Assembly: GCF_003086295.3 (NCBI RefSeq)
Contig: NC_092052.1
Span: 71,030,910-71,094,909 of the forward strand
Direction: 5' to 3'
Source of the DNA: Arachis hypogaea
Lineage: Eukaryota > Streptophyta > Magnoliopsida > Fabales > Fabaceae
DNA: 64,000 bases
The position numbers and the translations under genes were made by a program. The stretch's first letter is position 1, and every line of letters starts with the position of its first letter. The notes under the pieces were generated by a model, which had not been told where the DNA came from, did no database searches, and saw nothing but the letters and a program-made list of their open reading frames with translations. This document shows positions 1-64,000 of the stretch, piece by piece.

Positions 1-953
1 TTAATTAACCCAAGCTTTAACATAACCTATATATATACTCTATATAACTTTAGAATCCATACCTAGCTACCCAGAATTTCTCTTTCACATTTCATACTCA
101 TGTATCAACTTTTATTTTAATTTTATCATACATGCATTGACCTTTGAATTCTTAACTTAACGTTGGGGTAATTTTGTCCCCTTATTTATTTATTGAATAT
201 TTTTTATTTTTTTTTAAGGATAAAAATAAACATAGCTTATTAATGCACATAGATTTTTAATTCTTATAGTTTCACATGAGTAGGTATCCAAATTCCCATT
301 ATATTATCATGACACATTCCCTTATTATCTTTTGTTCCCACAATTTCCCAAACTTAATTAGCACACACAATTCTATCTTAAGCTAACCAAAGATTCAGTT
401 TGGGATATATAATTGTTTTTCCGCTTAAGGCTAGTAATGTGGTAAAATATAGAACAAATGGGATTTAAAGGCTCAAAGTGGCTAACAAAGGTAATTGAAA
501 GGGTAGGCTTAATTTGGATAAGTGAGCTAAACAATTAATGGCCTCAATCATATGCAAACATATAAATATAATAAATATTGGACATATAGGATGAAACAAA
601 ATATAGATTACAATCATAGAGAAGTAAACACACAAGAATAAAATAATTATGGTTAAATAATGTAACCATGCATAAAGGCTCAAATCTCACAGGTTGTGTG
701 TTCTTTAGCTCAAAAATCATGTTCCAAATACAACTTCAAGCAAATTTAACATAAAAATTTAATTAAAATTAGTGAAATTTTGTTCCAAAAATAGAGTCTT
801 AGAAGAAACTTATTGTCTTTTCAATCAAGTGGAACATGCATGCAACTAATCTATTGCTATGCAATTTATCCTATTCTATAAAAGAAAAACTAACTAAATA
901 TCCTAATTTATTGGTGTTTAGAGAAGAGAAATTACCTCCGGAAGTCAGGTACT
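1..953 (-). other. E1 3' untranslated region, AT-rich
   Basis: No credible ORF. Stretches around 375-560 match the E4 3' UTR (about 46075-46260) and, in the other orientation, the E5 3' UTR (about 58310-58500), which shows that the three elements are related. The short ORFs here are chance. Confidence 0.75.
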
Positions 954-961
954 GACCGACC

Positions 962-996
962 TCCCCACACTTAAGTCTTTGCACCGTCCTCGGTGC
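962..996 (-). promoter_or_regulatory. E1 internal stem-loop plus purine motif cassette
   Basis: Read on the minus strand: stem GCACCG, loop AGGA, stem CGGTGC (996-981), 8 nt, then AAGTGTGGGGA (972-962). The purine motif matches the one next to the LTR in E4 and E5, but this copy lies just after the accessory ORF, far from any LTR. E4 and E5 have the same cassette in the same place with altered but still paired stems. Confidence 0.7.
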
Positions 997-1153
997 CATC
1001 TGTCAGGAACAGGGGTGGGCAAGTAGCAGTATCTCCACAGTCGGGACCATCATGGCTCCCTGTGCTGGTAAAGAAAGTGGAGTCCGGGGTGTCTGAGTCC
1101 TTGAATTTTCCCATAATCAGTTCCTTGAGGTATGTGAATCGGCGCTTGTTACG

Positions 1154-2224
1154 TCACTCTCTCATCTTAGCTTTGTGTTCCTGCCGATCCAACCTTTCGA
1201 GTATTTGATGGAGCAGTTGATCTGTGGTAGGTGCTTGTGGTACGGAAGGAGGAATGTCCTGAGCCGGTTCAGTGGGCTGGCTTGGAGTGGCTGCTGAGGG
1301 TCTGATATATTTCCCATTAAGGACATATTGATCATCCCGTGGAAGTATGGCTTTGGTGTCCCCAGCTCTAAAGGAGACTCTGGCTGCTGAGATGAGATCT
1401 GAGACCAAGGCGGGGAAAGGTAAGTTACCCACGATTTGTACGTGTCCCATGGCATTCCGGATGTGTCTTGGTAGGTTCAGAGGCTGGTCTGTAAGGATGC
1501 ACCATAGTATAACGGCCATGTCCGCAGTGAAGGAGGACTCATGAGTGCTCGGAAAGACGTAATGGGACATGATCTGTGCCCATACGTGAGCCTCCAGGGT
1601 AAGTGCTGATGCCGAAATTCCCTTAGTGCGGGTACGATGGTATCCGTAGATCCATCGGCTGCCAGGTAGTGCGATAACTCTGAGAACAGCGTCCCAGTCA
1701 AATTGGTACATCTGGCGCTTGAGTGCAGCTTCTTGAAAGGCGTCCAAACCTTTTGGAATAGGGGGAAGACATAGAGCTTTTTGAATGGCCTCTTCTGTAA
1801 TGGGGACTTGCTTCTGACGGACAAAGACAGACTGCAGGGTTGGGAGGTGGAAGTTGGAGTAGAACTCGACTACCCAAGAAAGATTGACCTACCTCGGCTG
1901 TGTCTGTAGGAAACCCCATTGTCTTTGTGTAATTTGCGGATCAACAAAGGTAGCAATATAGTTTGAGAGGAGAAGAAGGTATTCGTTGTTGTAGCTCCTT
2001 TCTGCCAGGATGGGGAACATCTGCTCACAGTAGCGATTGGAAAATCATGCAGTGTCCTTTGCTGGAAAGGCTTTTTATTTATCATCAAGCTTTATAATCC
2101 TCTTAAGTCTCTTTGTTGAGGGTTTAACCGCAGTTGAAGAGGGTTCTGCCACTAATGCTCTTTTTGTTCCTCTTCTTGCTGTTGATTTGGGAGTAGCTTT
2201 CTCTTTTTCTTTCTTGGTGGCCAT
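1154..2224 (-). pseudogene. E1 accessory ORF (putative plant transposon protein family), broken
   Basis: The reading starts at ATG 2224, with a Lys-rich N-terminus (MATKKEKEKATPKS) that looks like a nuclear-targeting or nucleic-acid-binding tail. It shifts frame at least once before the conserved middle (1747-1154). That part has FDWDAVLRVIALPG, WAQIMSHYVFPSTHES and LPRHI, which line up with FDWDAVKERIALDP, WHQILSNFIMPSTHET and LPRFI of the E4 copy. E2 carries a relative. I recall this as the family Pfam calls putative plant transposon protein; no biochemical role is known to me. It occupies the env-like position of Athila elements, but I see no membrane segment or signal peptide. Confidence 0.7.
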
Positions 2225-2250
2225 TCTGAAAAAGGGGAGAGAAAGTAAAT
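2225..2250 (-). promoter_or_regulatory. Putative splice acceptor before the E1 accessory ORF
   Basis: On the minus strand a pyrimidine tract (TTTCTCTCCCCTTTTT) followed by CAG ends one base before the ATG at 2224. E4 has the same layout. It would suit a spliced subgenomic RNA for the accessory ORF, as in env-bearing retroelements. Inferred from sequence only. Confidence 0.45.
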
Positions 2251-3010
2251 TAAATTCAAAGAGATAGAGCAAGAAAGAGAACGAAAAAGGGTGGTTATGA
2301 ATGCACAGTAAAAGGTAAATGATGTTAACACATGGTCATGACTACATGTGAAAAGTTATCAATGGAAAATAGTTAGTGCATATGATTACAAGTGAATGCA
2401 AGGCGTTTATTGGCATGCTGGCAAAGGCATGAGTAGCATAGATCAAGCATCACTCGTAACAAACCATCACGTTTGTATTGACAATTATTTATAACGAATA
2501 AAATATAAAAGGGGTTTTGTGAAAAACGGGCATTTAATAGTAGAGTAAAATAACATAGAAAAGTGCAAAATGCCATATGGGCTTTTTCACAAACACATAG
2601 CATGCATGGTGAAATAATGTATGGAAAGTATTAAATTGAACATGCAAGCAACCCTTTAAAAAGTAATATATAATTGCCAAACAAATTTAGAACAATCCAC
2701 AAGCATATAATGAGAAATAATGACTCAAATAAAATTCTAACACCAAGTAAAAAGGAAGGAAATATGAATAATGAAAGTAAAAAGAAAAGAAAAGAAGATA
2801 ACATAGAAAAATAAGAAGAAAAATAGAAAAGTAAGGAGAGAAGAAGAAAAAGAAAACCTTGTTAATGGGGGGGAGAGAGAGAGAGAGAGAGAGAGAGAGG
2901 GTGTAAAAAGTGAGAAAGAAGGAAGAAGGGAGGAAGAAGAAATAAGGAGGGAAAAGAGAAAATAGGATTTGAGGAGAAAAAGATAAGATGAGTGGCAAAT
3001 CAGGGAAGTT
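2251..3010 (-). other. E1 non-coding spacer with a GA/CT microsatellite
   Basis: AT-rich, purine-rich on the plus strand, with a (GA)n run at about 2873-2898. The ORFs on either strand are low complexity and not credible genes. E5 has a comparable pyrimidine-rich block in sense orientation (about 37705-37775) at the same relative place. Confidence 0.6.
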
Positions 3011-3011
3011 G

Positions 3012-3560
3012 TGCAGCGCAATCGACGCGGTCGCGTGAACCACGCGGTCGCGCGACTTGCGCTGATACTGATTGATGCGGCCGCGTCGGTCACGCGGTCG
3101 CGTGTCCCATTTTATGCCACTGGCGCGAGGGCAGCCTTGTGCTCGCACAACTCTCTGTTCAAAATCATTAATTGCCAAATATTGGGTGACGCGATCGCGT
3201 GGGCATGCGATCGCGTGAGTGGCCATTAGAAGAATGTGACGCGGTCGCGTCAGTCACGCGGCCGCGTGGGAAGGATTGTGCGTTCAGCACCAATCCAGCA
3301 CCACTCTAGCACAACTTTCGGTTGTGCACCCTTTTGACGTCGAATTCTAGGGCATGCGGCCGCGTGGGTCACGCGGTCGCGTGGGAGGCCAATGTTCCCA
3401 TGTGACACGGACGCGTCGGCGATGCCATCACGTGGGGCAATTTGTGCCATTGGCGCGCCTCCAGCCACCCTCCTGCGTGACTCTCTGTTTGTTTTTATTT
3501 TCTCCCATCTCCTTGCGACGTGGACGCATCAATGATGCGGTCGCGTAGCGTAACCCCCCT
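3012..3560 (-). repeat. E1 internal CGCG palindrome array
   Basis: About ten dyads of the type CACGCGG(T/C)CGCGTG, separated by less GC-rich sequence. The copy near 3257 includes the perfect 14-bp palindrome CACGCGGCCGCGTG. The same motif type forms an array in the E1 LTR (10034-10232) and in both places in E4. It lies between the integrase and the accessory ORF. The GC- and CpG-rich base composition contrasts sharply with the AT-rich surroundings. Confidence 0.8.
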
Positions 3561-3674
3561 TTTTTTTAAAAAAAAAATAAAAGTATGTAAAGGCAGATGC
3601 ACGAAATGTACTAATAAAGAGAAGTGTTATTAAATAGAAAAAACTAAAAATAAAGAAAAGAATGATCATACCAT

Positions 3675-3692
3675 GGTGGGTTGTCTCCCACC
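3675..3692 (-). promoter_or_regulatory. Conserved GGG-hexaloop-CCC hairpin downstream of pol
   Basis: Minus strand: GGTGGG, loop AGACAA, CCCACC. The same position in E4 is identical, and in E2 it is ATTGGG-AGGCAA-CCCAAT with two paired changes. Role unknown; a stem-loop in genomic RNA or a signal near the former splice or termination region is possible. Confidence 0.55.
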
Positions 3693-3885
3693 TAGCACTT
3701 TGCTTTAACGTTCGTAAGTTGGACGCTCCATTAGCTCAATCTTCAGCTATGTGAGGATCTTCCAAGAGGAAGATCTCGAGCTCCTTATTTTTCTGCATCC
3801 TCTCTCCATGGTATAGCTTTAAACGATCTCCATTAACTTTGATAAGTTCAGAGCTTGAAGGATGGTTTAGGTGATAAACTCCATA

Positions 3886-5508
3886 CTATTCGGCCATCTC
3901 TATTCTGTATGGACTATCCCATCTTGATCTCAACTTTCCTGGCATGAGTATCAGTCGAGATTTGTAAAGGAGGACTAAGTCCCCAGGATGGAACTTTTTT
4001 CTCTTAATGTGCTGATCATGTACAACCTTCATCTTCTCCTTGTATAGTCTAGAGTTCTCATAAGCTTCTAGGCGAAGGCTTTCCAATTCTTGCAGTTGCA
4101 ATTTCCTTTCAGCTCCGGCTTCCTCAATTCCCATGTTGCACTCCTTTACTGGCCAAAAGGCTTTGTGCTCGACTTCAACAGGGAGATGACAAGCTTTTCC
4201 ATAGACTAAGTGGAAAGGACTCATCCCAATGGGTGTCTTGTATGCGGTTCTGTATGCCCAAAGTGCATCTTGTAGCCTGGTGCTCCAATCTCTTCTATGA
4301 GGTTTGGCTATCTTCTGCAAGATACGTTTTATCTCTCTGTTTGACACCTCGGCTTGCCCATTAGTCTGAGGATGGTATGCTATTGCAACCTTATGAATTA
4401 TTCCATGCTTCTTCATTAATCCTGTTAGTCTCCTGTTACAAAAATGGGTGCCTTGATCGCTCACGATTGCTCGTGGTGATCGAAAGCGACAAATAATGTG
4501 GTTTCTCACAAAGGAAACAATAGTGTTAGCATCATCAGTGCGGGTAGGAATTGCTTCCACCCATTTGGAAACATAATCCAAAGCTAACAATATATAAAAA
4601 TAACCATTAGAATTTGGAAATAGACCCATGAAGTCAATGCCCCAAACGTCAAAAATTTCATAGAAAAGAATAATTTGTTGAGGCATCTCATCCCTCCTGG
4701 ATATATTACCAAATTTTTGGCATGGGAAACAAGATCTACAAAATTCGGCAGCGTCTCTAAAAAGTGTAGGCCACCAGAATCCACAGTCTAAGATTTTTCT
4801 AGCTGTTCTTTGAGGGCCAAAATGTCCTCCACTCTCAGATGAGTGACAGACCTCTAAGATGGACTGGAATTCTGATTGAGGCACACACCGTCTAATTACC
4901 TGGTCAGCACCACATCTCCATAAATATGGGTCATCCCATATATAATATTTAGACTCGCTTTTCAGCTTGTCTCTTTGATGCTTAGAAAAGTTTGGAGGAA
5001 AGGTGCGGCTAACTAGATAATTAGCTACAGGTGCATACCAAGGGACTACCGCGGATACTGCTTGCAGGTTATCAAATGGGAAATTATCAGCTATAGGAGT
5101 GGGGTCATCTGAAATGTGCTCAAGGCGACTCAAGTGGTCTGCCACTAAATTTTGGTTACTACTCCTATCCTTTATTTCTAAATCAAATTCTTGTAATAGC
5201 AGTATCCAACGTATAAGCCTTGGTTTGGACTCCTTTTTAGCTAATAGATACTTTAGAGATGCATGGTCCGAGTACACTACTACCTTTGTACCAAGCAAAT
5301 ATGCTCGGAATTTATCCAGAGCAAAAACAATAGCAAGAAGCTCTTTCTCAGTAGTAGTGTAATTGGACTGTGCTGCATCTAGAGTTTTATACGTATAAGC
5401 AATAACAAAAGGGTCCTTACCTTCACGCTGAGCCAATGCTGCTCCTACTGCATGGTTGGAAGCATCGCACATTATTTCGAACGGCTGGCTCCAGTCCGGT
5501 CCTCTCAC
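3886..5508 (-). pseudogene. E1 RNase H and integrase part of pol
   Basis: 540 codons without a stop. RNase H comes first: MCDASN near residue 13, [12 protein letters not shown], then [10 protein letters not shown]. Next is the HHCC zinc-binding region ([11 protein letters not shown], then CRSCFPC). The integrase core shows the catalytic triad in [14 protein letters not shown] and [11 protein letters not shown], and it ends with the GKLRSRW motif before a TAG stop. Homologous sequence continues in frame after that stop to about 3742, so the tail was lost by a nonsense mutation. It lies in frame with the RT block, separated by the stop at 5578-5580; the true polyprotein start is far upstream, and the Met at 5508 is not a real start. 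Confidence 0.9.
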
Positions 5509-5577
5509 AATTGTAGCTTGAGTCAGGGCGGTCTTCAGCTTAGCAAATGCTTGTTTGCAATCTTCACTGAACTCGAA

Positions 5578-6366
5578 CTATATATCCTTCTGCAGTAGTC
5601 TGGATAAGGGAAGTGTTACCTTACTAAAGTCCTTAATGAATCTCCTGTAAAAACATGCATGGCCAAGGAACGAGCGGACTTCCCTCACAGAAGAGGGGTA
5701 AGGTAAACTAGAAATAACATCCACCTTTGCTGGGTCTACAGAAATGCCAGTATTAGACACAACATGTCCTAGTACAATCCCTTGTTTAACCATAAAGTGA
5801 CATTTTTCAAAATTTAATACAAGGTTTGTACTGACACATCTATCTAATACTCTAGATAATCCATCTAAGCAAAGGCTAAAGGAATCGCCATAAACACTAA
5901 AATCATCCATAAAAACTTCCATACAGTCCTCAATAAAATCAGAGAAAAGACTCATCATGCACCTTTGGAAGGTAGCTGGTGCATTGCACAAGCCAAATGG
6001 CATTCTCTTGTAAGCATAAGTCCCAAAATGGCATGTAAAAGTAGTCTTCTCCTGATCCTCAGGAGCTATATGAATCTGGAAATAACATGTGTAACCATCT
6101 AAAAAACAATAATGTGATTTACCTGACAGGCTATCCAGCATTTGATCAATCAATGGAAGAGGATAGTGATCCTTACGGGTTGCTTGGTTGAGGCGTCTGT
6201 AGTCAATGCAGACCCTCCAAGCGTTCTGTACTCTGGTTGCTATGAGCTCTCCATGCTCATTCTTCACTGTAGTGACTCCAGACTTCTTTGGTACTACTTG
6301 TACTGGGCTTACCCATTCACTGTCTGAGATGGGATAGATGATATCTGCTTCCAGTAGTCTGGTCAC
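5578..6366 (-). pseudogene. E1 reverse transcriptase part of pol
   Basis: Contains the Ty3/Gypsy RT core: WRVCIDYRRLN, the GYTCYFQI block, FGLCNAPATFQR, the catalytic FMDDFSVYG (YxDD-type aspartates intact), VLGHVVS and FLGHACFYRRFI. RT sequence also extends upstream in the same frame to about 6650 and is cut there by at least two stops (TAG near 6593, TAA near 6442). A TAG at 5578-5580 separates it from RNase H. The catalytic residues survive, so the loss is by premature stops rather than active-site change. It would copy element RNA into cDNA in a virus-like particle. Confidence 0.9.
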
Positions 6367-6651
6367 TTCCTTTTTGATAACCTCTAAGATAGTGGGGTTC
6401 AGTCTTCTTTGGGGTTGACAAACGGGCCTTGCTCCCTCTTCTTAAAATATTCTGTGCTCACATACTTGAGGGTTGATGCCTACTATATCTGCCAAACTCC
6501 ACCCAATTGCCTTCTTGTGCTTCCTCAGCACACTAAGTAACTGCTCTTCTTGTTGAGAAGTGAGTTCCCTTGCAATGATAACTGGACACTATTGCTTGTC
6601 CTCAAGGTAAGCATATTTGAGGTGTGGAGGAAGGAGTTTCAAGTCTAACTT

Positions 6652-7605
6652 CTAATCATGGTCAGGCTCTGGGTTGTCTGGAGCTGGTAACAACGGTAAA
6701 GCACTATCATTGTCCTCTGAGAATGTCCCCACACTTGGACCTTGTCCTGTGTGCTTCTCCTCTAATTCCTCCTGGTGAACTTTAGCTACAGTTTCAACTA
6801 TGATGTCACACTGGAAGATAGAATGATCTTCTGGAGGGTACTTCATAACTCCATTGAGGTTGAAACTTACTAATCGGCCATCTATTTCAAAAGAGTATGT
6901 TCCTGAAAAAGCATCCAATTTGAACTTTGATGTCTTCAGGAAAGGTCTTCCAAGTAAGATTGATGATGGCTTCTTTGAGTCATTTTGGGGCATCTCCGGA
7001 ATATAAAAATCAGTGGGGAATGTGAGTCCCTTAATGCCCGCTAATACATCTTCAGCAACTCCAACCACTGTAATAATGCTCTTATCTGCTAACACAAAAC
7101 GAGCTGCCGACCTTTTTAAGGGAGGGAGCCTCAAAATATCATATATAGACAAAGGCATTATACTCACACATTCTCCTAAATCACACATGCAGTCAGAAAT
7201 TATCACACCACCAATAGTACAATTAACTATACAAGGACCTGGGTCACTACACTTTTTAGGTAAACCTCCCATTAAGGCATATATGGAACTACCTAAAGGA
7301 ATAGTTTCTAATTCATTAATTTTGTCTTTATGTATACATAAATCTTTTAGAAACTTTGCATATTTAGGTACCTGTTGAATAACATCAAAAAGAGGAACAG
7401 TTACCTCAACCTTTTTGAATATCTCTACCATTTTGGGATCAGGTTCCAGCTGCTTCCTGGGCTTCCTTGCAAGTTGTGGAAATGGGATAGGAGTGGTGTC
7501 TTCTGCAGTATCTGCGCCCTGTGGTGCTTCCTCCTGTGGTTGAACTTCTTCTTTTTCAGCTATGTTTTGTATGTCCTCTTCCTCTTCAGCATCTTCTAGT
7601 TCCAC
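6652..7605 (-). pseudogene. E1 gag C-terminal linker and aspartic protease
   Basis: An acidic, Pro/Gln-rich N-terminus is followed by a retropepsin-like domain. The usual CDLGASVSIMP block reads CDLGECVSIMP, so the catalytic Asp is present but the two residues after Gly are changed. ILLGRPFL, the second conserved protease block, is intact. It ends with TAG at 6652-6654, in frame with RT downstream and gag upstream. A protease of this kind would cut the gag-pol polyprotein; the DLGEC change may have damaged it before the stops arose. Confidence 0.8.
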
Positions 7606-7659
7606 TACCTCTTCAGCTGAGGCGTGTTCTGGTAGGCTTGGCTCCTTCTGATTCCACTC

Positions 7660-7848
7660 CTACAGTGTGGTTCCGGACCTCAGGGTGATGGCATTGATGC
7701 CACCCTTGGGATTGGGTAATGGTTGAGAGGGAATTCCACTAGAGCTCAAAGGTTGGTTATTGGAGTTATTCATCGATCCAATCTGTGATACAAGAGCTTG
7801 CAAAGTAGCGTTCAGACCATTTAGAGTGGCATTAATGTTATTTTCCAT
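7660..7848 (-). pseudogene. E1 gag-protease linker fragment
   Basis: 62 codons in the same frame as gag and protease, with an Asn/Ser/Pro-rich linker ending GGINAITLRSGTTL, a peptide typical of the gag-protease junction in this group. It is bounded by in-frame stops on both sides (TAG at 7660-7662; TAA at 7897-7899 upstream). It is not an independent gene. Confidence 0.7.
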
Positions 7849-7896
7849 GGTCTGTTGTCTCCGATCAATGGATTATAGTAAATCATCATTAGAAGA

Positions 7897-8946
7897 TTAT
7901 GCAAACTCATCAGTATAGTGGCTATAATCAGTACAGATTATGCAAACTCTCTGTGGGACCAACTGTTGGTTTTGCTGTGGTGGAGAAGGTTGAGCTTGCT
8001 GAACTTGCTGTTGATTCAATTGCATCTGCTTCAGCAAGTTGGTCATTTCACAGATACTCTGAGTTAGAGCAGCAGTCTCTCTGGTAGAGGATACCTCTGC
8101 AACGGCTTTTGAACGGCCTTGTTTCTGCCTGTGATTCCGAGTAGATTCAGCTAAGTCGCTGATCAATTGCCATGCCTCATCAGTGGTCTTGTACTTTTTC
8201 ATAGACCCATTGCTAGCACTTTCTAATGTGGTCTTATCTTGGGGCCTCATGCCTTGTGTGACGTAACCAAGTAATACTATCTTGTCAATCATATGGTGGG
8301 GGCATGCTTCCAGAAGATTATTGAAGCACTCCCAGTATTCATAGATTGTCTCAGATTCATCCTGAACAATCATGGAAATGTCTTTCCTCAGTTTATCAGT
8401 AACTTCGGCTGGAAAGAAATTTTCCAAGAATTCTCTTCTCAGTGTATCCCAGTTGGATACAGTTGCTGCTGGTTGAGTGTAGTACCACTCTCTTGCCTTT
8501 CCCTCAAGAGAAAACGGGAAAGCTTTCAGCAAAATTGAAGTTTCATCTGCACCATCATGCCTGACAGTAAAACAGGCTGCTTGAAAATCTCTTAGGTGCT
8601 TGATAGGCTCTTGAGCAGGAAAGCCATGAAACTTGGGCATCAAATTGAGCAGTGCGGTCTTTATTTCAAAGTCTGTAGCCACCATTGGGTGATGCGCTTG
8701 AAATGGTTGCATTGTAAAATCAGGGGCTCCAGCCTCCTGGATAGTAACTCTCCTAGCTGCTGCCATGTTACCTGCACGTAAATCAACCAAATCAGTAGAA
8801 CGGGGGCTGGTTTCTTTCTCATGTGACGTTTCAGATCCGCCCTCAGAGAGGACTAACCAACGCCGAGCTTGCCTTATTCGTGAAATAGTTTTTTCAATCT
8901 CAGGATCGAATACTAGCAAGTTTGGATCAGGAAGTGAACGCGTCAT
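7897..8946 (-). pseudogene. E1 Gag
   Basis: 349 codons from an ATG close to the PBS. The retrotransposon gag domain covers about residues 110-215 (KAREWYY, WDTLRREFLENFFP, ETIYEYWECFNNLLEACPHH). A Gln-rich stretch leads to a zinc-knuckle remnant CIICTDYSHYTDEF, in which the last Cys has become Phe, and a TAA ends the frame immediately after. Gag would form the particle shell and bind genomic RNA. The in-frame continuation (7848 onwards) shows that this was once one gag-pol ORF. Confidence 0.85.
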
Positions 8947-9038
8947 CTAACGAAAGAAACAAGCAGCTCATGGTAGCAGGATAAAATAAAATGCAAATAA
9001 ATAAAATCCAATTAATAACTTTAGCACTCTATTACAAC

Positions 9039-9056
9039 TCCCCAGCAACGGCGCCA
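9039..9056 (-). promoter_or_regulatory. E1 primer binding site, tRNA-Asp type
   Basis: Minus strand TGGCGCCGTTGCTGGGGA, one C-to-T change from the perfect complement of the tRNA-Asp 3' end seen in E2 and E3. It lies a few bases inside the LTR end, as required to prime minus-strand cDNA. Confidence 0.85.
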
Positions 9057-9061
9057 AAAAT

Positions 9062-10527
9062 TGATATAAGTTGTGCGTTGCAAGTATAGTTCTTAACCAA
9101 CCAGAAATCCGCTTATCAATTTAGAAAGTTTGTCACAAAAATTAAAATTTAAAATACTGGGAGTATGAATCCCATGTCGTCTCCCAACGAGTTGCAGAAA
9201 GGTGTGCTATTTTATTAATCAGATATTTTCAGAAAGAGTTTGAGCTGAATAAACAGGAAATTAAATTGGGGAAATTATGTAATTTAAATAAAAGCCTTGA
9301 CTGGGAGTAGATTAGTTGGAAGCCCTATTCTTGTTGCAGTACTCTCAAGATTAATTGATAATTGAAGGTCATTCTGTTTAGTTATCCCTTACTAAATAAG
9401 GGAAAGTCAAACAAGTTGGAATGATGTTTCTACTCACAAGTCCTAATCCACTTACTTGGAAGGACTGGCGTTAGTGACTAGAGAGCCATCCAACAGTAAA
9501 CCCAATTACAATCTCTCTTTTGAGTATTCCAACTCAAGGGTTCCTTTCAATCAACTCCCCATCAAGTTAGGAAACTACTCGCTCATTGTGATTATGGAAC
9601 ACATAACATAGAAAAGGGAATTAAAGAAAGACATGATAAATAGAACTCAAAGAAATCAATTAAAAATAAAAGTAACTCTTGTATTAATAAATTCTAAAAT
9701 AATCCAATAGCAAAATTGAGTAAATTAAAGGACATGGAAGAGTAAAGCCAAGTAAAGAAAACGAACTAGAATGACGAAGTCTTGATGAGGTAATAACTCT
9801 TCTCAATATTCCAATGCAAAGAGCAATCGAAATAAAAATCCTAAGAACTATGAATGTGTAGAGAGAAAACCTAGAGGAGGAGTAAAACGAGATCTAAAAA
9901 CTAAAAACTGTGTAGAATGAATGTTGTTTTTGGTTTCTGCATGTCCTCTGACTCTAGTCTGCTTTTCCGAGCCGAAAACTGGGTCAAAACAGGGCCCAAA
10001 ATCGCCCCCAGCGAATTCTGCAGATTATGCAGATCACGCATGTCACGTGATCGCGTCATTCATGCAGACGCGTCATGCGCCGTTTTGCTATGCCACGCGG
10101 GGGCATCGTCCACGCCTCCGCGTCACTTGTGCTATTCCAATCCGCGCGGTCGCGTGAGCCATGCGACCGCGTCACTGTCATTTCCTCTCTTCCGCGCGGT
10201 TGCGTGAGCCATGCGGCCACGTCACTTCTCGCTGGTCATCTCCTTAATTTCTTGTGTTCCTTCCATTTTTTGCAAGCTTCCTTTCCAATCTCCAACTCAT
10301 TCATGTCCTGTAAAGCCTGAAGCACTTAACACACAGATCACGGCATTGAATGGAATAAAGGGGAATTAAAATACAAAATTAAAAGTCTCTAGGAAGCAAG
10401 TTTTTAATCATGTAATAATTTTAGGAAGGAAATATAAATGCATGCTAATCATATGAATAAGTGGGTAAAGATCATGATAAAACCACACAATTAAACACAT
10501 TATAAACCATAAAATAGTGGTTTATCA
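9062..10527 (-). repeat. E1 5' LTR (1466 bp)
   Basis: On the minus strand it begins TGATAAACCACTATTTTATG and ends CTTATATCA, next to the PBS. The TG/CA ends and position define the LTR. It has the same start and nearly the same length as the E4 LTR (1465 bp), so the two are close relatives. I see no clear TATA box where E4 has one. The CGCG palindrome array at 10034-10232 lies in its U3 part. Confidence 0.85.
10034..10232 (-). repeat. CGCG palindrome array in the E1 LTR
   Basis: Several imperfect palindromes such as GCGCGGTCGCGTGAGC and CATGCGACCGCGTC, of the same motif type as the E1 internal array at 3012-3560. Each contains CGCG boxes. The block is CpG-rich within an AT-rich LTR. Confidence 0.8.
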
Positions 10528-11263
10528 ATGACCGTTTCGCAAAGAGGATTCCGCTCTAGGTAGTCTTTCGAGTCTAGGGTGAATCTCGTTCTCTGTTTAT
10601 ATATATATACTGTGAGACCAGCCAACGTTTGCACCCCGTTTATATGCGCACTTTAGCCTAAATATTGTGTACAAGACTCCTCTTGTGTGGCTACTTGATG
10701 AGGTACCAGAGAGACGTCATATGGCAATGTCTGGTCGTGCAGAGGAGTAATAGATGATGTTCTACCTTTTGATGACATTCCACCTTACTTGAATTTTGAA
10801 GACTTAGAACGTACTTTCCCTTGCTTTAGAAGTTTAGAGGGACTAGGTGATTATAGAGTCTAGGCTAGCTTGGGCGCCAGCTTAGGAACTTTTTGAACAG
10901 ATCAGGGCCTGGGATGTTGTATGTTTTATATGTATATAGTTATTATATAGCTATATCTAGGGGTGTTCTAACTAAAAGTCTATACTCTAATAAATGATGG
11001 ATCACCGAATATTGTCAATTGCTTGTGATGTATTTATGTGTGGTTGTTTATAACTATTTTATCTACTATCAGTTGTGAATTGATTATGAATGATTCCGTC
11101 TATTAAACCCAAACATTTTAAAAAAAAAGTACCTCACAAAATAACTACGTTTTTAACAGCGAATCAGTCTCATATAATAAATAATAGATAATAATTAGGA
11201 AGACAAGTTGGTAACACTCAGTTTCCGGTATGATCTAGACATACTGAAAATTGGGTCGTTACA
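10528..11263 (+). repeat. Tekay-like LTR-a, 3' part only
   Basis: It starts abruptly at ATGACCGTTT where E1 entered; the same point in LTR-d is near 34068. A TATATATATA run at about 10597-10606 is a candidate TATA box. It ends GTCGTTACA just before the PBS. The rest of this LTR should lie left of E1, outside the window. Confidence 0.8.
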
Positions 11264-11714
11264 ATTTGGTATCAAAGCAGTTCGTTTCCAGTAGAGCATG
11301 GGGAATGGACTGACTATGCTTCATTGCATACTCTACTTGTGTGTCTCATGCTATTAGGGTATCTTCAAGATATATTTGGCATGAATGTCTATGAGCACTC
11401 ATTTTGGGAATGTTCGTGCTTAACTTGAGATATTAATATTGATCACCTTAATGTTGATTGTTTGGTGCGGATAAGACCTCAATGACTGTGAATAGGCATG
11501 GTTTAATCGAGCTCCGAATGATGAATCGACGTGAGCCACAACTATCTTCGTAGCTGTTATGATCTTCATGGCTATGGCTGTGTGAGATTTGGATGTTGTA
11601 AGGAATGAACCGATCTCTTTGTTAGGATGGCTTGAAGGAAATAGACCGCTCGAAGAAGGATTCTTGCACGCGGCTGAAATTTTGAGGGCAAAATTTTCTT
11701 TTAGGAGGGTAGAA
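11264..11714 (+). other. Tekay-like minimal internal region with PBS and PPT
   Basis: The PBS TGGTATCAAAGC (11267-11278) is one base off the tRNA-Met type, and the polypurine tract TTTTAGGAGGGTAGAA ends at 11714, right before LTR-b. The 451 bp between the LTRs has no gag-pol. A short plus-strand frame ending in FSFRRVE may be the very end of a lost pol, but this is weak. The same shortened region recurs at 30583-30980, so the deletion predates amplification or tandem duplication. Confidence 0.75.
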
Positions 11715-14700
11715 TGTAATAACCCTGATTTTCGAGTACGCAAGATCTTTTCTAAAGGCACGGATTTCTCCGGAAGATCAGTAAAAGGAACACCTCTTCT
11801 ATATCAACAAGTATCTTGATCCTCATTGTCATTATGTCATCTTTAAGCTAGAACCTCTTTTGAGGCAAGCTCGATAACGCAATCGCGAAGAACCTAGTTT
11901 TTGAGCCGTATTGGTTAGGAGTTTTGATTCTAGTTTTCGTAAATAGTCTCTGTTTGATGAACCGGACTCGATTCATGAGAGAAGAGAGATAATAGTATAA
12001 TATTATCATTATATTAGTATTAGAAGATGCTTGAATGATATTATAAGGTTACCTGGTCTGTTTTAGTTAAAAACAAGAAATCGGTTTCACCGGGTTCACA
12101 GTTTACTGGTGCAGCTTAGCACCAGCACTCTCTAATGACTTTAGCAATACTAAGGCCTCATCATACATTTTTTATTCTTATAATAAATATGTTACTAGTG
12201 TCATTTATGCTAGTAGCTCAGAAAATAATTTTTAGAGATGTTTTTACAAGTGTTCCGATACATCTAGTTTTAGTAGTTATACACCTGAGATATTTTAAAA
12301 TTATTTTAACCCACCTCCAAGCCAACCAATCACAACTCACCCTACACCCCCAAGACACTCCAAGGCTGGTCATTTACTCCCTTTGGCTGAAAATGAGAAG
12401 AGAGAAAAGAGAGAAACTTTCATGACACTTAAATCTTCAAAGCTTGATTTCTTCTGAACTAAAACTCAAATCAAAACTCCGATTTCACCAAAATGATCCT
12501 CTCTTCTTCCTCTACATAACCATGTAACTTATCACGGCTGGAAATAAGGTGAGATGGCTTTTTCTTTCCCCTTTGAATTTGGTTTTCAAGGAAACATGCA
12601 TGAACATGTGTTTTCTTGATGTTCTTCCTTAGGAATCATGCTTAACTTGACTTGAGGGCCAAAAAATGTTAATTTCCAGCAAGTATAAGGTGAGATATCC
12701 CTTCTTAACATGCTGAGAGAGATTTGGTCAGTTGAGAGTTTGTGGATTTAAAGTTGTTCTTGATGTGATTTAGGAGGAAAAAGTGCTTAAGGATTACCTG
12801 AAAGTATAACTGAATTTGGAGCAGCAAAACCAGGTAGGGTTTGATGAAATTAATCTTGATTAGTTGTGTTTGATATTTGTGATTATGATATGGTTTGGTT
12901 ATGCTTGAAATTGATTGCTTATATGAGTTATTCTTGGTGAAAGTTTGTTGAAATTTTGATGAAAATTGATGATATTCAACTTTGAATTTGTGTTCTTCAT
13001 GGCTGCTGGAAAAAGGAACCTTAACCTATAAATTGGGGTTCAATTTGTGATAAAATCAAGTAGAAAATATGGGGTTTTGGTGGTTGCTAATTTATTATGA
13101 ATTATGATAAAAATCGGTTGCTGAAAAGATTGAAAAACGGATAAAAACAGAGAAAGAATCTGAAGAATTTACGAAGAACACGAAGAACACTTTGAGTGTG
13201 ATGAACAACATTGAAGAACACCTTTTAGATCTTAAAAAGGGCAAGGTTGTAATTATTTTCGTGTTTGAGGGGTTATTTGGTAATTTCTGAAAGTTAGGGT
13301 GGTAAAAGTAGAAATATTAAAAGTTATGGGTGGTAAAAAGTGAATTTTAAAGGTTAAAGGTTAAAGTAAAGTTAATTTTCGAAAATTTAATAATAAAATA
13401 ATAAATAATAATAAAATATTAAATAATAATATTTAATTAAAAATAATATTTTAATAAAAATAATAAAATAATGTGAAAAAGGCAGTTTTTCGTAAAACTT
13501 TTAGAAAGACAACTTTAAGCGTAGAATTCCATAATTACCTTCATAAAATACCTAGGGAGTGGTAATAACATGATAGTGAGGCAAAGATAAAGGAAAGATA
13601 AGAAGTTAAAGAAAAGATTAAAACACAAAGAAAAGTCTGTAAAGTTTTAATGACAGAAAACAACATGGATTAGTGAACGACTAGGAGCAACATAGTAAGT
13701 TCTTGAGTTGCGCCTAGGGTTAGGTATAATATGAAAAGTTAAACTATTTCAGTATAGACTTAATGAATCTATACTTGGGACAGGTTAACTATTCATACCG
13801 AAATTTACGTAAGCTTTAAATACATACGTTAAGCAGAGAAAAGAATAACCATAGCAGAGTAAAGAGATATAGAGAACAGAGTAACCAGAGTAGAGTAAAG
13901 AGATCAAGAGAAAAGAGTAATCAGATCAGAGTAGAAAGATAAAGAGAAAAGAGGAATCTGATAAAGAGAAATGGTTTGAGTTAAGATGTTATGAAAGTAA
14001 AAGCTGTAAAGTTTGTATAGTATGATTGAACAAAGAAAGAAAGAGGTACTGCAGAAGAATGTGAAAGTGATGATGAATAATGAGAATGATAATGAATGAT
14101 GATAATGAGAATGATTATGTAAGAATCTGCTGCAGAGAGGCAGTCAGATAGATGGTGGTACGACCACTAAGAGCGCTTCCCTGGGATACTTAGCTATAAT
14201 GCTATTCTGTAAGTCAGAGGACCCGTACAGAGGTATCGAGAAAACACAACTAGCATATACTCCTGTAAGTCAAAGGACTCTTAGAGTGAGAGTGTGTGTG
14301 TGCTCCTGTAAGTCAAAAGACTCTTACAGTGAGTGTGTTGGGCAGATATGAGTTAACTAGCTCCGCCATGCAAGTCAAAGGACTCTTGTAGTGGGTTGCT
14401 AGTGCCACCCTGCAAGTCAAAGGACTCTTGCAGTGGTTTGCCTCACAAGTCAAAGGACTCTTGAGAGGGGCATTGCCAACAGGGAAGCTTTACCTGGTCA
14501 GAGGACTCCGGGTAACGTCGAGAGCGGGTATGTAACCGACAAATGAGCTCATTACCTGCACTAGGGCTAGACATGCATCATACTTGGTTGCGTATTTCCT
14601 CTGTTATGATTGTTGTTTAAATGTATGCTTTCTTTGTTTTCATTCTATTCTCTGAGTCGGTGTTTTATTTTCTTGTATTCTTTTATTTGTGTTTTGCTTT

Positions 14701-15633
14701 CTATTTTCTCTATTTTCTCTATTTATCTGTTTCTTCTATTTACTGCTTTTCGATATTCTACTATTTATCTGCTAAACAACACGGAATTAACGAACTTAAC
14801 TAATAACCCCGGCCCTACTAAGAACTCCCCAATTCTTATCCCTTCTCTCTCCCTTCCCCCTTCAGATGGAAGCAGGAGTACCCTTCCATATTATACTGAT
14901 GACTGTTTGGCAAAGAGGATTCTGCTCTAGGTAGTCTTCTGAGTCTAGGGTGAATCTCGTTCTCTGTTTATATCTATATACTGTGAGACCAGCCAACGTT
15001 TGCACCTCATTTGTATGCGCACTTTAGCCTAAATCCTGTGTACGAGACTCCTGTTGTGTGGCTACTTGATGAGGTACCAGAGAGACATCATATGGCAATG
15101 TCTGGTCGTGCAGAGGAGTAATAGATGATGTTTTACCTTTTGATGACATTCCACCTGACTTGAATTTTGATGACTTAGAACGTACTTTCCCTCGCTTTAG
15201 TAGTTTAGAGAGACTAGGTGATTATAGAGTCTAGGCTAGCTTGGGCGCCAGCTTAGGGACTTCTTGAACAGGTCTGGGCCTAGGATGTTGTATGTATATA
15301 TATGTATATAGTTATTATCTAGCTATATCTAGGGATGTTCTAACTAAAAGTCTGTACTCTAATAAAGGATGGATCACCGAATATTGTCAACTGCTTGTGA
15401 TGTATTTATGTGTGGTTGTTTATAACTATTTCATCTACTATCAGTTGTGAATTGATTATGAATGATTCCGTCTATTAACCCAAACGTTTAAAAAAAAAGT
15501 ACCTCGCAAAATAACTACGTTTTTAACAGCAAATCAGGCTCATGTAATAAATAATAGATAATAATTGAGAAGACAAGTTGGTAACACTCAGTTTTCGGTA
15601 TGATCTAGACATACTAAAAATTGGGTCGTTACA
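11715..15633 (+). repeat. Tekay-like LTR-b (3919 bp)
   Basis: Complete from TGTAATAACCCTG to GTCGTTACA. A hairpin array lies at 14207-14520 and a TATA-like run near 14967-14979. The ORFs inside (for example 12135-12425) reappear only because the LTR is repeated and resemble nothing I know. Confidence 0.85.
14207..14520 (+). repeat. Hairpin array in LTR-b (loop TCAAAGGACT)
   Basis: Six ~24-bp hairpins plus one degenerate one. The stem CTGTAAG/CTTACAG switches to CTGCAAG/CTTGCAG at 14410-14433, a paired change, while the loop TCAAAGGACT stays nearly constant. Spacing is irregular (about 33-60 bp). The same array is in LTR-d. Confidence 0.8.
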
Positions 15634-15691
15634 ATTTGGTATCAGAGCAGTTCGTTCCCAGTAGAGCCTGTGGAGTGGACTGACGATGCTT
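15634..15691 (+). other. 58-bp remnant internal region between LTR-b and LTR-c
   Basis: Only the PBS TGGTATCAGAGC (15637-15648) and about 40 further bases remain before the next LTR. Compared with 11264-11714, everything after GATGCTT up to the PPT is gone. Confidence 0.8.
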
Positions 15692-18600
15692 TGTAATAAC
15701 CCTGATTTTTGAGTACATGAGATCTTTTCTGAAAGTACGGATTTCTCCGGAAGATCAGTAAAGAGAACACCTCTTCTATATCAACAAGTATCTCGATACT
15801 CATTGTCATTATGTCATTCTTAAGCTAGAACCTTTTCTGAGGCAAGCTCGATAACGTAATCATGAAGAACCTAGTTTTTGAACCGTACCGGTTAGGAGTT
15901 TTAATTCTGATTTTCGTAAGTAGTCTCAGTTTGACAAACCGGACTCGATTCGTGAGTGGAGAGAGATAATAGTATAATATTATCATTATATTAGTATTAT
16001 AAAATGCTTGAATGATATTATAAGGTTACCTGGTCTGTTTTAGTTAAAAATAGAAAATCGGTTTAACCGGGTTTACGGGTTTACTGGTGCAGCTTAGCAC
16101 CAGCACTCTCTGATGACTTTAGCAATGCTAAGGCCTCATCATACATGTTTTATTCTCATAATAAATATGTTACTAGTGTCATTTATGCTAGTAGCTCAGA
16201 AAATAATTTTTAGAGATGTTTTTACAAGTGTTCCGATACATCTAGTTTTAGTAGTTATACACCTGAGATATTTTAATATTATTTTAATCCACCTCCAAGC
16301 CAACCAATCACAACTCACCTTACACCCCCAAGACCTCCAAGGTTGTCTCATTTCATCATTTTGGCCGAAAATAACAAGAGAGAAAAGAGAGAAACTTTCA
16401 TGAACACTTAATCTTCAAAGCTTGATTTCTTCTGAACTAAAACTCAAATCAAAACTCCGATTTCACCAAAATGATCCTCTCTTCTTCCTTTACATAACCA
16501 TATAACATATCAAGGCAAGAAATAAGGTGAGATGGCTGTCTCCCTCCCTCTTCAATTCGGTTTTCAAGGAAAACCATGCAAAACATGTGTTTTCTTGATG
16601 TTCTTCCTTAGGAATCATGCTTAACATGACTTGAGGGCCAAGAAACGTTAATTTCCAGCAAGTCTAAGGTGAGATATCTCTTTCTAACATGCTGAGGGAG
16701 ATTTGGTCAGTTGAGAGTTTGTGGATTTAAAGTTGTTCTTGATGTGTTTTAGGAGGAAAAAGTGCTTTAAGAACACTTCAAAGAGTAACCGGATTTGGAG
16801 TAGCAAATCAAGGTAGGGTGTCACAAAATTAATATTGATTATTTGTGTTTGAGTTGTGTGAATGTTGTATGACTTGGCTGTGCTAAAAATTGGTTGCATA
16901 TATGATTGATTCTTGGTGAAAATTTGGTGAAAATTTGATGAAATTTGATGAAATTCAGGCTTTAAAGTTCATGTTCTTGGAGCAGCTGGTAAACGAAACC
17001 CTAGGCCCTAAATTGGGGTTCAATTTGTTTTAAAATTATGTAGAAAAGATGGGGTTTTAGTGGCTGCTAATTTATTATGAATTATAGTAAAAATCGGTTG
17101 TTGAAAAGACTGAAAAACGGGTAAAAACAGAGAAAGAATCTGAAGAATTTATGAAGAACATGAAGAACACTTTTAGTGTGGTGAAGAATAATGAAGGACA
17201 CCTTTTTGATTCATAAAAGGGCAAGGAAATAATTAATTTGGTGTTTGGGGGGTTATTTTGTTATTTCTGAAAATTAGGGTGGTTAAAGTAGAAATATTAA
17301 AAGTTACCGGGGTAAAAAGTGAATTTTAAAGGTTAAAAGGTAAAGGCAAGGTAATTTTCGAAAATTTAATGATAAAATAATAAATAATAATAAAATATTA
17401 AATAATAATATTTAATTAAAAATAATATTTTAATAAAAATAATAAAATAATGCGGAAAAGGCAGTTTTCTGTAAAAGCTTTAGAAAAACAACTTTAAGTA
17501 CAGAATCTCATAATTACCTTCATAAAACACTTAGGAAGTGGTAATAACATGTTAGTGAGGCAAAGATAAATGAAAGATAAGAAGTTAAAGAAAAGATAAA
17601 AATCAAAGAAAAAGTCTGTAAGGTTTTAATGACAAAAAAAACAGACAGAGACTAGTGAACGAACTAGAGCAACTTAGTTAGTACTTGGGTTGCGACTAGG
17701 ATTAGGTATAATATGAAAAGTTAAACTGTTTCAGTATAGACTTAATGAACCTATACTTGGGACAGACTAACTATTCATACCGAAATTTACATAAGCTTTA
17801 AATACACATGTTAAGCAGAGAAATCAGAGCAGAGTAGAGAAACACAGAGAACAGAGTAACCAGAGAAAAGTAAAGAGATACAGAAAAAAGAGTAACCAGA
17901 GTAGAATAAAGGGATACAGAGAAAAGAGTAATCTGATAAAGAGAAATGGTTTGAGTTAAGATGTTGTAAAAGTAAAAGCTATAAAGTTTGTATAGTATAA
18001 TTGAACAGAGAAAGAAAGAAGTACTGCATAAGAATGTGAAAGTGATGATGAATAATGAGAATGATAATGAATGATTATAATGAGAAAAGAGTAATATAAC
18101 AAAGAGAATAGAGGAGAAGAGTATAAGAATAAAGAGTTAAGCCTTGTGGCATGATGTTCTGTTGTATGTTCATCTGCTGCTTTTCCATTGGCCCTAGAGG
18201 TCCTGTAGGCCCAAGTTCACCTACAATGAGTTGTAATTCCTGTAGGCCGAAGTTCACCTGCAGTGAATATCAATTGTGTATCTCAGGGTGTTGCTCCTGT
18301 AGGCCGAAGTTCACCTACAGAGAGTTGTAATACCTGTAAGCCGAAGTTCACTTACAGGGGCGCCATTTCTGTAAGCTGAAGTTCACTTACAGAGGTACTA
18401 TTTCTGTAGGCCAAAGTTCACCTACAGAAAATTGTTGTGCTGTAATTAGACTATTTCTGTAAGCCGAAGTTCACTTACAGAGGTGTTATTTCTGTAGGCG
18501 AAGTTTACCTACAGAAAGTTGTTGTATTGTGATTAGACTATTCTTGTAAGCCGAAGTTCACTTATGGGAGTGCTGTTTCTGTAGGCCAAAGTTCACCTAC

Positions 18601-19100
18601 AGAGATAAAGCCATATCTAGGACTAGTTCCTAGGTAATGTCGGGCTGCAGGGTGTAAACCGACACGTGAACTCATGGCCTGCATAGGACAGACATGCATC
18701 ATACTTGGTTGTGCATTTCCTCTGTTATGATTGTTGAATAAATGTATGCTTTGTTTGTTTATATTCTATTCTTTGTATTTGTGTTTTATTTTCTTGTATT
18801 CTTTTGTTTGAGTTTTGCTTTCCATTTTTTCTATTTTCGCTATTTATCTGTATCTTCTGTTTACTACATCTCTATATTCTGCTATATGTCTGCTAAGCGA
18901 CACAAATTATTGAACTTAACTAATAACCCCGACCCTACTAAGAACTCCCCAGTTCTTACCCCTTCTCTCTCCCCTCCCCCTTCAGATAGAAGCAGGAATA
19001 CCCTTCCGTAATCTACTGATGACCGTTTCGTAAAGAGGATTCTGCTCTAGGTATTCTTCTGATTCTAGGGTGAATCTCATTCTTTTTTTATATGTATATA
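15692..19100 (+). repeat. Tekay-like LTR-c, 5' part (split by E2)
   Basis: It begins TGTAATAACCCTG and runs to the E2 insertion; the rest is at 29925-30582. Joined across E2 (TSD ATATA) it is a normal ~4.06-kb LTR of this family. It differs from LTR-b and LTR-d in its hairpin array (18203-18602). ORFs at 16113-16403 and 18742-19011 are LTR-b-like shadows. Confidence 0.85.
18203..18602 (+). repeat. Hairpin array in LTR-c (loop CCGAAGTTCA)
   Basis: About ten ~24-bp hairpins. Stems alternate between CTGTAGG/CCTACAG (for example 18297-18320) and CTGTAAG/CTTACAG (18334-18357), a clean paired change, around the loop CCGAAGTTCA. The LTR-b and LTR-d arrays use the same stem with loop TCAAAGGACT. The stem is thus kept while the loop differs. 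Confidence 0.85.
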
Positions 19101-19477
19101 TGATGAGCGGATAATTTATACGCTTTTTGGCATTGTTTTTAGTATATTTTTAGTAGAATCTAGTTACTTTTAGGGATGTTTTCATTAGTTTTTATGTTAA
19201 ATTCACATTTCTGGAATTTACTATGAGCTTGTGTGTTTTTCTGTGATTTCAGGTATTTTCTGGCTGAAATTGAGAGACTTGAGCAAAAATCAGATTCAGA
19301 GGTTGAAGAAGGACCACTAATGTTGTTGGATTCTGACCTCCCTACACTCAAAATGGATTTTCTGGAGCTACAGAACTCAAAATGGCGCGCTTCCAATTGC
19401 ATTGGAAAGTAGACATCCAGGGCTTTCCAGAAATATATAATAGTCCATACCTTTCCCAAGTTTAGATGACGCAAACC

Positions 19478-19586
19478 GGCGTTCAACACCAGATCTCTGC
19501 CTAATTCTGGCATCCAGCGCCAGAAACAAGTTGCAAGGTGGAGTTCAACGCCCAAACTGGCACAAAAGATGGCGTTCAACTCCAAG
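19478..19586 (+). repeat. GGCGTTCAACGCC palindromes in the E2 LTR
   Basis: Four or five degenerate units (GGCGTTCAAC, GGCATCCAGCGCCAG, GGAGTTCAACGCCC, GGCGTTCAACTCC), about 115 bp upstream of the TATA box. The same motif is arrayed inside the element at 25141-25380. Confidence 0.75.
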
Positions 19587-19700
19587 AATGACCTCTCCAC
19601 GTGTAGACTTCAAGCTCAGCCCAAGCACACACCAAGTGGGCCCCGGAAGTGGATTTATGCATCAATTACTTACTTCTGTAAACCCTAGTGACTAGTTTAT

Positions 19701-19708
19701 TATAAATA
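19701..19708 (+). promoter_or_regulatory. TATA box of the E2 5' LTR
   Basis: TATAAATA followed about 25-30 bases later by an AT-rich, pyrimidine-containing start region. It is repeated at 28812-28819 in the other LTR. It marks the U3/R transition, placing the palindrome cluster in U3. Confidence 0.65.
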
Positions 19709-20822
19709 GAACTTTTTATCATTGTATTCGTAGTCTTGGTTACTCCAGTTCCCCTCTGGGGCCGAGACCAATGAACTCCATTATCACTTATGTATTTTCA
19801 ACGGTAGAGTTTCTGCACTCCATAGATTAAGGTGTGGAGCTCTGCTGTTCCTCAAGGATTAATGCAAAGTACTACTGTTTTCTATTCAATTCAACTTATT
19901 CAGTTTCTAAGATATTCATTCGCACTTCAACCTGAATGTGATGAACGTGACAATCATCATCATTCCCTATGAACGCGTGCCTGATAACCACTTCCGTTCT
20001 ACATTAGATTGAATGACTATCTCTTAGATCTCTTAATCAGAATCTTCGTGGTATAAGCTAGATTGATGGCGGCATTCATGAGAGTCCAGAAAGTCTAAAC
20101 CTTGTCCGTGGTATTCCGAGTAGGACTCTGGGATTGAATGACTGTGACGAACTCCAAACTCGCGAGTGCTGGGCGTAGTGACAGACACAAAAGGATAGTA
20201 AATTCTATTCCAGTATGATCGAGAACCTCCAAGATGATTAGCCATGCAGTGACAGCGCATCGGACCATTTTCACAGAGAGGAATAGGATGCAACCAACGA
20301 CAAGGGTGATGCCTCCAGACGATTAGCCGTGCTGTGACAGAGCATTTGGACCATTTTCCCGAGAGGATTGATAGTAGCCATTGGCACCGGTGACATCCTT
20401 ACATAAAGCCAGCCATAGAAAGGAGTAAGACGGATTGGATGAAGACAGCAGGAAAGCAGAGGTTCAGAGGAATGAATGCATCTCCATACGCTTATCTGAA
20501 ATTCTCACCAATGATTTACATAAGTATTTCTATCCTTATTTTAGTATTAATTTCGAAAACTCCAAAACTATTTTATATCCGCCTGACTGAGATTTACAAG
20601 GTGACCATAGCTTGCTTCATACCAACAATCTCTGTGGGATCGACCCTTACTCACGTAAGGTTTATTACTTGGACGACCCAGTGCACTTGCTGGTTAGTTA
20701 TGCGAAGTTGTGAAGATATGTTTAGACCATGGTTCTGTGCATCCGTTTTTGGTGCCATCGCCAGGGAATCAATTTTGAACAATAATTCACAACCTGAGTA
20801 ACAATTTCGCATACCAAGCTTT

Positions 20823-20840
20823 TGGCGCCGTTGCCGGGGA
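20823..20840 (+). promoter_or_regulatory. E2 primer binding site, tRNA-Asp
   Basis: TGGCGCCGTTGCCGGGGA, fully matching the expected tRNA-Asp 3' complement, six bases after the LTR end. Confidence 0.92.
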
Positions 20841-22632
20841 TTGTTCGAGTTTGGACAACTGTCGGTTCATCTTGTTGCTCAGATTAGGTAATTTTCTTTT
20901 TGTTTTATTTTCAAAAATTTTTCAAAATTCTTTCAAAAATTTCTCCTTTGTTTTGGAAAAAAAATTTTTTTAAAATAAAAATGTTTTCAAAAATATATTT
21001 TTCTTCAAAATTTTTAAGAAAGAATTCTAGTGTTTCATAAAGCATGTTGAAGCCTGACTAGCTATAAAGCCATGTCTAAATTCTTTTGGACTGAGGCTTC
21101 CAAACCATCAGCATAGAGGTAAGTTACTTTGATAAGTAATGAGCAGTATATTCTCTGATGTTATATGCTAAAGCTTGGCTGGCTATTAAGCCATGCCTAA
21201 CCCTCAGATTGGAGCTTTAGACTAAGAATGCTAGATTCCTGGAATTCATATTAAAAATTTTGGAATCCTTATTTTTGTTTTTCAAATAATTTTCAAAAAA
21301 AAAATACAAAAAAAAAATTAGAAAATCATAAAAAATCAAAAATATTTTTTGTGTTTCTTGTTTGAGTCTTGAGTCATGTTATAAGTTTGGTGTCAATTGC
21401 ATGTTCATCTTGCATTTTTCGAAAAAATTCATGCATTCATAGTGTTCTTCATGATCTTCAAGTTGTTCTTGGTAAGTCTTCTTGTTTGATCTTTGCATTT
21501 GCATGTTTTGTGTCTTTTCTTGTTTTTCATATGCATTCCTGAATTCCTTATGTCTAAGCATTAAAGAATTCTAAGTTTGGTGTCTTGCTTGTTTTCTTTG
21601 CATTAAAAATTTTTCAAAAATGTGTTCTTGATGTTCATCATGATCTTCATAGTGTTCTTGGTGTTCATCTTGACATTCATAGCATTCTTGCATGCATTCA
21701 TTGTTTTGATCCATAACTTTCATGCATTGCATCATTTTTCTTGTTTTTCTCTCTCATCATAAAAATTCAAAAATCAAAAAAATATCTTTCCCTTTTTCTC
21801 TCTTAAAATTTCGAAAATTAGATTTGACTTTTTAAAAAATTTTTAAAATCTAGTTGTTTTTATGAGTCAAATCAAATTTTCAATTTAAAAAAATCTTATC
21901 TTTTTCAAAATCTTTTTCAAAAATCAAATCTTTTTTTCAATTTTTTTTAGTTATTTTCGAAAATTTCAAAAATATTTTTCAAAAATCTTTTTCTTAATTT
22001 TACATCATATTTTCGAAAATAACATCATCAATTAATGTTTTGATTCAAAAATTTCAAGTTTGTTACTTACTTGTTAAGAAAGATTCAAACTTTAAGTTCT
22101 AGAATCATATCTTGTGATTTCTTGTGAATCAAGTCATTAATTGAGATTTTAAAAAATCAATTCTTTTTCAAAAACTAATTTCTATCATATCTTTTCAAAA
22201 ATATCTTCTTATCTTACCTTTTTCAAAAAAGTGATTGCAAAATATCTTTTCTAACTTCCTAACTTCTTATCTTTTCAAAATTTGTTTCAACTAACTAACT
22301 AACTTTTTGTTTGTTTCTTACCTTTTTCAAAACTACCTAACTAACTCTCTCTCTCTAATTTTCGAAAAAAAATCTTCCCTCTTTTTCAAAATTTCTTTTT
22401 AATCAGAATAATTATTTTATTTTATTTTATTTTATTTTTGAATTTTCAAAAAACTACTAACCTTTTTCAAAAACTATTTTCGAAAATCACTAACTCTTTT
22501 TCAAAAATTATTTTCGAAGATTCTCTCCTCCTCTCATCCCCTTCTATTTATTTATTCTTCTACTAACAATAAGGAACCTCTTTACTGTGACATAGAGGAT
22601 TCTTCTTCTTTTCTTTTTCTCTTCTCTTTCTT
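20841..22632 (+). other. E2 long AT-rich leader
   Basis: About 1.8 kb without a real ORF. From about 20900 to 22520 it is packed with TTTTTCAAAA and TTTTCGAAAA palindrome-like motifs separated by pyrimidine-rich DNA. It also holds two copies of the motif AAGTTTGGTGT (21383-21393, 21573-21583), otherwise found next to the 3' LTR. It could act in RNA packaging or translation, but that is speculation. Confidence 0.6.
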
Positions 22633-24933
22633 ATGAGCAGGGACAAAGAACAAGGCATTCTTGTTAAAGCTGATCCAGAACCTGAAAGGACTCTGAAGAG
22701 AAAACTAAGAGAAGCTAAATTACAACAATCCAGAGACAACCTTATTGAAAATTTCGAACAAGTAAAGGAGATGGCAGCCGAACCCAACAACAATAATGCA
22801 AGGAGAATGCTTGGTGACTTTACTGCACCTAATTCCAATTTACATGGAAGAAGTATCTCCATTCCTGCCATTGGAGCAAACAACTTTGAGCTGAAGCCTC
22901 AGCTAGTTTCTCTGATGCAGCAGAACTGCAAGTTTCATGGACTTCCATCTGAAGATCCTTTTCAGTTCTTAACTGAATTCTTGCAGATATGTGATACTGT
23001 TAAGACTAATGGAGTAGATCCTGAAGTCTACAGGCTCATGCTTTTCCCTTTTGCTGTAAGAGACAGAGCTAGAGTGTGGTTGGATTCTCAACCCAGAGAT
23101 AGCATGAACTCTTGGGATAAGCTGGTTACGGCTTTCTTAGCCAACTTCTTTCCTCCTCAAAAGCTGAGCAAGCTTAGAGTGGATGTTCAGACCTTCAGAC
23201 AGAAGGAAGGTGAATCCCTCTATAAAGCTTGGGAAAGATACAAGCAGCTGACTAAAAAGTGTCCTTCTGACATGCTTTCAGAATGGACCATCCTGGATAT
23301 ATTCTATGATGGTTTATCTGAGCTATCAAAGATGTCATTGGATACTTCTGCAGGTGGATCCATTCACCTAAAGAAAACGCCTGCAGAAGCTCAAGAACTC
23401 ATTGACATGGTTGCTAATAACCAGTTCATGTACACTTCTGAGAGGAATCCTGTGAGTAATGGGACACCTATGAAGAAGGGAGTTCTTGAAATTGATACTC
23501 TGAATGCCATATTGGCTCAGAACAAAATATTGACTCAGCAAGTCAATATGATTTCTCAGAGTCTGAATGGAATGCAAGCTGCATCCAACAGTACTCAAGA
23601 GGCATCTTCTGAAGAAGAAGCTTATGATCCTGAGAACCCTGCAATAGCAGAGGTGAATTACTTAGGTAAACCTTATGGAAACACCTATAATCCATCATGG
23701 AGAAATCATCCAAATCTCTCATGGAAGAATCAACAAAAGCCTCAACAAGGCTTTAATAATGGTGGAAGATACAGGTTTAGCAATAGCAAGCCTTTTCCAT
23801 CATCCACTCAGCAACAGACAGAGAACTCTGAACAAAATACCTCTAAATTAGCAAACTTAGTCTCTGATCTATCTAAGGCCACTGTAAGTTTCATGAATGA
23901 AACAAGGTCATCCATTAGAAATTTGGAGGCACAAGTGGGCCAGCTGAGTAAAAGGATCACTGAAATCCCTCCTAGTACTCTCCCAAGCAATACAGAAGAA
24001 AATCCAAAAGGAAAGTGCAAGGCCATTGAATTCACTACCATGGCCAAACCTGTAAGGGTGGGAGAGGATGTGAATCCCAAGGAGGAAGACCTCCTGGGAT
24101 GTCCAGTGATCAATAAGGAGTTTCCCTCTGAGGAACCAAAGGAATCTGAGGCTCATCTAGAGACCATAGAGATTCTATTAAACCTCCTTATGCCATTCAT
24201 GAGCTCTGATGAGTATTCTTTTTCTGAAGAGAATGAGGATGTCACTGAGGAGCAAGTCACCAAGTACCTTGGTGCAATCATGAAGCTGAATGCAAAATTA
24301 TTTGGCATTGAAACTTGGGAAGATGAACCTCCCTTGTTCACCAATGAACTAAGTGATCTGGATCAACTGACATTGCCTCAGAAGAAACGGGATCCTGGAA
24401 AGTTCTTAATACCTTGTACCATAGGCACCATGATCTTTAAGGCTCTGTGTGACCTTGGTTCAGGAATAAATCTCATGCCCCTCTCTGTAATAGAGAAACT
24501 GAGAATCTATGGGGTACAAGCTGCTAAAATCTCATTAGAGATGGCAGACAATTCAAGAAAACAGGCTTATGGACAAGTAGAGGACGTGTTAGTAAAGGTT
24601 GAAGGCCTTTACATCCCTGCTGATTTCATAGTCCTAGATACTAGGAAGGATGAGGATGAATTCATCATCCTTGGAAGACCCTTCCTAGCCACAACAAGAG
24701 CTGTGATTGATGTGGACAGAGGAGAACTGATCCTTCAAATAAATGAGGACAACCTTGTGTTTAAAACTCAAGGATCTCTCTCTGTACCCATGGAGAGGAA
24801 GCACAGTAAGCTTCTCTCAATGCAGAGTCAACCAGAGCCCCCACAGTCAAACTCTAAGTTTGGGGTTGAACTCCCATATCCAAACTCTAAGTTTGGTGTT
24901 GGGGAGTCTCAACAAAGCTCTGCACATCTGTGA
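22633..24933 (+). CDS. E2 Gag-protease polyprotein (766 aa, intact)
   Basis: An uninterrupted ORF from ATG 22633. The retrotransposon gag domain is at about residues 140-215 (DRARVWLDSQPRDSMNSWDK, FLANFFPP, SLYKAWERYKQLTKKCP). A Gln/Asn-rich nucleocapsid-like part follows, with no classical CCHC knuckle seen, then an acidic linker and a retropepsin domain with CDLGSGINLMP (catalytic Asp near residue 607) and ILGRPFL (near 681). The ORF stops soon after DRGELIL and a short tail whose DNA carries two AAGTTTGGTGT-type motifs. RT and integrase are absent rather than broken. Gag would assemble particles and the protease mature them; reverse transcription would need enzymes in trans. Confidence 0.93.
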   Translation: MSRDKEQGILVKADPEPERTLKRKLREAKLQQSRDNLIENFEQVKEMAAEPNNNNARRMLGDFTAPNSNLHGRSISIPAIGANNFELKPQLVSLMQQNCKFHGLPSEDPFQFLTEFLQICDTVKTNGVDPEVYRLMLFPFAVRDRARVWLDSQPRDSMNSWDKLVTAFLANFFPPQKLSKLRVDVQTFRQKEGESLYKAWERYKQLTKKCPSDMLSEWTILDIFYDGLSELSKMSLDTSAGGSIHLKKTPAEAQELIDMVANNQFMYTSERNPVSNGTPMKKGVLEIDTLNAILAQNKILTQQVNMISQSLNGMQAASNSTQEASSEEEAYDPENPAIAEVNYLGKPYGNTYNPSWRNHPNLSWKNQQKPQQGFNNGGRYRFSNSKPFPSSTQQQTENSEQNTSKLANLVSDLSKATVSFMNETRSSIRNLEAQVGQLSKRITEIPPSTLPSNTEENPKGKCKAIEFTTMAKPVRVGEDVNPKEEDLLGCPVINKEFPSEEPKESEAHLETIEILLNLLMPFMSSDEYSFSEENEDVTEEQVTKYLGAIMKLNAKLFGIETWEDEPPLFTNELSDLDQLTLPQKKRDPGKFLIPCTIGTMIFKALCDLGSGINLMPLSVIEKLRIYGVQAAKISLEMADNSRKQAYGQVEDVLVKVEGLYIPADFIVLDTRKDEDEFIILGRPFLATTRAVIDVDRGELILQINEDNLVFKTQGSLSVPMERKHSKLLSMQSQPEPPQSNSKFGVELPYPNSKFGVGESQQSSAHL

Positions 24934-24981
24934 GGCTCCATGAGAGCCCACTATCAAGCTATTGACATTAAAGAAGCGCTT

Positions 24982-24999
24982 ATTGGGAGGCAACCCAAT
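24982..24999 (+). promoter_or_regulatory. Conserved GGG-hexaloop-CCC hairpin in E2
   Basis: ATTGGG, loop AGGCAA, CCCAAT, about 50 bp after the gag-protease stop. Compared with GGTGGG-AGACAA-CCCACC in E1 and E4, the two outer pairs change together. Confidence 0.55.
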
Positions 25000-25140
25000 G
25001 TTTATTTATCTAATTTTATTTTTGTTTTTCATGTTTTCTTAGGTTCATGATCTTGTGGAGTCACAAAATAAACAAAAAATTTAGAAACAGAATCAAAAAC
25101 AGCGGAAGAAAAATCACACACTGGAGGAAGCACCTGTCTG

Positions 25141-25380
25141 GCATTCAACGACAGAACAGAGCATGGTTCTAGCGCTGAACGCCCAAAATGGGCAGTATCT
25201 GGGTGCTGAACGCCCAAAATGGGCAGCATCTGGGTGCTGAACGCCAGAATTGCACCCTGGAGAAGAGCTGGTGCTGAACGCCCGAAACAAGCATGGTTCT
25301 GGCGTTCAACGCCAGAAATGGGCAACAAATGGGCGTTGAACGCCCAAAATGGGCACCAACCTGGCGCTGAACGCCCAGAG
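25141..25380 (+). repeat. E2 internal GGCGTTNAACGCC array
   Basis: Eight units with mostly 29-31-bp spacing (GCTGAACGCC or GCGTT(C/G)AACGCC starting at 25174, 25205, 25235, 25273, 25302, 25333, 25364, plus a degenerate first unit), linked by AAAATGGGCA-type spacers. The motif matches the E2 LTR cluster. It lies between the gag ORF and the TATA box of the accessory ORF. Confidence 0.85.
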
Positions 25381-25734
25381 TTGTGTGCAAGGGCATCTTA
25401 CATGCCTAATTTGGTGCAAGGTTGTAAATCCTTGAACACCTCAGGATCTGTGGACCCCACAGGATCATCTCAGGATCTATGGACCCCACAGGATCCCCAC
25501 CTACCTCCACTCACTCTCTTCTCTCTTCTCAATCATTCTCTATTCCCAATAAACACTCTTCCCCAAACCCTTCACCTATCACCTCCATCTCTCTTCCCTA
25601 TTAACCCTTCACCACTCACATCCACCCACTCTTCCCCATAAACTTACCCAATAAACTCCACCTACCTTCAAAATTCAAATCAATTTCCCACCCAAACCCA
25701 CCCATATGGCCGAACCTTAACCCCCTCCCTTCCC

Positions 25735-25743
25735 TATATAAAG
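25735..25743 (+). promoter_or_regulatory. Candidate internal promoter (TATA box) for the E2 accessory ORF
   Basis: TATATAAAG preceded by CCC and followed by a pyrimidine-rich stretch (CCTTCCATTCTTCC) that looks like a plant 5' leader, about 190 bp before ATG 25934. The palindrome array lies upstream, the same order as in the LTR. Confidence 0.5.
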
Positions 25744-25860
25744 CCTTCCATTCTTCCTCATTTTCACACAATACAACCCTCTCTTCCCTTCTTGGCCGAA
25801 ACACACCTCCCCCCTCTTCTCCATCTTTTCTTCTTCTTCTTCATCTAATTCTTTATTTTC

Positions 25861-25895
25861 TTGCTCGAGGGCGAGCAATATTCTAAGTTTGGTGT
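25861..25895 (+). promoter_or_regulatory. E2 internal stem-loop plus purine motif cassette
   Basis: Stem TTGCTCG, loop AGGG, stem CGAGCAA (25861-25878), 6 nt, then AAGTTTGGTGT (25885-25895). It is 39 bp before the accessory ORF ATG. It parallels the cassette at the 3' LTR (28174-28209) with a different but paired stem. Confidence 0.7.
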
Positions 25896-25933
25896 GGTAA
25901 AAGCATAAGCTTTTTGTTTTTCCATTACCATTG

Positions 25934-27081
25934 ATGGCACCTAAGACCGGAGAATCCTCCAGAAAAGGGAAAGGGAAGACAAAAACTTCCACCTCCGAGT
26001 CATGGGAGATGGAAAGATTCATCTCCAAAGCTCATCAAGACCACTTCTATGATGTTGTGTCCAAGAAGAAGGTGGTCCCCGAGGCCCCTTTCAAACTCAA
26101 AAGAAATGAGTATCCGGAGATCCGACATGAAATTCAAAGAAGAGGTTGGGAAGTTCTAACAAATCCCATCCAACAAGTCGGCATCCTAATGGTTCAAGAG
26201 TTCTATGCCAATGCATGGATCACCAAGAACCATGATCAAAGTAAGAACCCGGATCCAAAGAACTATGTTACAATGGTTCGGGGGAAATACTTGGATTTTA
26301 GTCCGGAAAATGTGAGGTTGGCATTTAACTTGCCTATGATGCAAGGAGATGAACGCCCCTACACTAGAAGGGTCAACTTTAATCAAAGGTTGGACCAAGT
26401 CCTCATGGACATATGTGTGGAAGGAGCTCAATGGAAGATTGACTCCAAAGGCAAGCCGGTTCAACTAAGAAGATTGGACCTCAAGCCTGTGGCTAGAGGA
26501 TGGTTGGAGTTCATCCAACTCTCTATCATCCCCACTAGCAACCGATCTGAAGTTACTGTGGATCGGGCCATCATGATCCATAGCATCATGATTGGAGAAG
26601 AAGTAGAGGTTCATGAAGTCATCTCCCTTGAACTCTACAAATAGCCAAAAAGCCCTCTCCTGGGGTAAGGCTAGCTTTTCCTCATCTTATCTGCCATCTA
26701 TGTTACTCAGCTGGAGCTTCCATAGAAGGAGACATTCACATTGAGGAAGAGAAGCCCATCACTAAGAAAAAGATGGAGCAAGCAAGAGAGCCCATTCATG
26801 GAGCTCAAGAGGCGCAGGAAGCTCGTCACCATGAGATCCCGGAGATGCCTCATATGCATTTTCCTCCACAAAACTATTGGGAGCAAATCAATACCTCCCT
26901 AGGAGAATTAAGTTCCAACATGGGACAACTAAGGGTGGAACATCAAGAGCACTCTATCATCCTTCATGAAATAAGAGAAGATCAAAAAGCAATGAGGGAG
27001 GAGCAACAAAGACAAGGAAGAGACATAGAAGAGCTCAAGGACATCATTGGTTCCTCAAGAAGGAAACGCCACCATCACTAA
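25934..27081 (+). pseudogene. E2 accessory ORF (putative plant transposon protein family), one frameshift
   Basis: Start chosen at ATG 25934 (MAPKTGESSRKGKGK), giving a basic N-terminus as in E1 and E4. The conserved part has RRGWEVLTNP, VQEFYANAW and an L-P-rich middle; this matches the E4 layout (QRGWFFLERN, VREFYFNYF). Frame one stops at 26642-26644. One missing base in ACAAATAGCC explains it, because the next frame is open through 26641-26772 and continues to the stop at 27081 with a C-terminal coiled-coil-like, Glu/Gln-rich tail and a basic end. Function unknown; it may bind nucleic acid or regulate the element. Confidence 0.75.
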
Positions 27082-28173
27082 GGTGGACTCATTCCTTGTT
27101 CTTACTTTCTCTGTTTTTCATTTTCTCTATGTTAAGTGCTTATCTATGTTTGTGTCTTCATTACATGATCATTAGTAGTTAGTAACTTTGTCTTAAAGTT
27201 ATGAATGTCCTATGAATCCATCACCTCTCTTAAATGAAAAATGTTTTAATTCAAAAGAACAAGAAGTACATGAGTTTTGAATTTATCCTTGAACTTAGCT
27301 TAATTATATTGATGTGGTGACAATGCTTCTTGTTTTCTGAATGTATGCTTGAACAGTGCATATGTCTTTTGAAGTTGTTGTTTAAGAATGTTAAATATGT
27401 TGGCTCTTGAAAGAATGATGACTAGGAGACATGTTATTTGATAATCTGAAAAATCATAAAAATGATTCTTGAAGCAAGAAAAAGCAGCAAAGAACAAAGC
27501 TTGCAAAAAAAAAAAGAAAGAAAGAGAAAAAGCAAGCAGAAAAAGCCAAAAGCTCTTAAAACCAAGAGGCAAGAGCAAAAAGCCAATAACCCTTAAAACC
27601 AAAAGGCAAGGACAAATAAAAAGGATCCCAAGGCTTTGAGCATCAGTGGATAGGAGGGCCTAAAGGAATAAAATCCTGGCCTAAGCGGCTAAACCAAGCT
27701 GTCCCTAACCATGTGCTTGTGGCGTGTAGGTGTCAAGTGAAAATTTGAGACTGAGCGGTTTTAGTCAAGGTCCAAAGCGAAAAAAAGAGTGTGCTTAAGA
27801 ACCCTGGACACCTCTAATTGGGGACTTTAGCAAAGCTGAGTCACAATCTGAAAAGGTTCACCCAATTATGTGTCTGTGGCATTTATGTATCCGGTGGTAA
27901 TACTGGAAAACAAAGTGCTTAGGGCCACGGCCAAGACTCATAAAGTAGCTGTGTTCAAGAATCATCATACTGAACTAGGAGAATCAATAACACTATCTGA
28001 ACTCTGAGTTCCTATAGATGCCAATCATTCTGAACTTCAATGGATAAAGTGAGATGCCAAAACTATTCAAGAGGCAAAAAGCTATAAGTCCCGCTCATTT
28101 AATTGGAGCTATGTTTCATTGATAGTTTGGAATTTATAGTATATTCTCTTGTTTTTATCCTACTTGATTTTTA
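27082..28173 (+). other. E2 3' untranslated region
   Basis: No convincing ORF. A-rich from about 27470 to 27620 (the reverse-strand ORF there is low complexity). It ends at the stem-loop cassette before the 3' LTR. Confidence 0.6.
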
Positions 28174-28209
28174 GTTGCTTGGGGACAAGCAACAATTTAA
28201 GTTTGGTGT
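28174..28209 (+). promoter_or_regulatory. E2 terminal stem-loop plus PPT-like motif
   Basis: Stem GTTGCTTG, loop GGGA, stem CAAGCAAC (28174-28193, 8 bp), 5 nt, then AAGTTTGGTGT (28199-28209), two bases before the LTR. The position is that of the polypurine tract priming plus-strand DNA, though the motif is only partly purine. Confidence 0.75.
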
Positions 28210-28211
28210 TG

Positions 28212-29924
28212 TGATGAGCGGATAATTTATACGCTTTTTGGCATTGTTTTTAGTATGTTTTTAGTAGAATCCAGTTACTTTTAGGGATGTTTTCATTAGT
28301 TTTTATGTTAAATTCACATTTCTGGACTTTACTATGAATTTGTGTGTTTTTCTGTGATTTCAGGTATTTTCTGGCTGAAATTGAGGGACTTGAGCAAAAA
28401 TCAGATTTAGAGGTTGAAGAAGGACCGCTGATGCTGTTGGATTCTGACCTCCCTGCACTCAAAATAGATTTTCTGGAGCTACAGAACTCAAAATGGCGTG
28501 CTTCCAATTGTATTGGAAAGTAGACATCTAGGGCTTTCCAGAAATATATAATAGTCCATACTTTGTCCAATTTTAGACGACGCAAACTGGCGTTCAACGC
28601 CAGCTCTCTGCCCAATTCTGGCATCCAGCGCTAGAAACAAGTTGCAAAGTGGAGTTCAACGCCCAAACTGGCACAAAAGCTGGCGTTCAACTCCAAGAAT
28701 GACCTCTCCACGTGTAGACTTCAAGCTCAGCCCAAGCACACACCAAGTGGGCCCCGGAAGTGGATTTATGCATCAATTACTTACTTCTGTAAACCCTAGT
28801 GACTAGTTTATTATAAATAGAACTTTTTATCATTGTATTCATAGTCTTGGTTACTCCGGTTCCCCTCTGGGGCCGAGACCAATGAACTCCATTATCACTT
28901 ATGTATTTTCAACGGTAGAGTTTTTGCACTCCATAGATTAAGGTGTGGAGCTCTGCTGTTCCTCAAGGATTAATACAAAGTACTACTGTTTTCTATTCAA
29001 TTCAACTTATTCAGTTTCTAAGATATTCATTCGCACTTCAACCTGAATGTGATGAATGTGACAATCATCATCATTCCCTATGAACGCGTGCCTGACAACC
29101 ACTTTCGTTTTACATTAGATTGAATGAGTATCTCTTAGATCTCTTAATCAGAATCTTCGTGGTATAAGCTAGATTGATGGCGGCATTCATGAGAGTCCGG
29201 AAAGACTAAACCTTGTCCGTGGTATTCCGAGTAGGACTCTGGGATTGAATGACTGTGACGAACTCCAAACTCGCGAGTGCTGGGCGTAGTGACAGACGCA
29301 AAAGGATAGTAAATTCTATTCCAGTATGATCGAGAACCTCCAAGATGATTAGCCATGCAGTGACAGCGCATCGGACCATTTTCACAGAGAGGAATAGGAT
29401 GCAACCAACAAGGGTGATGCCTCCAGACGATTAGCTGTGCTGTGACAGAGCATTTGGACCATTTTCCCGAGAGGATTGAAAGTAGCCATTGGCACCGGTG
29501 ACATCCTTACATAAAGCCAGCCATAGAAAGGAGTAAGACGGATTGGATGAAGACAGTAGGAAAGTAGAGGTTCAGAGGAATGAATGCATCTCCATACGTT
29601 TATCTGAAATTCTCACCAATGATTTACATAAGTATTTCTATCCTTATTTTAGTATTAATTTCGAAAACTCCATAACTATTTTATATCCGCCTGACTGAGA
29701 TTTACAAGTTGACCATACCTTGCTTCATACCAACAATCTCCGTGGGATCGACCCTTACTCACGTAAGGTTTATTACTTGGACGACCCAGTGCACTTGCTG
29801 GTTAGTTATGCGAAGTTGTGAAGATATGTTTAGACTATGGTTCTGTGCATCCGTTTTTGGTGCCATCGCCAGGGAATCAATTTTGAACAATAATTCACAA
29901 CCTGAGTAACAATTTTGCATACCA
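28212..29924 (+). repeat. E2 3' LTR
   Basis: 1713 bp, TGATGAGCGG to ATACCA, nearly identical to 19101-20816. Palindromes at about 28588-28698 and TATAAATA at 28812-28819. Right TSD ATATA follows. Confidence 0.92.
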
Positions 29925-30582
29925 ATATACTGTGAGACCAGCCAATATCTGCACCCTGTTTGTACGTGAACTTTAACCTAAATCATGTGTACGAGACTCC
30001 TGTTGTGTGGCTACTTCATGAGGTACCAGAGAGACGTCCTATGGCAATGTCTGATCGTGCAGAGGAGTAGGAGATAAAGTTCTACATTTTGATGATGTTC
30101 CACCTGACTCGAGTTTTGAAGACTTAGAACGTACTTTCCCTCAATTTAGTAGTTTAGAGGGACTAGGTGAGTATAGAGTCTAGGCTAGCCTAGGTGCCAG
30201 CGTAGAGACCTCTTGAACAGGTCAGGACCTGGGATGTTATTTGTATGTATATGTATATAGTTATTATCTAGCTATATCTAGGGGTGTTCTAACTAAAGGT
30301 CTATACTCTAACAAAGGCTGGATAAATGAATGTTGCTAGCTACTCGTGATGTATTTATGTGTGGTTGTTTATAACTGTTTTATCTGTTATTACTTGTGAA
30401 TTGATTATGAGTGATTCTGTCTATTAATTCAAACGTTTTCAAAAAAAAAGTACCTCGCTAACTAACTATGCTTTTAACAACGAATCAGGCTCATATAATA
30501 AATAGATAATAATTAGGATGACAAATTGGTAGCACTCAGTTTCCGGTATGATCTAGCCATATTGAAAAGTGGGGTCGTTACA
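29925..30582 (+). repeat. Tekay-like LTR-c, 3' part
   Basis: It resumes at ATATACTGTGAGACCAGCC after E2 and ends GTCGTTACA at 30582. Confidence 0.85.
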
Positions 30583-30980
30583 TGCTTCATTGCATACTCT
30601 ACTTGTGTGTCTCATGCTGTTAGGGTATCTTCAAGATACATTTGGCATGAATGTCTATGAGCACTCATTTTGGGAATGTTCGTGCTTAACTTGAGAAATT
30701 AAGATTGATCACCTTAATGTTGATTGTTTGGTGTGGATAAGACCTCAATGACTATGAATAGACATGGTTTAATCGAGCTCCGAACGATGAATCGACGTGA
30801 GCCACAGCTATCTTTATAGCTGTTATGATCTTCATGGCTATGGCTGTGTGAGATTTGGATGTTGTAAGGAATGAACCGATCTCTTCGTTAGGATGGCTTG
30901 AAGGAAATAGACCGCTCAAAGAAGGATTCTTGCACGCGGCTGAAATTTTGAGGGCAAAATTTTCTTTTAGGAGGGTAGAA
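30583..30980 (+). other. Tekay-like minimal internal region lacking its PBS
   Basis: It begins TGCTTCATTGCATACTC directly after the LTR; compared with 11264 onwards, ~53 bp holding the PBS are missing. The rest matches 11317-11714, including the PPT TTTTAGGAGGGTAGAA. This unit could not be copied on its own. Confidence 0.8.
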
Positions 30981-33900
30981 TGTAACAACCCTGATTTTCG
31001 AGTACGCAAGATCTTTTCTAAAGGCACGGATTTCTCCGGAAGATCAGTAAAGGGAACATCTCTTCTATATCAACAAGTATCTCGATCCTCATTGTCATTA
31101 TGTCATCTTTAAGCTAGAACCTCTTTTGAGGCAGGCTCGATAACGCAATTGCGAATAACCTAGTTTTTGAGCTGTATTGGTTAGGAATTTTGATTCTAGT
31201 TTTCGTAAATAGTCTCTGTTTGACGAACCGTACTCGATTCATGAGAGAAGAGGGATAATAGTATAATATTATCATTATATTAGTATTAAAAGATGCTTGA
31301 ATGATATTATAAGGTAACTTGGTCTGTTTTACTTGAATGATATTATTCTCATAATAAATATGTTACTAGTTTCATTTATGCTAGTAGCTCAGAAAATAAT
31401 TTTTAGCGATGTTTTTACAAGTGTTCCGATACATCTAGTTTTAGTAGTTATACACCTGAGATATTTTAAAATTATTTTAACCCACCTCTAAGCCAACCAA
31501 TCACAACTCACCCTACACCCCCAAGACACTCCAAGGCTGGTCATTTACTCCCTTTGGCCGAAAATGAGAAGAGAGAAAAGAGAGAAACTTTCGCGACACT
31601 TAAATATTCAAAGCTTGATTTCTTCTGAACTAAAACTCAAATCAAAACTCTGATTTCACCAAAATGATCCTCTCTTCTTCCTCTACATAACCATGTAACT
31701 TATCAAGGCTGTAAAAAAGGTGAGATGGCTTTTCCTTTCCCCTTTGAATTTGGTTTTCAAGGAAACATGCATGAACATGTGTTTTCTTGATATTCTTCCT
31801 TAGGAATCATGCTTAACTTGACTTGAGGGCCAAGAAATGTTAATTTCCAGCAAGTATAAGGTGAGATATCCCTTCCTAACATGATGAAAGAGATTTGGTC
31901 AGTTGAGGGTTTGTGGATTTAAAGTTGTTCTTGATGTGATTTAGGAGGAAAAAGTGCTTAAGGACTACCTGAAAGTATAACTGAATTTAGAGCAGCAAAA
32001 CCAGGTAGGGTTTGATGAAATTAATCTTGATTAGTTCTGTTTGAGATGTGTGATTATGATATGGTTTGGTTATGCTTGAAATTGATTGCTTATATAAAAT
32101 ATTCTTGGTGAAAGTTTGTTGAAATTTTGATGAAATTTAATGATATTCAACTTTGAATTTGTGTTCTTCATGGCTGCTTGAAAAACGAACCCTAACCTAT
32201 AAATTGGGGTTCAATTTGTGTTAAAATCAAGTAGAAAAGATGGGGTTTTGGTGGCTGCTAATTTATTATGAATTATGATAAAAATCGGTTGCTGAAAAGA
32301 TTGAAAAATGGATAAAAACAGGAAAAGAATCTGAAGAATTTACGAAGAACACGAAGAACACTTTGAGTGTGATGAAGAATATTGAAGAACACCTTTTAGA
32401 TCTTTAAAAGGGCAAGGTTGTAATTATTTTGGTGTTTGAGGGGTTTTTTGGTAATTTCTGAAAGTTAGGGTGGTAAAAGTAGAAATATTAAAAGTTACGG
32501 GTGGTAAAAAGTGAATTTTAAAGGTTAAAGGTTAAAGTAAAGTTAATTTTCGAAAACTTAATAATAAAATAATAAATAATAATAAAATATTAAATAATAA
32601 TATGTAAGTAAAAATAATATTTTAATAAAAATAATAAAATAATGCGAAAAAGGCAGTTTTTCGTAAAAGCATTAGAAAGACAACTTTAAGCATAGAATTC
32701 CATAATTACCTTCATAAAACACCGAGGGAGTGGTAATAACATGATAGTGAGGCAAAGATAAAGGAAAGATAAGAAGTTAAAGAAAAGATAAAAACACAAA
32801 GAAAAGTCTGTAAAGTTTTAATGACAGAAAATAACAGGGATTAGTGAACGAACTAGGAGCAACATAGTTAGTTCTTGAGTTGCTCCCAGGGTTAGGTATA
32901 ATATGAAAAGTAAAAATTTTAGTATAGACTTAATGAACCTATACTTGGGACAGGCTAACTATTCATACCAAAATTTACATAAGCTTTAAATACATACGTT
33001 AAGCAGAGAAAAGAGTAACCAGAGTAGAGTAAAGAGATACAGAGAACAGAGTAACTAGAGTAGAGTAAAGAGATCAAGAGAAAAGAGTAATCAGATCAGA
33101 GTAGAAAGACAAAGAGAAAAGAGTAATCTGATAAAGAGAAATGGTTTGAGTTAAGATGTTGTGAAAGTAAAAGCTGTAAAGTTTGGATAGTATGATTGAA
33201 CAAAGAAAGAAAGAGGTACTGCATAAGAATGTGAAAGTGATGATGAATAATGATAATGATAATCAATGATGATAATGAGAATGATTATGTAAGAATCTGC
33301 TGTAGAGAGGTAGTCAGATAGATGGTGGTACGACCACTAAGAGCGCTTCCCTGGGATACTTAGCTATAATGCTATTCTGTAAGTCAGAGGACTCTTACAG
33401 AGGTATCGAGAAAACACAACTAGCATATACTCCTGTAAGTCAAAGGACTCTTACAGTGAGAGTGTGTGTGTGCTTCTGTAAGTCAAAGGACTCTTACAGT
33501 GAGTGTGTTGGGCAGATATATGTTAACTAGCTCCGCCATGCAAGTCAAAGGACTCTTGTAGTGGGTTGCTAGTGCCGCCCTGCAAGTCAAAGGACTCTTG
33601 CAGTGGTTTGCCTCACAAGTTAAAGGACTCTTGCGAGAGGCATTGCCAACAGGGAAGCCTTACCTGGTCAGAGGACTCCGAGTAACTTCGGGAGCGGTTA
33701 TGTAACCGACAAATGAGCTCATTATCTGCACTAGGGCTAGACATGCATCATACTTGGTTGTGCATTTCCTCTGTTATGATTGTTTTTTAAATGTATGCTT
33801 TCTTTGTTTTCATTCTATTCTCTGTGTCTGTGTTTTGTTTTCTGGTATTCTTTTATTTGTGTTTTACTTTCTGTTTTCTCTAGTTTCTCTATTTATCTGT

Positions 33901-34805
33901 TTCTTCTGTTTACTGCTTCTCGGTATTCTGCTATTTATCTGCTAAACAACACAGAATTAACGAACTTAACTAATAACCCCGGCCCTACCAAGAACTCCCC
34001 AGTTCTTACCCCTTCTCTCTCCCTTCCCCCTTCAGATGGAAGCAGGAGTACCCTTTCGTATTCTACTGATGACCGTTTTGCAAAGAGGAATCTGCTCTAG
34101 GTAGTCTTCTGAGTCTAGGGTGAATCTCGTTCACTATTTATATGTATATACTGTGAGACCAGCCAACGTCTACACCCCGTTCGTATGCGCACTTTAGCCT
34201 AAATCCTGTGTACGAGACTCCTGTTGTGTGGCTACTTGATGAGGTACCAGAGAGACGTCATATGGCTATGCCTGATCGTGTAGAGGAGTAATAGATGATG
34301 TTCTACCTTTTGATGACATTCCACCTGACTTGAATTTTGAAGACTTAGAACGTACTTTCCCTCGCTTTAGTAGTTTAGAGGGACTAGGTGAGTATAGAGT
34401 CTAGGCTAGCCTGGGCGCCAGCTTAGGGACTTCTTGAATAGGTCAGGGCCTGGGATGTTGTATGTATATATATGTATATAGTTATTATCTAGCTATATCT
34501 TAGGGTGTTCTAACTAAAAGTCTATACTCTAATAAAGGATGGATCACCGAATATTGTCAACTACTTGTGATGTATTTATATGTGGTTGTTTATAACTATT
34601 TTATCTATTATCAGTTGTGAATTGATTATGAATGATTCTGTCTATTAATCCAAACATTTTAAAAAAAAAAGTACCTCGCAAAATAACTACGTTTTTAACA
34701 GCGAATCAGGCTCATATAATAAATAATAGATAATAATTAGGAAGACAAATTGGTAACACTCAGTTTCTGGTATGATCTAGACATACTGAAAATTGGGTCG
34801 TTACA
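30981..34805 (+). repeat. Tekay-like LTR-d (3825 bp)
   Basis: Complete from TGTAACAACCCTG to GTCGTTACA. Relative to LTR-b it lacks a block near 31330 that includes the CTGGTGCAGCTTAGCACCAG hairpin of LTR-b. A hairpin array of the TCAAAGGACT type lies at about 33378-33690. Its right border joins E5 sequence at TCAGG. Confidence 0.85.
33378..33690 (+). repeat. Hairpin array in LTR-d (loop TCAAAGGACT)
   Basis: Same units as in LTR-b, but several are better paired here (for example CTGTAAG/CTTACAG where LTR-b has CTTAGAG), so the LTR-b array has decayed in places. Confidence 0.8.
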
Positions 34806-35871
34806 TCAGGCACGTGACCTCATTAAAGTAAAATCGCTGGGGGCGATTTCTGAGCTTCCCAGGCCCAAATCCAACTCGTTTCTGAGGGTATTTCTTGCAG
34901 AATTGAAGATTGAGCAAGGGGGAGCAATTAGTTTTAGGATTAACATCATGTAGGTTAGTTTTCTAGAGAGAGAAGCTCCCTCTTCTCTCTAGAGTTAAGG
35001 TTCTTAGGATACTTTGCATCTTAGATCTAGGGTTCAATTCTTGTTTTCCTTTAGTTTTTCTTGTAATTTCTTATTCCTACATCTTAATTATGTTAGTTGC
35101 ATTCTTAATTTCCCTTTTTATGCCTCTTTTAGTTTATTGATGAAATCTTGTTGCATTTGGATTTTCTTTAATGTAATTTGATGTTTGATGTTCTTTAATT
35201 GTTGATTTGAGTAGTCATAGTTAATTTATTGCAATTGGTAGTGGTAGAATTTATCTTTCCTTGCAATTTATTGTGCTTTCTTTTTATGCCTTCCAAGTGT
35301 TTGACAAAATGGTTGGTTGGATGTTAGAGTAGCTTTTTGAGCATTTTTGGCTTGAAAAGAGGAATTAGGCAATCTTTAGTCATGAATACCCAGCTCATGT
35401 TGGTGATCTAGAGTGATTAGTTAATATTGTTTCCATTGACTCTAATCTCTTGTTAATTCAATTAGTGAGTTAATTAGGATTTTTGGATTGAGATTAACTA
35501 GTCCTATTTGACTTTCTCCCGATATTGGAGATGACGAAATAGGATTAGCTCTTGTTAATTATTGTTATGAGTGACCAGGATAGAAAGCCTATATTTTCAA
35601 TCCTTGCCATGAATGTCTCTCTTTATTATTTGCTTTCCTTAATTGTTTTCTTTACCTTTCTTGTCATTTATTTTCTTGCCCCTTTTATCAATCAAACCCC
35701 CTTCATCTTCATAGCCAATAATTGAACACTTAAATACTTCGGTTAATTTTCATTGGGGTTTGTACTTGTGACAAACAAATTAAATTTTGATTGAGGATTG
35801 TTGTTGGTTTAAAACTATACTTGCAACGAGATTTCATTGAGAAATTCTTTACCGATAATTTTTGTCTATCA
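34806..35871 (+). repeat. E5 5' LTR, 3' part
   Basis: Matches 59854-60669 in the 3' LTR and ends TCTATCA before the PBS. The first ~430 bp should lie left of the Tekay-like array, outside the window. Confidence 0.85.
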
Positions 35872-35877
35872 AATTTA

Positions 35878-35895
35878 TGGTGCTGTTGTTGGGGA
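35878..35895 (+). promoter_or_regulatory. E5 primer binding site, decayed
   Basis: TGGTGCTGTTGTTGGGGA differs from the perfect tRNA-Asp site at four positions, all C to T. Confidence 0.75.
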
Positions 35896-36031
35896 ATTGT
35901 AATTGTGCTATGTTATTGGCTATTGTATATATGTTGATATTGTGAATATGCTTCTTTGTAGTTTTTGCTTACTTTAGGAGTTAGTTTTTATTAGTTCTTA
36001 TTAGTATTTGTTTTTGTTTTCTCTCGTCACT

Positions 36032-37030
36032 ATGAATTCTCATCCTTTTAGCTATGAGTGTGGTTACAACTATGTTATAGGAGATAAAAATTACAATGAC
36101 AACATGCATCAAGGGTGAAACAACCAAAGGTGGGAGGAGCCTCAAGCATATGATCAATCTTCATGTTAACAACCCCCACCAATGTACTATGAGCAAGAAC
36201 CAGTCCAAGATGCATACCAATCTAATGTGTGTGGTGACCCTTATTGTGGTTGTCAACCACAATCACCATATGCTTATGAGCCTCCTCCACAACATAGCCC
36301 CCAACAACCATACTCACAAGCCCCCTACCACCAAACACCTTATTATGACCCTAACCCATATCCACTATACCAACCACCATATGAACCATACCTAGAGCCA
36401 CCACCATTCCAACACCAATACTCCCAAGAACCATAATTTCCTTATACACCACCTCAAGACTCTCACCAATATGAACCACCTTCCAACTACAATACCTTTC
36501 CCTCAAACAATGAACCCTCTCTTCCACCACCACCTTCAATAGACCAATCTCTCCAACCCCTAAAGCAAGAACAACAAGAGCTTCTAGCTCGCTGCCAAAA
36601 GCATGGGGAAGTCGTGGCTAACTTAGCCGAAATGATGAGTCAATTGGAATAATTGTGCTCAAATATCCAAGACACCCTTATTGCAAGATGTGGGGGATTA
36701 GTTGAGGAGCGCAATGAGAAAAAGATTTTGGAGCTTCAATGTGAAGAAGAGGAGTTGATGCAAGAAGTGCAACAAGAGGAGGAGGTAGAGATTATTGAAC
36801 AAGAGGAAGTAGTGGTTGAAGATTTAGGAGATGTTGAGTGCAAGGAGGAATCTCAAGTTGAAGAGCCTTCTTCCAAGAAGCTTGATATTGATGTTGAGGA
36901 GGGTGTACAACCTCCAAGGCATATCATGGTGGAAAACTTTGAAGAGGTTGATCAAGAGATGGATTCAATCATTGATGAATTCTTATGTACAATTGAATCC
37001 TCTCCCATTGAGCTTGACATGAGGTCATAG
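36032..37030 (+). pseudogene. E5 gag-like ORF, Pro/Gln/Tyr-rich, with in-frame stops
   Basis: Starts ATG 36032 (MNSHPFSYE), matching NSHPSRFE in E4. One frame runs to 37030 but is cut by stops near 36116, 36160, 36434 and 36650; at least two look like CAA-to-TAA. The middle is rich in Pro, Tyr and Gln (repeated YEPP and PYxP) and the C-terminal third is strongly acidic with VVVEDLGDVE, like VLIEDLGDAE in E4. It is not a recognisable retrotransposon gag domain, although it occupies the gag place. Function unknown. Confidence 0.7.
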
Positions 37031-38915
37031 AAGAATATACACAACCTCCCATATGCTTGTTGAGTAATTAAGAAGAGATGAAATTGGAAGGAAGCTACCA
37101 AGAAGAAGAATTGGAAGAAGTAGGGTAAGCACCAAGTTCCCCTATCTATGATGATTCCGCATCAACATATTATCCTTTTGAGTTTGAAGAATCCTTCCCC
37201 TTTCATTTTTCTCTTTTGTATATAATGGTAAAATTAGTTTAATTTCATGTTTTGTTTGGTTAGTTGAGTTTATTTGGGAGTCTAGTAAGTTAAATAAGGT
37301 TTTATGGTGTTTTGGTAGCTGTTTGGAGGTTTGGAATGCTTGGTTTGGTGTCAGAACTTGGAAAAATTTTGAAAAACAGAGCACCATACCACGCATACGC
37401 GTCACCATTGACGTGTATACATCGCCCACACGTGTATACATACGCTTTTCAACCATCCACGTGTATACATCGCCCACATGTACGCGTGGATCTAAAATTT
37501 TAACCTCCCATACAAATTCCAGAGAGTTGTGCGAGTTTTGGGCTAGAATTGTGCCTTTAGCACAAAATCCACCCACGAGTATGCGTCACCCACATGTACG
37601 CGTCGCCCCTCTGAATAACCCATCACCCACACGTACGCGTCGATCCCATTTCACCTCATCACGTGCACGCGTCACTCCACGCGTAGGCATGGACTGCCCT
37701 ACTTCACCCATTTCTTTTCTTCTCTTCTTTCCATTTCTTTCCTTCTCTTCTCTTCTCTTCTTTTCTTTCCATCCTTCAACTATCATCCAACACTACCAAA
37801 CATGATCTATCACCATCTTTTAGTTAGTTAGTTAATTAGTTAGTTTAATTTTCATTTAATTTTCTCTTTTTTATAATAAGTGTTGGATTACTAATTTTGT
37901 TTGCTGTCTATTGCTGCTTATTATTAGCTGGATGCTATTTTAGCATAATTATTTTTTGATACTCATTGTTGGATTCTTTGTTGAGGTTACAATTTGCTAC
38001 TTGGTTTTGAGTTTTTCATGTTTAACATTTGTGCATACCAAGTACGTGTACATTGCCTTCAAGCTATCTAAATCTTTTGAATTGCATGCTTTGGCCACTA
38101 TGCATTCATCATCCATTGTTAGGCAATTGTACATTATCAATGCATTTTTTGTTAAGTGATACTTGTTTATGATTGACCCTTATTTATATCACCTATTTCA
38201 TGCATTGAGATTGTGAAATTGTGAAATTGGATCGAAAGCTTACCTAGTGACATATTTTTGAGCTTTTCAAGCTTTGTGGACCATGCTTGCTATGTGATTA
38301 ATTTTAACTCTTTTATCTATTTTCCTAAGTTCCATAGCACCCATGTGTTCCACCTCTATGTTACTTGGGTGTTGCAAACAAATTTCAATATGTGTCATTG
38401 TTAATGTGTGAGCTCTATATTTCAATTGGTTCATTAAGTTTCCTTGCACATCAATCAATGTCCATTCATTATCCAATTGCACAATTGCTTGATTAACTGC
38501 TTGAATGTTTTCATGCATTTTCACTACTTGTTTGTATCTTAACCTACAAGTCTTTCAAAGTATTTCAAGCACACTAGAATGAGTGAACTGCATATTTCTT
38601 TTGTATAATTGTGACAAGGCTTTTAAACCCTAGGGTGTGAGTTCTAAACTGCGCGCAAACTTAGGACTCACACACCTATTTTTCATTAATGTCATACTAA
38701 TTCACTCACTCAATTCTAGTGATTATTAGCTCATTCCAACAATTTATGCTTCCTTGCTTTACATTTTCTCATCTTATGGTGTTATTTTCTATTTTTCATG
38801 ACTGATGCACCATAAGTAAAAATGGAAGCGAAAGAAAGAACACACAGCACCGGTTGATCCACCAGCTGAAGGTGGCAACTTGGAAGGTCGCCATACCCCT
38901 TGCTCATCTTTAGAT
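37031..38915 (+). other. E5 spacer; accessory ORF body missing
   Basis: Contains the palindrome array (37387-37690), a pyrimidine-rich block (about 37705-37775) and then AT-rich sequence without a credible ORF. Only about 38830-38915 (GGTGGCAACTTGG and on) resembles the end of an accessory ORF region. E5 therefore seems to have lost that gene. Confidence 0.55.
37387..37690 (+). repeat. E5 internal ACGCGT/ACGTGT palindrome array
   Basis: About ten units such as ACGTGTATACATCGCCCAC, CCCACACGTACGCGTCG and ACGTGCACGCGTC. The LTR copy has the perfect palindrome CACGCGTACGCGTG (59738 region). CpG-rich, as in E1 and E4, but with TA instead of GC or GT at the centre. Confidence 0.75.
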
Positions 38916-38950
38916 GCACTGAGGACGGTGCAAACTTTTAAGTGTGGGGA
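38916..38950 (+). promoter_or_regulatory. E5 internal stem-loop plus purine motif cassette
   Basis: Stem GCACTG, loop AGGA, stem CGGTGC (one T-G wobble), 8 nt, then AAGTGTGGGGA (38940-38950). Confidence 0.7.
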
Positions 38951-39351
38951 AGTCATCTGACTAGTCGGCGTTTTTGGGTGATAAATTTCTAATCCCAACA
39001 CTTTTGCATTTCAATTTTAGGTCTTTTAGGATTTTTAGTTGCATTTTCTTGTCTTGCATATATATATATATATATATAATAAGCTTAGCCAAAATAATGA
39101 GATTTTTCAAGAAATTTATCTATAAGGCACCCCAATTGATTGAGAAAATTTTTTTTTAGAACTTGCTTGAATTATACACATTGAGGAACATGATTTTTGA
39201 GCTAAGAACACAAGTATGTGAGATTTGAGCCTAATTGTGTGGTTACATCATATAACCACTTATTTTTCTTCTTGTGTGTGATTATTCTTTTTCTATGATT
39301 GTAATCTTTGATTTGTTTGATTCTTTATGTCCATTATTTTGTGTATGAATG
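38951..39351 (+). other. E5 3' UTR, first part
   Basis: AT-rich, with a (TA)n run near 39057-39078 and sequence homologous to the E1 3' UTR (about 640-730, opposite strand). It ends with GAATG (39347-39351), the left copy of the E3 target duplication. Confidence 0.65.
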
Positions 39352-40332
39352 TGATGCATAGAAACTTATCTTTCAACAAATTTCCCTCGGCAAGTATACC
39401 AAATTGTCGTCAAGTAAAAACTCACAATAGAGTGAGGTCGAATCCCACAAGGATTGATTGGTCAAGCAACTTTAATTAGAGGAATGTTCTAGTTGAGCTA
39501 AGCAGAAATTGAGTTGAGTAATTACAAAAAGTTAAATGGCAAGAAAGTAAATAACAGAAAATGTAAATGCTAGAAATAAAGAGCAGAATGTAAATGGCGG
39601 AAAGTAAATTCAGAATCTTAAATGGGGAATTGGGAAAATGAGCATAAAAGTAAATGGCAGAAAGTAAAGAGAATGGGTAAGATCAGAAATGGGGGATTCA
39701 TTGGGCTCAGGAGATGTTGTATTTTCCGGATCAAGTTCATTCTCATCTCTTCCTCAATCAATGCATTCATTGATCTCCTTGGCAATCTTAAGTGATTAGA
39801 TTCCAATTCCTTGGCAACCCAATCTCTCAAATCTTGATCAATAGCTAATTCCTTGGTCTAATTGCTCATGAGAAGAGATGAAGTATGGTCACTGATTATA
39901 CCACATGCATTTCCAAATCAAAGTGTTGGTAGGATTATATGTCACTATATCCATCCAAATCCCAATTTGGTCCAACATGAGAAAGCATTTCTAGCATGAT
40001 CTCTTCTTTCCTCTTCCAAGGTCCGAAGAGATCCAAGTATGAATAGCTTCTTTTCCAAGACAACTACCCAATTGGATGAAGATCGAAAGCCTTCTAGTAA
40101 AATCAAGAGAAAACAAAGAAGAAGAATAATGAAAACTAGTATTGATCCATCAAATTACAACAGAGCTCCCTAACCCAATGAAAGGGGTTTAGTTGTTCAT
40201 CGCTCTGGGAATGGAAAGCTTAAATGAAAAGTACATTCTAAAAAATAAAACTAGAAGTTACAGAGAAAGTAAAATATACATAGTGTAGTTCTCTAAAATG
40301 CTAAAAACTCCCTACTAGTTCAAAACTACTCC

Positions 40333-40340
40333 TATATATA
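40333..40340 (-). promoter_or_regulatory. TATA box in the E3 LTR
   Basis: TATATATA in the context GTAGTATATATAGG on the minus strand, about 120 bp downstream of the hairpin array; the right LTR copy is at 57038-57045. Confidence 0.6.
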
Positions 40341-40459
40341 CTACCCTTCTGATCTTCTAGTTGGCTCTTCAAGTCTTGGATATGGGCCTTTGGATCTTTA
40401 GTTGAAGCAGTTACAGTCTTCAGTGGGCTCAGCTTTGCTTGCAGAAAAAGTGCGAGTTA

Positions 40460-41303
40460 GGCTTGGACGTTAGTGGTGTTAACGTTAAGTGAAAATGTGG
40501 GTTCGAGAACGTTAGTGACGATCACCTTTTTCACTAACGTTCTAAGCCAAAAATGATTCACGTTAACTTCAACGTTAGTGGAACTAACGTGACCACTAAA
40601 GTTGCCTCTTGGTCCTTCGCAAACGTTATTGGCATTCATCTTTTCCAATAACGTTGCTTATTGCCCCTTTTCCCCACGTTAGAGTTCACGTTAGTATAAC
40701 TAACGTGACCCTTAACGTGGGCATGCCTAAGCTTCGAGAGCATTAGTGACACTTACCTTTGTCACTAATGCTTCAAACGCCCTTTCTTCCCACGTTAGTG
40801 CCTCACGTTAATTGCATTAACGTGACCACTAACGTGGTGGTGATTGCCATCTCCAACGTTAGTGACAAAGGTGAGTGTCACTAACATTGGCCCATCATTT
40901 CTCTCCTCCACGTTAGCTTCCACGTTAATGTAATTAACGTGGCAACTAACGTGGGCAATATTGGCTTAGTCCAACATTAGTGACAAAGGTGAGTGTCACT
41001 AACGTTGGCGATTCCTTGCTCCTCCCACGTTAGAGTTCACGTTAATGTAATTAACGTGACTCTTAACGTGGCCAATTGTGCCCTTTTGGAACGTTAGTGG
41101 TATTTACTTTTACCACTAACGTTGGAGCTTCCCTTTTCCTCCACGTTATCTTCCACGTTAATGTAGTTAACGTGGCCACTAACGTGGGCTATGATGGCTT
41201 TCGATGGCGTTATTGGTGATCACTTTTTCCATTAACGTTGCAAGCTAGCTCCCATTCCACGTTAGTGGTCATGTTAGTTAGACTAACGTGGCTACTAACG
41301 TGG
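40460..41303 (-). repeat. E3 LTR tandem hairpin array, ~117-bp period
   Basis: Seven periods. Type A two-tier hairpins start at 40558, 40674, 40790, 40908, 41025, 41141 and 41257 (spacing 116-118): outer arms CCACGTTA.../...TAACGTGG around an inner CACGTTAAT-GTA-ATTAACGTG. Between them lie type B hairpins such as GAACGTTAGTG...CACTAACGTTC (40507-40542). Arms vary from unit to unit but usually in matching pairs. The same array is at 57167-58035. Confidence 0.9.
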
Positions 41304-41570
41304 CTCTTCCTTGCTTTCTTTGTCCTGAAATCAAGCAAATAAAGTGCATCAAAGCTTGGTTCTAGATCATGAGATCATGCATCCTCCATTTTATCATTCA
41401 ATTCATGAATAATTCTCATAAAATCATGTAAAGTTCACAATGTTTTCTTGAATCAAGATGTATGTGAATATCTATCCAAAACTTGCTTATTTACTAAGAA
41501 AATGCAACAAACTACCCTAAAACAGTAAAGAAAAGGTCAGTGAAACTGGCCAAAATGCCCTGGCATCACA

Positions 41571-41605
41571 ACACCAAACTTAAAGCTTGCTTGTCCCTAA
41601 GCAAG
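41571..41605 (-). promoter_or_regulatory. E3 terminal stem-loop plus PPT-like motif
   Basis: Minus strand: stem CTTGCTT, loop AGGGAC, stem AAGCAAG (41605-41586), 4 nt, then AAGTTTGGTGT (41581-41571), two bases before the LTR. The motif is the same as in E2. Confidence 0.72.
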
Positions 41606-42962
41606 TACTGAAACATAAGAATGATGAATGAAAGAACAAGAGAAATAAGTTCTTATTATAGAAGTAAAGCTCTTGGTTTATGGGGTTTCATGCATAGCAA
41701 CTTAGGTTCATTCCTTTACTAGTTTCTAGGTCCTTATCATGCACACCACAGGCACATGGTTTGTTATTTTCTTTCCTTGAGGCCTTGGTGTCCAGCACCT
41801 CTTTGGGTTACTAAATGTTCTGTAGCAAGGTTGCTCTTGATAGTGGATTTTTAGTTGATAATCCCGGGTTATTTAACCCAAGTTACCAAGTGATGAAGCA
41901 CTCCTAAGAACTTATTCATCCAAGCAGATCCTTGGTACAGGATCACCACAGACACATCCCTCAAGATTTAAACCCTTGGTGCCTAGCCTTATTTCTTATT
42001 ATTTCTTTCTTTTTCAAACTCTTATTGTTTTTTTTCCTCTTTTTCTTATTAGGATCTTGTTGTTTGGTTAATCTCATAGAATGTGCTTCAAGCATGTTCT
42101 TTAGTACACATAAGTGCCCTCATACCTTATAGGTGATCCAATTTAGCTAATCTATTATCCCACCACCAACCTTGAGGACTTATTTCACCATATGAACCTT
42201 ACTCTAGTTTCTTTCATAACATTCTCTTTCATTAAATTCAAAGGGCAACCATACAAGTAAGTAGGATGAAAGTGAAAACAGGTAACTTGGACCAGCACAC
42301 ATATGATAAAAGCACAAAAAAAAATAAACATTAAATTCTAGTGACTCAAACTAAAGAGTAACTATTAATAGGGGCACATTCATACTTCCAATTTGAGCAT
42401 TTCCAAGCAGATGGAATCAAGTAACAATACAACCTTTTGGTGGTGACTTCTAGCTATCCCTTTTTTGTCATCATTCATAGCTTTTGCATCTTTCTTCGCC
42501 TCCTTGGATGATGGTGCACCGTTTTTCCAGAAGATTGATTGAATTCCTGCAAAGTTATTGGATGTTGCTTGTTCCAAAAGCACTTGAGAAATAGTTAGCA
42601 TGCATGTATGCTTGTGAATTTCTGAACTTAATTTGGTGTGTGAACACCAAACTTAATTCCTTGCCTAATGCAACAGATTGAATACATGCAGAGAACGTCA
42701 TGTGTTTTTATTAATAAAACGACTATGAACTAGAAACTAAACTATTGTTAAGTGGTTTCCCTGATTGGTTGGGGCTAGCAACTTGCCATTGAAGAGGTGT
42801 AGTGTGATTCTAACTAAAATCTTTGGTGAAACACCAAACTTAGAATTACACATTCACTCTTGGATTGTTTTGGTGTGCAACACCAAACTTAGCTCCTCAC
42901 AATACAGGGAAAACTACTTGTAACTTTTATTGAAATGATCATGTAAAGGAAACTACCTTAGG
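41606..42962 (-). other. E3 3' UTR with inverted copies of the purine motif
   Basis: No credible gene. Three further AAGTTTGGTGT copies (minus strand, 42644-42654, 42831-42841, 42880-42890) each lie beside an inverted TTTGGTG, forming short hairpins. Confidence 0.6.
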
Positions 42963-42978
42963 TTGGGTTGCCTCCCAA
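42963..42978 (-). promoter_or_regulatory. Conserved GGG-hexaloop-CCC hairpin in E3
   Basis: Minus strand TTGGG, loop AGGCAA, CCCAA, preceded by GAAGCGCTTCA as in E2 (GAAGCGCTTA). Confidence 0.55.
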
Positions 42979-43021
42979 TGAAGCGCTTCTTTAGCGTCAC
43001 TAGCTTGACGTTCTGCCTATG

Positions 43022-43777
43022 TCAGGGTGGTTGGCAATGCTTCAAATCTTCCCCCCTCGCAGTGAATCTATCTCCATTGGCTTCATTAAGGATCTCCACA
43101 TGTTCTAAGGAGAGAATTCTGCTGAAGGTGAAAACTTTAGGCATCTGAGATGGGATGGTAGGGAGATGAGGTGGGATAGCTGGGAGATAAGCTGAGATCA
43201 CTTTATCCCCTGGAGAGAAATCCTCTGTAGGGATCTTCTTGTTCCTCCATCTCCTTGGTGCCTTCTTCCTTGTTTCTTTTAACGCTACCCTGCTCCTTGT
43301 GGCCTCTTTTTCCAAGGAAATTTTGTTGTTGGTCTCATATGACTCTGGTGGTTTTAGCTCTTTTTGGGTTTCCTCTAGCTGTGGCACCTTCTGACTATTT
43401 TGCTTCCCAACCAAAGGGATTCCCAGGTGTACAGTCTGTGTTTTAGTGCTTGTTTCTTCCACCAGTGCCTTGTCGTGCTCTTCCCTTGGTTCTTTGTTTT
43501 CTTGATCTACTTCTTGTGAAGGTTTGAAGACATTGAAGGTAAGTTGTTCATCATGTATCCTCAGTATTAGCTCTCCTCGCTCCACATCTATAAGCGCTCA
43601 GGCTGTAGCCAGGAATGGTCTTCCCAATATGATTGGATGGAGGTAACTTTCTTCCATTTCCAATATGACAAAGTCTGTGGGAAGGAAGTAGTTCCCAACC
43701 TTCACCAACACGTTTTCAACCACTCCTACTGCTTGTTTTTGGGTTTTGTCAGCCAGCCTGATGACTACGTCTGTGGA
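43022..43777 (-). pseudogene. E3 protease C-terminal half joined to an integrase-like tail
   Basis: The half of the ORF downstream of the E4 insertion. It carries the second protease block (GRPFLATA, then a stop, then ALIDVERGELILRIHDEQ) and an acidic linker. From about 43190 it reads EDFSPGDKVISAYLPAIPP and a tail ending GEDLKHCQPP, which I recognise as the usual end of pol after integrase in this group. RT, RNase H and the integrase core between them are missing, so an internal deletion fused protease to the pol tail in frame. It is in the same frame as 53696-54007 once E4 and one TSD copy (9918 bp) are removed. Confidence 0.7.
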
Positions 43778-45181
43778 TGACGTTAGGATTTTTGCTAGTA
43801 AAGAATTTTATAAAAACAATCGCGTTGTAGATATAGTTTCTAAACCAACAGAAATCCTTTCGTGCAAACGTTTTGGTTGTCACAAGTAACAAACCCCTTT
43901 AAAATTGATAACCGAGTATTTAAACCTCGGGTCGTCTTCTCAAGGAACTGCAGGGAAGTATGTTCTTATTATTGGTTATGAGTTTTGTAAATTGGGGGTT
44001 TTAAAAGTAAGGAATAAGTAAATTAAATGACAAGTAAAATAAATAAATAACCATAAAATAAACTCTTGGCAAGGTATGAGAAATTGGAAGTCCTATCCTA
44101 GTTATCCTTTACTAAACAGAGGAAAGTCAAGTGGACTAATCAGTTTGATCCTCAGATCCTAGTCAATTCCTAAGGAAGGACTAGAGTTATTGGAATTCGA
44201 TTTGATTAGCAAAAATAACAATTATCAATCACGATGAGTTTGATAACTCAAGAGTTACCAATTACTTAACCAAAGCCAAAAGGGGAAAAATAAACTTACT
44301 CGAATAAAAATGTCTTCAGATTGGAAGCAATAGTAACATAAATAAAAGAAAGCAATCATAAACTGAAATACCTCAAATAATATTAATTAAGAGAATCATA
44401 TGTAACATGGAAGAGTTCATAAATTAAATTAAGAAAATAATAAAAAGGAATATTGAATCTGATAAAGAGTTGGAATACTAACTTGAAATAATAAGAAATC
44501 CTAATCCTAAAACCTAAGAGAGAGAAGAGAACCTCTCTCTCTAAAACCTACATCTAAACTATGAAAAGTGAATAATTCAATACATTCCTTTATGAATGGA
44601 TGCATTCCCCCACTTTATAACCTCTAATCTGTGCTTTCTGGACTTGGATCTGGGCCAAAAAGGCTTCAGAAATTGCTGGGAACATTTTTTGTAATTTCTG
44701 GTGCGTGGCGTCTGTCATGCGTCTGCGTGGGTCACATGGTCGCGTCATCTGGAGTTTTCCTTGTCACGCGTTCACTTCGGTCATGCGTCTGCGTCATCTG
44801 TGTTCTGCTTAATGCGCGCGTCTGCGTCAGTCTCGCGTTCACGTCGCTGCCTTTTCGCGCTGGGCATGCGGCCGCGTCGTCCATGCATTCGCGTCGCTGC
44901 CATTTTCTTTCAAAAACTCCATTTTGTGCTTTCCTTCCATTTTTGTATGTTTCCTTTCCATCCTTTAACTCATTCTTGCCTTAAAGGATCTGAAACTTCT
45001 CAACACACAAATCACGACATCGAATGGTAATAAAGGGTAATTAAAATAAATAATTTCAAATCATAGGAAACATGTATTTTACATATATTACATAATAAGG
45101 AAGGGAAAGTAAAACCATGCAATTTACATGAATAAGTGGGTGAAGGTTTATCAATATATGTCATAAAATATGGGTTTATCA
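43778..45181 (-). repeat. E4 3' LTR (left)
   Basis: 1404 bp. Compared with the right LTR it lacks 45 bp near 44110 (between repeats TAGTTATCCTT and TAGTTAACCTT) and has a shorter end near 45150. Palindromes at about 44700-44900 and a TTATAAAG TATA box (minus strand) near 44613-44620. Confidence 0.9.
44700..44900 (-). repeat. CGCG palindrome array in the E4 left LTR
   Basis: Decayed CACGCGTCNGCGTG-type units (ATGCGTCTGCGTGGGTCAC, CATGCGGCCGCGTCG). Many CG dinucleotides present in the right LTR copy (53190-53395) are TG or CA here, and the reverse also occurs. Confidence 0.75.
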
Positions 45182-45184
45182 ACC

Positions 45185-45217
45185 TCCCCACACTTAAACA
45201 ATAGCATGTCCTTATGC
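45185..45217 (-). promoter_or_regulatory. E4 polypurine tract with stem-loop cassette (terminal)
   Basis: Minus strand: GCAT-AAGGAC-ATGC (45217-45204), 8 nt, AAGTGTGGGGA (45195-45185), then GGT and the LTR. This is the true PPT position. Confidence 0.75.
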
Positions 45218-46899
45218 TTAGTCCAAGATAAAGTGTAAGGTAAGGTTAAAGTGGTGGAATTTCATGCAATGCAATCTATCCTAAATGCAACTACCTAAAT
45301 GTATCATGCAATTCTAATTGTCATTTACTTGTATATAAAACTTACATGTAGTTAAATTAATTCACATTCTCAAGGAATCATATATGCATAGCCAACCTTA
45401 GATAATGTTAAAGCGCTTTTACAATTGAGATGGGTAAAATATTTTACAAACTTACAAGACAATTAACAATTTAAGCAGAGATATATGGTGATGAGCTATT
45501 GAACCCTCACTGGATTATGTGTTTACTCTCTGGTCACTCAGTGTTTATTGGGTTAATCACTATATTCTTCTTTTTATCCTTACTTTCTATAACTTTGTTC
45601 TTCATCTAACCAATCAACAATTATAGAATATAGGCATACAAAAATCATGAGGTCTTTTTTAAGGTTGTAATGGGGCCAAGGTGAAGGTAAGGGTATATGT
45701 ATAAGGCAAAGTGAGCTAATAAGTGAATCCTTGATTAGTCTAAGATCTCACCTAATATACACATTTTGCAATTCGAAGTTTCTTAACCTTTTTGCCCAAC
45801 TTTTCTCACTTTGTGTTGCAAGCTCATGCATTAACTTTAATTTTATCCTATGTGTATTTATCTTGCAATTGGGAATTTTTTTTTTTGTATCCCCTTAATT
45901 AAATACCGAAAATAAAAACTTTTTCTCTTTTTTTTTTTTTTGCACATGGTAATCCAATTGATTTCACATGAGCATGCTTCCCAAAATTTTTTATTTTATT
46001 CTTTTTAACTTTCTACCTTTGTTTCTATCATCCATGTTCCCATAAAGTTCCCCACACTTAAATTATACACAATACCTTATCTTAAGCTAACCAAGGATTC
46101 AACTTGGGATTTATTTGTTTTTCTGCTTAAGGCTAGTAATGTGGTTTATAGAACAAGAGGGGATTAAAAAGCTCAAGGGGGCTAACAAGGGTGATGTAAA
46201 AGGTAGGCTAATTTGGGATAAGTGAGCAAATAATTCAAGTAATGGCCTCAATCACTTTCTTGGTATGTATCTATATTCTATAATCAGACATATAGATTAA
46301 AACAAAGTAAAGAACATTAGAATAAAAAGAAGGGCGAAACACACAGGAATAAAATTTATGGTTTAAATGTAACCATACAATTAAGCTCAAAACTCACAGG
46401 CTGTGTGTTCTCTAGCTCAAAACTTATATATCAGTTACACATGTCATGTAAGTAAAAATCAAGAGTTCCCATTAATCTCAATGTAAAATTTTTGGGTGGC
46501 TTTAAAGTTTTAGTGTTCCTCCTTGATGAAATGTTGTTAACTAACTAACATGTAATGCTATATATACAAGGTGTGTGGATTGTTTTGGTTATGTTAAAGT
46601 CTCTAGTTTACTTCCTTTTTATTTTTCAATTTAAACCAAACTATCATATGCTAAAAGGGCAAACTATACTAATTAATCCACATATTCTATAACTACTAAG
46701 TTAGAATTGCAACTAAACTAAATGGCTAAAATATGAACTAAGGTGCAAAATGCAGAAATAACATAAAAAATAAAAAAGGACAATGTATAAGTACTGAAGG
46801 ATAAAAATAAAAATAAAGATAAAAATACAGAAAAATAACCAAAATAAGATAAAAGTGTCTGTAGTGGTTCACCAAAAAGATACGCCAGAGATGGCGACC
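45218..46899 (-). other. E4 3' untranslated region
   Basis: No credible ORF. Homologous to the E1 3' UTR. A further CCCCACACTT (minus AAGTGTGGGG) is at about 46050-46060. Confidence 0.65.
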
Positions 46900-46934
46900 T
46901 CCCCACACTTAAAATAAAGCATCGTCCTCGATGC
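46900..46934 (-). promoter_or_regulatory. E4 internal stem-loop plus purine motif cassette
   Basis: Minus strand: stem GCATCG, loop AGGA, stem CGATGC (46934-46919), 8 nt, AAGTGTGGGGA (46910-46900). Compared with E1 (GCACCG/CGGTGC) one base pair has changed on both sides. Confidence 0.72.
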
Positions 46935-47073
46935 TCACTCAAGCCGGGTGTGAAGGAGTGTCATCACTGGAGGGATGGGCTGCTGGAGTCCCGGTGGTGG
47001 TCTGAGGATCTGCAGACTGGATGAGGGTAGGAGGATCTGTCTGCTGTAGTAGAGGCTTTGACTGGATAGAAAT

Positions 47074-48375
47074 CTATGTATCGGCAGCCTGAAGCTGCTG
47101 TGGCTCCTCCTGTTGTGGCGCAGCCTGCTGTGGTCCTGCCTGCTCCGCCTGGGCCTGTGTCTCCTCCTCATGAGCGCTCGCCTCTGCCTCAGATGTGTCA
47201 GAAGGGGTGTCAGGCTCGGAGGAGATGTCGCCATCGGATTGGATCATCAACTTGAGGTGCTCATAGCGTCTCTTGTTGCGACGCTCCATACGGTCCAATC
47301 GGGCGAAGAGGCGATGCACCAAATGATAAATAGGCTCAGGAGCAGGTGGGGGTGCAGTGGGTGGGGCAGGTGCAGCAGTGGAAGAAGAGGGGCTAGCTGA
47401 AGGTGTGGCTGTCTCATCAGAAGCAGTAAGGAATGAAGGTCTGTGGCCTAAAGCCAGAAAGTTGCTGTTGTGAGGAATGATCTTCTTGCAGTCCGCAGCA
47501 GGTGGCTTCTCATCAGCATCCTCCCAAGGCACGTCAGCTCGACGGCCTAGCTGGGTGACCAGATAAGGGAATGGGAGGGTGCCTCTGACATGTACCCTGG
47601 CCATATAGTGCCAGATGAATCGTGGCAGGTACAGGTCCTTACCCTCCATCACATACCAGAGGAGGGTGATCATAGCAGCAGGCAGCTTCGTCTCATGAGT
47701 GCTCGGCATAATAAAGTTACTCAGGATCTGGTGCCAGAGCCGAGCCTCATCATTCAAGTATATCCGCTTGATTCCTTTAGGCATGGTGGTGTTCTTACCC
47801 ATGACCCATGGGACAGTAGGGTCAAGGGCTATCCTCTCCTTGACAGCATCCCAGTCAAATCTCAGAAAACGCATGTCCTCTTCAGCCTTTTGGTAAACAT
47901 CAGGCTTATCTGACTTAGGCTGAAGGCGCAGAATATCCTCAATGGCCTCTTCAGTGACCAGTATTTGTTTCCCTCTGAGGTGCACTGCATCCAGGGAAGT
48001 CTTGAAATAATTGAAGTAGAATTCTCTTACCCAGGAAGCATTGACCTCAGTCAAATTCCTCTCCAAGAAGAACCAGCCTCTTTGTTTGATCTGATCGGAG
48101 GTGTACTGTTGTATTTCTTCTAGAATTTTCAGAGTCCTCTCCAGGTATAGATTTCTGGAGGTAGCAAACACCGAATACTTGAGCTCATAGTATCGGTTTG
48201 CAAACTTAATTGGATCATTGGCAGAGAGGATCTGGTCAGCCTTCTCCTACGGGGTGAAGTGCTTCTCCTGCCAGGATTAATCATGCATAAGCTCCAGGAG
48301 AGACATAGAGGATTCACCTGTTTTCTGTTTGCCAGTTTTTGCCTTTCCTTTTCCCTTTCTTTGAGGGTCAGACAT
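47074..48375 (-). pseudogene. E4 accessory ORF (putative plant transposon protein family), two early stops
   Basis: Start at ATG 48375 (MSDPQRKGKGKAKTGK), a basic N-terminus like E2. In-frame TAA at 48279 and TAG at 48249 break it; the remaining 365 codons are open. The conserved domain spans the central ~200 residues: QRGWFFLERN, VREFYFNYF, LRFDWDAV, WHQILSNFIMPSTHET, LPFPYLVTQLG. The C-terminus is Pro/Ala/Gln-rich with RRNKRRYEHLK. An in-frame stop ends it at 47074. It sits where E1 has its accessory ORF. Function unknown. Confidence 0.8.
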
Positions 48376-48395
48376 CCTGAAAAAAACAAAAATCC
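48376..48395 (-). promoter_or_regulatory. Putative splice acceptor before the E4 accessory ORF
   Basis: Minus strand TTTTTGTTTTTTTCAG then one base and the ATG at 48375, the same spacing as in E1. Confidence 0.45.
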
Positions 48396-49394
48396 AAGTT
48401 ATAATAAAAACAGGAAAACAAGTAGGCAAATAACAAGATAAGCATAAAGTGGCAAAGGAGCAGTAGAATAATGAAATGAGGTGAATAATTGTGCATTTTG
48501 GATTGTATAGGAGTTAGAAATCCGAGAAGAAAAACTTACAATCCAAAATGTAATAGAAATAGAATTCATGTTAATTAGGAAAAACTATAATCATGCCTTG
48601 GTTAGAAGGTTAAAGAGAATAGTGAAAAACCAAGAAGAGATGTTTGGAAAATTAGGTTGGTTAGGATTGAAAAAGAGGTTAGAAAGTTAAAAGCAAAGAG
48701 TTAGTAAAAAGAAAGTCAGAGTAAGTGGCATGATGATCAGTTTCTAAGTAACAAGAATTCACAAATATAAGCAACAGTCAACTCATATTCAAACAAGGAA
48801 ATAAGGTTGATGATGATTCATATAGATATGGAAATAGCAAAAATTGGAATTGAATCATCAAAAATGCAATTTATTAACCAGGAAATCGAAAAGAATAAGA
48901 AAGCTTGTCCTTGGATTCATGAATTGGTTTGGTAAAAGCTGAGTAAAGCAGAATCCAAATTGCCAAAACCAAAACATGAAGGAAAATCAGAACAGTTTAT
49001 AGAAATTTGGGCAGCATTCCGGCTAAAATTGGATGTTCCTGGGTAATAAACAGCAAGCAGAATAGTTCATATGAATTAAAATATAGCTGCAAATACAAAT
49101 ACAGAATATGAAAACAAAAAAATAGTGTAAAAAGCAGCATTCAACAGTAAAGAATAGCATATGAACAGCAACAACATAAGAATTACGAAATTGATAAAAT
49201 AAAAAGCACGAACAGCGTAATTATCAGGCCTAAATCCACTAACCACATCCTAGCTACCTAACAACCTAGAATCCACTATAACATACATCTCTAACTAGCC
49301 TAGTGTTGAACGTAAATGGAAAAATGTGCAATTAACTACGAATTGAAAGAAGAATGGTGGTTTGCGGAACCTGGTAGGCGTATGAATGAAAGTA
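48396..49394 (-). other. E4 A-rich non-coding spacer
   Basis: A-rich on the plus strand. No ORF, repeat or motif that I can support. Confidence 0.5.
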
Positions 49395-49810
49395 GGGCAG
49401 AGAGATGGCTGGGGGGTGGTGGTGGTGGTGGCTGGCGCAGCGGTGCAGGCGGTTGGCACGGCGGTGGGCGGCTGTCCGGTGGTAGGGGTTTTGGGTTAGG
49501 GGTAATGGGAGGGGTAGGGGTTAAGGGGGAAGGATGGGAGGGGGTGAGGGTGGTGGTGGGAGGCACAGCTGTGATGTGGGTGGCGGTGGCTGGCCGCGGT
49601 GGTGGAAGGGAGAAGAGATGAGAAAGAGAGAAGAAGGAGAGGAAAGGAAGAAGGAGTGGGAGGGGTGGTCGGCGCGGTGGGTCTGGGTGGTCGGCGCTGG
49701 GGCGGCGGTCCGGCGTTGGTGGTGGTGAAGGGTGTAGAGGAAGGAGGGAGGGAGAGCAGAGGGGGTTGGGGGAGAAGAATGGGAACGCGGGGGGGGGGGG
49801 GGGGGGGGGT
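49395..49810 (+). repeat. G-rich low-complexity block with a 21-G run
   Basis: GGT/GGA-rich on the plus strand, ending in a G run at 49789-49809. Long ORFs on both strands here are compositional artefacts. On the element's own strand it is C-rich. G-quadruplex formation on the plus strand is plausible. The run length may be unreliable in an assembly. Confidence 0.7.
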
Positions 49811-49839
49811 AGGGTTTCGCGTTACTGGGGTTAGTGAAT

Positions 49840-50340
49840 TTGAATCCACGCGATTGCGTGGGGCACGCGGTCGCGTGGCTAGGGTGGATGGGGGGGTTGA
49901 CGCGATCGCGTGAGTGACGCGATGACGTGAGTGACGCGATCGCATAGAATAGGAAAAAGGATGAATAACGCGGTCGCGTGAGGCATGCGACCACGTCACT
50001 GGAAATTGTGCAAAACGCACGATTCCAGCGTCGTTTCAGCGCAACTCTCTGTCTCCTTTGGGGTGTTGTGCAATCCATGCGACGCGAACGTGTCGCTCAT
50101 GCTTTTGCGTGGGATGGGTGTTTTGCTAGTGACGCGTTCGCGTGATGGACGCGAACGCGTGAGCCGTTTTGTGCTAAACGCATGATAGCCGCAAGATTCC
50201 AGCCCAGATTTCTGGGCGTCGGATTTTTACGCCTATTTCCAGATCACGCGGCCGCGTGAATGACGCGGACGCATGGGAGGTGGTTTTTGCAACTGACGCG
50301 ATCGCTTCAGCTATGCGGTCGCGTCGCACGCCTTTCTTCT
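49840..50340 (-). repeat. E4 internal CGCG palindrome array
   Basis: About ten units such as CACGCGGTCGCGTGG, GACGCGATCGCGTGAG, GACGCGAACGCGTGAG and CACGCGGCCGCGTGA, between the orphan ORF and the accessory ORF, as in E1. Confidence 0.8.
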
Positions 50341-50472
50341 TCTTCTTTTTTTTTAATGCAGGTATGCAATGCTAAATGCAAATGTTATGAATAGCATCCA
50401 GGTTCAGTGAAAATAAAACAATATAAAAATAAATAAAACAAAATAAAATAGAAACAGGAACGATCATACCAT

Positions 50473-50490
50473 GGTGGGTTGTCTCCCACC
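50473..50490 (-). promoter_or_regulatory. Conserved GGG-hexaloop-CCC hairpin in E4
   Basis: Minus strand GGTGGG, loop AGACAA, CCCACC, ~50 bp after the orphan ORF stop. Identical to E1, although E4 has no pol. Confidence 0.55.
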
Positions 50491-50539
50491 TAGCACTTTT
50501 AGTTAAAGTCCTTAAGTTGGATATTGGATAAGCTTCCTA

Positions 50540-52195
50540 TTATGGTGGCTTATGCTTAAATTCATCCAGAAATCTCCACCAATGTTTGGAATGCCAACAG
50601 CCTCTGGGGTCCCAAACTTGGCATGTAAAGCTTCTGAGCAGCTTCAAACAGATTTTCAGGCTCCCGGGGTGACGAATATCAGAATATTTTCCAGGATCCC
50701 AAACTTTTCTTTTAAATCCGCCTTCGTTTTGATCTATATTTTTCCGTCCGTGCGGTTTAGAGATTGTATTCTCACCAAGATGACCAAACGTCTTTCGAGA
50801 TCTATTCGATTGAACATGATACCAATCCGTGCGCTTCGAGTTAAAGCGTGGAACCTTATTGAACCTTGTGCACCAGCTCTGAGTACGAGCCATTTCCCTC
50901 TTACTCTTAAAGCTGCAGAGAGCTCTAAGCTGGCCATCTGTTTCAAGCAAACCATGTTCAAGTGGAAAAGTAAAGTTAAAGGTTAAGAATTGTACCCACT
51001 TGAAGCCTGTATTGGGTGGTAATGGCCTTGGGATAGGTGTTTCCAGTGGTTCTGTAAGTTCCACTCCCTTGTAGTCTTCTGTGAATTCCTCCATTTCCTT
51101 GCAAAATTCTTCAAATGCATCTGTGTCTTGATCAAAGTCTTCGATGTATTCCTCATCACTTAAGTCATAAGCTGGAGGTTGAGAGAAATCTACCTCCGCA
51201 TCATCTTCGTATTCACTTGGGGAAGATTCTTTGATCTCAGAGAATTCACTTGCGGATGCAAGTTCATTACTAGGAGAACCTGACTTAAGGCTACTATCAT
51301 CAAGGAAACTTGCGTCTTAGGTCATTCCGTCTAGTTCTTCATAAAATACATGCCTTAGGGTTTGTGCACTATCCTCCTTAGCATCAATTTTAACGTCCTT
51401 GACGGTATTTTTCACAACTCTGGATTCCCATGAAGGTTCAGCATCTCCTAAATCTTCAATCAGTACTTCTTCTTCTTGGATAATTTGAGCTTTCTCCAAT
51501 TGTTCCAGAACAAAGTTGTGCTCATTACTGCCCTCTAGGGTTTCTAGTGTCTCCTTCATGCTACGTTCGTCATTAGATTCTCCACATAAAGCTATTGGAG
51601 TTCCTTGAGGGTTTGAACGTCTGGAAGCTAATTGATGTATTGCTTGCTCCAGCTGATGAAGGGTTGTATGAAGTTGATCTACTATTTCCTTGAGACAAGA
51701 CTGTGATTCTCGAGGTGATGGATTTGGGCATGGTACATAGGGAAGTGGTGGTGTTTGGGAGTAATCGGATTGGAACTGGGGTAAATAAGGATCATACGGC
51801 GTTGAATGGTGAAAAGAAGCTTGTGAGTGTGGTGGTTCAAAGTTATGTTGAGAGGATGGTCTATAGGCACAGGGTGGGGCTTGTTGGTAGTTACAAGGTT
51901 GTCCACCATATCTATCAGCTTGGTATGCATTGTAGAATGGTCTTTGTCCATGATATCTTGGAGGGTGTTGTTGCCTAAAGGGTTGATCAAATCCTCTTGG
52001 CTCCATCCATCTTTGAGTTCTCTGACCTTGATGCATGTTCCTGTTATAACTTCCGTTCCCTTCAACGATATTAGAACCAAACTCAAAGCGAGAGGGGTGA
52101 GAATTCAAAGTAGCTAATAAAAATAAAAAGGGAAAAACAAAAACAATTAAACAAATAAAAGAAAAATATTTACAATAACCAATAATACGGCACAT
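50540..52195 (-). pseudogene. E4 orphan gag-like ORF with one in-frame stop
   Basis: One frame from 52195 to 50540, broken by a TAA at 51317-51319. The ancestral start was probably at the codon before NSHPSRFE (about 52110; ATG in E5, TTG here); the upstream Met at 52195 adds a hydrophobic stretch that may be spurious. Layout: Gln/Pro/Tyr-rich N-terminal half, acidic middle (VLIEDLGDAE), then a C-terminal ~185 residues rich in Trp, His and Arg with a repeated VWDP motif (KVWDPGKYS, QVWDPRGCWH). There is no gag, zinc-knuckle or protease motif. I do not recognise its function; it takes the gag place in an element without pol and may bind element RNA or foreign Gag. Confidence 0.7.
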
Positions 52196-52204
52196 GATTG
52201 CAGT

Positions 52205-52222
52205 TCCCCGGCAACAACGCCA
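52205..52222 (-). promoter_or_regulatory. E4 primer binding site, tRNA-Asp type
   Basis: Minus strand TGGCGTTGTTGCCGGGGA: two C-to-T changes from the perfect site. Confidence 0.82.
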
Positions 52223-52225
52223 TTT

Positions 52226-53690
52226 TGACGTTAGGATTTTTGCTAGTAAAGAATTTTATAAAAACAGTCGCATTGTAGATATAGTTTCTAAACCAACAGA
52301 AATCCCTTCGTGCAAACGTTTTGGTTGTCACAATTAACAAACCCCTTTAAAATTGATAACCTTTAAACATCGGGTAGTCTTCTCAAGGAACTGCAGGGAA
52401 GTATGTTCTTATTATTGGTTATGAGTTTTGTAAATTGGGGGTTTTAAAAGTAAGGAATAAGTAAATTAAATGACAAGTAAAATAAATAAATAACTATAAA
52501 ATAAACTCTTGGCAAGGTATGAGAAATTGGAAGTCCTATCCTAGTTATCCTTATCAATGGTGATGAGAATTGAGTTTAATCCCACCTAGTTAACCTTTAC
52601 TAAACAGAGGAAAGTCAAGTGGACTAATCAGTTTGATCCTCAGATCCTAGTCAATTCCTAAGGAAGGACTAGAGTTATTGGAATTCGATTTGATTAGCAA
52701 AAATAACAATTATCAATCACGATGAGTTTGATAACTCAAGAGTTACCAATTACTTAACCAAAGCCAAAAGGGGAAAAATAAACTTACTCGAATAAAAATG
52801 TCTTCAGATTGGAAGCAATAGTAACATAAATAAAAGAAAGCAATCATAAACTGAAATACCTCAAATAATATTAATTAAAAGAATCATATGTAACATGGAA
52901 GAGTTCATAAATTAAATTAAGAAAATAATAAAAAGGAATATTGAACCTGATAAAGAGTTGGAATACTAACTTGAAATAATAAGAAATCCTAATCCTAAAA
53001 CCTAAGAGAGAGGAGAGAACCTCTCTCTCTAAAAACTACATCTAAACTGTGAAAAGTGAATAATTCAATACATTCCTTTATGAATGGATGCATTCCCCCA
53101 CTTTATAACCTCTAATCTGTGCTTTCTGAACTTGGATCTGGGCCAAAAAGGCTTCAGAAATTGCTAGGAGCGTTTTCTGTAATTTCTGGTGCGTGGCGTC
53201 TGTCACGCGTCCGCGTGGGTCACGTGGTCGCGTCATCTGGAGTTTTCCTTGTCACGCGTTCGCTTCGGTCATGCATCCGCGTCATCTGTGTTCTGCTTAA
53301 GGCACGTGTCTGCGTCAGTCACACGTTCGCGTTGCTGCCTTTTTGCGCTGGGCATGCGGCCGCGTCGTCCATGCGTTCGCGTCACTGCCATTTTCTTTCA
53401 AAAACTCCATTTTGTACTTTCCTTCCATTTTTGTATGTTTCCTTTCCATCCTTTAACTCATTCCTGCCTTAAAGGATCTGAAACTTCTCAACACACAAAT
53501 CACGGCATCGAATGGTAATAAAGGGTAATTAAAATAAATAATTTCAAAGCATAGGAAACATGTATTTTACATATATCACATAATAAGGAAGGGAAAGTAA
53601 AACCATGCAATTTACATGAATAAGTGGGTGAAGGATTGAATAAATCTCTTGGATTGAGCACAATATATGTCATAAAATATGGGTTTATCA
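52226..53690 (-). repeat. E4 5' LTR (right)
   Basis: 1465 bp, minus-strand TGATAAACCC to CTAACGTCA. Palindromes at about 53190-53395 (less decayed than on the left), TATA box TTATAAAG at 53107-53101 just downstream on the element strand. Confidence 0.9.
53190..53395 (-). repeat. CGCG palindrome array in the E4 right LTR
   Basis: Units CACGCGTCCGCGTGGGTCAC, TCACGCGTTCGCTT, CATGCGGCCGCGTCG and CATGCGTTCGCGTC, ending about 80 bp from the TATA box. Confidence 0.78.
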
Positions 53691-53695
53691 GTGGA

Positions 53696-54385
53696 CATTA
53701 GCTCATTGATCTGCAGCTTCTTCATGAGGGATAGAGACATTAAATTAATGCTTGCTCCCAAATCACAGAGTCCCTTATCAATTAATGTTTCTCCTATGGC
53801 ACAGGGGATGTGAAAACTCCCTGGATCCTTCTTTTTTGTAGGCAACTCTGGTTGAATGAAAACACTACACTCCTTATTCATCACTATTGTTTTCCCTCCT
53901 TTGAGTGAGCTTTTCCTGGTCAGCAGCTCCTTCATACACTTAATGTATGAGGGCATTTGTTGGAGAGCTTTGATGAATGGTATGTTTACATGGAGGGATG
54001 CAAACATGTCGAGGAACTTTTAGTATATTCTCTTTTCTACACCACCCTTGAGTCTTTGGGGAAAAGGTGCATAGAGTTTCAGAATCTCCTTCTGTGTAAT
54101 TTTGGTTTCTTGGTGACCCTCTTCCTGCTTCTCTGCTGAAGTATCTCCAGATTGTTCGAAGGGTTTATTCAGCTCTTCCTCAGTCCCCCTATCACTTATA
54201 GTTACCATCTTGCATTCTTCCCATCTTACTTTCTTTGCTTCACCTCTCAGGTTTTTCTCTGTGTCACTTGGGAAGCTGTCAGTAGGTTTGGGAATCTTCT
54301 CAGAGAGGTATCCCACTTGAAATTCTAGCCTCTTGATAGTGTCTCCCTGGTTTTTGATATTGGCTCGCACCTTCTCCTTGACCAC
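53696..54385 (-). pseudogene. E3 gag C-terminus and protease N-terminal half, cut by E4
   Basis: One frame with a stop near 54020. It contains LEFQVGYLSEKIP (gag C-terminal linker, like LEAQVGQLSKRI in E2), then the protease start with CAIGETLIDKGLCDLGASINLM, where the catalytic Asp is intact. It reads into E4 at 53690. It is shifted in frame relative to the gag block upstream. Confidence 0.8.
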
Positions 54386-54621
54386 CTTGTTATCTTGGAT
54401 TTCCTTACATATGCCTTCAAGTAAAGTCTCAATCCTTGAGAGTCTATCTTCGGTGGTGAGTTGAGATTAGAGGGATGAGAAGGGCCATTTTGGTTTTGAT
54501 ATGGATGTTGAGAGGTGTTGCTAGGTGGGTGCTGATATGATCTCTGTATGGAATGTTGGTGAGCTATATTGTTGTTGGAGTTGTGACGTCTCTGATCTTG
54601 GCCTTGATCTTGTTGATTTCC
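54386..54621 (-). other. E3 gag inter-block region, frameshifted
   Basis: Gln/Asn-rich coding remnant between the gag block and its C-terminus; the frame changes here and no long ORF survives. Confidence 0.5.
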
Positions 54622-55779
54622 CTACCCAAAGTTTGGGTGGTTCCTCCAACCAGGATTATAAGTTTTGGAGTATGGATCATGGGTCTGCCTAGGTGAGTTC
54701 CCAATGTAGTTGGCTTGTTTCTGATCATCCTCTGCCTCTGTATTCACTCCTTCTTGAGCTGCTGATGAGGCGGTGATTGCTGCTACTTGATTCCTTTCCA
54801 TCTTCTTGGTAAGGTCAGCCAGCTGCTTGGTGATCATCTTGTTTTGAGCCAGCAGTACATCCACGTTGTTTAGCTCCATCACTCCTCTAGTGTTGCCTCT
54901 TTCAGAAGCATAGAAGTAGTCATTCTCAACTACAGTCTCAATGACATCTATGGCTTCTTCAATGGTCTTCTTCTTGTTCAGAGACCCCCCGGATGAGTGG
55001 TCTACTGCCTTTTTTGATTTGTACGAAAGACCCTCATAGAAAATGTGTAACTGCACCCATTCATTGAACATATCTGGCAGGCACCTTCTTGTCAAGTCCT
55101 TAAACCTCTCCCATGCTTCATAGAGAGTCTCACCATCTTGTTGCCTAAAGGTTTGTACCTCAGCTCTCAACCTGTTAATTCTCTGAGGAGGATAGAATCT
55201 CGCCAAAAATTTGTTCACCACATCTTCCCAGGTTGTTAAACTCTCCTTCGGGAAGGATTCTGGCCATTTAGATGCTTTATCCTTGAGTGAAAAGGGAAAC
55301 AGAAGCAGTCTATAGGTGTTAGGATGAACACCATTAGACTTCACAGTATCACATATCCTCAGGAAGGTGGTTAGATGTTGATTGGGGTCTTCTTGGACAC
55401 TTCCTCCGAATGAACAGTTGTTCTGAACAAGGGTGATGAGCTGTGGCTTTAGTTCAAAGTTATTGGCATGTATGGTTGGCTTTTGGATGCTACTTCCACA
55501 GTTTCCTGGGTTTGGATTGATCTAAGATCCCAGAACTCTTCTCTCTTGTCCAGCATGATGCACTGGACCTTCTCTGCCATGGTTGTGAGCCTCTTCTTCA
55601 TGGTGGTTCTCCATATTCTCATCCATGTTTGGTTCAAAATACTCATCCTCTTCCTCAGCACTAACGACTCTCTTTCCTCTTGCTTCCCTCCTTAATCTAA
55701 GGAGAGTCCTCTCAGGTTCAGAATCAAAGGAAGTTAAAACCCCGCTTCTTCTACCTGTCATACAACCAACAAGGCACAA
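54622..55779 (-). pseudogene. E3 Gag
   Basis: Starts near 55779 (or a Met shortly downstream) with FDSEPERTLLRLRREAR, matching DPEPERTLKRKLREAK at the start of the E2 ORF. A stop near 55522 interrupts it. The block 55344-54622 is open and has the retrotransposon gag domain (LLLFPFSLKDKASKW, WEDVVNKFLARFYPP, TLYEAWERFKDLTRRC) and the YNPGWRNHPNFG peptide, also seen in E2. It was a capsid protein; now broken by a stop and a frameshift. Confidence 0.82.
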
Positions 55780-56031
55780 GTAAGAAGGAGATAAATGCAG
55801 GAAGTATTCTTGTCAGAAATGCTGTTAGTGTGATTGATGCAATATATCAAACAGTTAGTGGGTTAATAAATAGAATTGTAACATATAAGAGAACACCACA
55901 AACGAGTAAGGGGTAAAGGGAAGAAAATAAATAAAACTGAAAGTAAATCACTCAAATGAAATTAAATCAAACAAAAGAAAAATGCTCAATCTAGTTATCC
56001 ACTAAATTAATCATTGTTGATACAAAATCAA

Positions 56032-56049
56032 TCCCCGGCAACGGCGCCA
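56032..56049 (-). promoter_or_regulatory. E3 primer binding site, tRNA-Asp
   Basis: Perfect TGGCGCCGTTGCCGGGGA on the minus strand, six bases from the LTR end. Confidence 0.92.
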
Positions 56050-56055
56050 TAAACT

Positions 56056-58297
56056 TGATGCACGGAAACTTGTCTCTCAACAAATTTCCCTCGGTAAGTA
56101 TACCGAATTGTCGTCAAGTAAAAACTCACAATAGAGTGAGGTCGAATCCCAGAGGGATTGATTGGTCAAGCAACTTTAATTAGAGGAATATTCTAGTTGA
56201 GCTAAGCAGAAATTGAGTTGAGAAATTACAGAAAGTTAAATGGCGGGAAAGTAAATAACAGAAAATGTAAATGCTGGAAATAAAGAGCAGAATGTAAATG
56301 GCGAAAAGTAAATTGGAGAATCTTAAATGGGGAATTGGGAAAATGAGCATAAAAGTAAATGGCAGAAAGTAAAGAGAATGGGTAAGATCAGAAATGGGGG
56401 ATTCATTGGGCTCAGGAGATGTTGTATTCTCCGGATCAAGTTCATTCTCATCTCTTCCTCAATCAATGCATTCATTGATCTCCTTGGCAATCTTAAGTGA
56501 TTGGATTCCAATTCCTTGGCAACCCAATCTCTCAAATCTTGATTAATAGCCAATTCCTTGGTCTAATTGCTCATGAGAAGAGATGAAGTATGGTCATTGA
56601 TTATACCACATGCATTCCTAAATCAAAGTGTTGGTAGGATTATATGTCACTATATCCATCCAAATCCCAATTTGGTCCAACATGAGAAAGCATTTCTAGC
56701 CTGATCTCTTCATTCCTATTCCAAGGTCCGAAGAGATCCAAGTATGAATAGCTTCTTTTCCAAGACAACTACCCAATTGGATGAAGATCGAAAGCCTTCT
56801 AGTAAAAACAAGAGAAAAGAAAGAAGAAGAATAATGAAAACTAGTATTAATCCATCAAATTACAACAGAGCTCCCTAACCCAATGAAAGGGGTTTAGTTG
56901 TTCATCGCTCTGGGAATGGAAAGCTTAAATGAAAAGTACATTCTGAAAAATAAAACTAAAAGTTGCAGAGAAAGTAAAATATACAGAGTGTAGTTCTCCA
57001 AAATGCTAAAAACTCCCTACTAGTTCAAAACTACTCCTATATATACTACTCTTCTGATCTTCTAGTTGGCTCTTCAAGTCTTGGATATGGGGCTTTGGAT
57101 CTTTAGTTGAAGTAGTTACAGTCTTCAGTGGGCTCATCTTTGCTTGCAGAAAAAGTGTGAGTTAGGCATGGACGTTAGTTAGGACGTTAGTGGTGTTAAC
57201 GTTAAGTGAAAATGTGGGTTCGAGAACGTTAGTGACGATCACCTTTTTCACTAACGTTCCAAGCCAAAAATGATCCATGTTAACTTCAACGTTAGTGGCA
57301 CTAACGTGACCACTAACGTTGCCTCTTGGTCCTTCGCAAACGTTATTGGCATTCATCTTTTCCAATAATGTTGCTTATTGCCCCTTTTCCCCACGTTAGA
57401 GTTCACGTTAGTATAACTAACGTGACCCTTAACGTGGGCATGCCTAAGCTTCGAGAGCGTTAGTGACACTTACATTTGTCACTAAAGCTTTAAACGCCTC
57501 TTCTTCCCATGTTAGTGCCTCACGTTAATTGCATTAACGTGACCACTAACGTGGTGGTGATTGCCATCTCCAACGTTAGTGACAAAGGTGAGTGTCACTA
57601 ACGTTGGCCCATAATTTCTTACCTCCACGTTAGCTTCCACGTTAATATAATTAACGTGGCAACTAACGTGGGCAATATTGGCTTAGTCCAACGTTAATGA
57701 CAAAGGTGAGTGTCACTAACGTTGGCGATTCCTTGCTCCTCCCACATTAGAGTTCACGTTAATGTAATTAACGTGACTCTTAACGTGGCCAATTGTGCAC
57801 TTTTGGAACGTTAGTGGTATTCACTTTTACTACTAACGTTGGAGCTTCCCTTTTCCTCCACGTTAGCTTCCACGTTAATGTAATTAACGTGGCCACTAAC
57901 GTGGGCTATAATGGCTTTCGAAGGCGTTATTGGTGATCACTCTTTCCATTAACGTTGCAAGCTAGCTCCCATTCCACGTTAGTGGTCACGTTAGTTAGAC
58001 TAACGTGGCTACTAACATGGCTACTAACGTGGCTCTTCCTTGCTTCCTTTGTCCTTAAATCAAGCAAATAAAGTGCATCAAAGCTTGGTTCTAGATCATG
58101 AGATCATGCATCATCTATTTTATCATTCAATTCATGCATAATTCTCATAAAATCATGTAAAGTTCACAATGTTTGCTTGAATCAAGATGTAAGTGAATAT
58201 CTACCCAAAACTTGCTTATTTACTAAGAAAATGCATGAAACTACCCTAAAACAGTAAAGAAAAGGTCAGTGAAACTGGCCAAAATGCCCTGGCATCA
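56056..58297 (-). repeat. E3 5' LTR (right)
   Basis: 2242 bp, TATA at 57038-57045, hairpin array 57167-58035. Small differences from the left LTR include an extra ACGTTAGTTAGG block near 57175 and an extra GTGGCTACTAACATG near 58010. Confidence 0.92.
57167..58035 (-). repeat. E3 LTR tandem hairpin array, second copy
   Basis: Same seven-period A/B hairpin array as 40460-41303. Some arms are better paired here (for example CACTAACGTTGCC where the left LTR has CACTAAAGTTGCC). Confidence 0.88.
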
Positions 58298-58302
58298 GAA
58301 TG

Positions 58303-59382
58303 CACTTATATGATTGAGGCCATTGTTTCAAATAGCTCACTTACCCAAATAGCCTTACCTTTTATCTTCCTTTGTTAGCCAACTTTGAGCCTATGCTAAA
58401 CCCAATTGTTCTTAATTTTAGCACATTACAAACCTTAAGTGAAAAATAATAAATGTCCCTTGTTTGGATCTTTGATTAGCTTAGGCTAGTAAGAGTGTCT
58501 ATCATTTAATTTTGGGAGAGTTGGGAACATTGGGTAGAGATAAAAGTGTATTTTTGTATCATTGTCAAAATTTTTGGGAATTTGGTAGATACTCATGTAT
58601 TAATCATGTTTAAACTATATGCATTGGTATCTTTGTATATAAGTCATCAAAAGAAAAAGAGAAAAAAAAGAAAAAAATGTATATATAAAAAGGAAAAAAT
58701 ATAGAAAAAGAAAAAGAAAGAAAAAGAAAAGAAATAAAAAGGGGACAAAACGCCCCAAAGTGAAGTTCAATAATAATCAATGCATATGGGTTGTAATTGA
58801 AGAGAATGCATGAGTGTGTGAAAAAAGTGAAGAATGGGTAGTTAGGTTTGTTTAGAATTGTATAGGTTGTTATATAGGTTAGGTGGGAAGTTTAAGTTAA
58901 TCAAAGATTCAAATCTCAAGCTCACTTGACCATATGCATCCTTACCTTGACCCTAGCCCCATTACAATCTATGGGAAAGACCTCATGATATTTGTATGCA
59001 TGCATGAAATAATTGTTGATTGTTAGATGAAAAACAAATCTTAGAAAGCATGATTAGGGGAGAATTGAGTGAATCAACCCTATACACTTGAGTGACTAGA
59101 GCGGATACACATCCGGTGAGGGTTCGATTGCTTAATTACATGTTTTCACCTATGATCATCTTTTCTTGCAAGCTCGAAAAATCTTTTCAATAACTCAATT
59201 CAATTGTGGGTTTACTTTGATTGCTATTGTTTTAGCCCTTGTGCTCATATATGTATTCTTGGGAATTGATTTATTTTGACCAAGCAATTGCATTCATTTA
59301 GATAGATTGCACGTAGGTAGTTGCATTTAGATAGTTCACATTGAATAAACGTTGATACCCTTTGTTTCGTTCTTGAGTTTAG
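58303..59382 (+). other. E5 3' UTR, second part
   Basis: It continues E5 after E3 and starts ATGATTGAGGCCATTG within a few bases, matching E1 and E4 3' UTR. Purine-rich low complexity near 58640-58740. No ORF to report. Confidence 0.7.
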
Positions 59383-59413
59383 CATGAGGACATGTGTGGT
59401 TTAAGTGTGGGGA
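59383..59413 (+). promoter_or_regulatory. E5 polypurine tract with stem-loop cassette (terminal)
   Basis: CATG-AGGA-CATG (59383-59394), 8 nt, AAGTGTGGGGA (59403-59413), four bases from the LTR start. Confidence 0.72.
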
Positions 59414-59417
59414 GATT

Positions 59418-60669
59418 TCATAAACCCTAATTTTGTGGTTTATTTTGTGCTTAATTTAGGGGATTTTACTAACTTTTCTCACATTTATTCAATGAAATAA
59501 CATGGTTTTGTAATTCTCCCTTAATTTGTGCTTAAGTGTAAAAACATGCTTTTTAGGCCTTAAAATTGGTAATTTTAATTCACCTTAATTCCATTCGATG
59601 CCTTGATGTGTTTGTTGAGTGATTTTAGGTTCATAAGGCAAGTATTGGACAGAAGAAGTGAAGAAAAAAGCATGCAAAGTGGAGAATTCATGAAGAAATG
59701 AGCATTTGGAGAATTGAGGGCCACGTGCACGCGTCATCCACGCGTACGCGTGAGTTGAAGATTTGCAGGCCACGCTCACGCATCACCCATGCGTATGTGT
59801 GAAGAGGAAATTAGCTAGTGACGCGAACGCGTCGTCCACGCGTCCGCGTGACGTCAGGCATGTGACCTCATTAAAGTGAAATCGCTGAGGGCGATTTCTG
59901 AGCTTCCCAAGCCCAAATCCAACTTGTTTCTGAGGGTATTTCATGCTGAATTAAAGATTGAGCAAGGGGGGAGCAATTATTTTTAGGATTAGCATCATGT
60001 AGGTTAGTTTTCTAGAGAGAGAAGCTCCCTCTTCTCTCTAGAATTAGGGTTCTTAGGACACTTTGCATCATATATCTAGGGTTCGATTCTTGTTTTCCTT
60101 TAGTTTTTCTTGTAATTTCTTGTTCCTTACATCTTAATTCTCTTAGTTGCATTGTTAATTTCCCTTTTTATGCCTCTTTTAGTTTATTTATAAACTCTTG
60201 TTGGATTTGGATTTTCTTTAATACAATTTGATGTTTGATGTTCTTTCATTGTTGATTTGAGTAGTCATAGTTAATTTCTTGCAATTGGTAGTGGTAGAAT
60301 TTATCTTTCATTGCAATTTATTGTGCTTTCTTTTTATGCCTTCTAAGTGTTTGACAAAATGCTTGGTTGGATGTTAGAGTAGCTCTTCGAGCATTTTTGG
60401 CTTGGAAAGAGGAATTAGACAATCTTGAGTCATGAATACCCAACTCATGTTGGTGATCTAGAGTGATTAGTTAATATTGTTTCCATTGACTTTAATCTCT
60501 TGCTAATTCAATTAGTGAGTTGATTAGGATTTTTGGATTGAGATTAAATGATCCTATTTGACTTTCTCCCGATGTTGGAGATGATGAAATAGGATTATCT
60601 CTTGTTAATTATTGTTATGAGTGACTAGGATAGAAAGCCTATATTCTCAATCCTTGCCATGAATGTCTC
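59418..60669 (+). repeat. E5 3' LTR, 5' part
   Basis: It starts TCATAAACCC, one base from the TGATAAACCC of its relatives, and is cut at 60669 by the CACTA element. 59854 onwards matches 34806 onwards. Palindromes at 59722-59855. Confidence 0.85.
59722..59855 (+). repeat. ACGCGT palindrome array in the E5 LTR
   Basis: Units CACGTGCACGCGTC, CACGCGTACGCGTG (perfect 14-bp palindrome), GACGCGAACGCGTCG and CACGCGTCCGCGTG. The Tekay-like array inserted at the end of this cluster in the other LTR. Confidence 0.8.
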
Positions 60670-60737
60670 CACTACAAGAAAAATACTCATTCAAGTACAT
60701 TTGAAAAGTGTAGCCAAAAGTGGAAAAAAATGATGCC

Positions 60738-60975
60738 TTAGGCTACGGCTACGCTTTCTGGGCTACGGCTACGTTTTTTTGGGTGATTCCTATTCGGCCG
60801 TTGCCTATTCTCAAAGGCTACGCTTTTCTGCACCAAGGGCTACGCTTTTGGCATTTGGGAATAGGGTGCGCTTTTCAAGTGATGCTGTCCAGGACTAAAG
60901 GCTACGCTTTTCAGCTTCCATTTTTGCCAGAATAGGCTACGCTTTTCAACGCTACTGCATCACTTGTAAAGCATA
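60738..60975 (+). repeat. CACTA subterminal repeats (GGCTACGCTTTTC)
   Basis: About eight direct copies or variants (near 60741, 60761, 60816, 60838, 60865, 60900, 60935) and an inverted AAAGCATAGCC near 60967. Such repeats bind the element-encoded DNA-binding protein in CACTA families. The ORF across them is an artefact. Confidence 0.75.
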
Positions 60976-61085
60976 GCCACATTGTATACCATGGCTATAT
61001 TTTTTAAGTGTAGCCTTAGGTCCCTCATTTTTTTTCTTGGTATACTATAGCTACTGTATATAAGTGTAGCCTTAAGTCTCGTTTT

Positions 61086-61088
<3 letters not shown>

Positions 61089-61132
<44 letters not shown>
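61089..61132. repeat. (TA)n microsatellite
   Basis: About 22 TA units at the inner edge of the subterminal region. The following ~480 bp are AT-rich with nothing I can identify. Confidence 0.85.
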
Positions 61133-61135
<3 letters not shown>

Positions 61136-61614
61136 AATAATTATTAATACAACATAATAGTTAATATGATTACATGTATAATAATTCTGCATTTTTATTT
61201 AAATGAGTTGAATATTATAAAATAAAAATAAATACATAATTATACTAAATAATTTCTTTAAATAATAAAAATTATCTCTAACCAAAATATATTTATAATA
61301 ATGATCCAAAAGTACTAGAATGAAGTTAATTGTAAAAATTCATACATCTCACAAGGACATTTTTTCAAGTACACAAGGACAATGGTGATTATGCACAGCC
61401 TACATGAGTAATATAGAGTGATAAAGGTTCAGTAGAGTTTCTACTTAGTTGATCATATTACCAAGATGATGATCACAAACTATTACTTAACACCAAACAA
61501 CATCAATCTCACATATGCTTAAATTCCACGCCAGGAGTGAACTTTCATTTACTTCCATATATCACTATCATTAACATACAACATCTGCATAAAAGCATTG
61601 GACATTATCTGTTG

Positions 61615-62290
61615 TTAAAACTGAGACTTGTCAAGACTGTCAAAGTAAGGATGACCAAGTGCTACCTTGGCAGAGATTCTCTCAGCAGGATTATACTTGA
61701 GCATTTTCTGCATGACGAAATATCTAGTATAGTCAGCCCTAAGTTTGTACAAAAGATAAGTAAACGTATTATTAAAGCCAAATTGAAGGTAACATGAATT
61801 CTAGTTATTTCAAATGTTACAATAGATAATACTTCCCAAGCAACACCTTGTGAGCTACTTTAGATAACTTAAAAAATTTTAGATATATTACTATGTAGAG
61901 CTCTGTTTAACAAATGCTATTCAAGTCCAGTTTAAACCAGTTCAACCTTTGAACTAATATTAGAACTGTGAGTTTCTACCGCTATTAGAATGTAGTGAGA
62001 AAGTGAGAAACTAATCATCTTGCATCCTTGCATCAATAACTTCATTGTGTTTAGGCCCTAACATTGTTGCTTTACAGTTATCTATCCTCACTTTAGAGGA
62101 TCCTATTCTTAAGAACTCATTAGAATAATGCTTTTATAGAGGAACACTAACCGTGAGAAGGTCTACTCTATCAGGTCCCAAAGTTGGCACAGTCCTCGCC
62201 AAGTTCTGAGGTTCCCACTTTGGGTAGGTATGCCAATCATGAAGCAAAGTAACTCCTGGCCATTGCTCCTCAGTTGGAGTTCCCAAAATC
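61615..62290 (-). pseudogene. CDKB1: Captured last two exons of a B1-type cyclin-dependent kinase
   Basis: Exon 62290-62152 (139 bp) reads RILGTPTEEQWPGV, DWHTYPKWEPQNLA and PTLGPDRVDLLT. Intron 62151-61708 has GT...AG ends. Exon 61707-61615 (93 bp) reads [27 protein letters not shown] and TAA. Splicing joins ACG to AAA in phase 0. These are the C-terminal lobe of a plant CDKB1 mitotic kinase, intact in both exons. Earlier exons (ATP site, catalytic loop) are not seen to the right; another gene's exon is there instead. Retained introns mean capture as DNA, not a retrocopy. No kinase could be made. Confidence 0.85.
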
Positions 62291-62759
62291 CTGGAAAGAT
62301 CAAATTCAAAATAAGTAGTTAGTATGAGAGTGAAAAGGCAGCAGAAAAATTTTTCTTTTTCCATGATCACCATATATTTCAGAGCAATTTTCTTTAACAC
62401 TGGTCCATTCAAAGTTGTTATCAGATTCTTGTACATAAGGCTGAGTAAAAGAGTAGCAATGTCAAGCGGTCAATATTGCAATCTTGCTTTTCCACCAAGT
62501 AAGTTTCAAAGAAGTACATAAAGAGATTAAAATCCTATATGTTTCTGACATGTAATAGTACCACAGTCATACACAGATTAAAATCATTTTCAGATGGGGC
62601 ACAATACAACTCAAAGTTTCTTTCCAATTCATTTTAATTTCGTGCAACAGTAACTTGCAAAGTAGTACAACATGAAATGGAAAATCTGAATTGACAATGA
62701 GTCTAACTCATTTATTGAACAAATTTTGGCATGGAACTGAAAGGCAGAAACCATAATAC

Positions 62760-62937
62760 CTGACTTCAATTTCTCATCCGGCCCAGTCAAGGGTTTTTTG
62801 AGCTGGTTCAGTCAATGGAGGATGCTCGGGGCTAAAAAAATACAGGTCAGATTTCCCAAGTAGCTCTGCTGTTTCTTCTGGTACTTTGAAAAGAGAAATT
62901 CAATTGGCTCTCAAGAATTTTGCAGCTTTACTTGTTC
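62760..62937 (-). pseudogene. CLPT1: Captured exon of a CLPT-like (Clp-N motif) plastid protein gene, broken
   Basis: Read on the minus strand after a TTTTAG acceptor: GTSKAAKFLRAN, stop (TGA, probably from GGA), ISLFKV, EETAELLGKSDLYFFSPEHP, PLTEPAQKTLDWA, then a 2-bp deletion and, in the shifted frame, DEKLKS before a GT donor. This matches my memory of CLPT/double Clp-N motif proteins of the chloroplast Clp protease complex. The exon boundaries are kept, but the exon carries a nonsense codon and a frameshift. It stands upstream of the CDKB1 exons on the same strand. Confidence 0.72.
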
Positions 62938-63558
62938 CTAAAAGAATACAAAAAAAATTTATTTTAGTGCTTATGAGTAGAAAAAATGCACAGAGCTATA
63001 AATTTAGAAATGGATTCATTCAACTTCATGAAATCAAGATGGAAGGACATTGCTGAAAATCAATTTCCATTTAGTATCCAATCCAAATTCTGACCTGACC
63101 TTCCCACGATCTACAACCATAAAATTTTACGCATATTAAAATTCTAAACTTAATCCACCAAACTTTTAACTATAGCTTATGCATCTGAATTACTCAATAG
63201 TAGTCCAAGTTTAAAACTATTGCTTATTTAAGCATCCACACAACATAAACCACTAATTCACAAATGTGGTATAAGGATGTTAGATAAACAAGCTAATGTT
63301 ATGAAATATTGAGTGTATAAGCATAAGGCCATGTCAAAAAAAGAACTAATAACTATGCAAATGAGCAGTTCCAAAAAAGGAACAAAGCCATGCATCCAGC
63401 CATCATGATTAGATCAGAGTAAAGAAAAATAAGAGTCATAAGAGCAATGCATAATTTTCTAATAATCTGTTCTCATGAAGGCTCTTTAAAGGAAAATGAT
63501 TTTGCACTCAGTTAATTTTCGGGTGGTGGGGAGGTGAGATAAAAATCAAACACAACCC
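62938..63558 (+). other. CACTA interior, nothing identified
   Basis: AT-rich non-coding DNA, possibly intron or flanking sequence captured with the gene fragments. Confidence 0.4.
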
Positions 63559-63639
63559 TTGGATTTCATGGCCAAAAGCAAATTCATATACAGCTTTTGC
63601 AGCAAGCTTTATGTACATCCTTTGTGCACCATTTACAAC
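63559..63639 (-). other. Exon-like open stretch, unassigned
   Basis: After a CACTGCAG acceptor-like site the minus strand reads VVNGAQRMYIKLAAKAVYEF and on for 27 codons without a stop. It looks like coding sequence of higher GC than its flanks, but I cannot name it. It may be a third captured exon. Confidence 0.35.
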
Positions 63640-64000
63640 CTGCAGTGAGGATCATGAAACGGTAATTGTAGATATGGATTCAAGTTAGATTCAGAATTCA
63701 ATTATGTATTCTACGAACTAAATAAATTGAAGTTTGCCGAAGATCCCCCAACAAAAATTGCATGATTAAATTTTTCAAAAAACTCTATTTCAATCTGTAT
63801 TATAATTTAGATTTGAAACAATAAAAGTAGCATGCATAGCAATCACCAATTAAAAATTTCTTAGACAAGACTATAGAAATTTTCTACTGAAACAGCTAAG
63901 CTAAGACAAAATTTTGCCCATCGATTGTATGTTTAATTAGTCCGAAACTCTATTTCAGTTCCATGCTAAAGTATTGCAAAAAATATCCTAAAAAAGAACT
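63640..64000 (+). other. CACTA interior to window end, nothing identified
   Basis: AT-rich. No CTTGTAGTG right terminus is present before 64000. Confidence 0.4.

What the first reader, a model, noticed from the sequence alone, without database searches (positions are those of the whole stretch)
962..59413. Stem-loop plus purine-motif cassette, duplicated within elements, with a fixed 8-nt gap
Seen: eight cassettes. With motif AAGTGTGGGGA and exactly 8 nt between stem and motif: E1 internal (996-962), E4 internal (46934-46900), E4 terminal (45217-45185), E5 internal (38916-38950), E5 terminal (59383-59413). With motif AAGTTTGGTGT and gaps of 4-6 nt: E2 internal (25861-25895), E2 terminal (28174-28209), E3 terminal (41605-41571). 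Loops are AGGA, GGGA, AGGG or slightly larger. Stems differ in sequence but stay paired: GCACCG/CGGTGC, GCATCG/CGATGC, GCACTG/CGGTGC, TTGCTCG/CGAGCAA, GTTGCTTG/CAAGCAAC. Known: the terminal copies sit where a PPT must be. Inferred: the stem-loop helps define the plus-strand primer or another step of replication, and the internal copy could be a second (central) PPT or a signal for the accessory-ORF RNA.
Basis: partly seen in the sequence, partly recalled or inferred. Interest (0 to 1): 0.88.

Follow-up and report, generated by a model that had tools for sequence, protein, structure and literature searches.

The report
Duplicated hairpin-guided second-strand start signal
Very abundant jumping elements in this plant genome carry a small hairpin a near-constant 12-14 letters before a short motif, often twice per element and once right at the 3' end repeat, and the set likely marks where copying of the second DNA strand would begin.

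Summary
All eight cassettes are at the stated places. In the 2.56-Gb source genome, TTAAGTGTGGGGA occurs 46,592 times against 78 for the reversed control. Of the first 99 usable places, all on one contig, 92 carry the hairpin, including 51 of 51 at LTR borders. The AAGTTTGGTGT type has it in 38 of 40 terminal and 23 of 27 internal copies sampled. Stems differ between families but stay paired beyond a tree-based null in class I (0 of 300 simulations), less strongly in class T (6 of 300); class F is undecided.

Corrections: the gap is 7 or 8 nt, not always 8. What both motif types share is loop-to-motif distance, 12-14 nt. Eight of 16 motif copies in the window have no hairpin. A pyrimidine-rich tract precedes it. 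Only E1 shows pol in this window; the other elements keep the cassette, as expected of a cis signal.

Best reading: a plus-strand priming cassette whose internal copy would be a second start. An extra PPT was already reported for Athila4 and Calypso (via PMC2829016); for the covarying upstream hairpin my searches found no report. No priming was measured, and no other plant genome could be searched.

The parts
962..996 (-). E1 internal cassette: stem GCACCG/CGGTGC, loop AGGA, spacer, motif AAGTGTGGGGA (972-962)
   Evidence: conserved with E4 and E5 in poorly alignable flanks
46900..46934 (-). E4 internal cassette: stem GCATCG/CGATGC (pair 3 T-A where E1 has C-G)
45185..45217 (-). E4 terminal cassette; LTR starts at 45181 (TGATAAACCC, read)
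   Evidence: one A.C mismatch next to the loop
38916..38950 (+). E5 internal cassette: stem GCACTG/CGGTGC with a T.G wobble
59383..59413 (+). E5 terminal cassette, 4 Watson-Crick pairs; LTR start at 59418 read by analogy with E4
25861..25895 (+). E2 internal cassette: stem TTGCTCG/CGAGCAA, loop AGGG, motif AAGTTTGGTGT (25885-25895); accessory ORF ATG at 25934
   Evidence: 24,744 genome copies of the motif context
28174..28209 (+). E2 terminal cassette: stem GTTGCTTG/CAAGCAAC, loop GGGA; LTR starts at 28212
   Evidence: 60,881 genome copies of the motif-LTR border
41571..41605 (-). E3 terminal cassette: CTTGCTT/AAGCAAG; LTR starts at 41568
46049..46059 (-). Third AAGTGTGGGGA copy of E4, without hairpin
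   Evidence: similar hairpin-less copies among the C1 sites
25934..26644 (+). E2 accessory ORF (PF20167 Transposase_32)
47074..48246 (-). E4 accessory ORF (PF20167), ends 139 nt before the internal cassette
1154..1888 (-). E1 accessory ORF (PF20167), ends 157 nt before the internal cassette
3886..6441 (-). E1 pol frames: RT, RNase H, integrase; the only pol found in the window
20823..20840 (+). E2 primer binding site TGGCGCCGTTGCCGGGGA (also E3 from 56049, E4 from 52222, E1 from 9056, minus strand)
   Evidence: tRNA-Asp type by comparison with PMC1142308 passages

Best explanation
The cassette is a pyrimidine-rich tract, a conserved hairpin with an RGGA-type loop, a T-ended spacer and an 11-nt motif, found at the 3' LTR border and, in elements where a partner copy was found, again mostly 1.4-2.3 kb upstream, and it likely acts in cis as the plus-strand priming signal of these Athila-like retrotransposons. 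Shown: position against the 3' LTR, duplication within elements, near-constant loop-to-motif distance, compensatory stem changes, retention in elements of this window that show no pol. Inferred: the folded RNA upstream would help the reverse transcriptase and its RNase H choose the motif as primer (by slowing the enzyme or by orienting it), which would matter because the motif is a poor polypurine tract (2 or 5 pyrimidines in 11); pol supplied by other elements would act on the cassettes of the pol-less ones; the internal copy would start a second plus-strand segment, like a central PPT.
For: Motif counts against reversed control: 46,592 vs 78; 60,881 vs 0; 24,744 vs 0. Hairpin at 92 of 99 C1 sites, 51 of 51 terminal; 38 of 40 and 23 of 27 for the other motif type. 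Anchoring on the loop without regard to pairing finds RGGR at 12-14 nt in 90 of 99, with pairs 2-6 Watson-Crick in 86-88 of 90 and pair 7 in 77 of 90, against shuffle means of 39-46. Loop-anchored alignment of 69 cassettes (chosen for pairing near the loop): 96.5% of cells paired, shuffles 62.0%, slid controls 14-44%, covariation score 0.870 vs 0.252. Tree null: class I 284 of 294 cells paired, null maximum 273, 0 of 300. LTR starts 2-4 nt after the motif. E1's terminal cassette was expected beyond the window edge and is there, 1449 nt from the internal one, stem AGCATG/CATGCT. Internal copies with a terminal partner: 24 of 25 and 24 of 41. Pyrimidines in the 25 nt before the stem: means 18.8, 17.3, 19.2 and 24.0 against 12.5. 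E2-E5 show no pol similarity to E1. Predicted pair probability 0.88 (90 of 99 sites anchored) and 0.91 (39 of 40) in context.
Against: No priming, cDNA end or RNA probing data. Single-sequence folds are unremarkable for four of eight. Class T exceeds the tree null only moderately (6 of 300) because its core hardly varies; class F (11 rows) is undecided, 86 of 300. In one search two of five measures do not beat the shuffles (pairs with a change on both sides 6 vs 6.0; further pair types 14 vs 14.7), and the AAGTTTGGTGT type gains little or nothing over shuffles because its letters barely vary; pairs 8 and 9 of the other type are not above chance there. In HIV-1, affinity or stalling is reported not to determine primer formation (PMC5766924, passages), and one SHAPE study, though it finds similar PPT structures in SIV and HIV-1, thinks RNA structure unlikely to modulate PPT use (PMC3616985, passages). 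Ty3 active sites are about 13 bp apart (PMC5371799, passages), while stem base to LTR is about 17-23 nt here (my count), so a simple stall ruler does not fit tightly. Motif copies without hairpin exist in the same elements. 17 of 41 class I-type sites had no exact terminal partner within 3 kb.
Confidence: 0.58

Rival explanations
1. The cassette is a packaging, dimerisation or nucleocapsid-binding hairpin of the genomic RNA (purine loop exposed on a short stem), and its nearness to the primer motif is secondary.
For: Loop RGGA/RGGG nearly constant while stem letters change; elements without pol keep it, as a trans-packaged RNA would.
Against: The 12-14 nt coupling to the motif in all classes and placement at the LTR border are not needed for packaging.
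Confidence: 0.15
2. The internal cassette is a splice acceptor or leader element for the accessory-ORF RNA; the pyrimidine tract and the AG in the loop are its acceptor.
For: In the AAGTTTGGTGT type the tract averages 24.0 of 25 pyrimidines, and an ATG opening 374 codons follows by 37 nt in 3 of the 7 fetched 2.5-kb stretches that hold the site (E2). Spliced env-like RNA is reported for barley Bagy2 (PMC7264820, passages).
Against: In E1 and E4 the cassette lies behind the accessory ORF, and no frame above 73 aa follows in E1 on that strand. The same cassette also ends at the LTR.
Confidence: 0.12
3. Shared descent only: an ancestral hairpin was copied with the primer motif and has no function.
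For: All sites are in one genome and related; shuffles ignore kinship; class F shows no excess over the tree null.
Against: Tree-based null exceeded in class I (0 of 300) and class T (6 of 300); hairpin and motif stay in register where flanks barely align.
Confidence: 0.06
4. The palindrome is a double-stranded DNA site for a host factor (transcription or chromatin).
For: GCATG...CATGC is a DNA palindrome as well.
Against: Stem letters differ between families while pairing holds, the loop is purine on one strand only, and orientation to the motif is the same in the sites sampled.
Confidence: 0.05

Closest known systems
Extra PPT in the linker of Athila4 (Arabidopsis) and Calypso (soybean), Wright and Voytas 2002 (not held; known here through PMC2829016 section 17)
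   Same: A second PPT copy between pol and the 3' LTR in Athila-type elements.
   Different: The sections I read mention no hairpin there; the primary paper was not read. Here the copy carries a covarying hairpin and pyrimidine tract, also in elements without pol and with a second motif type.
Sirevirus multiple PPTs with inverted repeat (PMC2829016, abstract, passages and sections 6, 8, 17)
   Same: Several PPT copies before the 3' LTR; an inverted repeat tied to the terminal PPT; role proposed in primer formation.
   Different: Ty1/copia; octamer AGGGGGAG; arms flank the PPT and reach into the LTR; upstream PPTs lack the repeat. Here the whole hairpin lies upstream and is present at the internal copy too.
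T-box/U-box upstream of PPTs (retroviruses, Ty1; TCTT in fission-yeast elements, PMC10085805 passages)
   Different: There it adjoins the PPT; here a hairpin stands between tract and motif, with a T-ended spacer next to the motif.
Central PPT of HIV-1/SIV and the coding-domain PPT of Ty1 (PMC3616985 passages; PMC2829016 section 17)
   Same: A second, internal plus-strand primer copy.
   Different: In the coding part there, in the linker here; internal priming not shown here.

Membership tests
3' polypurine tract of LTR elements | Lies immediately upstream of the 3' LTR | tested here: met
   Terminal motif ends 2-4 nt before the LTR in E2-E5
3' polypurine tract of LTR elements | Purine-rich run | tested here: inconclusive
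   AAGTGTGGGGA has 9 of 11 purines; AAGTTTGGTGT only 6 of 11 (letters), so the second motif is not polypurine
3' polypurine tract of LTR elements | RNase H-resistant RNA that primes plus strand | not testable with these tools
   needs cDNA end mapping or an enzyme assay
Central (second) PPT | Internal duplicate of the terminal primer signal | tested here: met
   E2, E4, E5 in the window, E1 with L173; 24 of 25 and 24 of 41 sampled internal sites paired
Central (second) PPT | Internal plus-strand initiation | not testable with these tools
   needs cDNA end mapping
Sirevirus PPT/inverted repeat module | Octamer AGGGGGAG and arms reaching into the LTR, absent from upstream PPTs | tested here: not met
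   Different motif, hairpin wholly upstream and also at internal copies
Athila clade (Ty3/gypsy) | RT-RNase H-integrase without additional RNase H (Tat has it, PMC6317226 passages) | tested here: met
   E1 frames: RVT_1; then overlapping RT_RNaseH matches, Integrase_H2C2 and rve; no further RNase H family at E 0.001
Athila clade (Ty3/gypsy) | PBS as in Calypso/Diaspora (tRNA-Asp) | tested here: met
   TGGCGCCGTTGCCGGGGA within 2 substitutions in E1-E4, none found for E5; tRNA assignment by comparison with PMC1142308 passages and recall, not aligned to a tRNA
Athila clade (Ty3/gypsy) | RT phylogeny | not tested
   No tree with named Athila references was built

The most novel reading that the evidence does not exclude
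These retrotransposons define their plus-strand primer by RNA structure rather than by a polypurine run: a hairpin held 12-14 nt upstream by its loop replaces purine content, so that even a motif with 5 pyrimidines in 11 works, at two sites per element, and as a shared cis code for pol-less elements served in trans.
Probability: 0.3. Interest if true: 0.8.

Novelty: new variant of a known kind. Interest (0 to 1): 0.6.

Why it matters
How reverse transcriptases pick one short RNA piece as plus-strand primer is still debated and, as far as I know, studied mostly in retroviruses and yeast elements. A covarying hairpin at a near-constant distance from a weak PPT, duplicated inside elements whose motif occurs tens of thousands of times, gives a natural test of whether RNA structure can specify the primer, and a sequence signature for the 3' ends of Athila-type elements and their pol-less relatives.

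Tried and rejected
Outer helix between the upstream pyrimidine tract and the motif: suggested by some folds, tested on 64 and 22 distinct sites, at chance (12.02 vs shuffled 12.37; 9.14 vs 9.24), rejected. Relatives outside the genome: the 32 IMG/VR pattern loci are mostly one repeated sequence without the stem; a protein search there confirmed none. Literal sequence search in papers: 132 papers, the 30 listed look unrelated by title. A permissive hairpin finder gave 98 of 99 with a stem of 5 or more but also 517 of 990 shuffles and 72 of 99 downstream stretches, so that count is not used. One search used a loop anchor that misplaced many class T rows; it is replaced, where 29 motif places without an RGGR loop at 12-14 nt were left out, as were sites with under 110 nt upstream, which removed most fetched AAGTTTGGTGT terminal copies (11 class F rows remain). 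In one search a few class F sites with a 12-nt distance were probably anchored one base off. For alignment A1 I gave 69 of 73 distinct 24-mers; the four left out were hairpin-less third copies, and the rows had been chosen for at least 4 pairs next to the loop, so leans towards pairing; the anchors do not use pairing. A genome-wide double-mutant count of stem letters (pattern GCACCGAGGACGGTGC) did not complete. Stall-ruler geometry was considered; distances fit only loosely.
Full report
What is there. The eight cassettes are at the stated coordinates. They belong to several LTR retrotransposons. E1 (minus strand, running off the left edge) has gag, RT, RNase H and integrase frames, a frame that matches E2's protease region, and an accessory ORF with PF20167; in the other four no pol similarity to E1's RT or RNase H-integrase frame was found by tblastn at E 1e-3. 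E2 has gag-protease and an accessory ORF; E3 has gag-protease pieces and is split by E4; E4 has an accessory ORF; E5 is split by E3. E1-E4 have a primer binding site TGGCGCCGTTGCCGGGGA within two substitutions; none was found for E5. The window lies in G000, 2.56 Gb in 440 contigs.

Terminal copies and LTRs. By comparing the two LTR copies, the 3' LTR starts at 28212 (E2) and 41568 (E3); 45181 (E4) is read by eye from both copies, and 59418 (E5) by analogy with E4. The motif ends 2-4 nt before it. From general knowledge of reverse transcription, a plus-strand primer must end there.

Abundance. TTAAGTGTGGGGA: 46,592 places, reversed control 78. The border TTTAAGTGTGGGGAGGTTGATAAACCC with up to 3 mismatches: 23,779, control 0. 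TAAGTTTGGTGTTGTGAT (terminal): 60,881, control 0. TAAGTTTGGTGTGGTAAAA (internal): 24,744, control 0. These counts say that the motif contexts are repeats, not that each copy has a hairpin.

Hairpin frequency. The listing gives the first 100 places, all on contig C1; 99 had enough flank. Hairpin with at least 5 of 6 pairs and a purine loop 12-14 nt from the motif: 92 of 99, that is 51 of 51 terminal and 41 of 48 others. Of the seven without it, I read four as hairpin-less third copies of the kind seen in E4 at 46059, two as damaged internal hairpins and one as unrelated sequence. For the second motif type, 38 of 40 terminal and 23 of 27 internal copies have it. Outside the window, E1's neighbourhood on C17 (L173) and these C1 places are all that was looked at for hairpins.

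Geometry. Terminal class T stems are GCATG/CATGC with outer A-T or T-A pairs; internal class I stems are GCACCG/CGGTGC, GCATCG/CGATGC or GCACGG/CCGTGC and wobble variants; the second motif type has GTTGCTTG/CAAGCAAC, CTTGCTTG/CAAGCAAG, TTTGCTCG/CGAGCAAA, TTTGCTTG/CAAGCAAA and relatives. Because the stems differ in length, the gap from stem to motif varies (7-8 and 3-6), but from loop to motif it is 12-14 nt in the sites with a hairpin. The loop is RGGA or RGGG in most (AAGA, AGAA occur), and in A1 the pair next to it is G-C in 60 and G-U in 9 of 69.

Covariation. Anchoring on the loop without regard to pairing, Watson-Crick pairs number 87, 87, 88, 86 and 88 of 90 at pairs 2-6 and 77 of 90 at pair 7, against shuffle means of 39-46; pair 1 hardly varies, and pairs 8 and 9 are not above chance. 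The second motif type hardly varies and so gains little over shuffles. In alignment A1 (69 distinct 24-mers, chosen for pairing near the loop), 96.5% of cells pair against 62.0% in shuffles and 14-44% when partners are slid, and the covariation score is 0.870 against 0.252; two of the five measures, pairs with a change on both sides (6 vs 6.0) and further pair types (14 vs 14.7), do not exceed shuffles. To allow for kinship, I built trees from flanking sequence and evolved the two columns of each pair independently. Class I (42 rows): 284 of 294 cells paired, null mean 229.2, maximum 273, 0 of 300. Class T (62 rows): 417 of 434, null mean 383.7, 6 of 300. Class F (11 rows): 76 of 77, null mean 74.4, 86 of 300, undecided. 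This is a home-made stand-in for R-scape, with rough rate fitting and small flanks for the trees.

Islands of conservation. Aligning E1, E4 and E5 around the internal cassette, hairpin and motif stand out from flanks that barely align, with C-G in E1 and T-A in E4 at pair 3; at the terminal cassettes hairpin core, motif and LTR start are likewise the best conserved stretch. If each element has a terminal copy, E1's should lie just outside the window. It does, 1449 nt beyond the internal copy, next to a TGATAAACC LTR start.

Pairing of copies. 24 of 25 internal copies of the second type on C1 have a terminal copy downstream on the same strand (22 at 1.4-2.3 kb, two at 3.8-3.9 kb). For the first type 24 of 41 hairpin-bearing sites not classed as terminal do, at 1.40-1.79 kb; the others may have partners with changed motifs, and a few of the 41 have terminal-type stems before unusual downstream sequence (seen).

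Pyrimidine tract. The 25 nt before the stem hold on average 18.8 (T, n 49), 17.3 (I, n 41), 19.2 (F terminal, n 39) and 24.0 (F internal, n 25) pyrimidines, against 12.5 in random window 25-mers. A T-rich box upstream of PPTs is known in retroviruses and Ty1 (PMC10085805, passages).

How it most likely works. Reverse transcriptase copies the RNA from the 3' side, so it meets the motif first, then the spacer, then the hairpin. I infer that the structure, with the pyrimidine-rich flank, slows or orients the enzyme so that RNase H spares and trims the motif as primer. The motif would need help because it has 2 (AAGTGTGGGGA) or 5 (AAGTTTGGTGT) pyrimidines in 11. The internal copy would prime a second plus-strand segment. 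That E2-E5, without detectable pol, keep the cassette fits a cis signal read by pol made elsewhere. None of these steps is measured. Against it stand the HIV-1 results on primer formation (PMC5766924, passages), the remark that RNA structure is unlikely to modulate PPT function (PMC3616985, passages), and the loose fit of the Ty3 active-site spacing of about 13 bp (PMC5371799, passages) with 17-23 nt from stem base to LTR.

What is known. An extra PPT in the linkers of Athila4 and Calypso is stated in PMC2829016 (section 17), citing Wright and Voytas 2002, which is not held. The same paper describes Sirevirus multiple PPTs with an inverted repeat at the terminal PPT only (sections 6 and 8). 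My searches for a hairpin upstream of the PPT in Athila-type elements (listings, plus passages or sections of eleven papers) found no such description; most subscription papers and all preprints are outside that library. A fair label is a new variant of a known kind.

Limits. No other plant genome was searchable, so conservation beyond this genome is untested; the E1 RNase H-integrase frame has protein relatives at about 60-66% identity in Trifolium, Cajanus, Malus and other eudicots (best 120 of 7,901 listed), where the test should be made.

Noticed in passing
24856-24899 (E2); L178, L179, L180, L181: The motif AAGTTTGGTGT also recurs, without hairpin, in a 33-nt tandem repeat at the 3' end of the gag-protease ORF, encoding NSKFGV in E2; the four fetched relatives show three units, some with one change.
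   Followed up: partly
42654, 42841, 42890 (E3, minus strand): Three hairpin-less AAGTTTGGTGT copies, two of them followed closely by an inverted ACACCAAA.
   Followed up: no
21383 and 21573 (E2): Two more hairpin-less AAGTTTGGTGT copies between the primer binding site and gag.
   Followed up: no
10528-19107 and 29925-34805: A unit of about 4 kb in three copies (about 86-96% identity over the aligned parts) on both sides of E2, apparently another repeated element interrupted by E2.
   Followed up: no
L045:1470-1550: One AAGTGTGGGGA cassette with stem TAGCACGG/CCGTGCTA runs straight into a TGATGAGCGGATA LTR-like start otherwise seen with the AAGTTTGGTGT type: either a hybrid element or an LTR inserted just there.
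   Followed up: no
whole genome G000: 71,409 first-look candidates for PF20167 (only 150 scored) in this genome, and no match in 14 control genomes.
   Followed up: no
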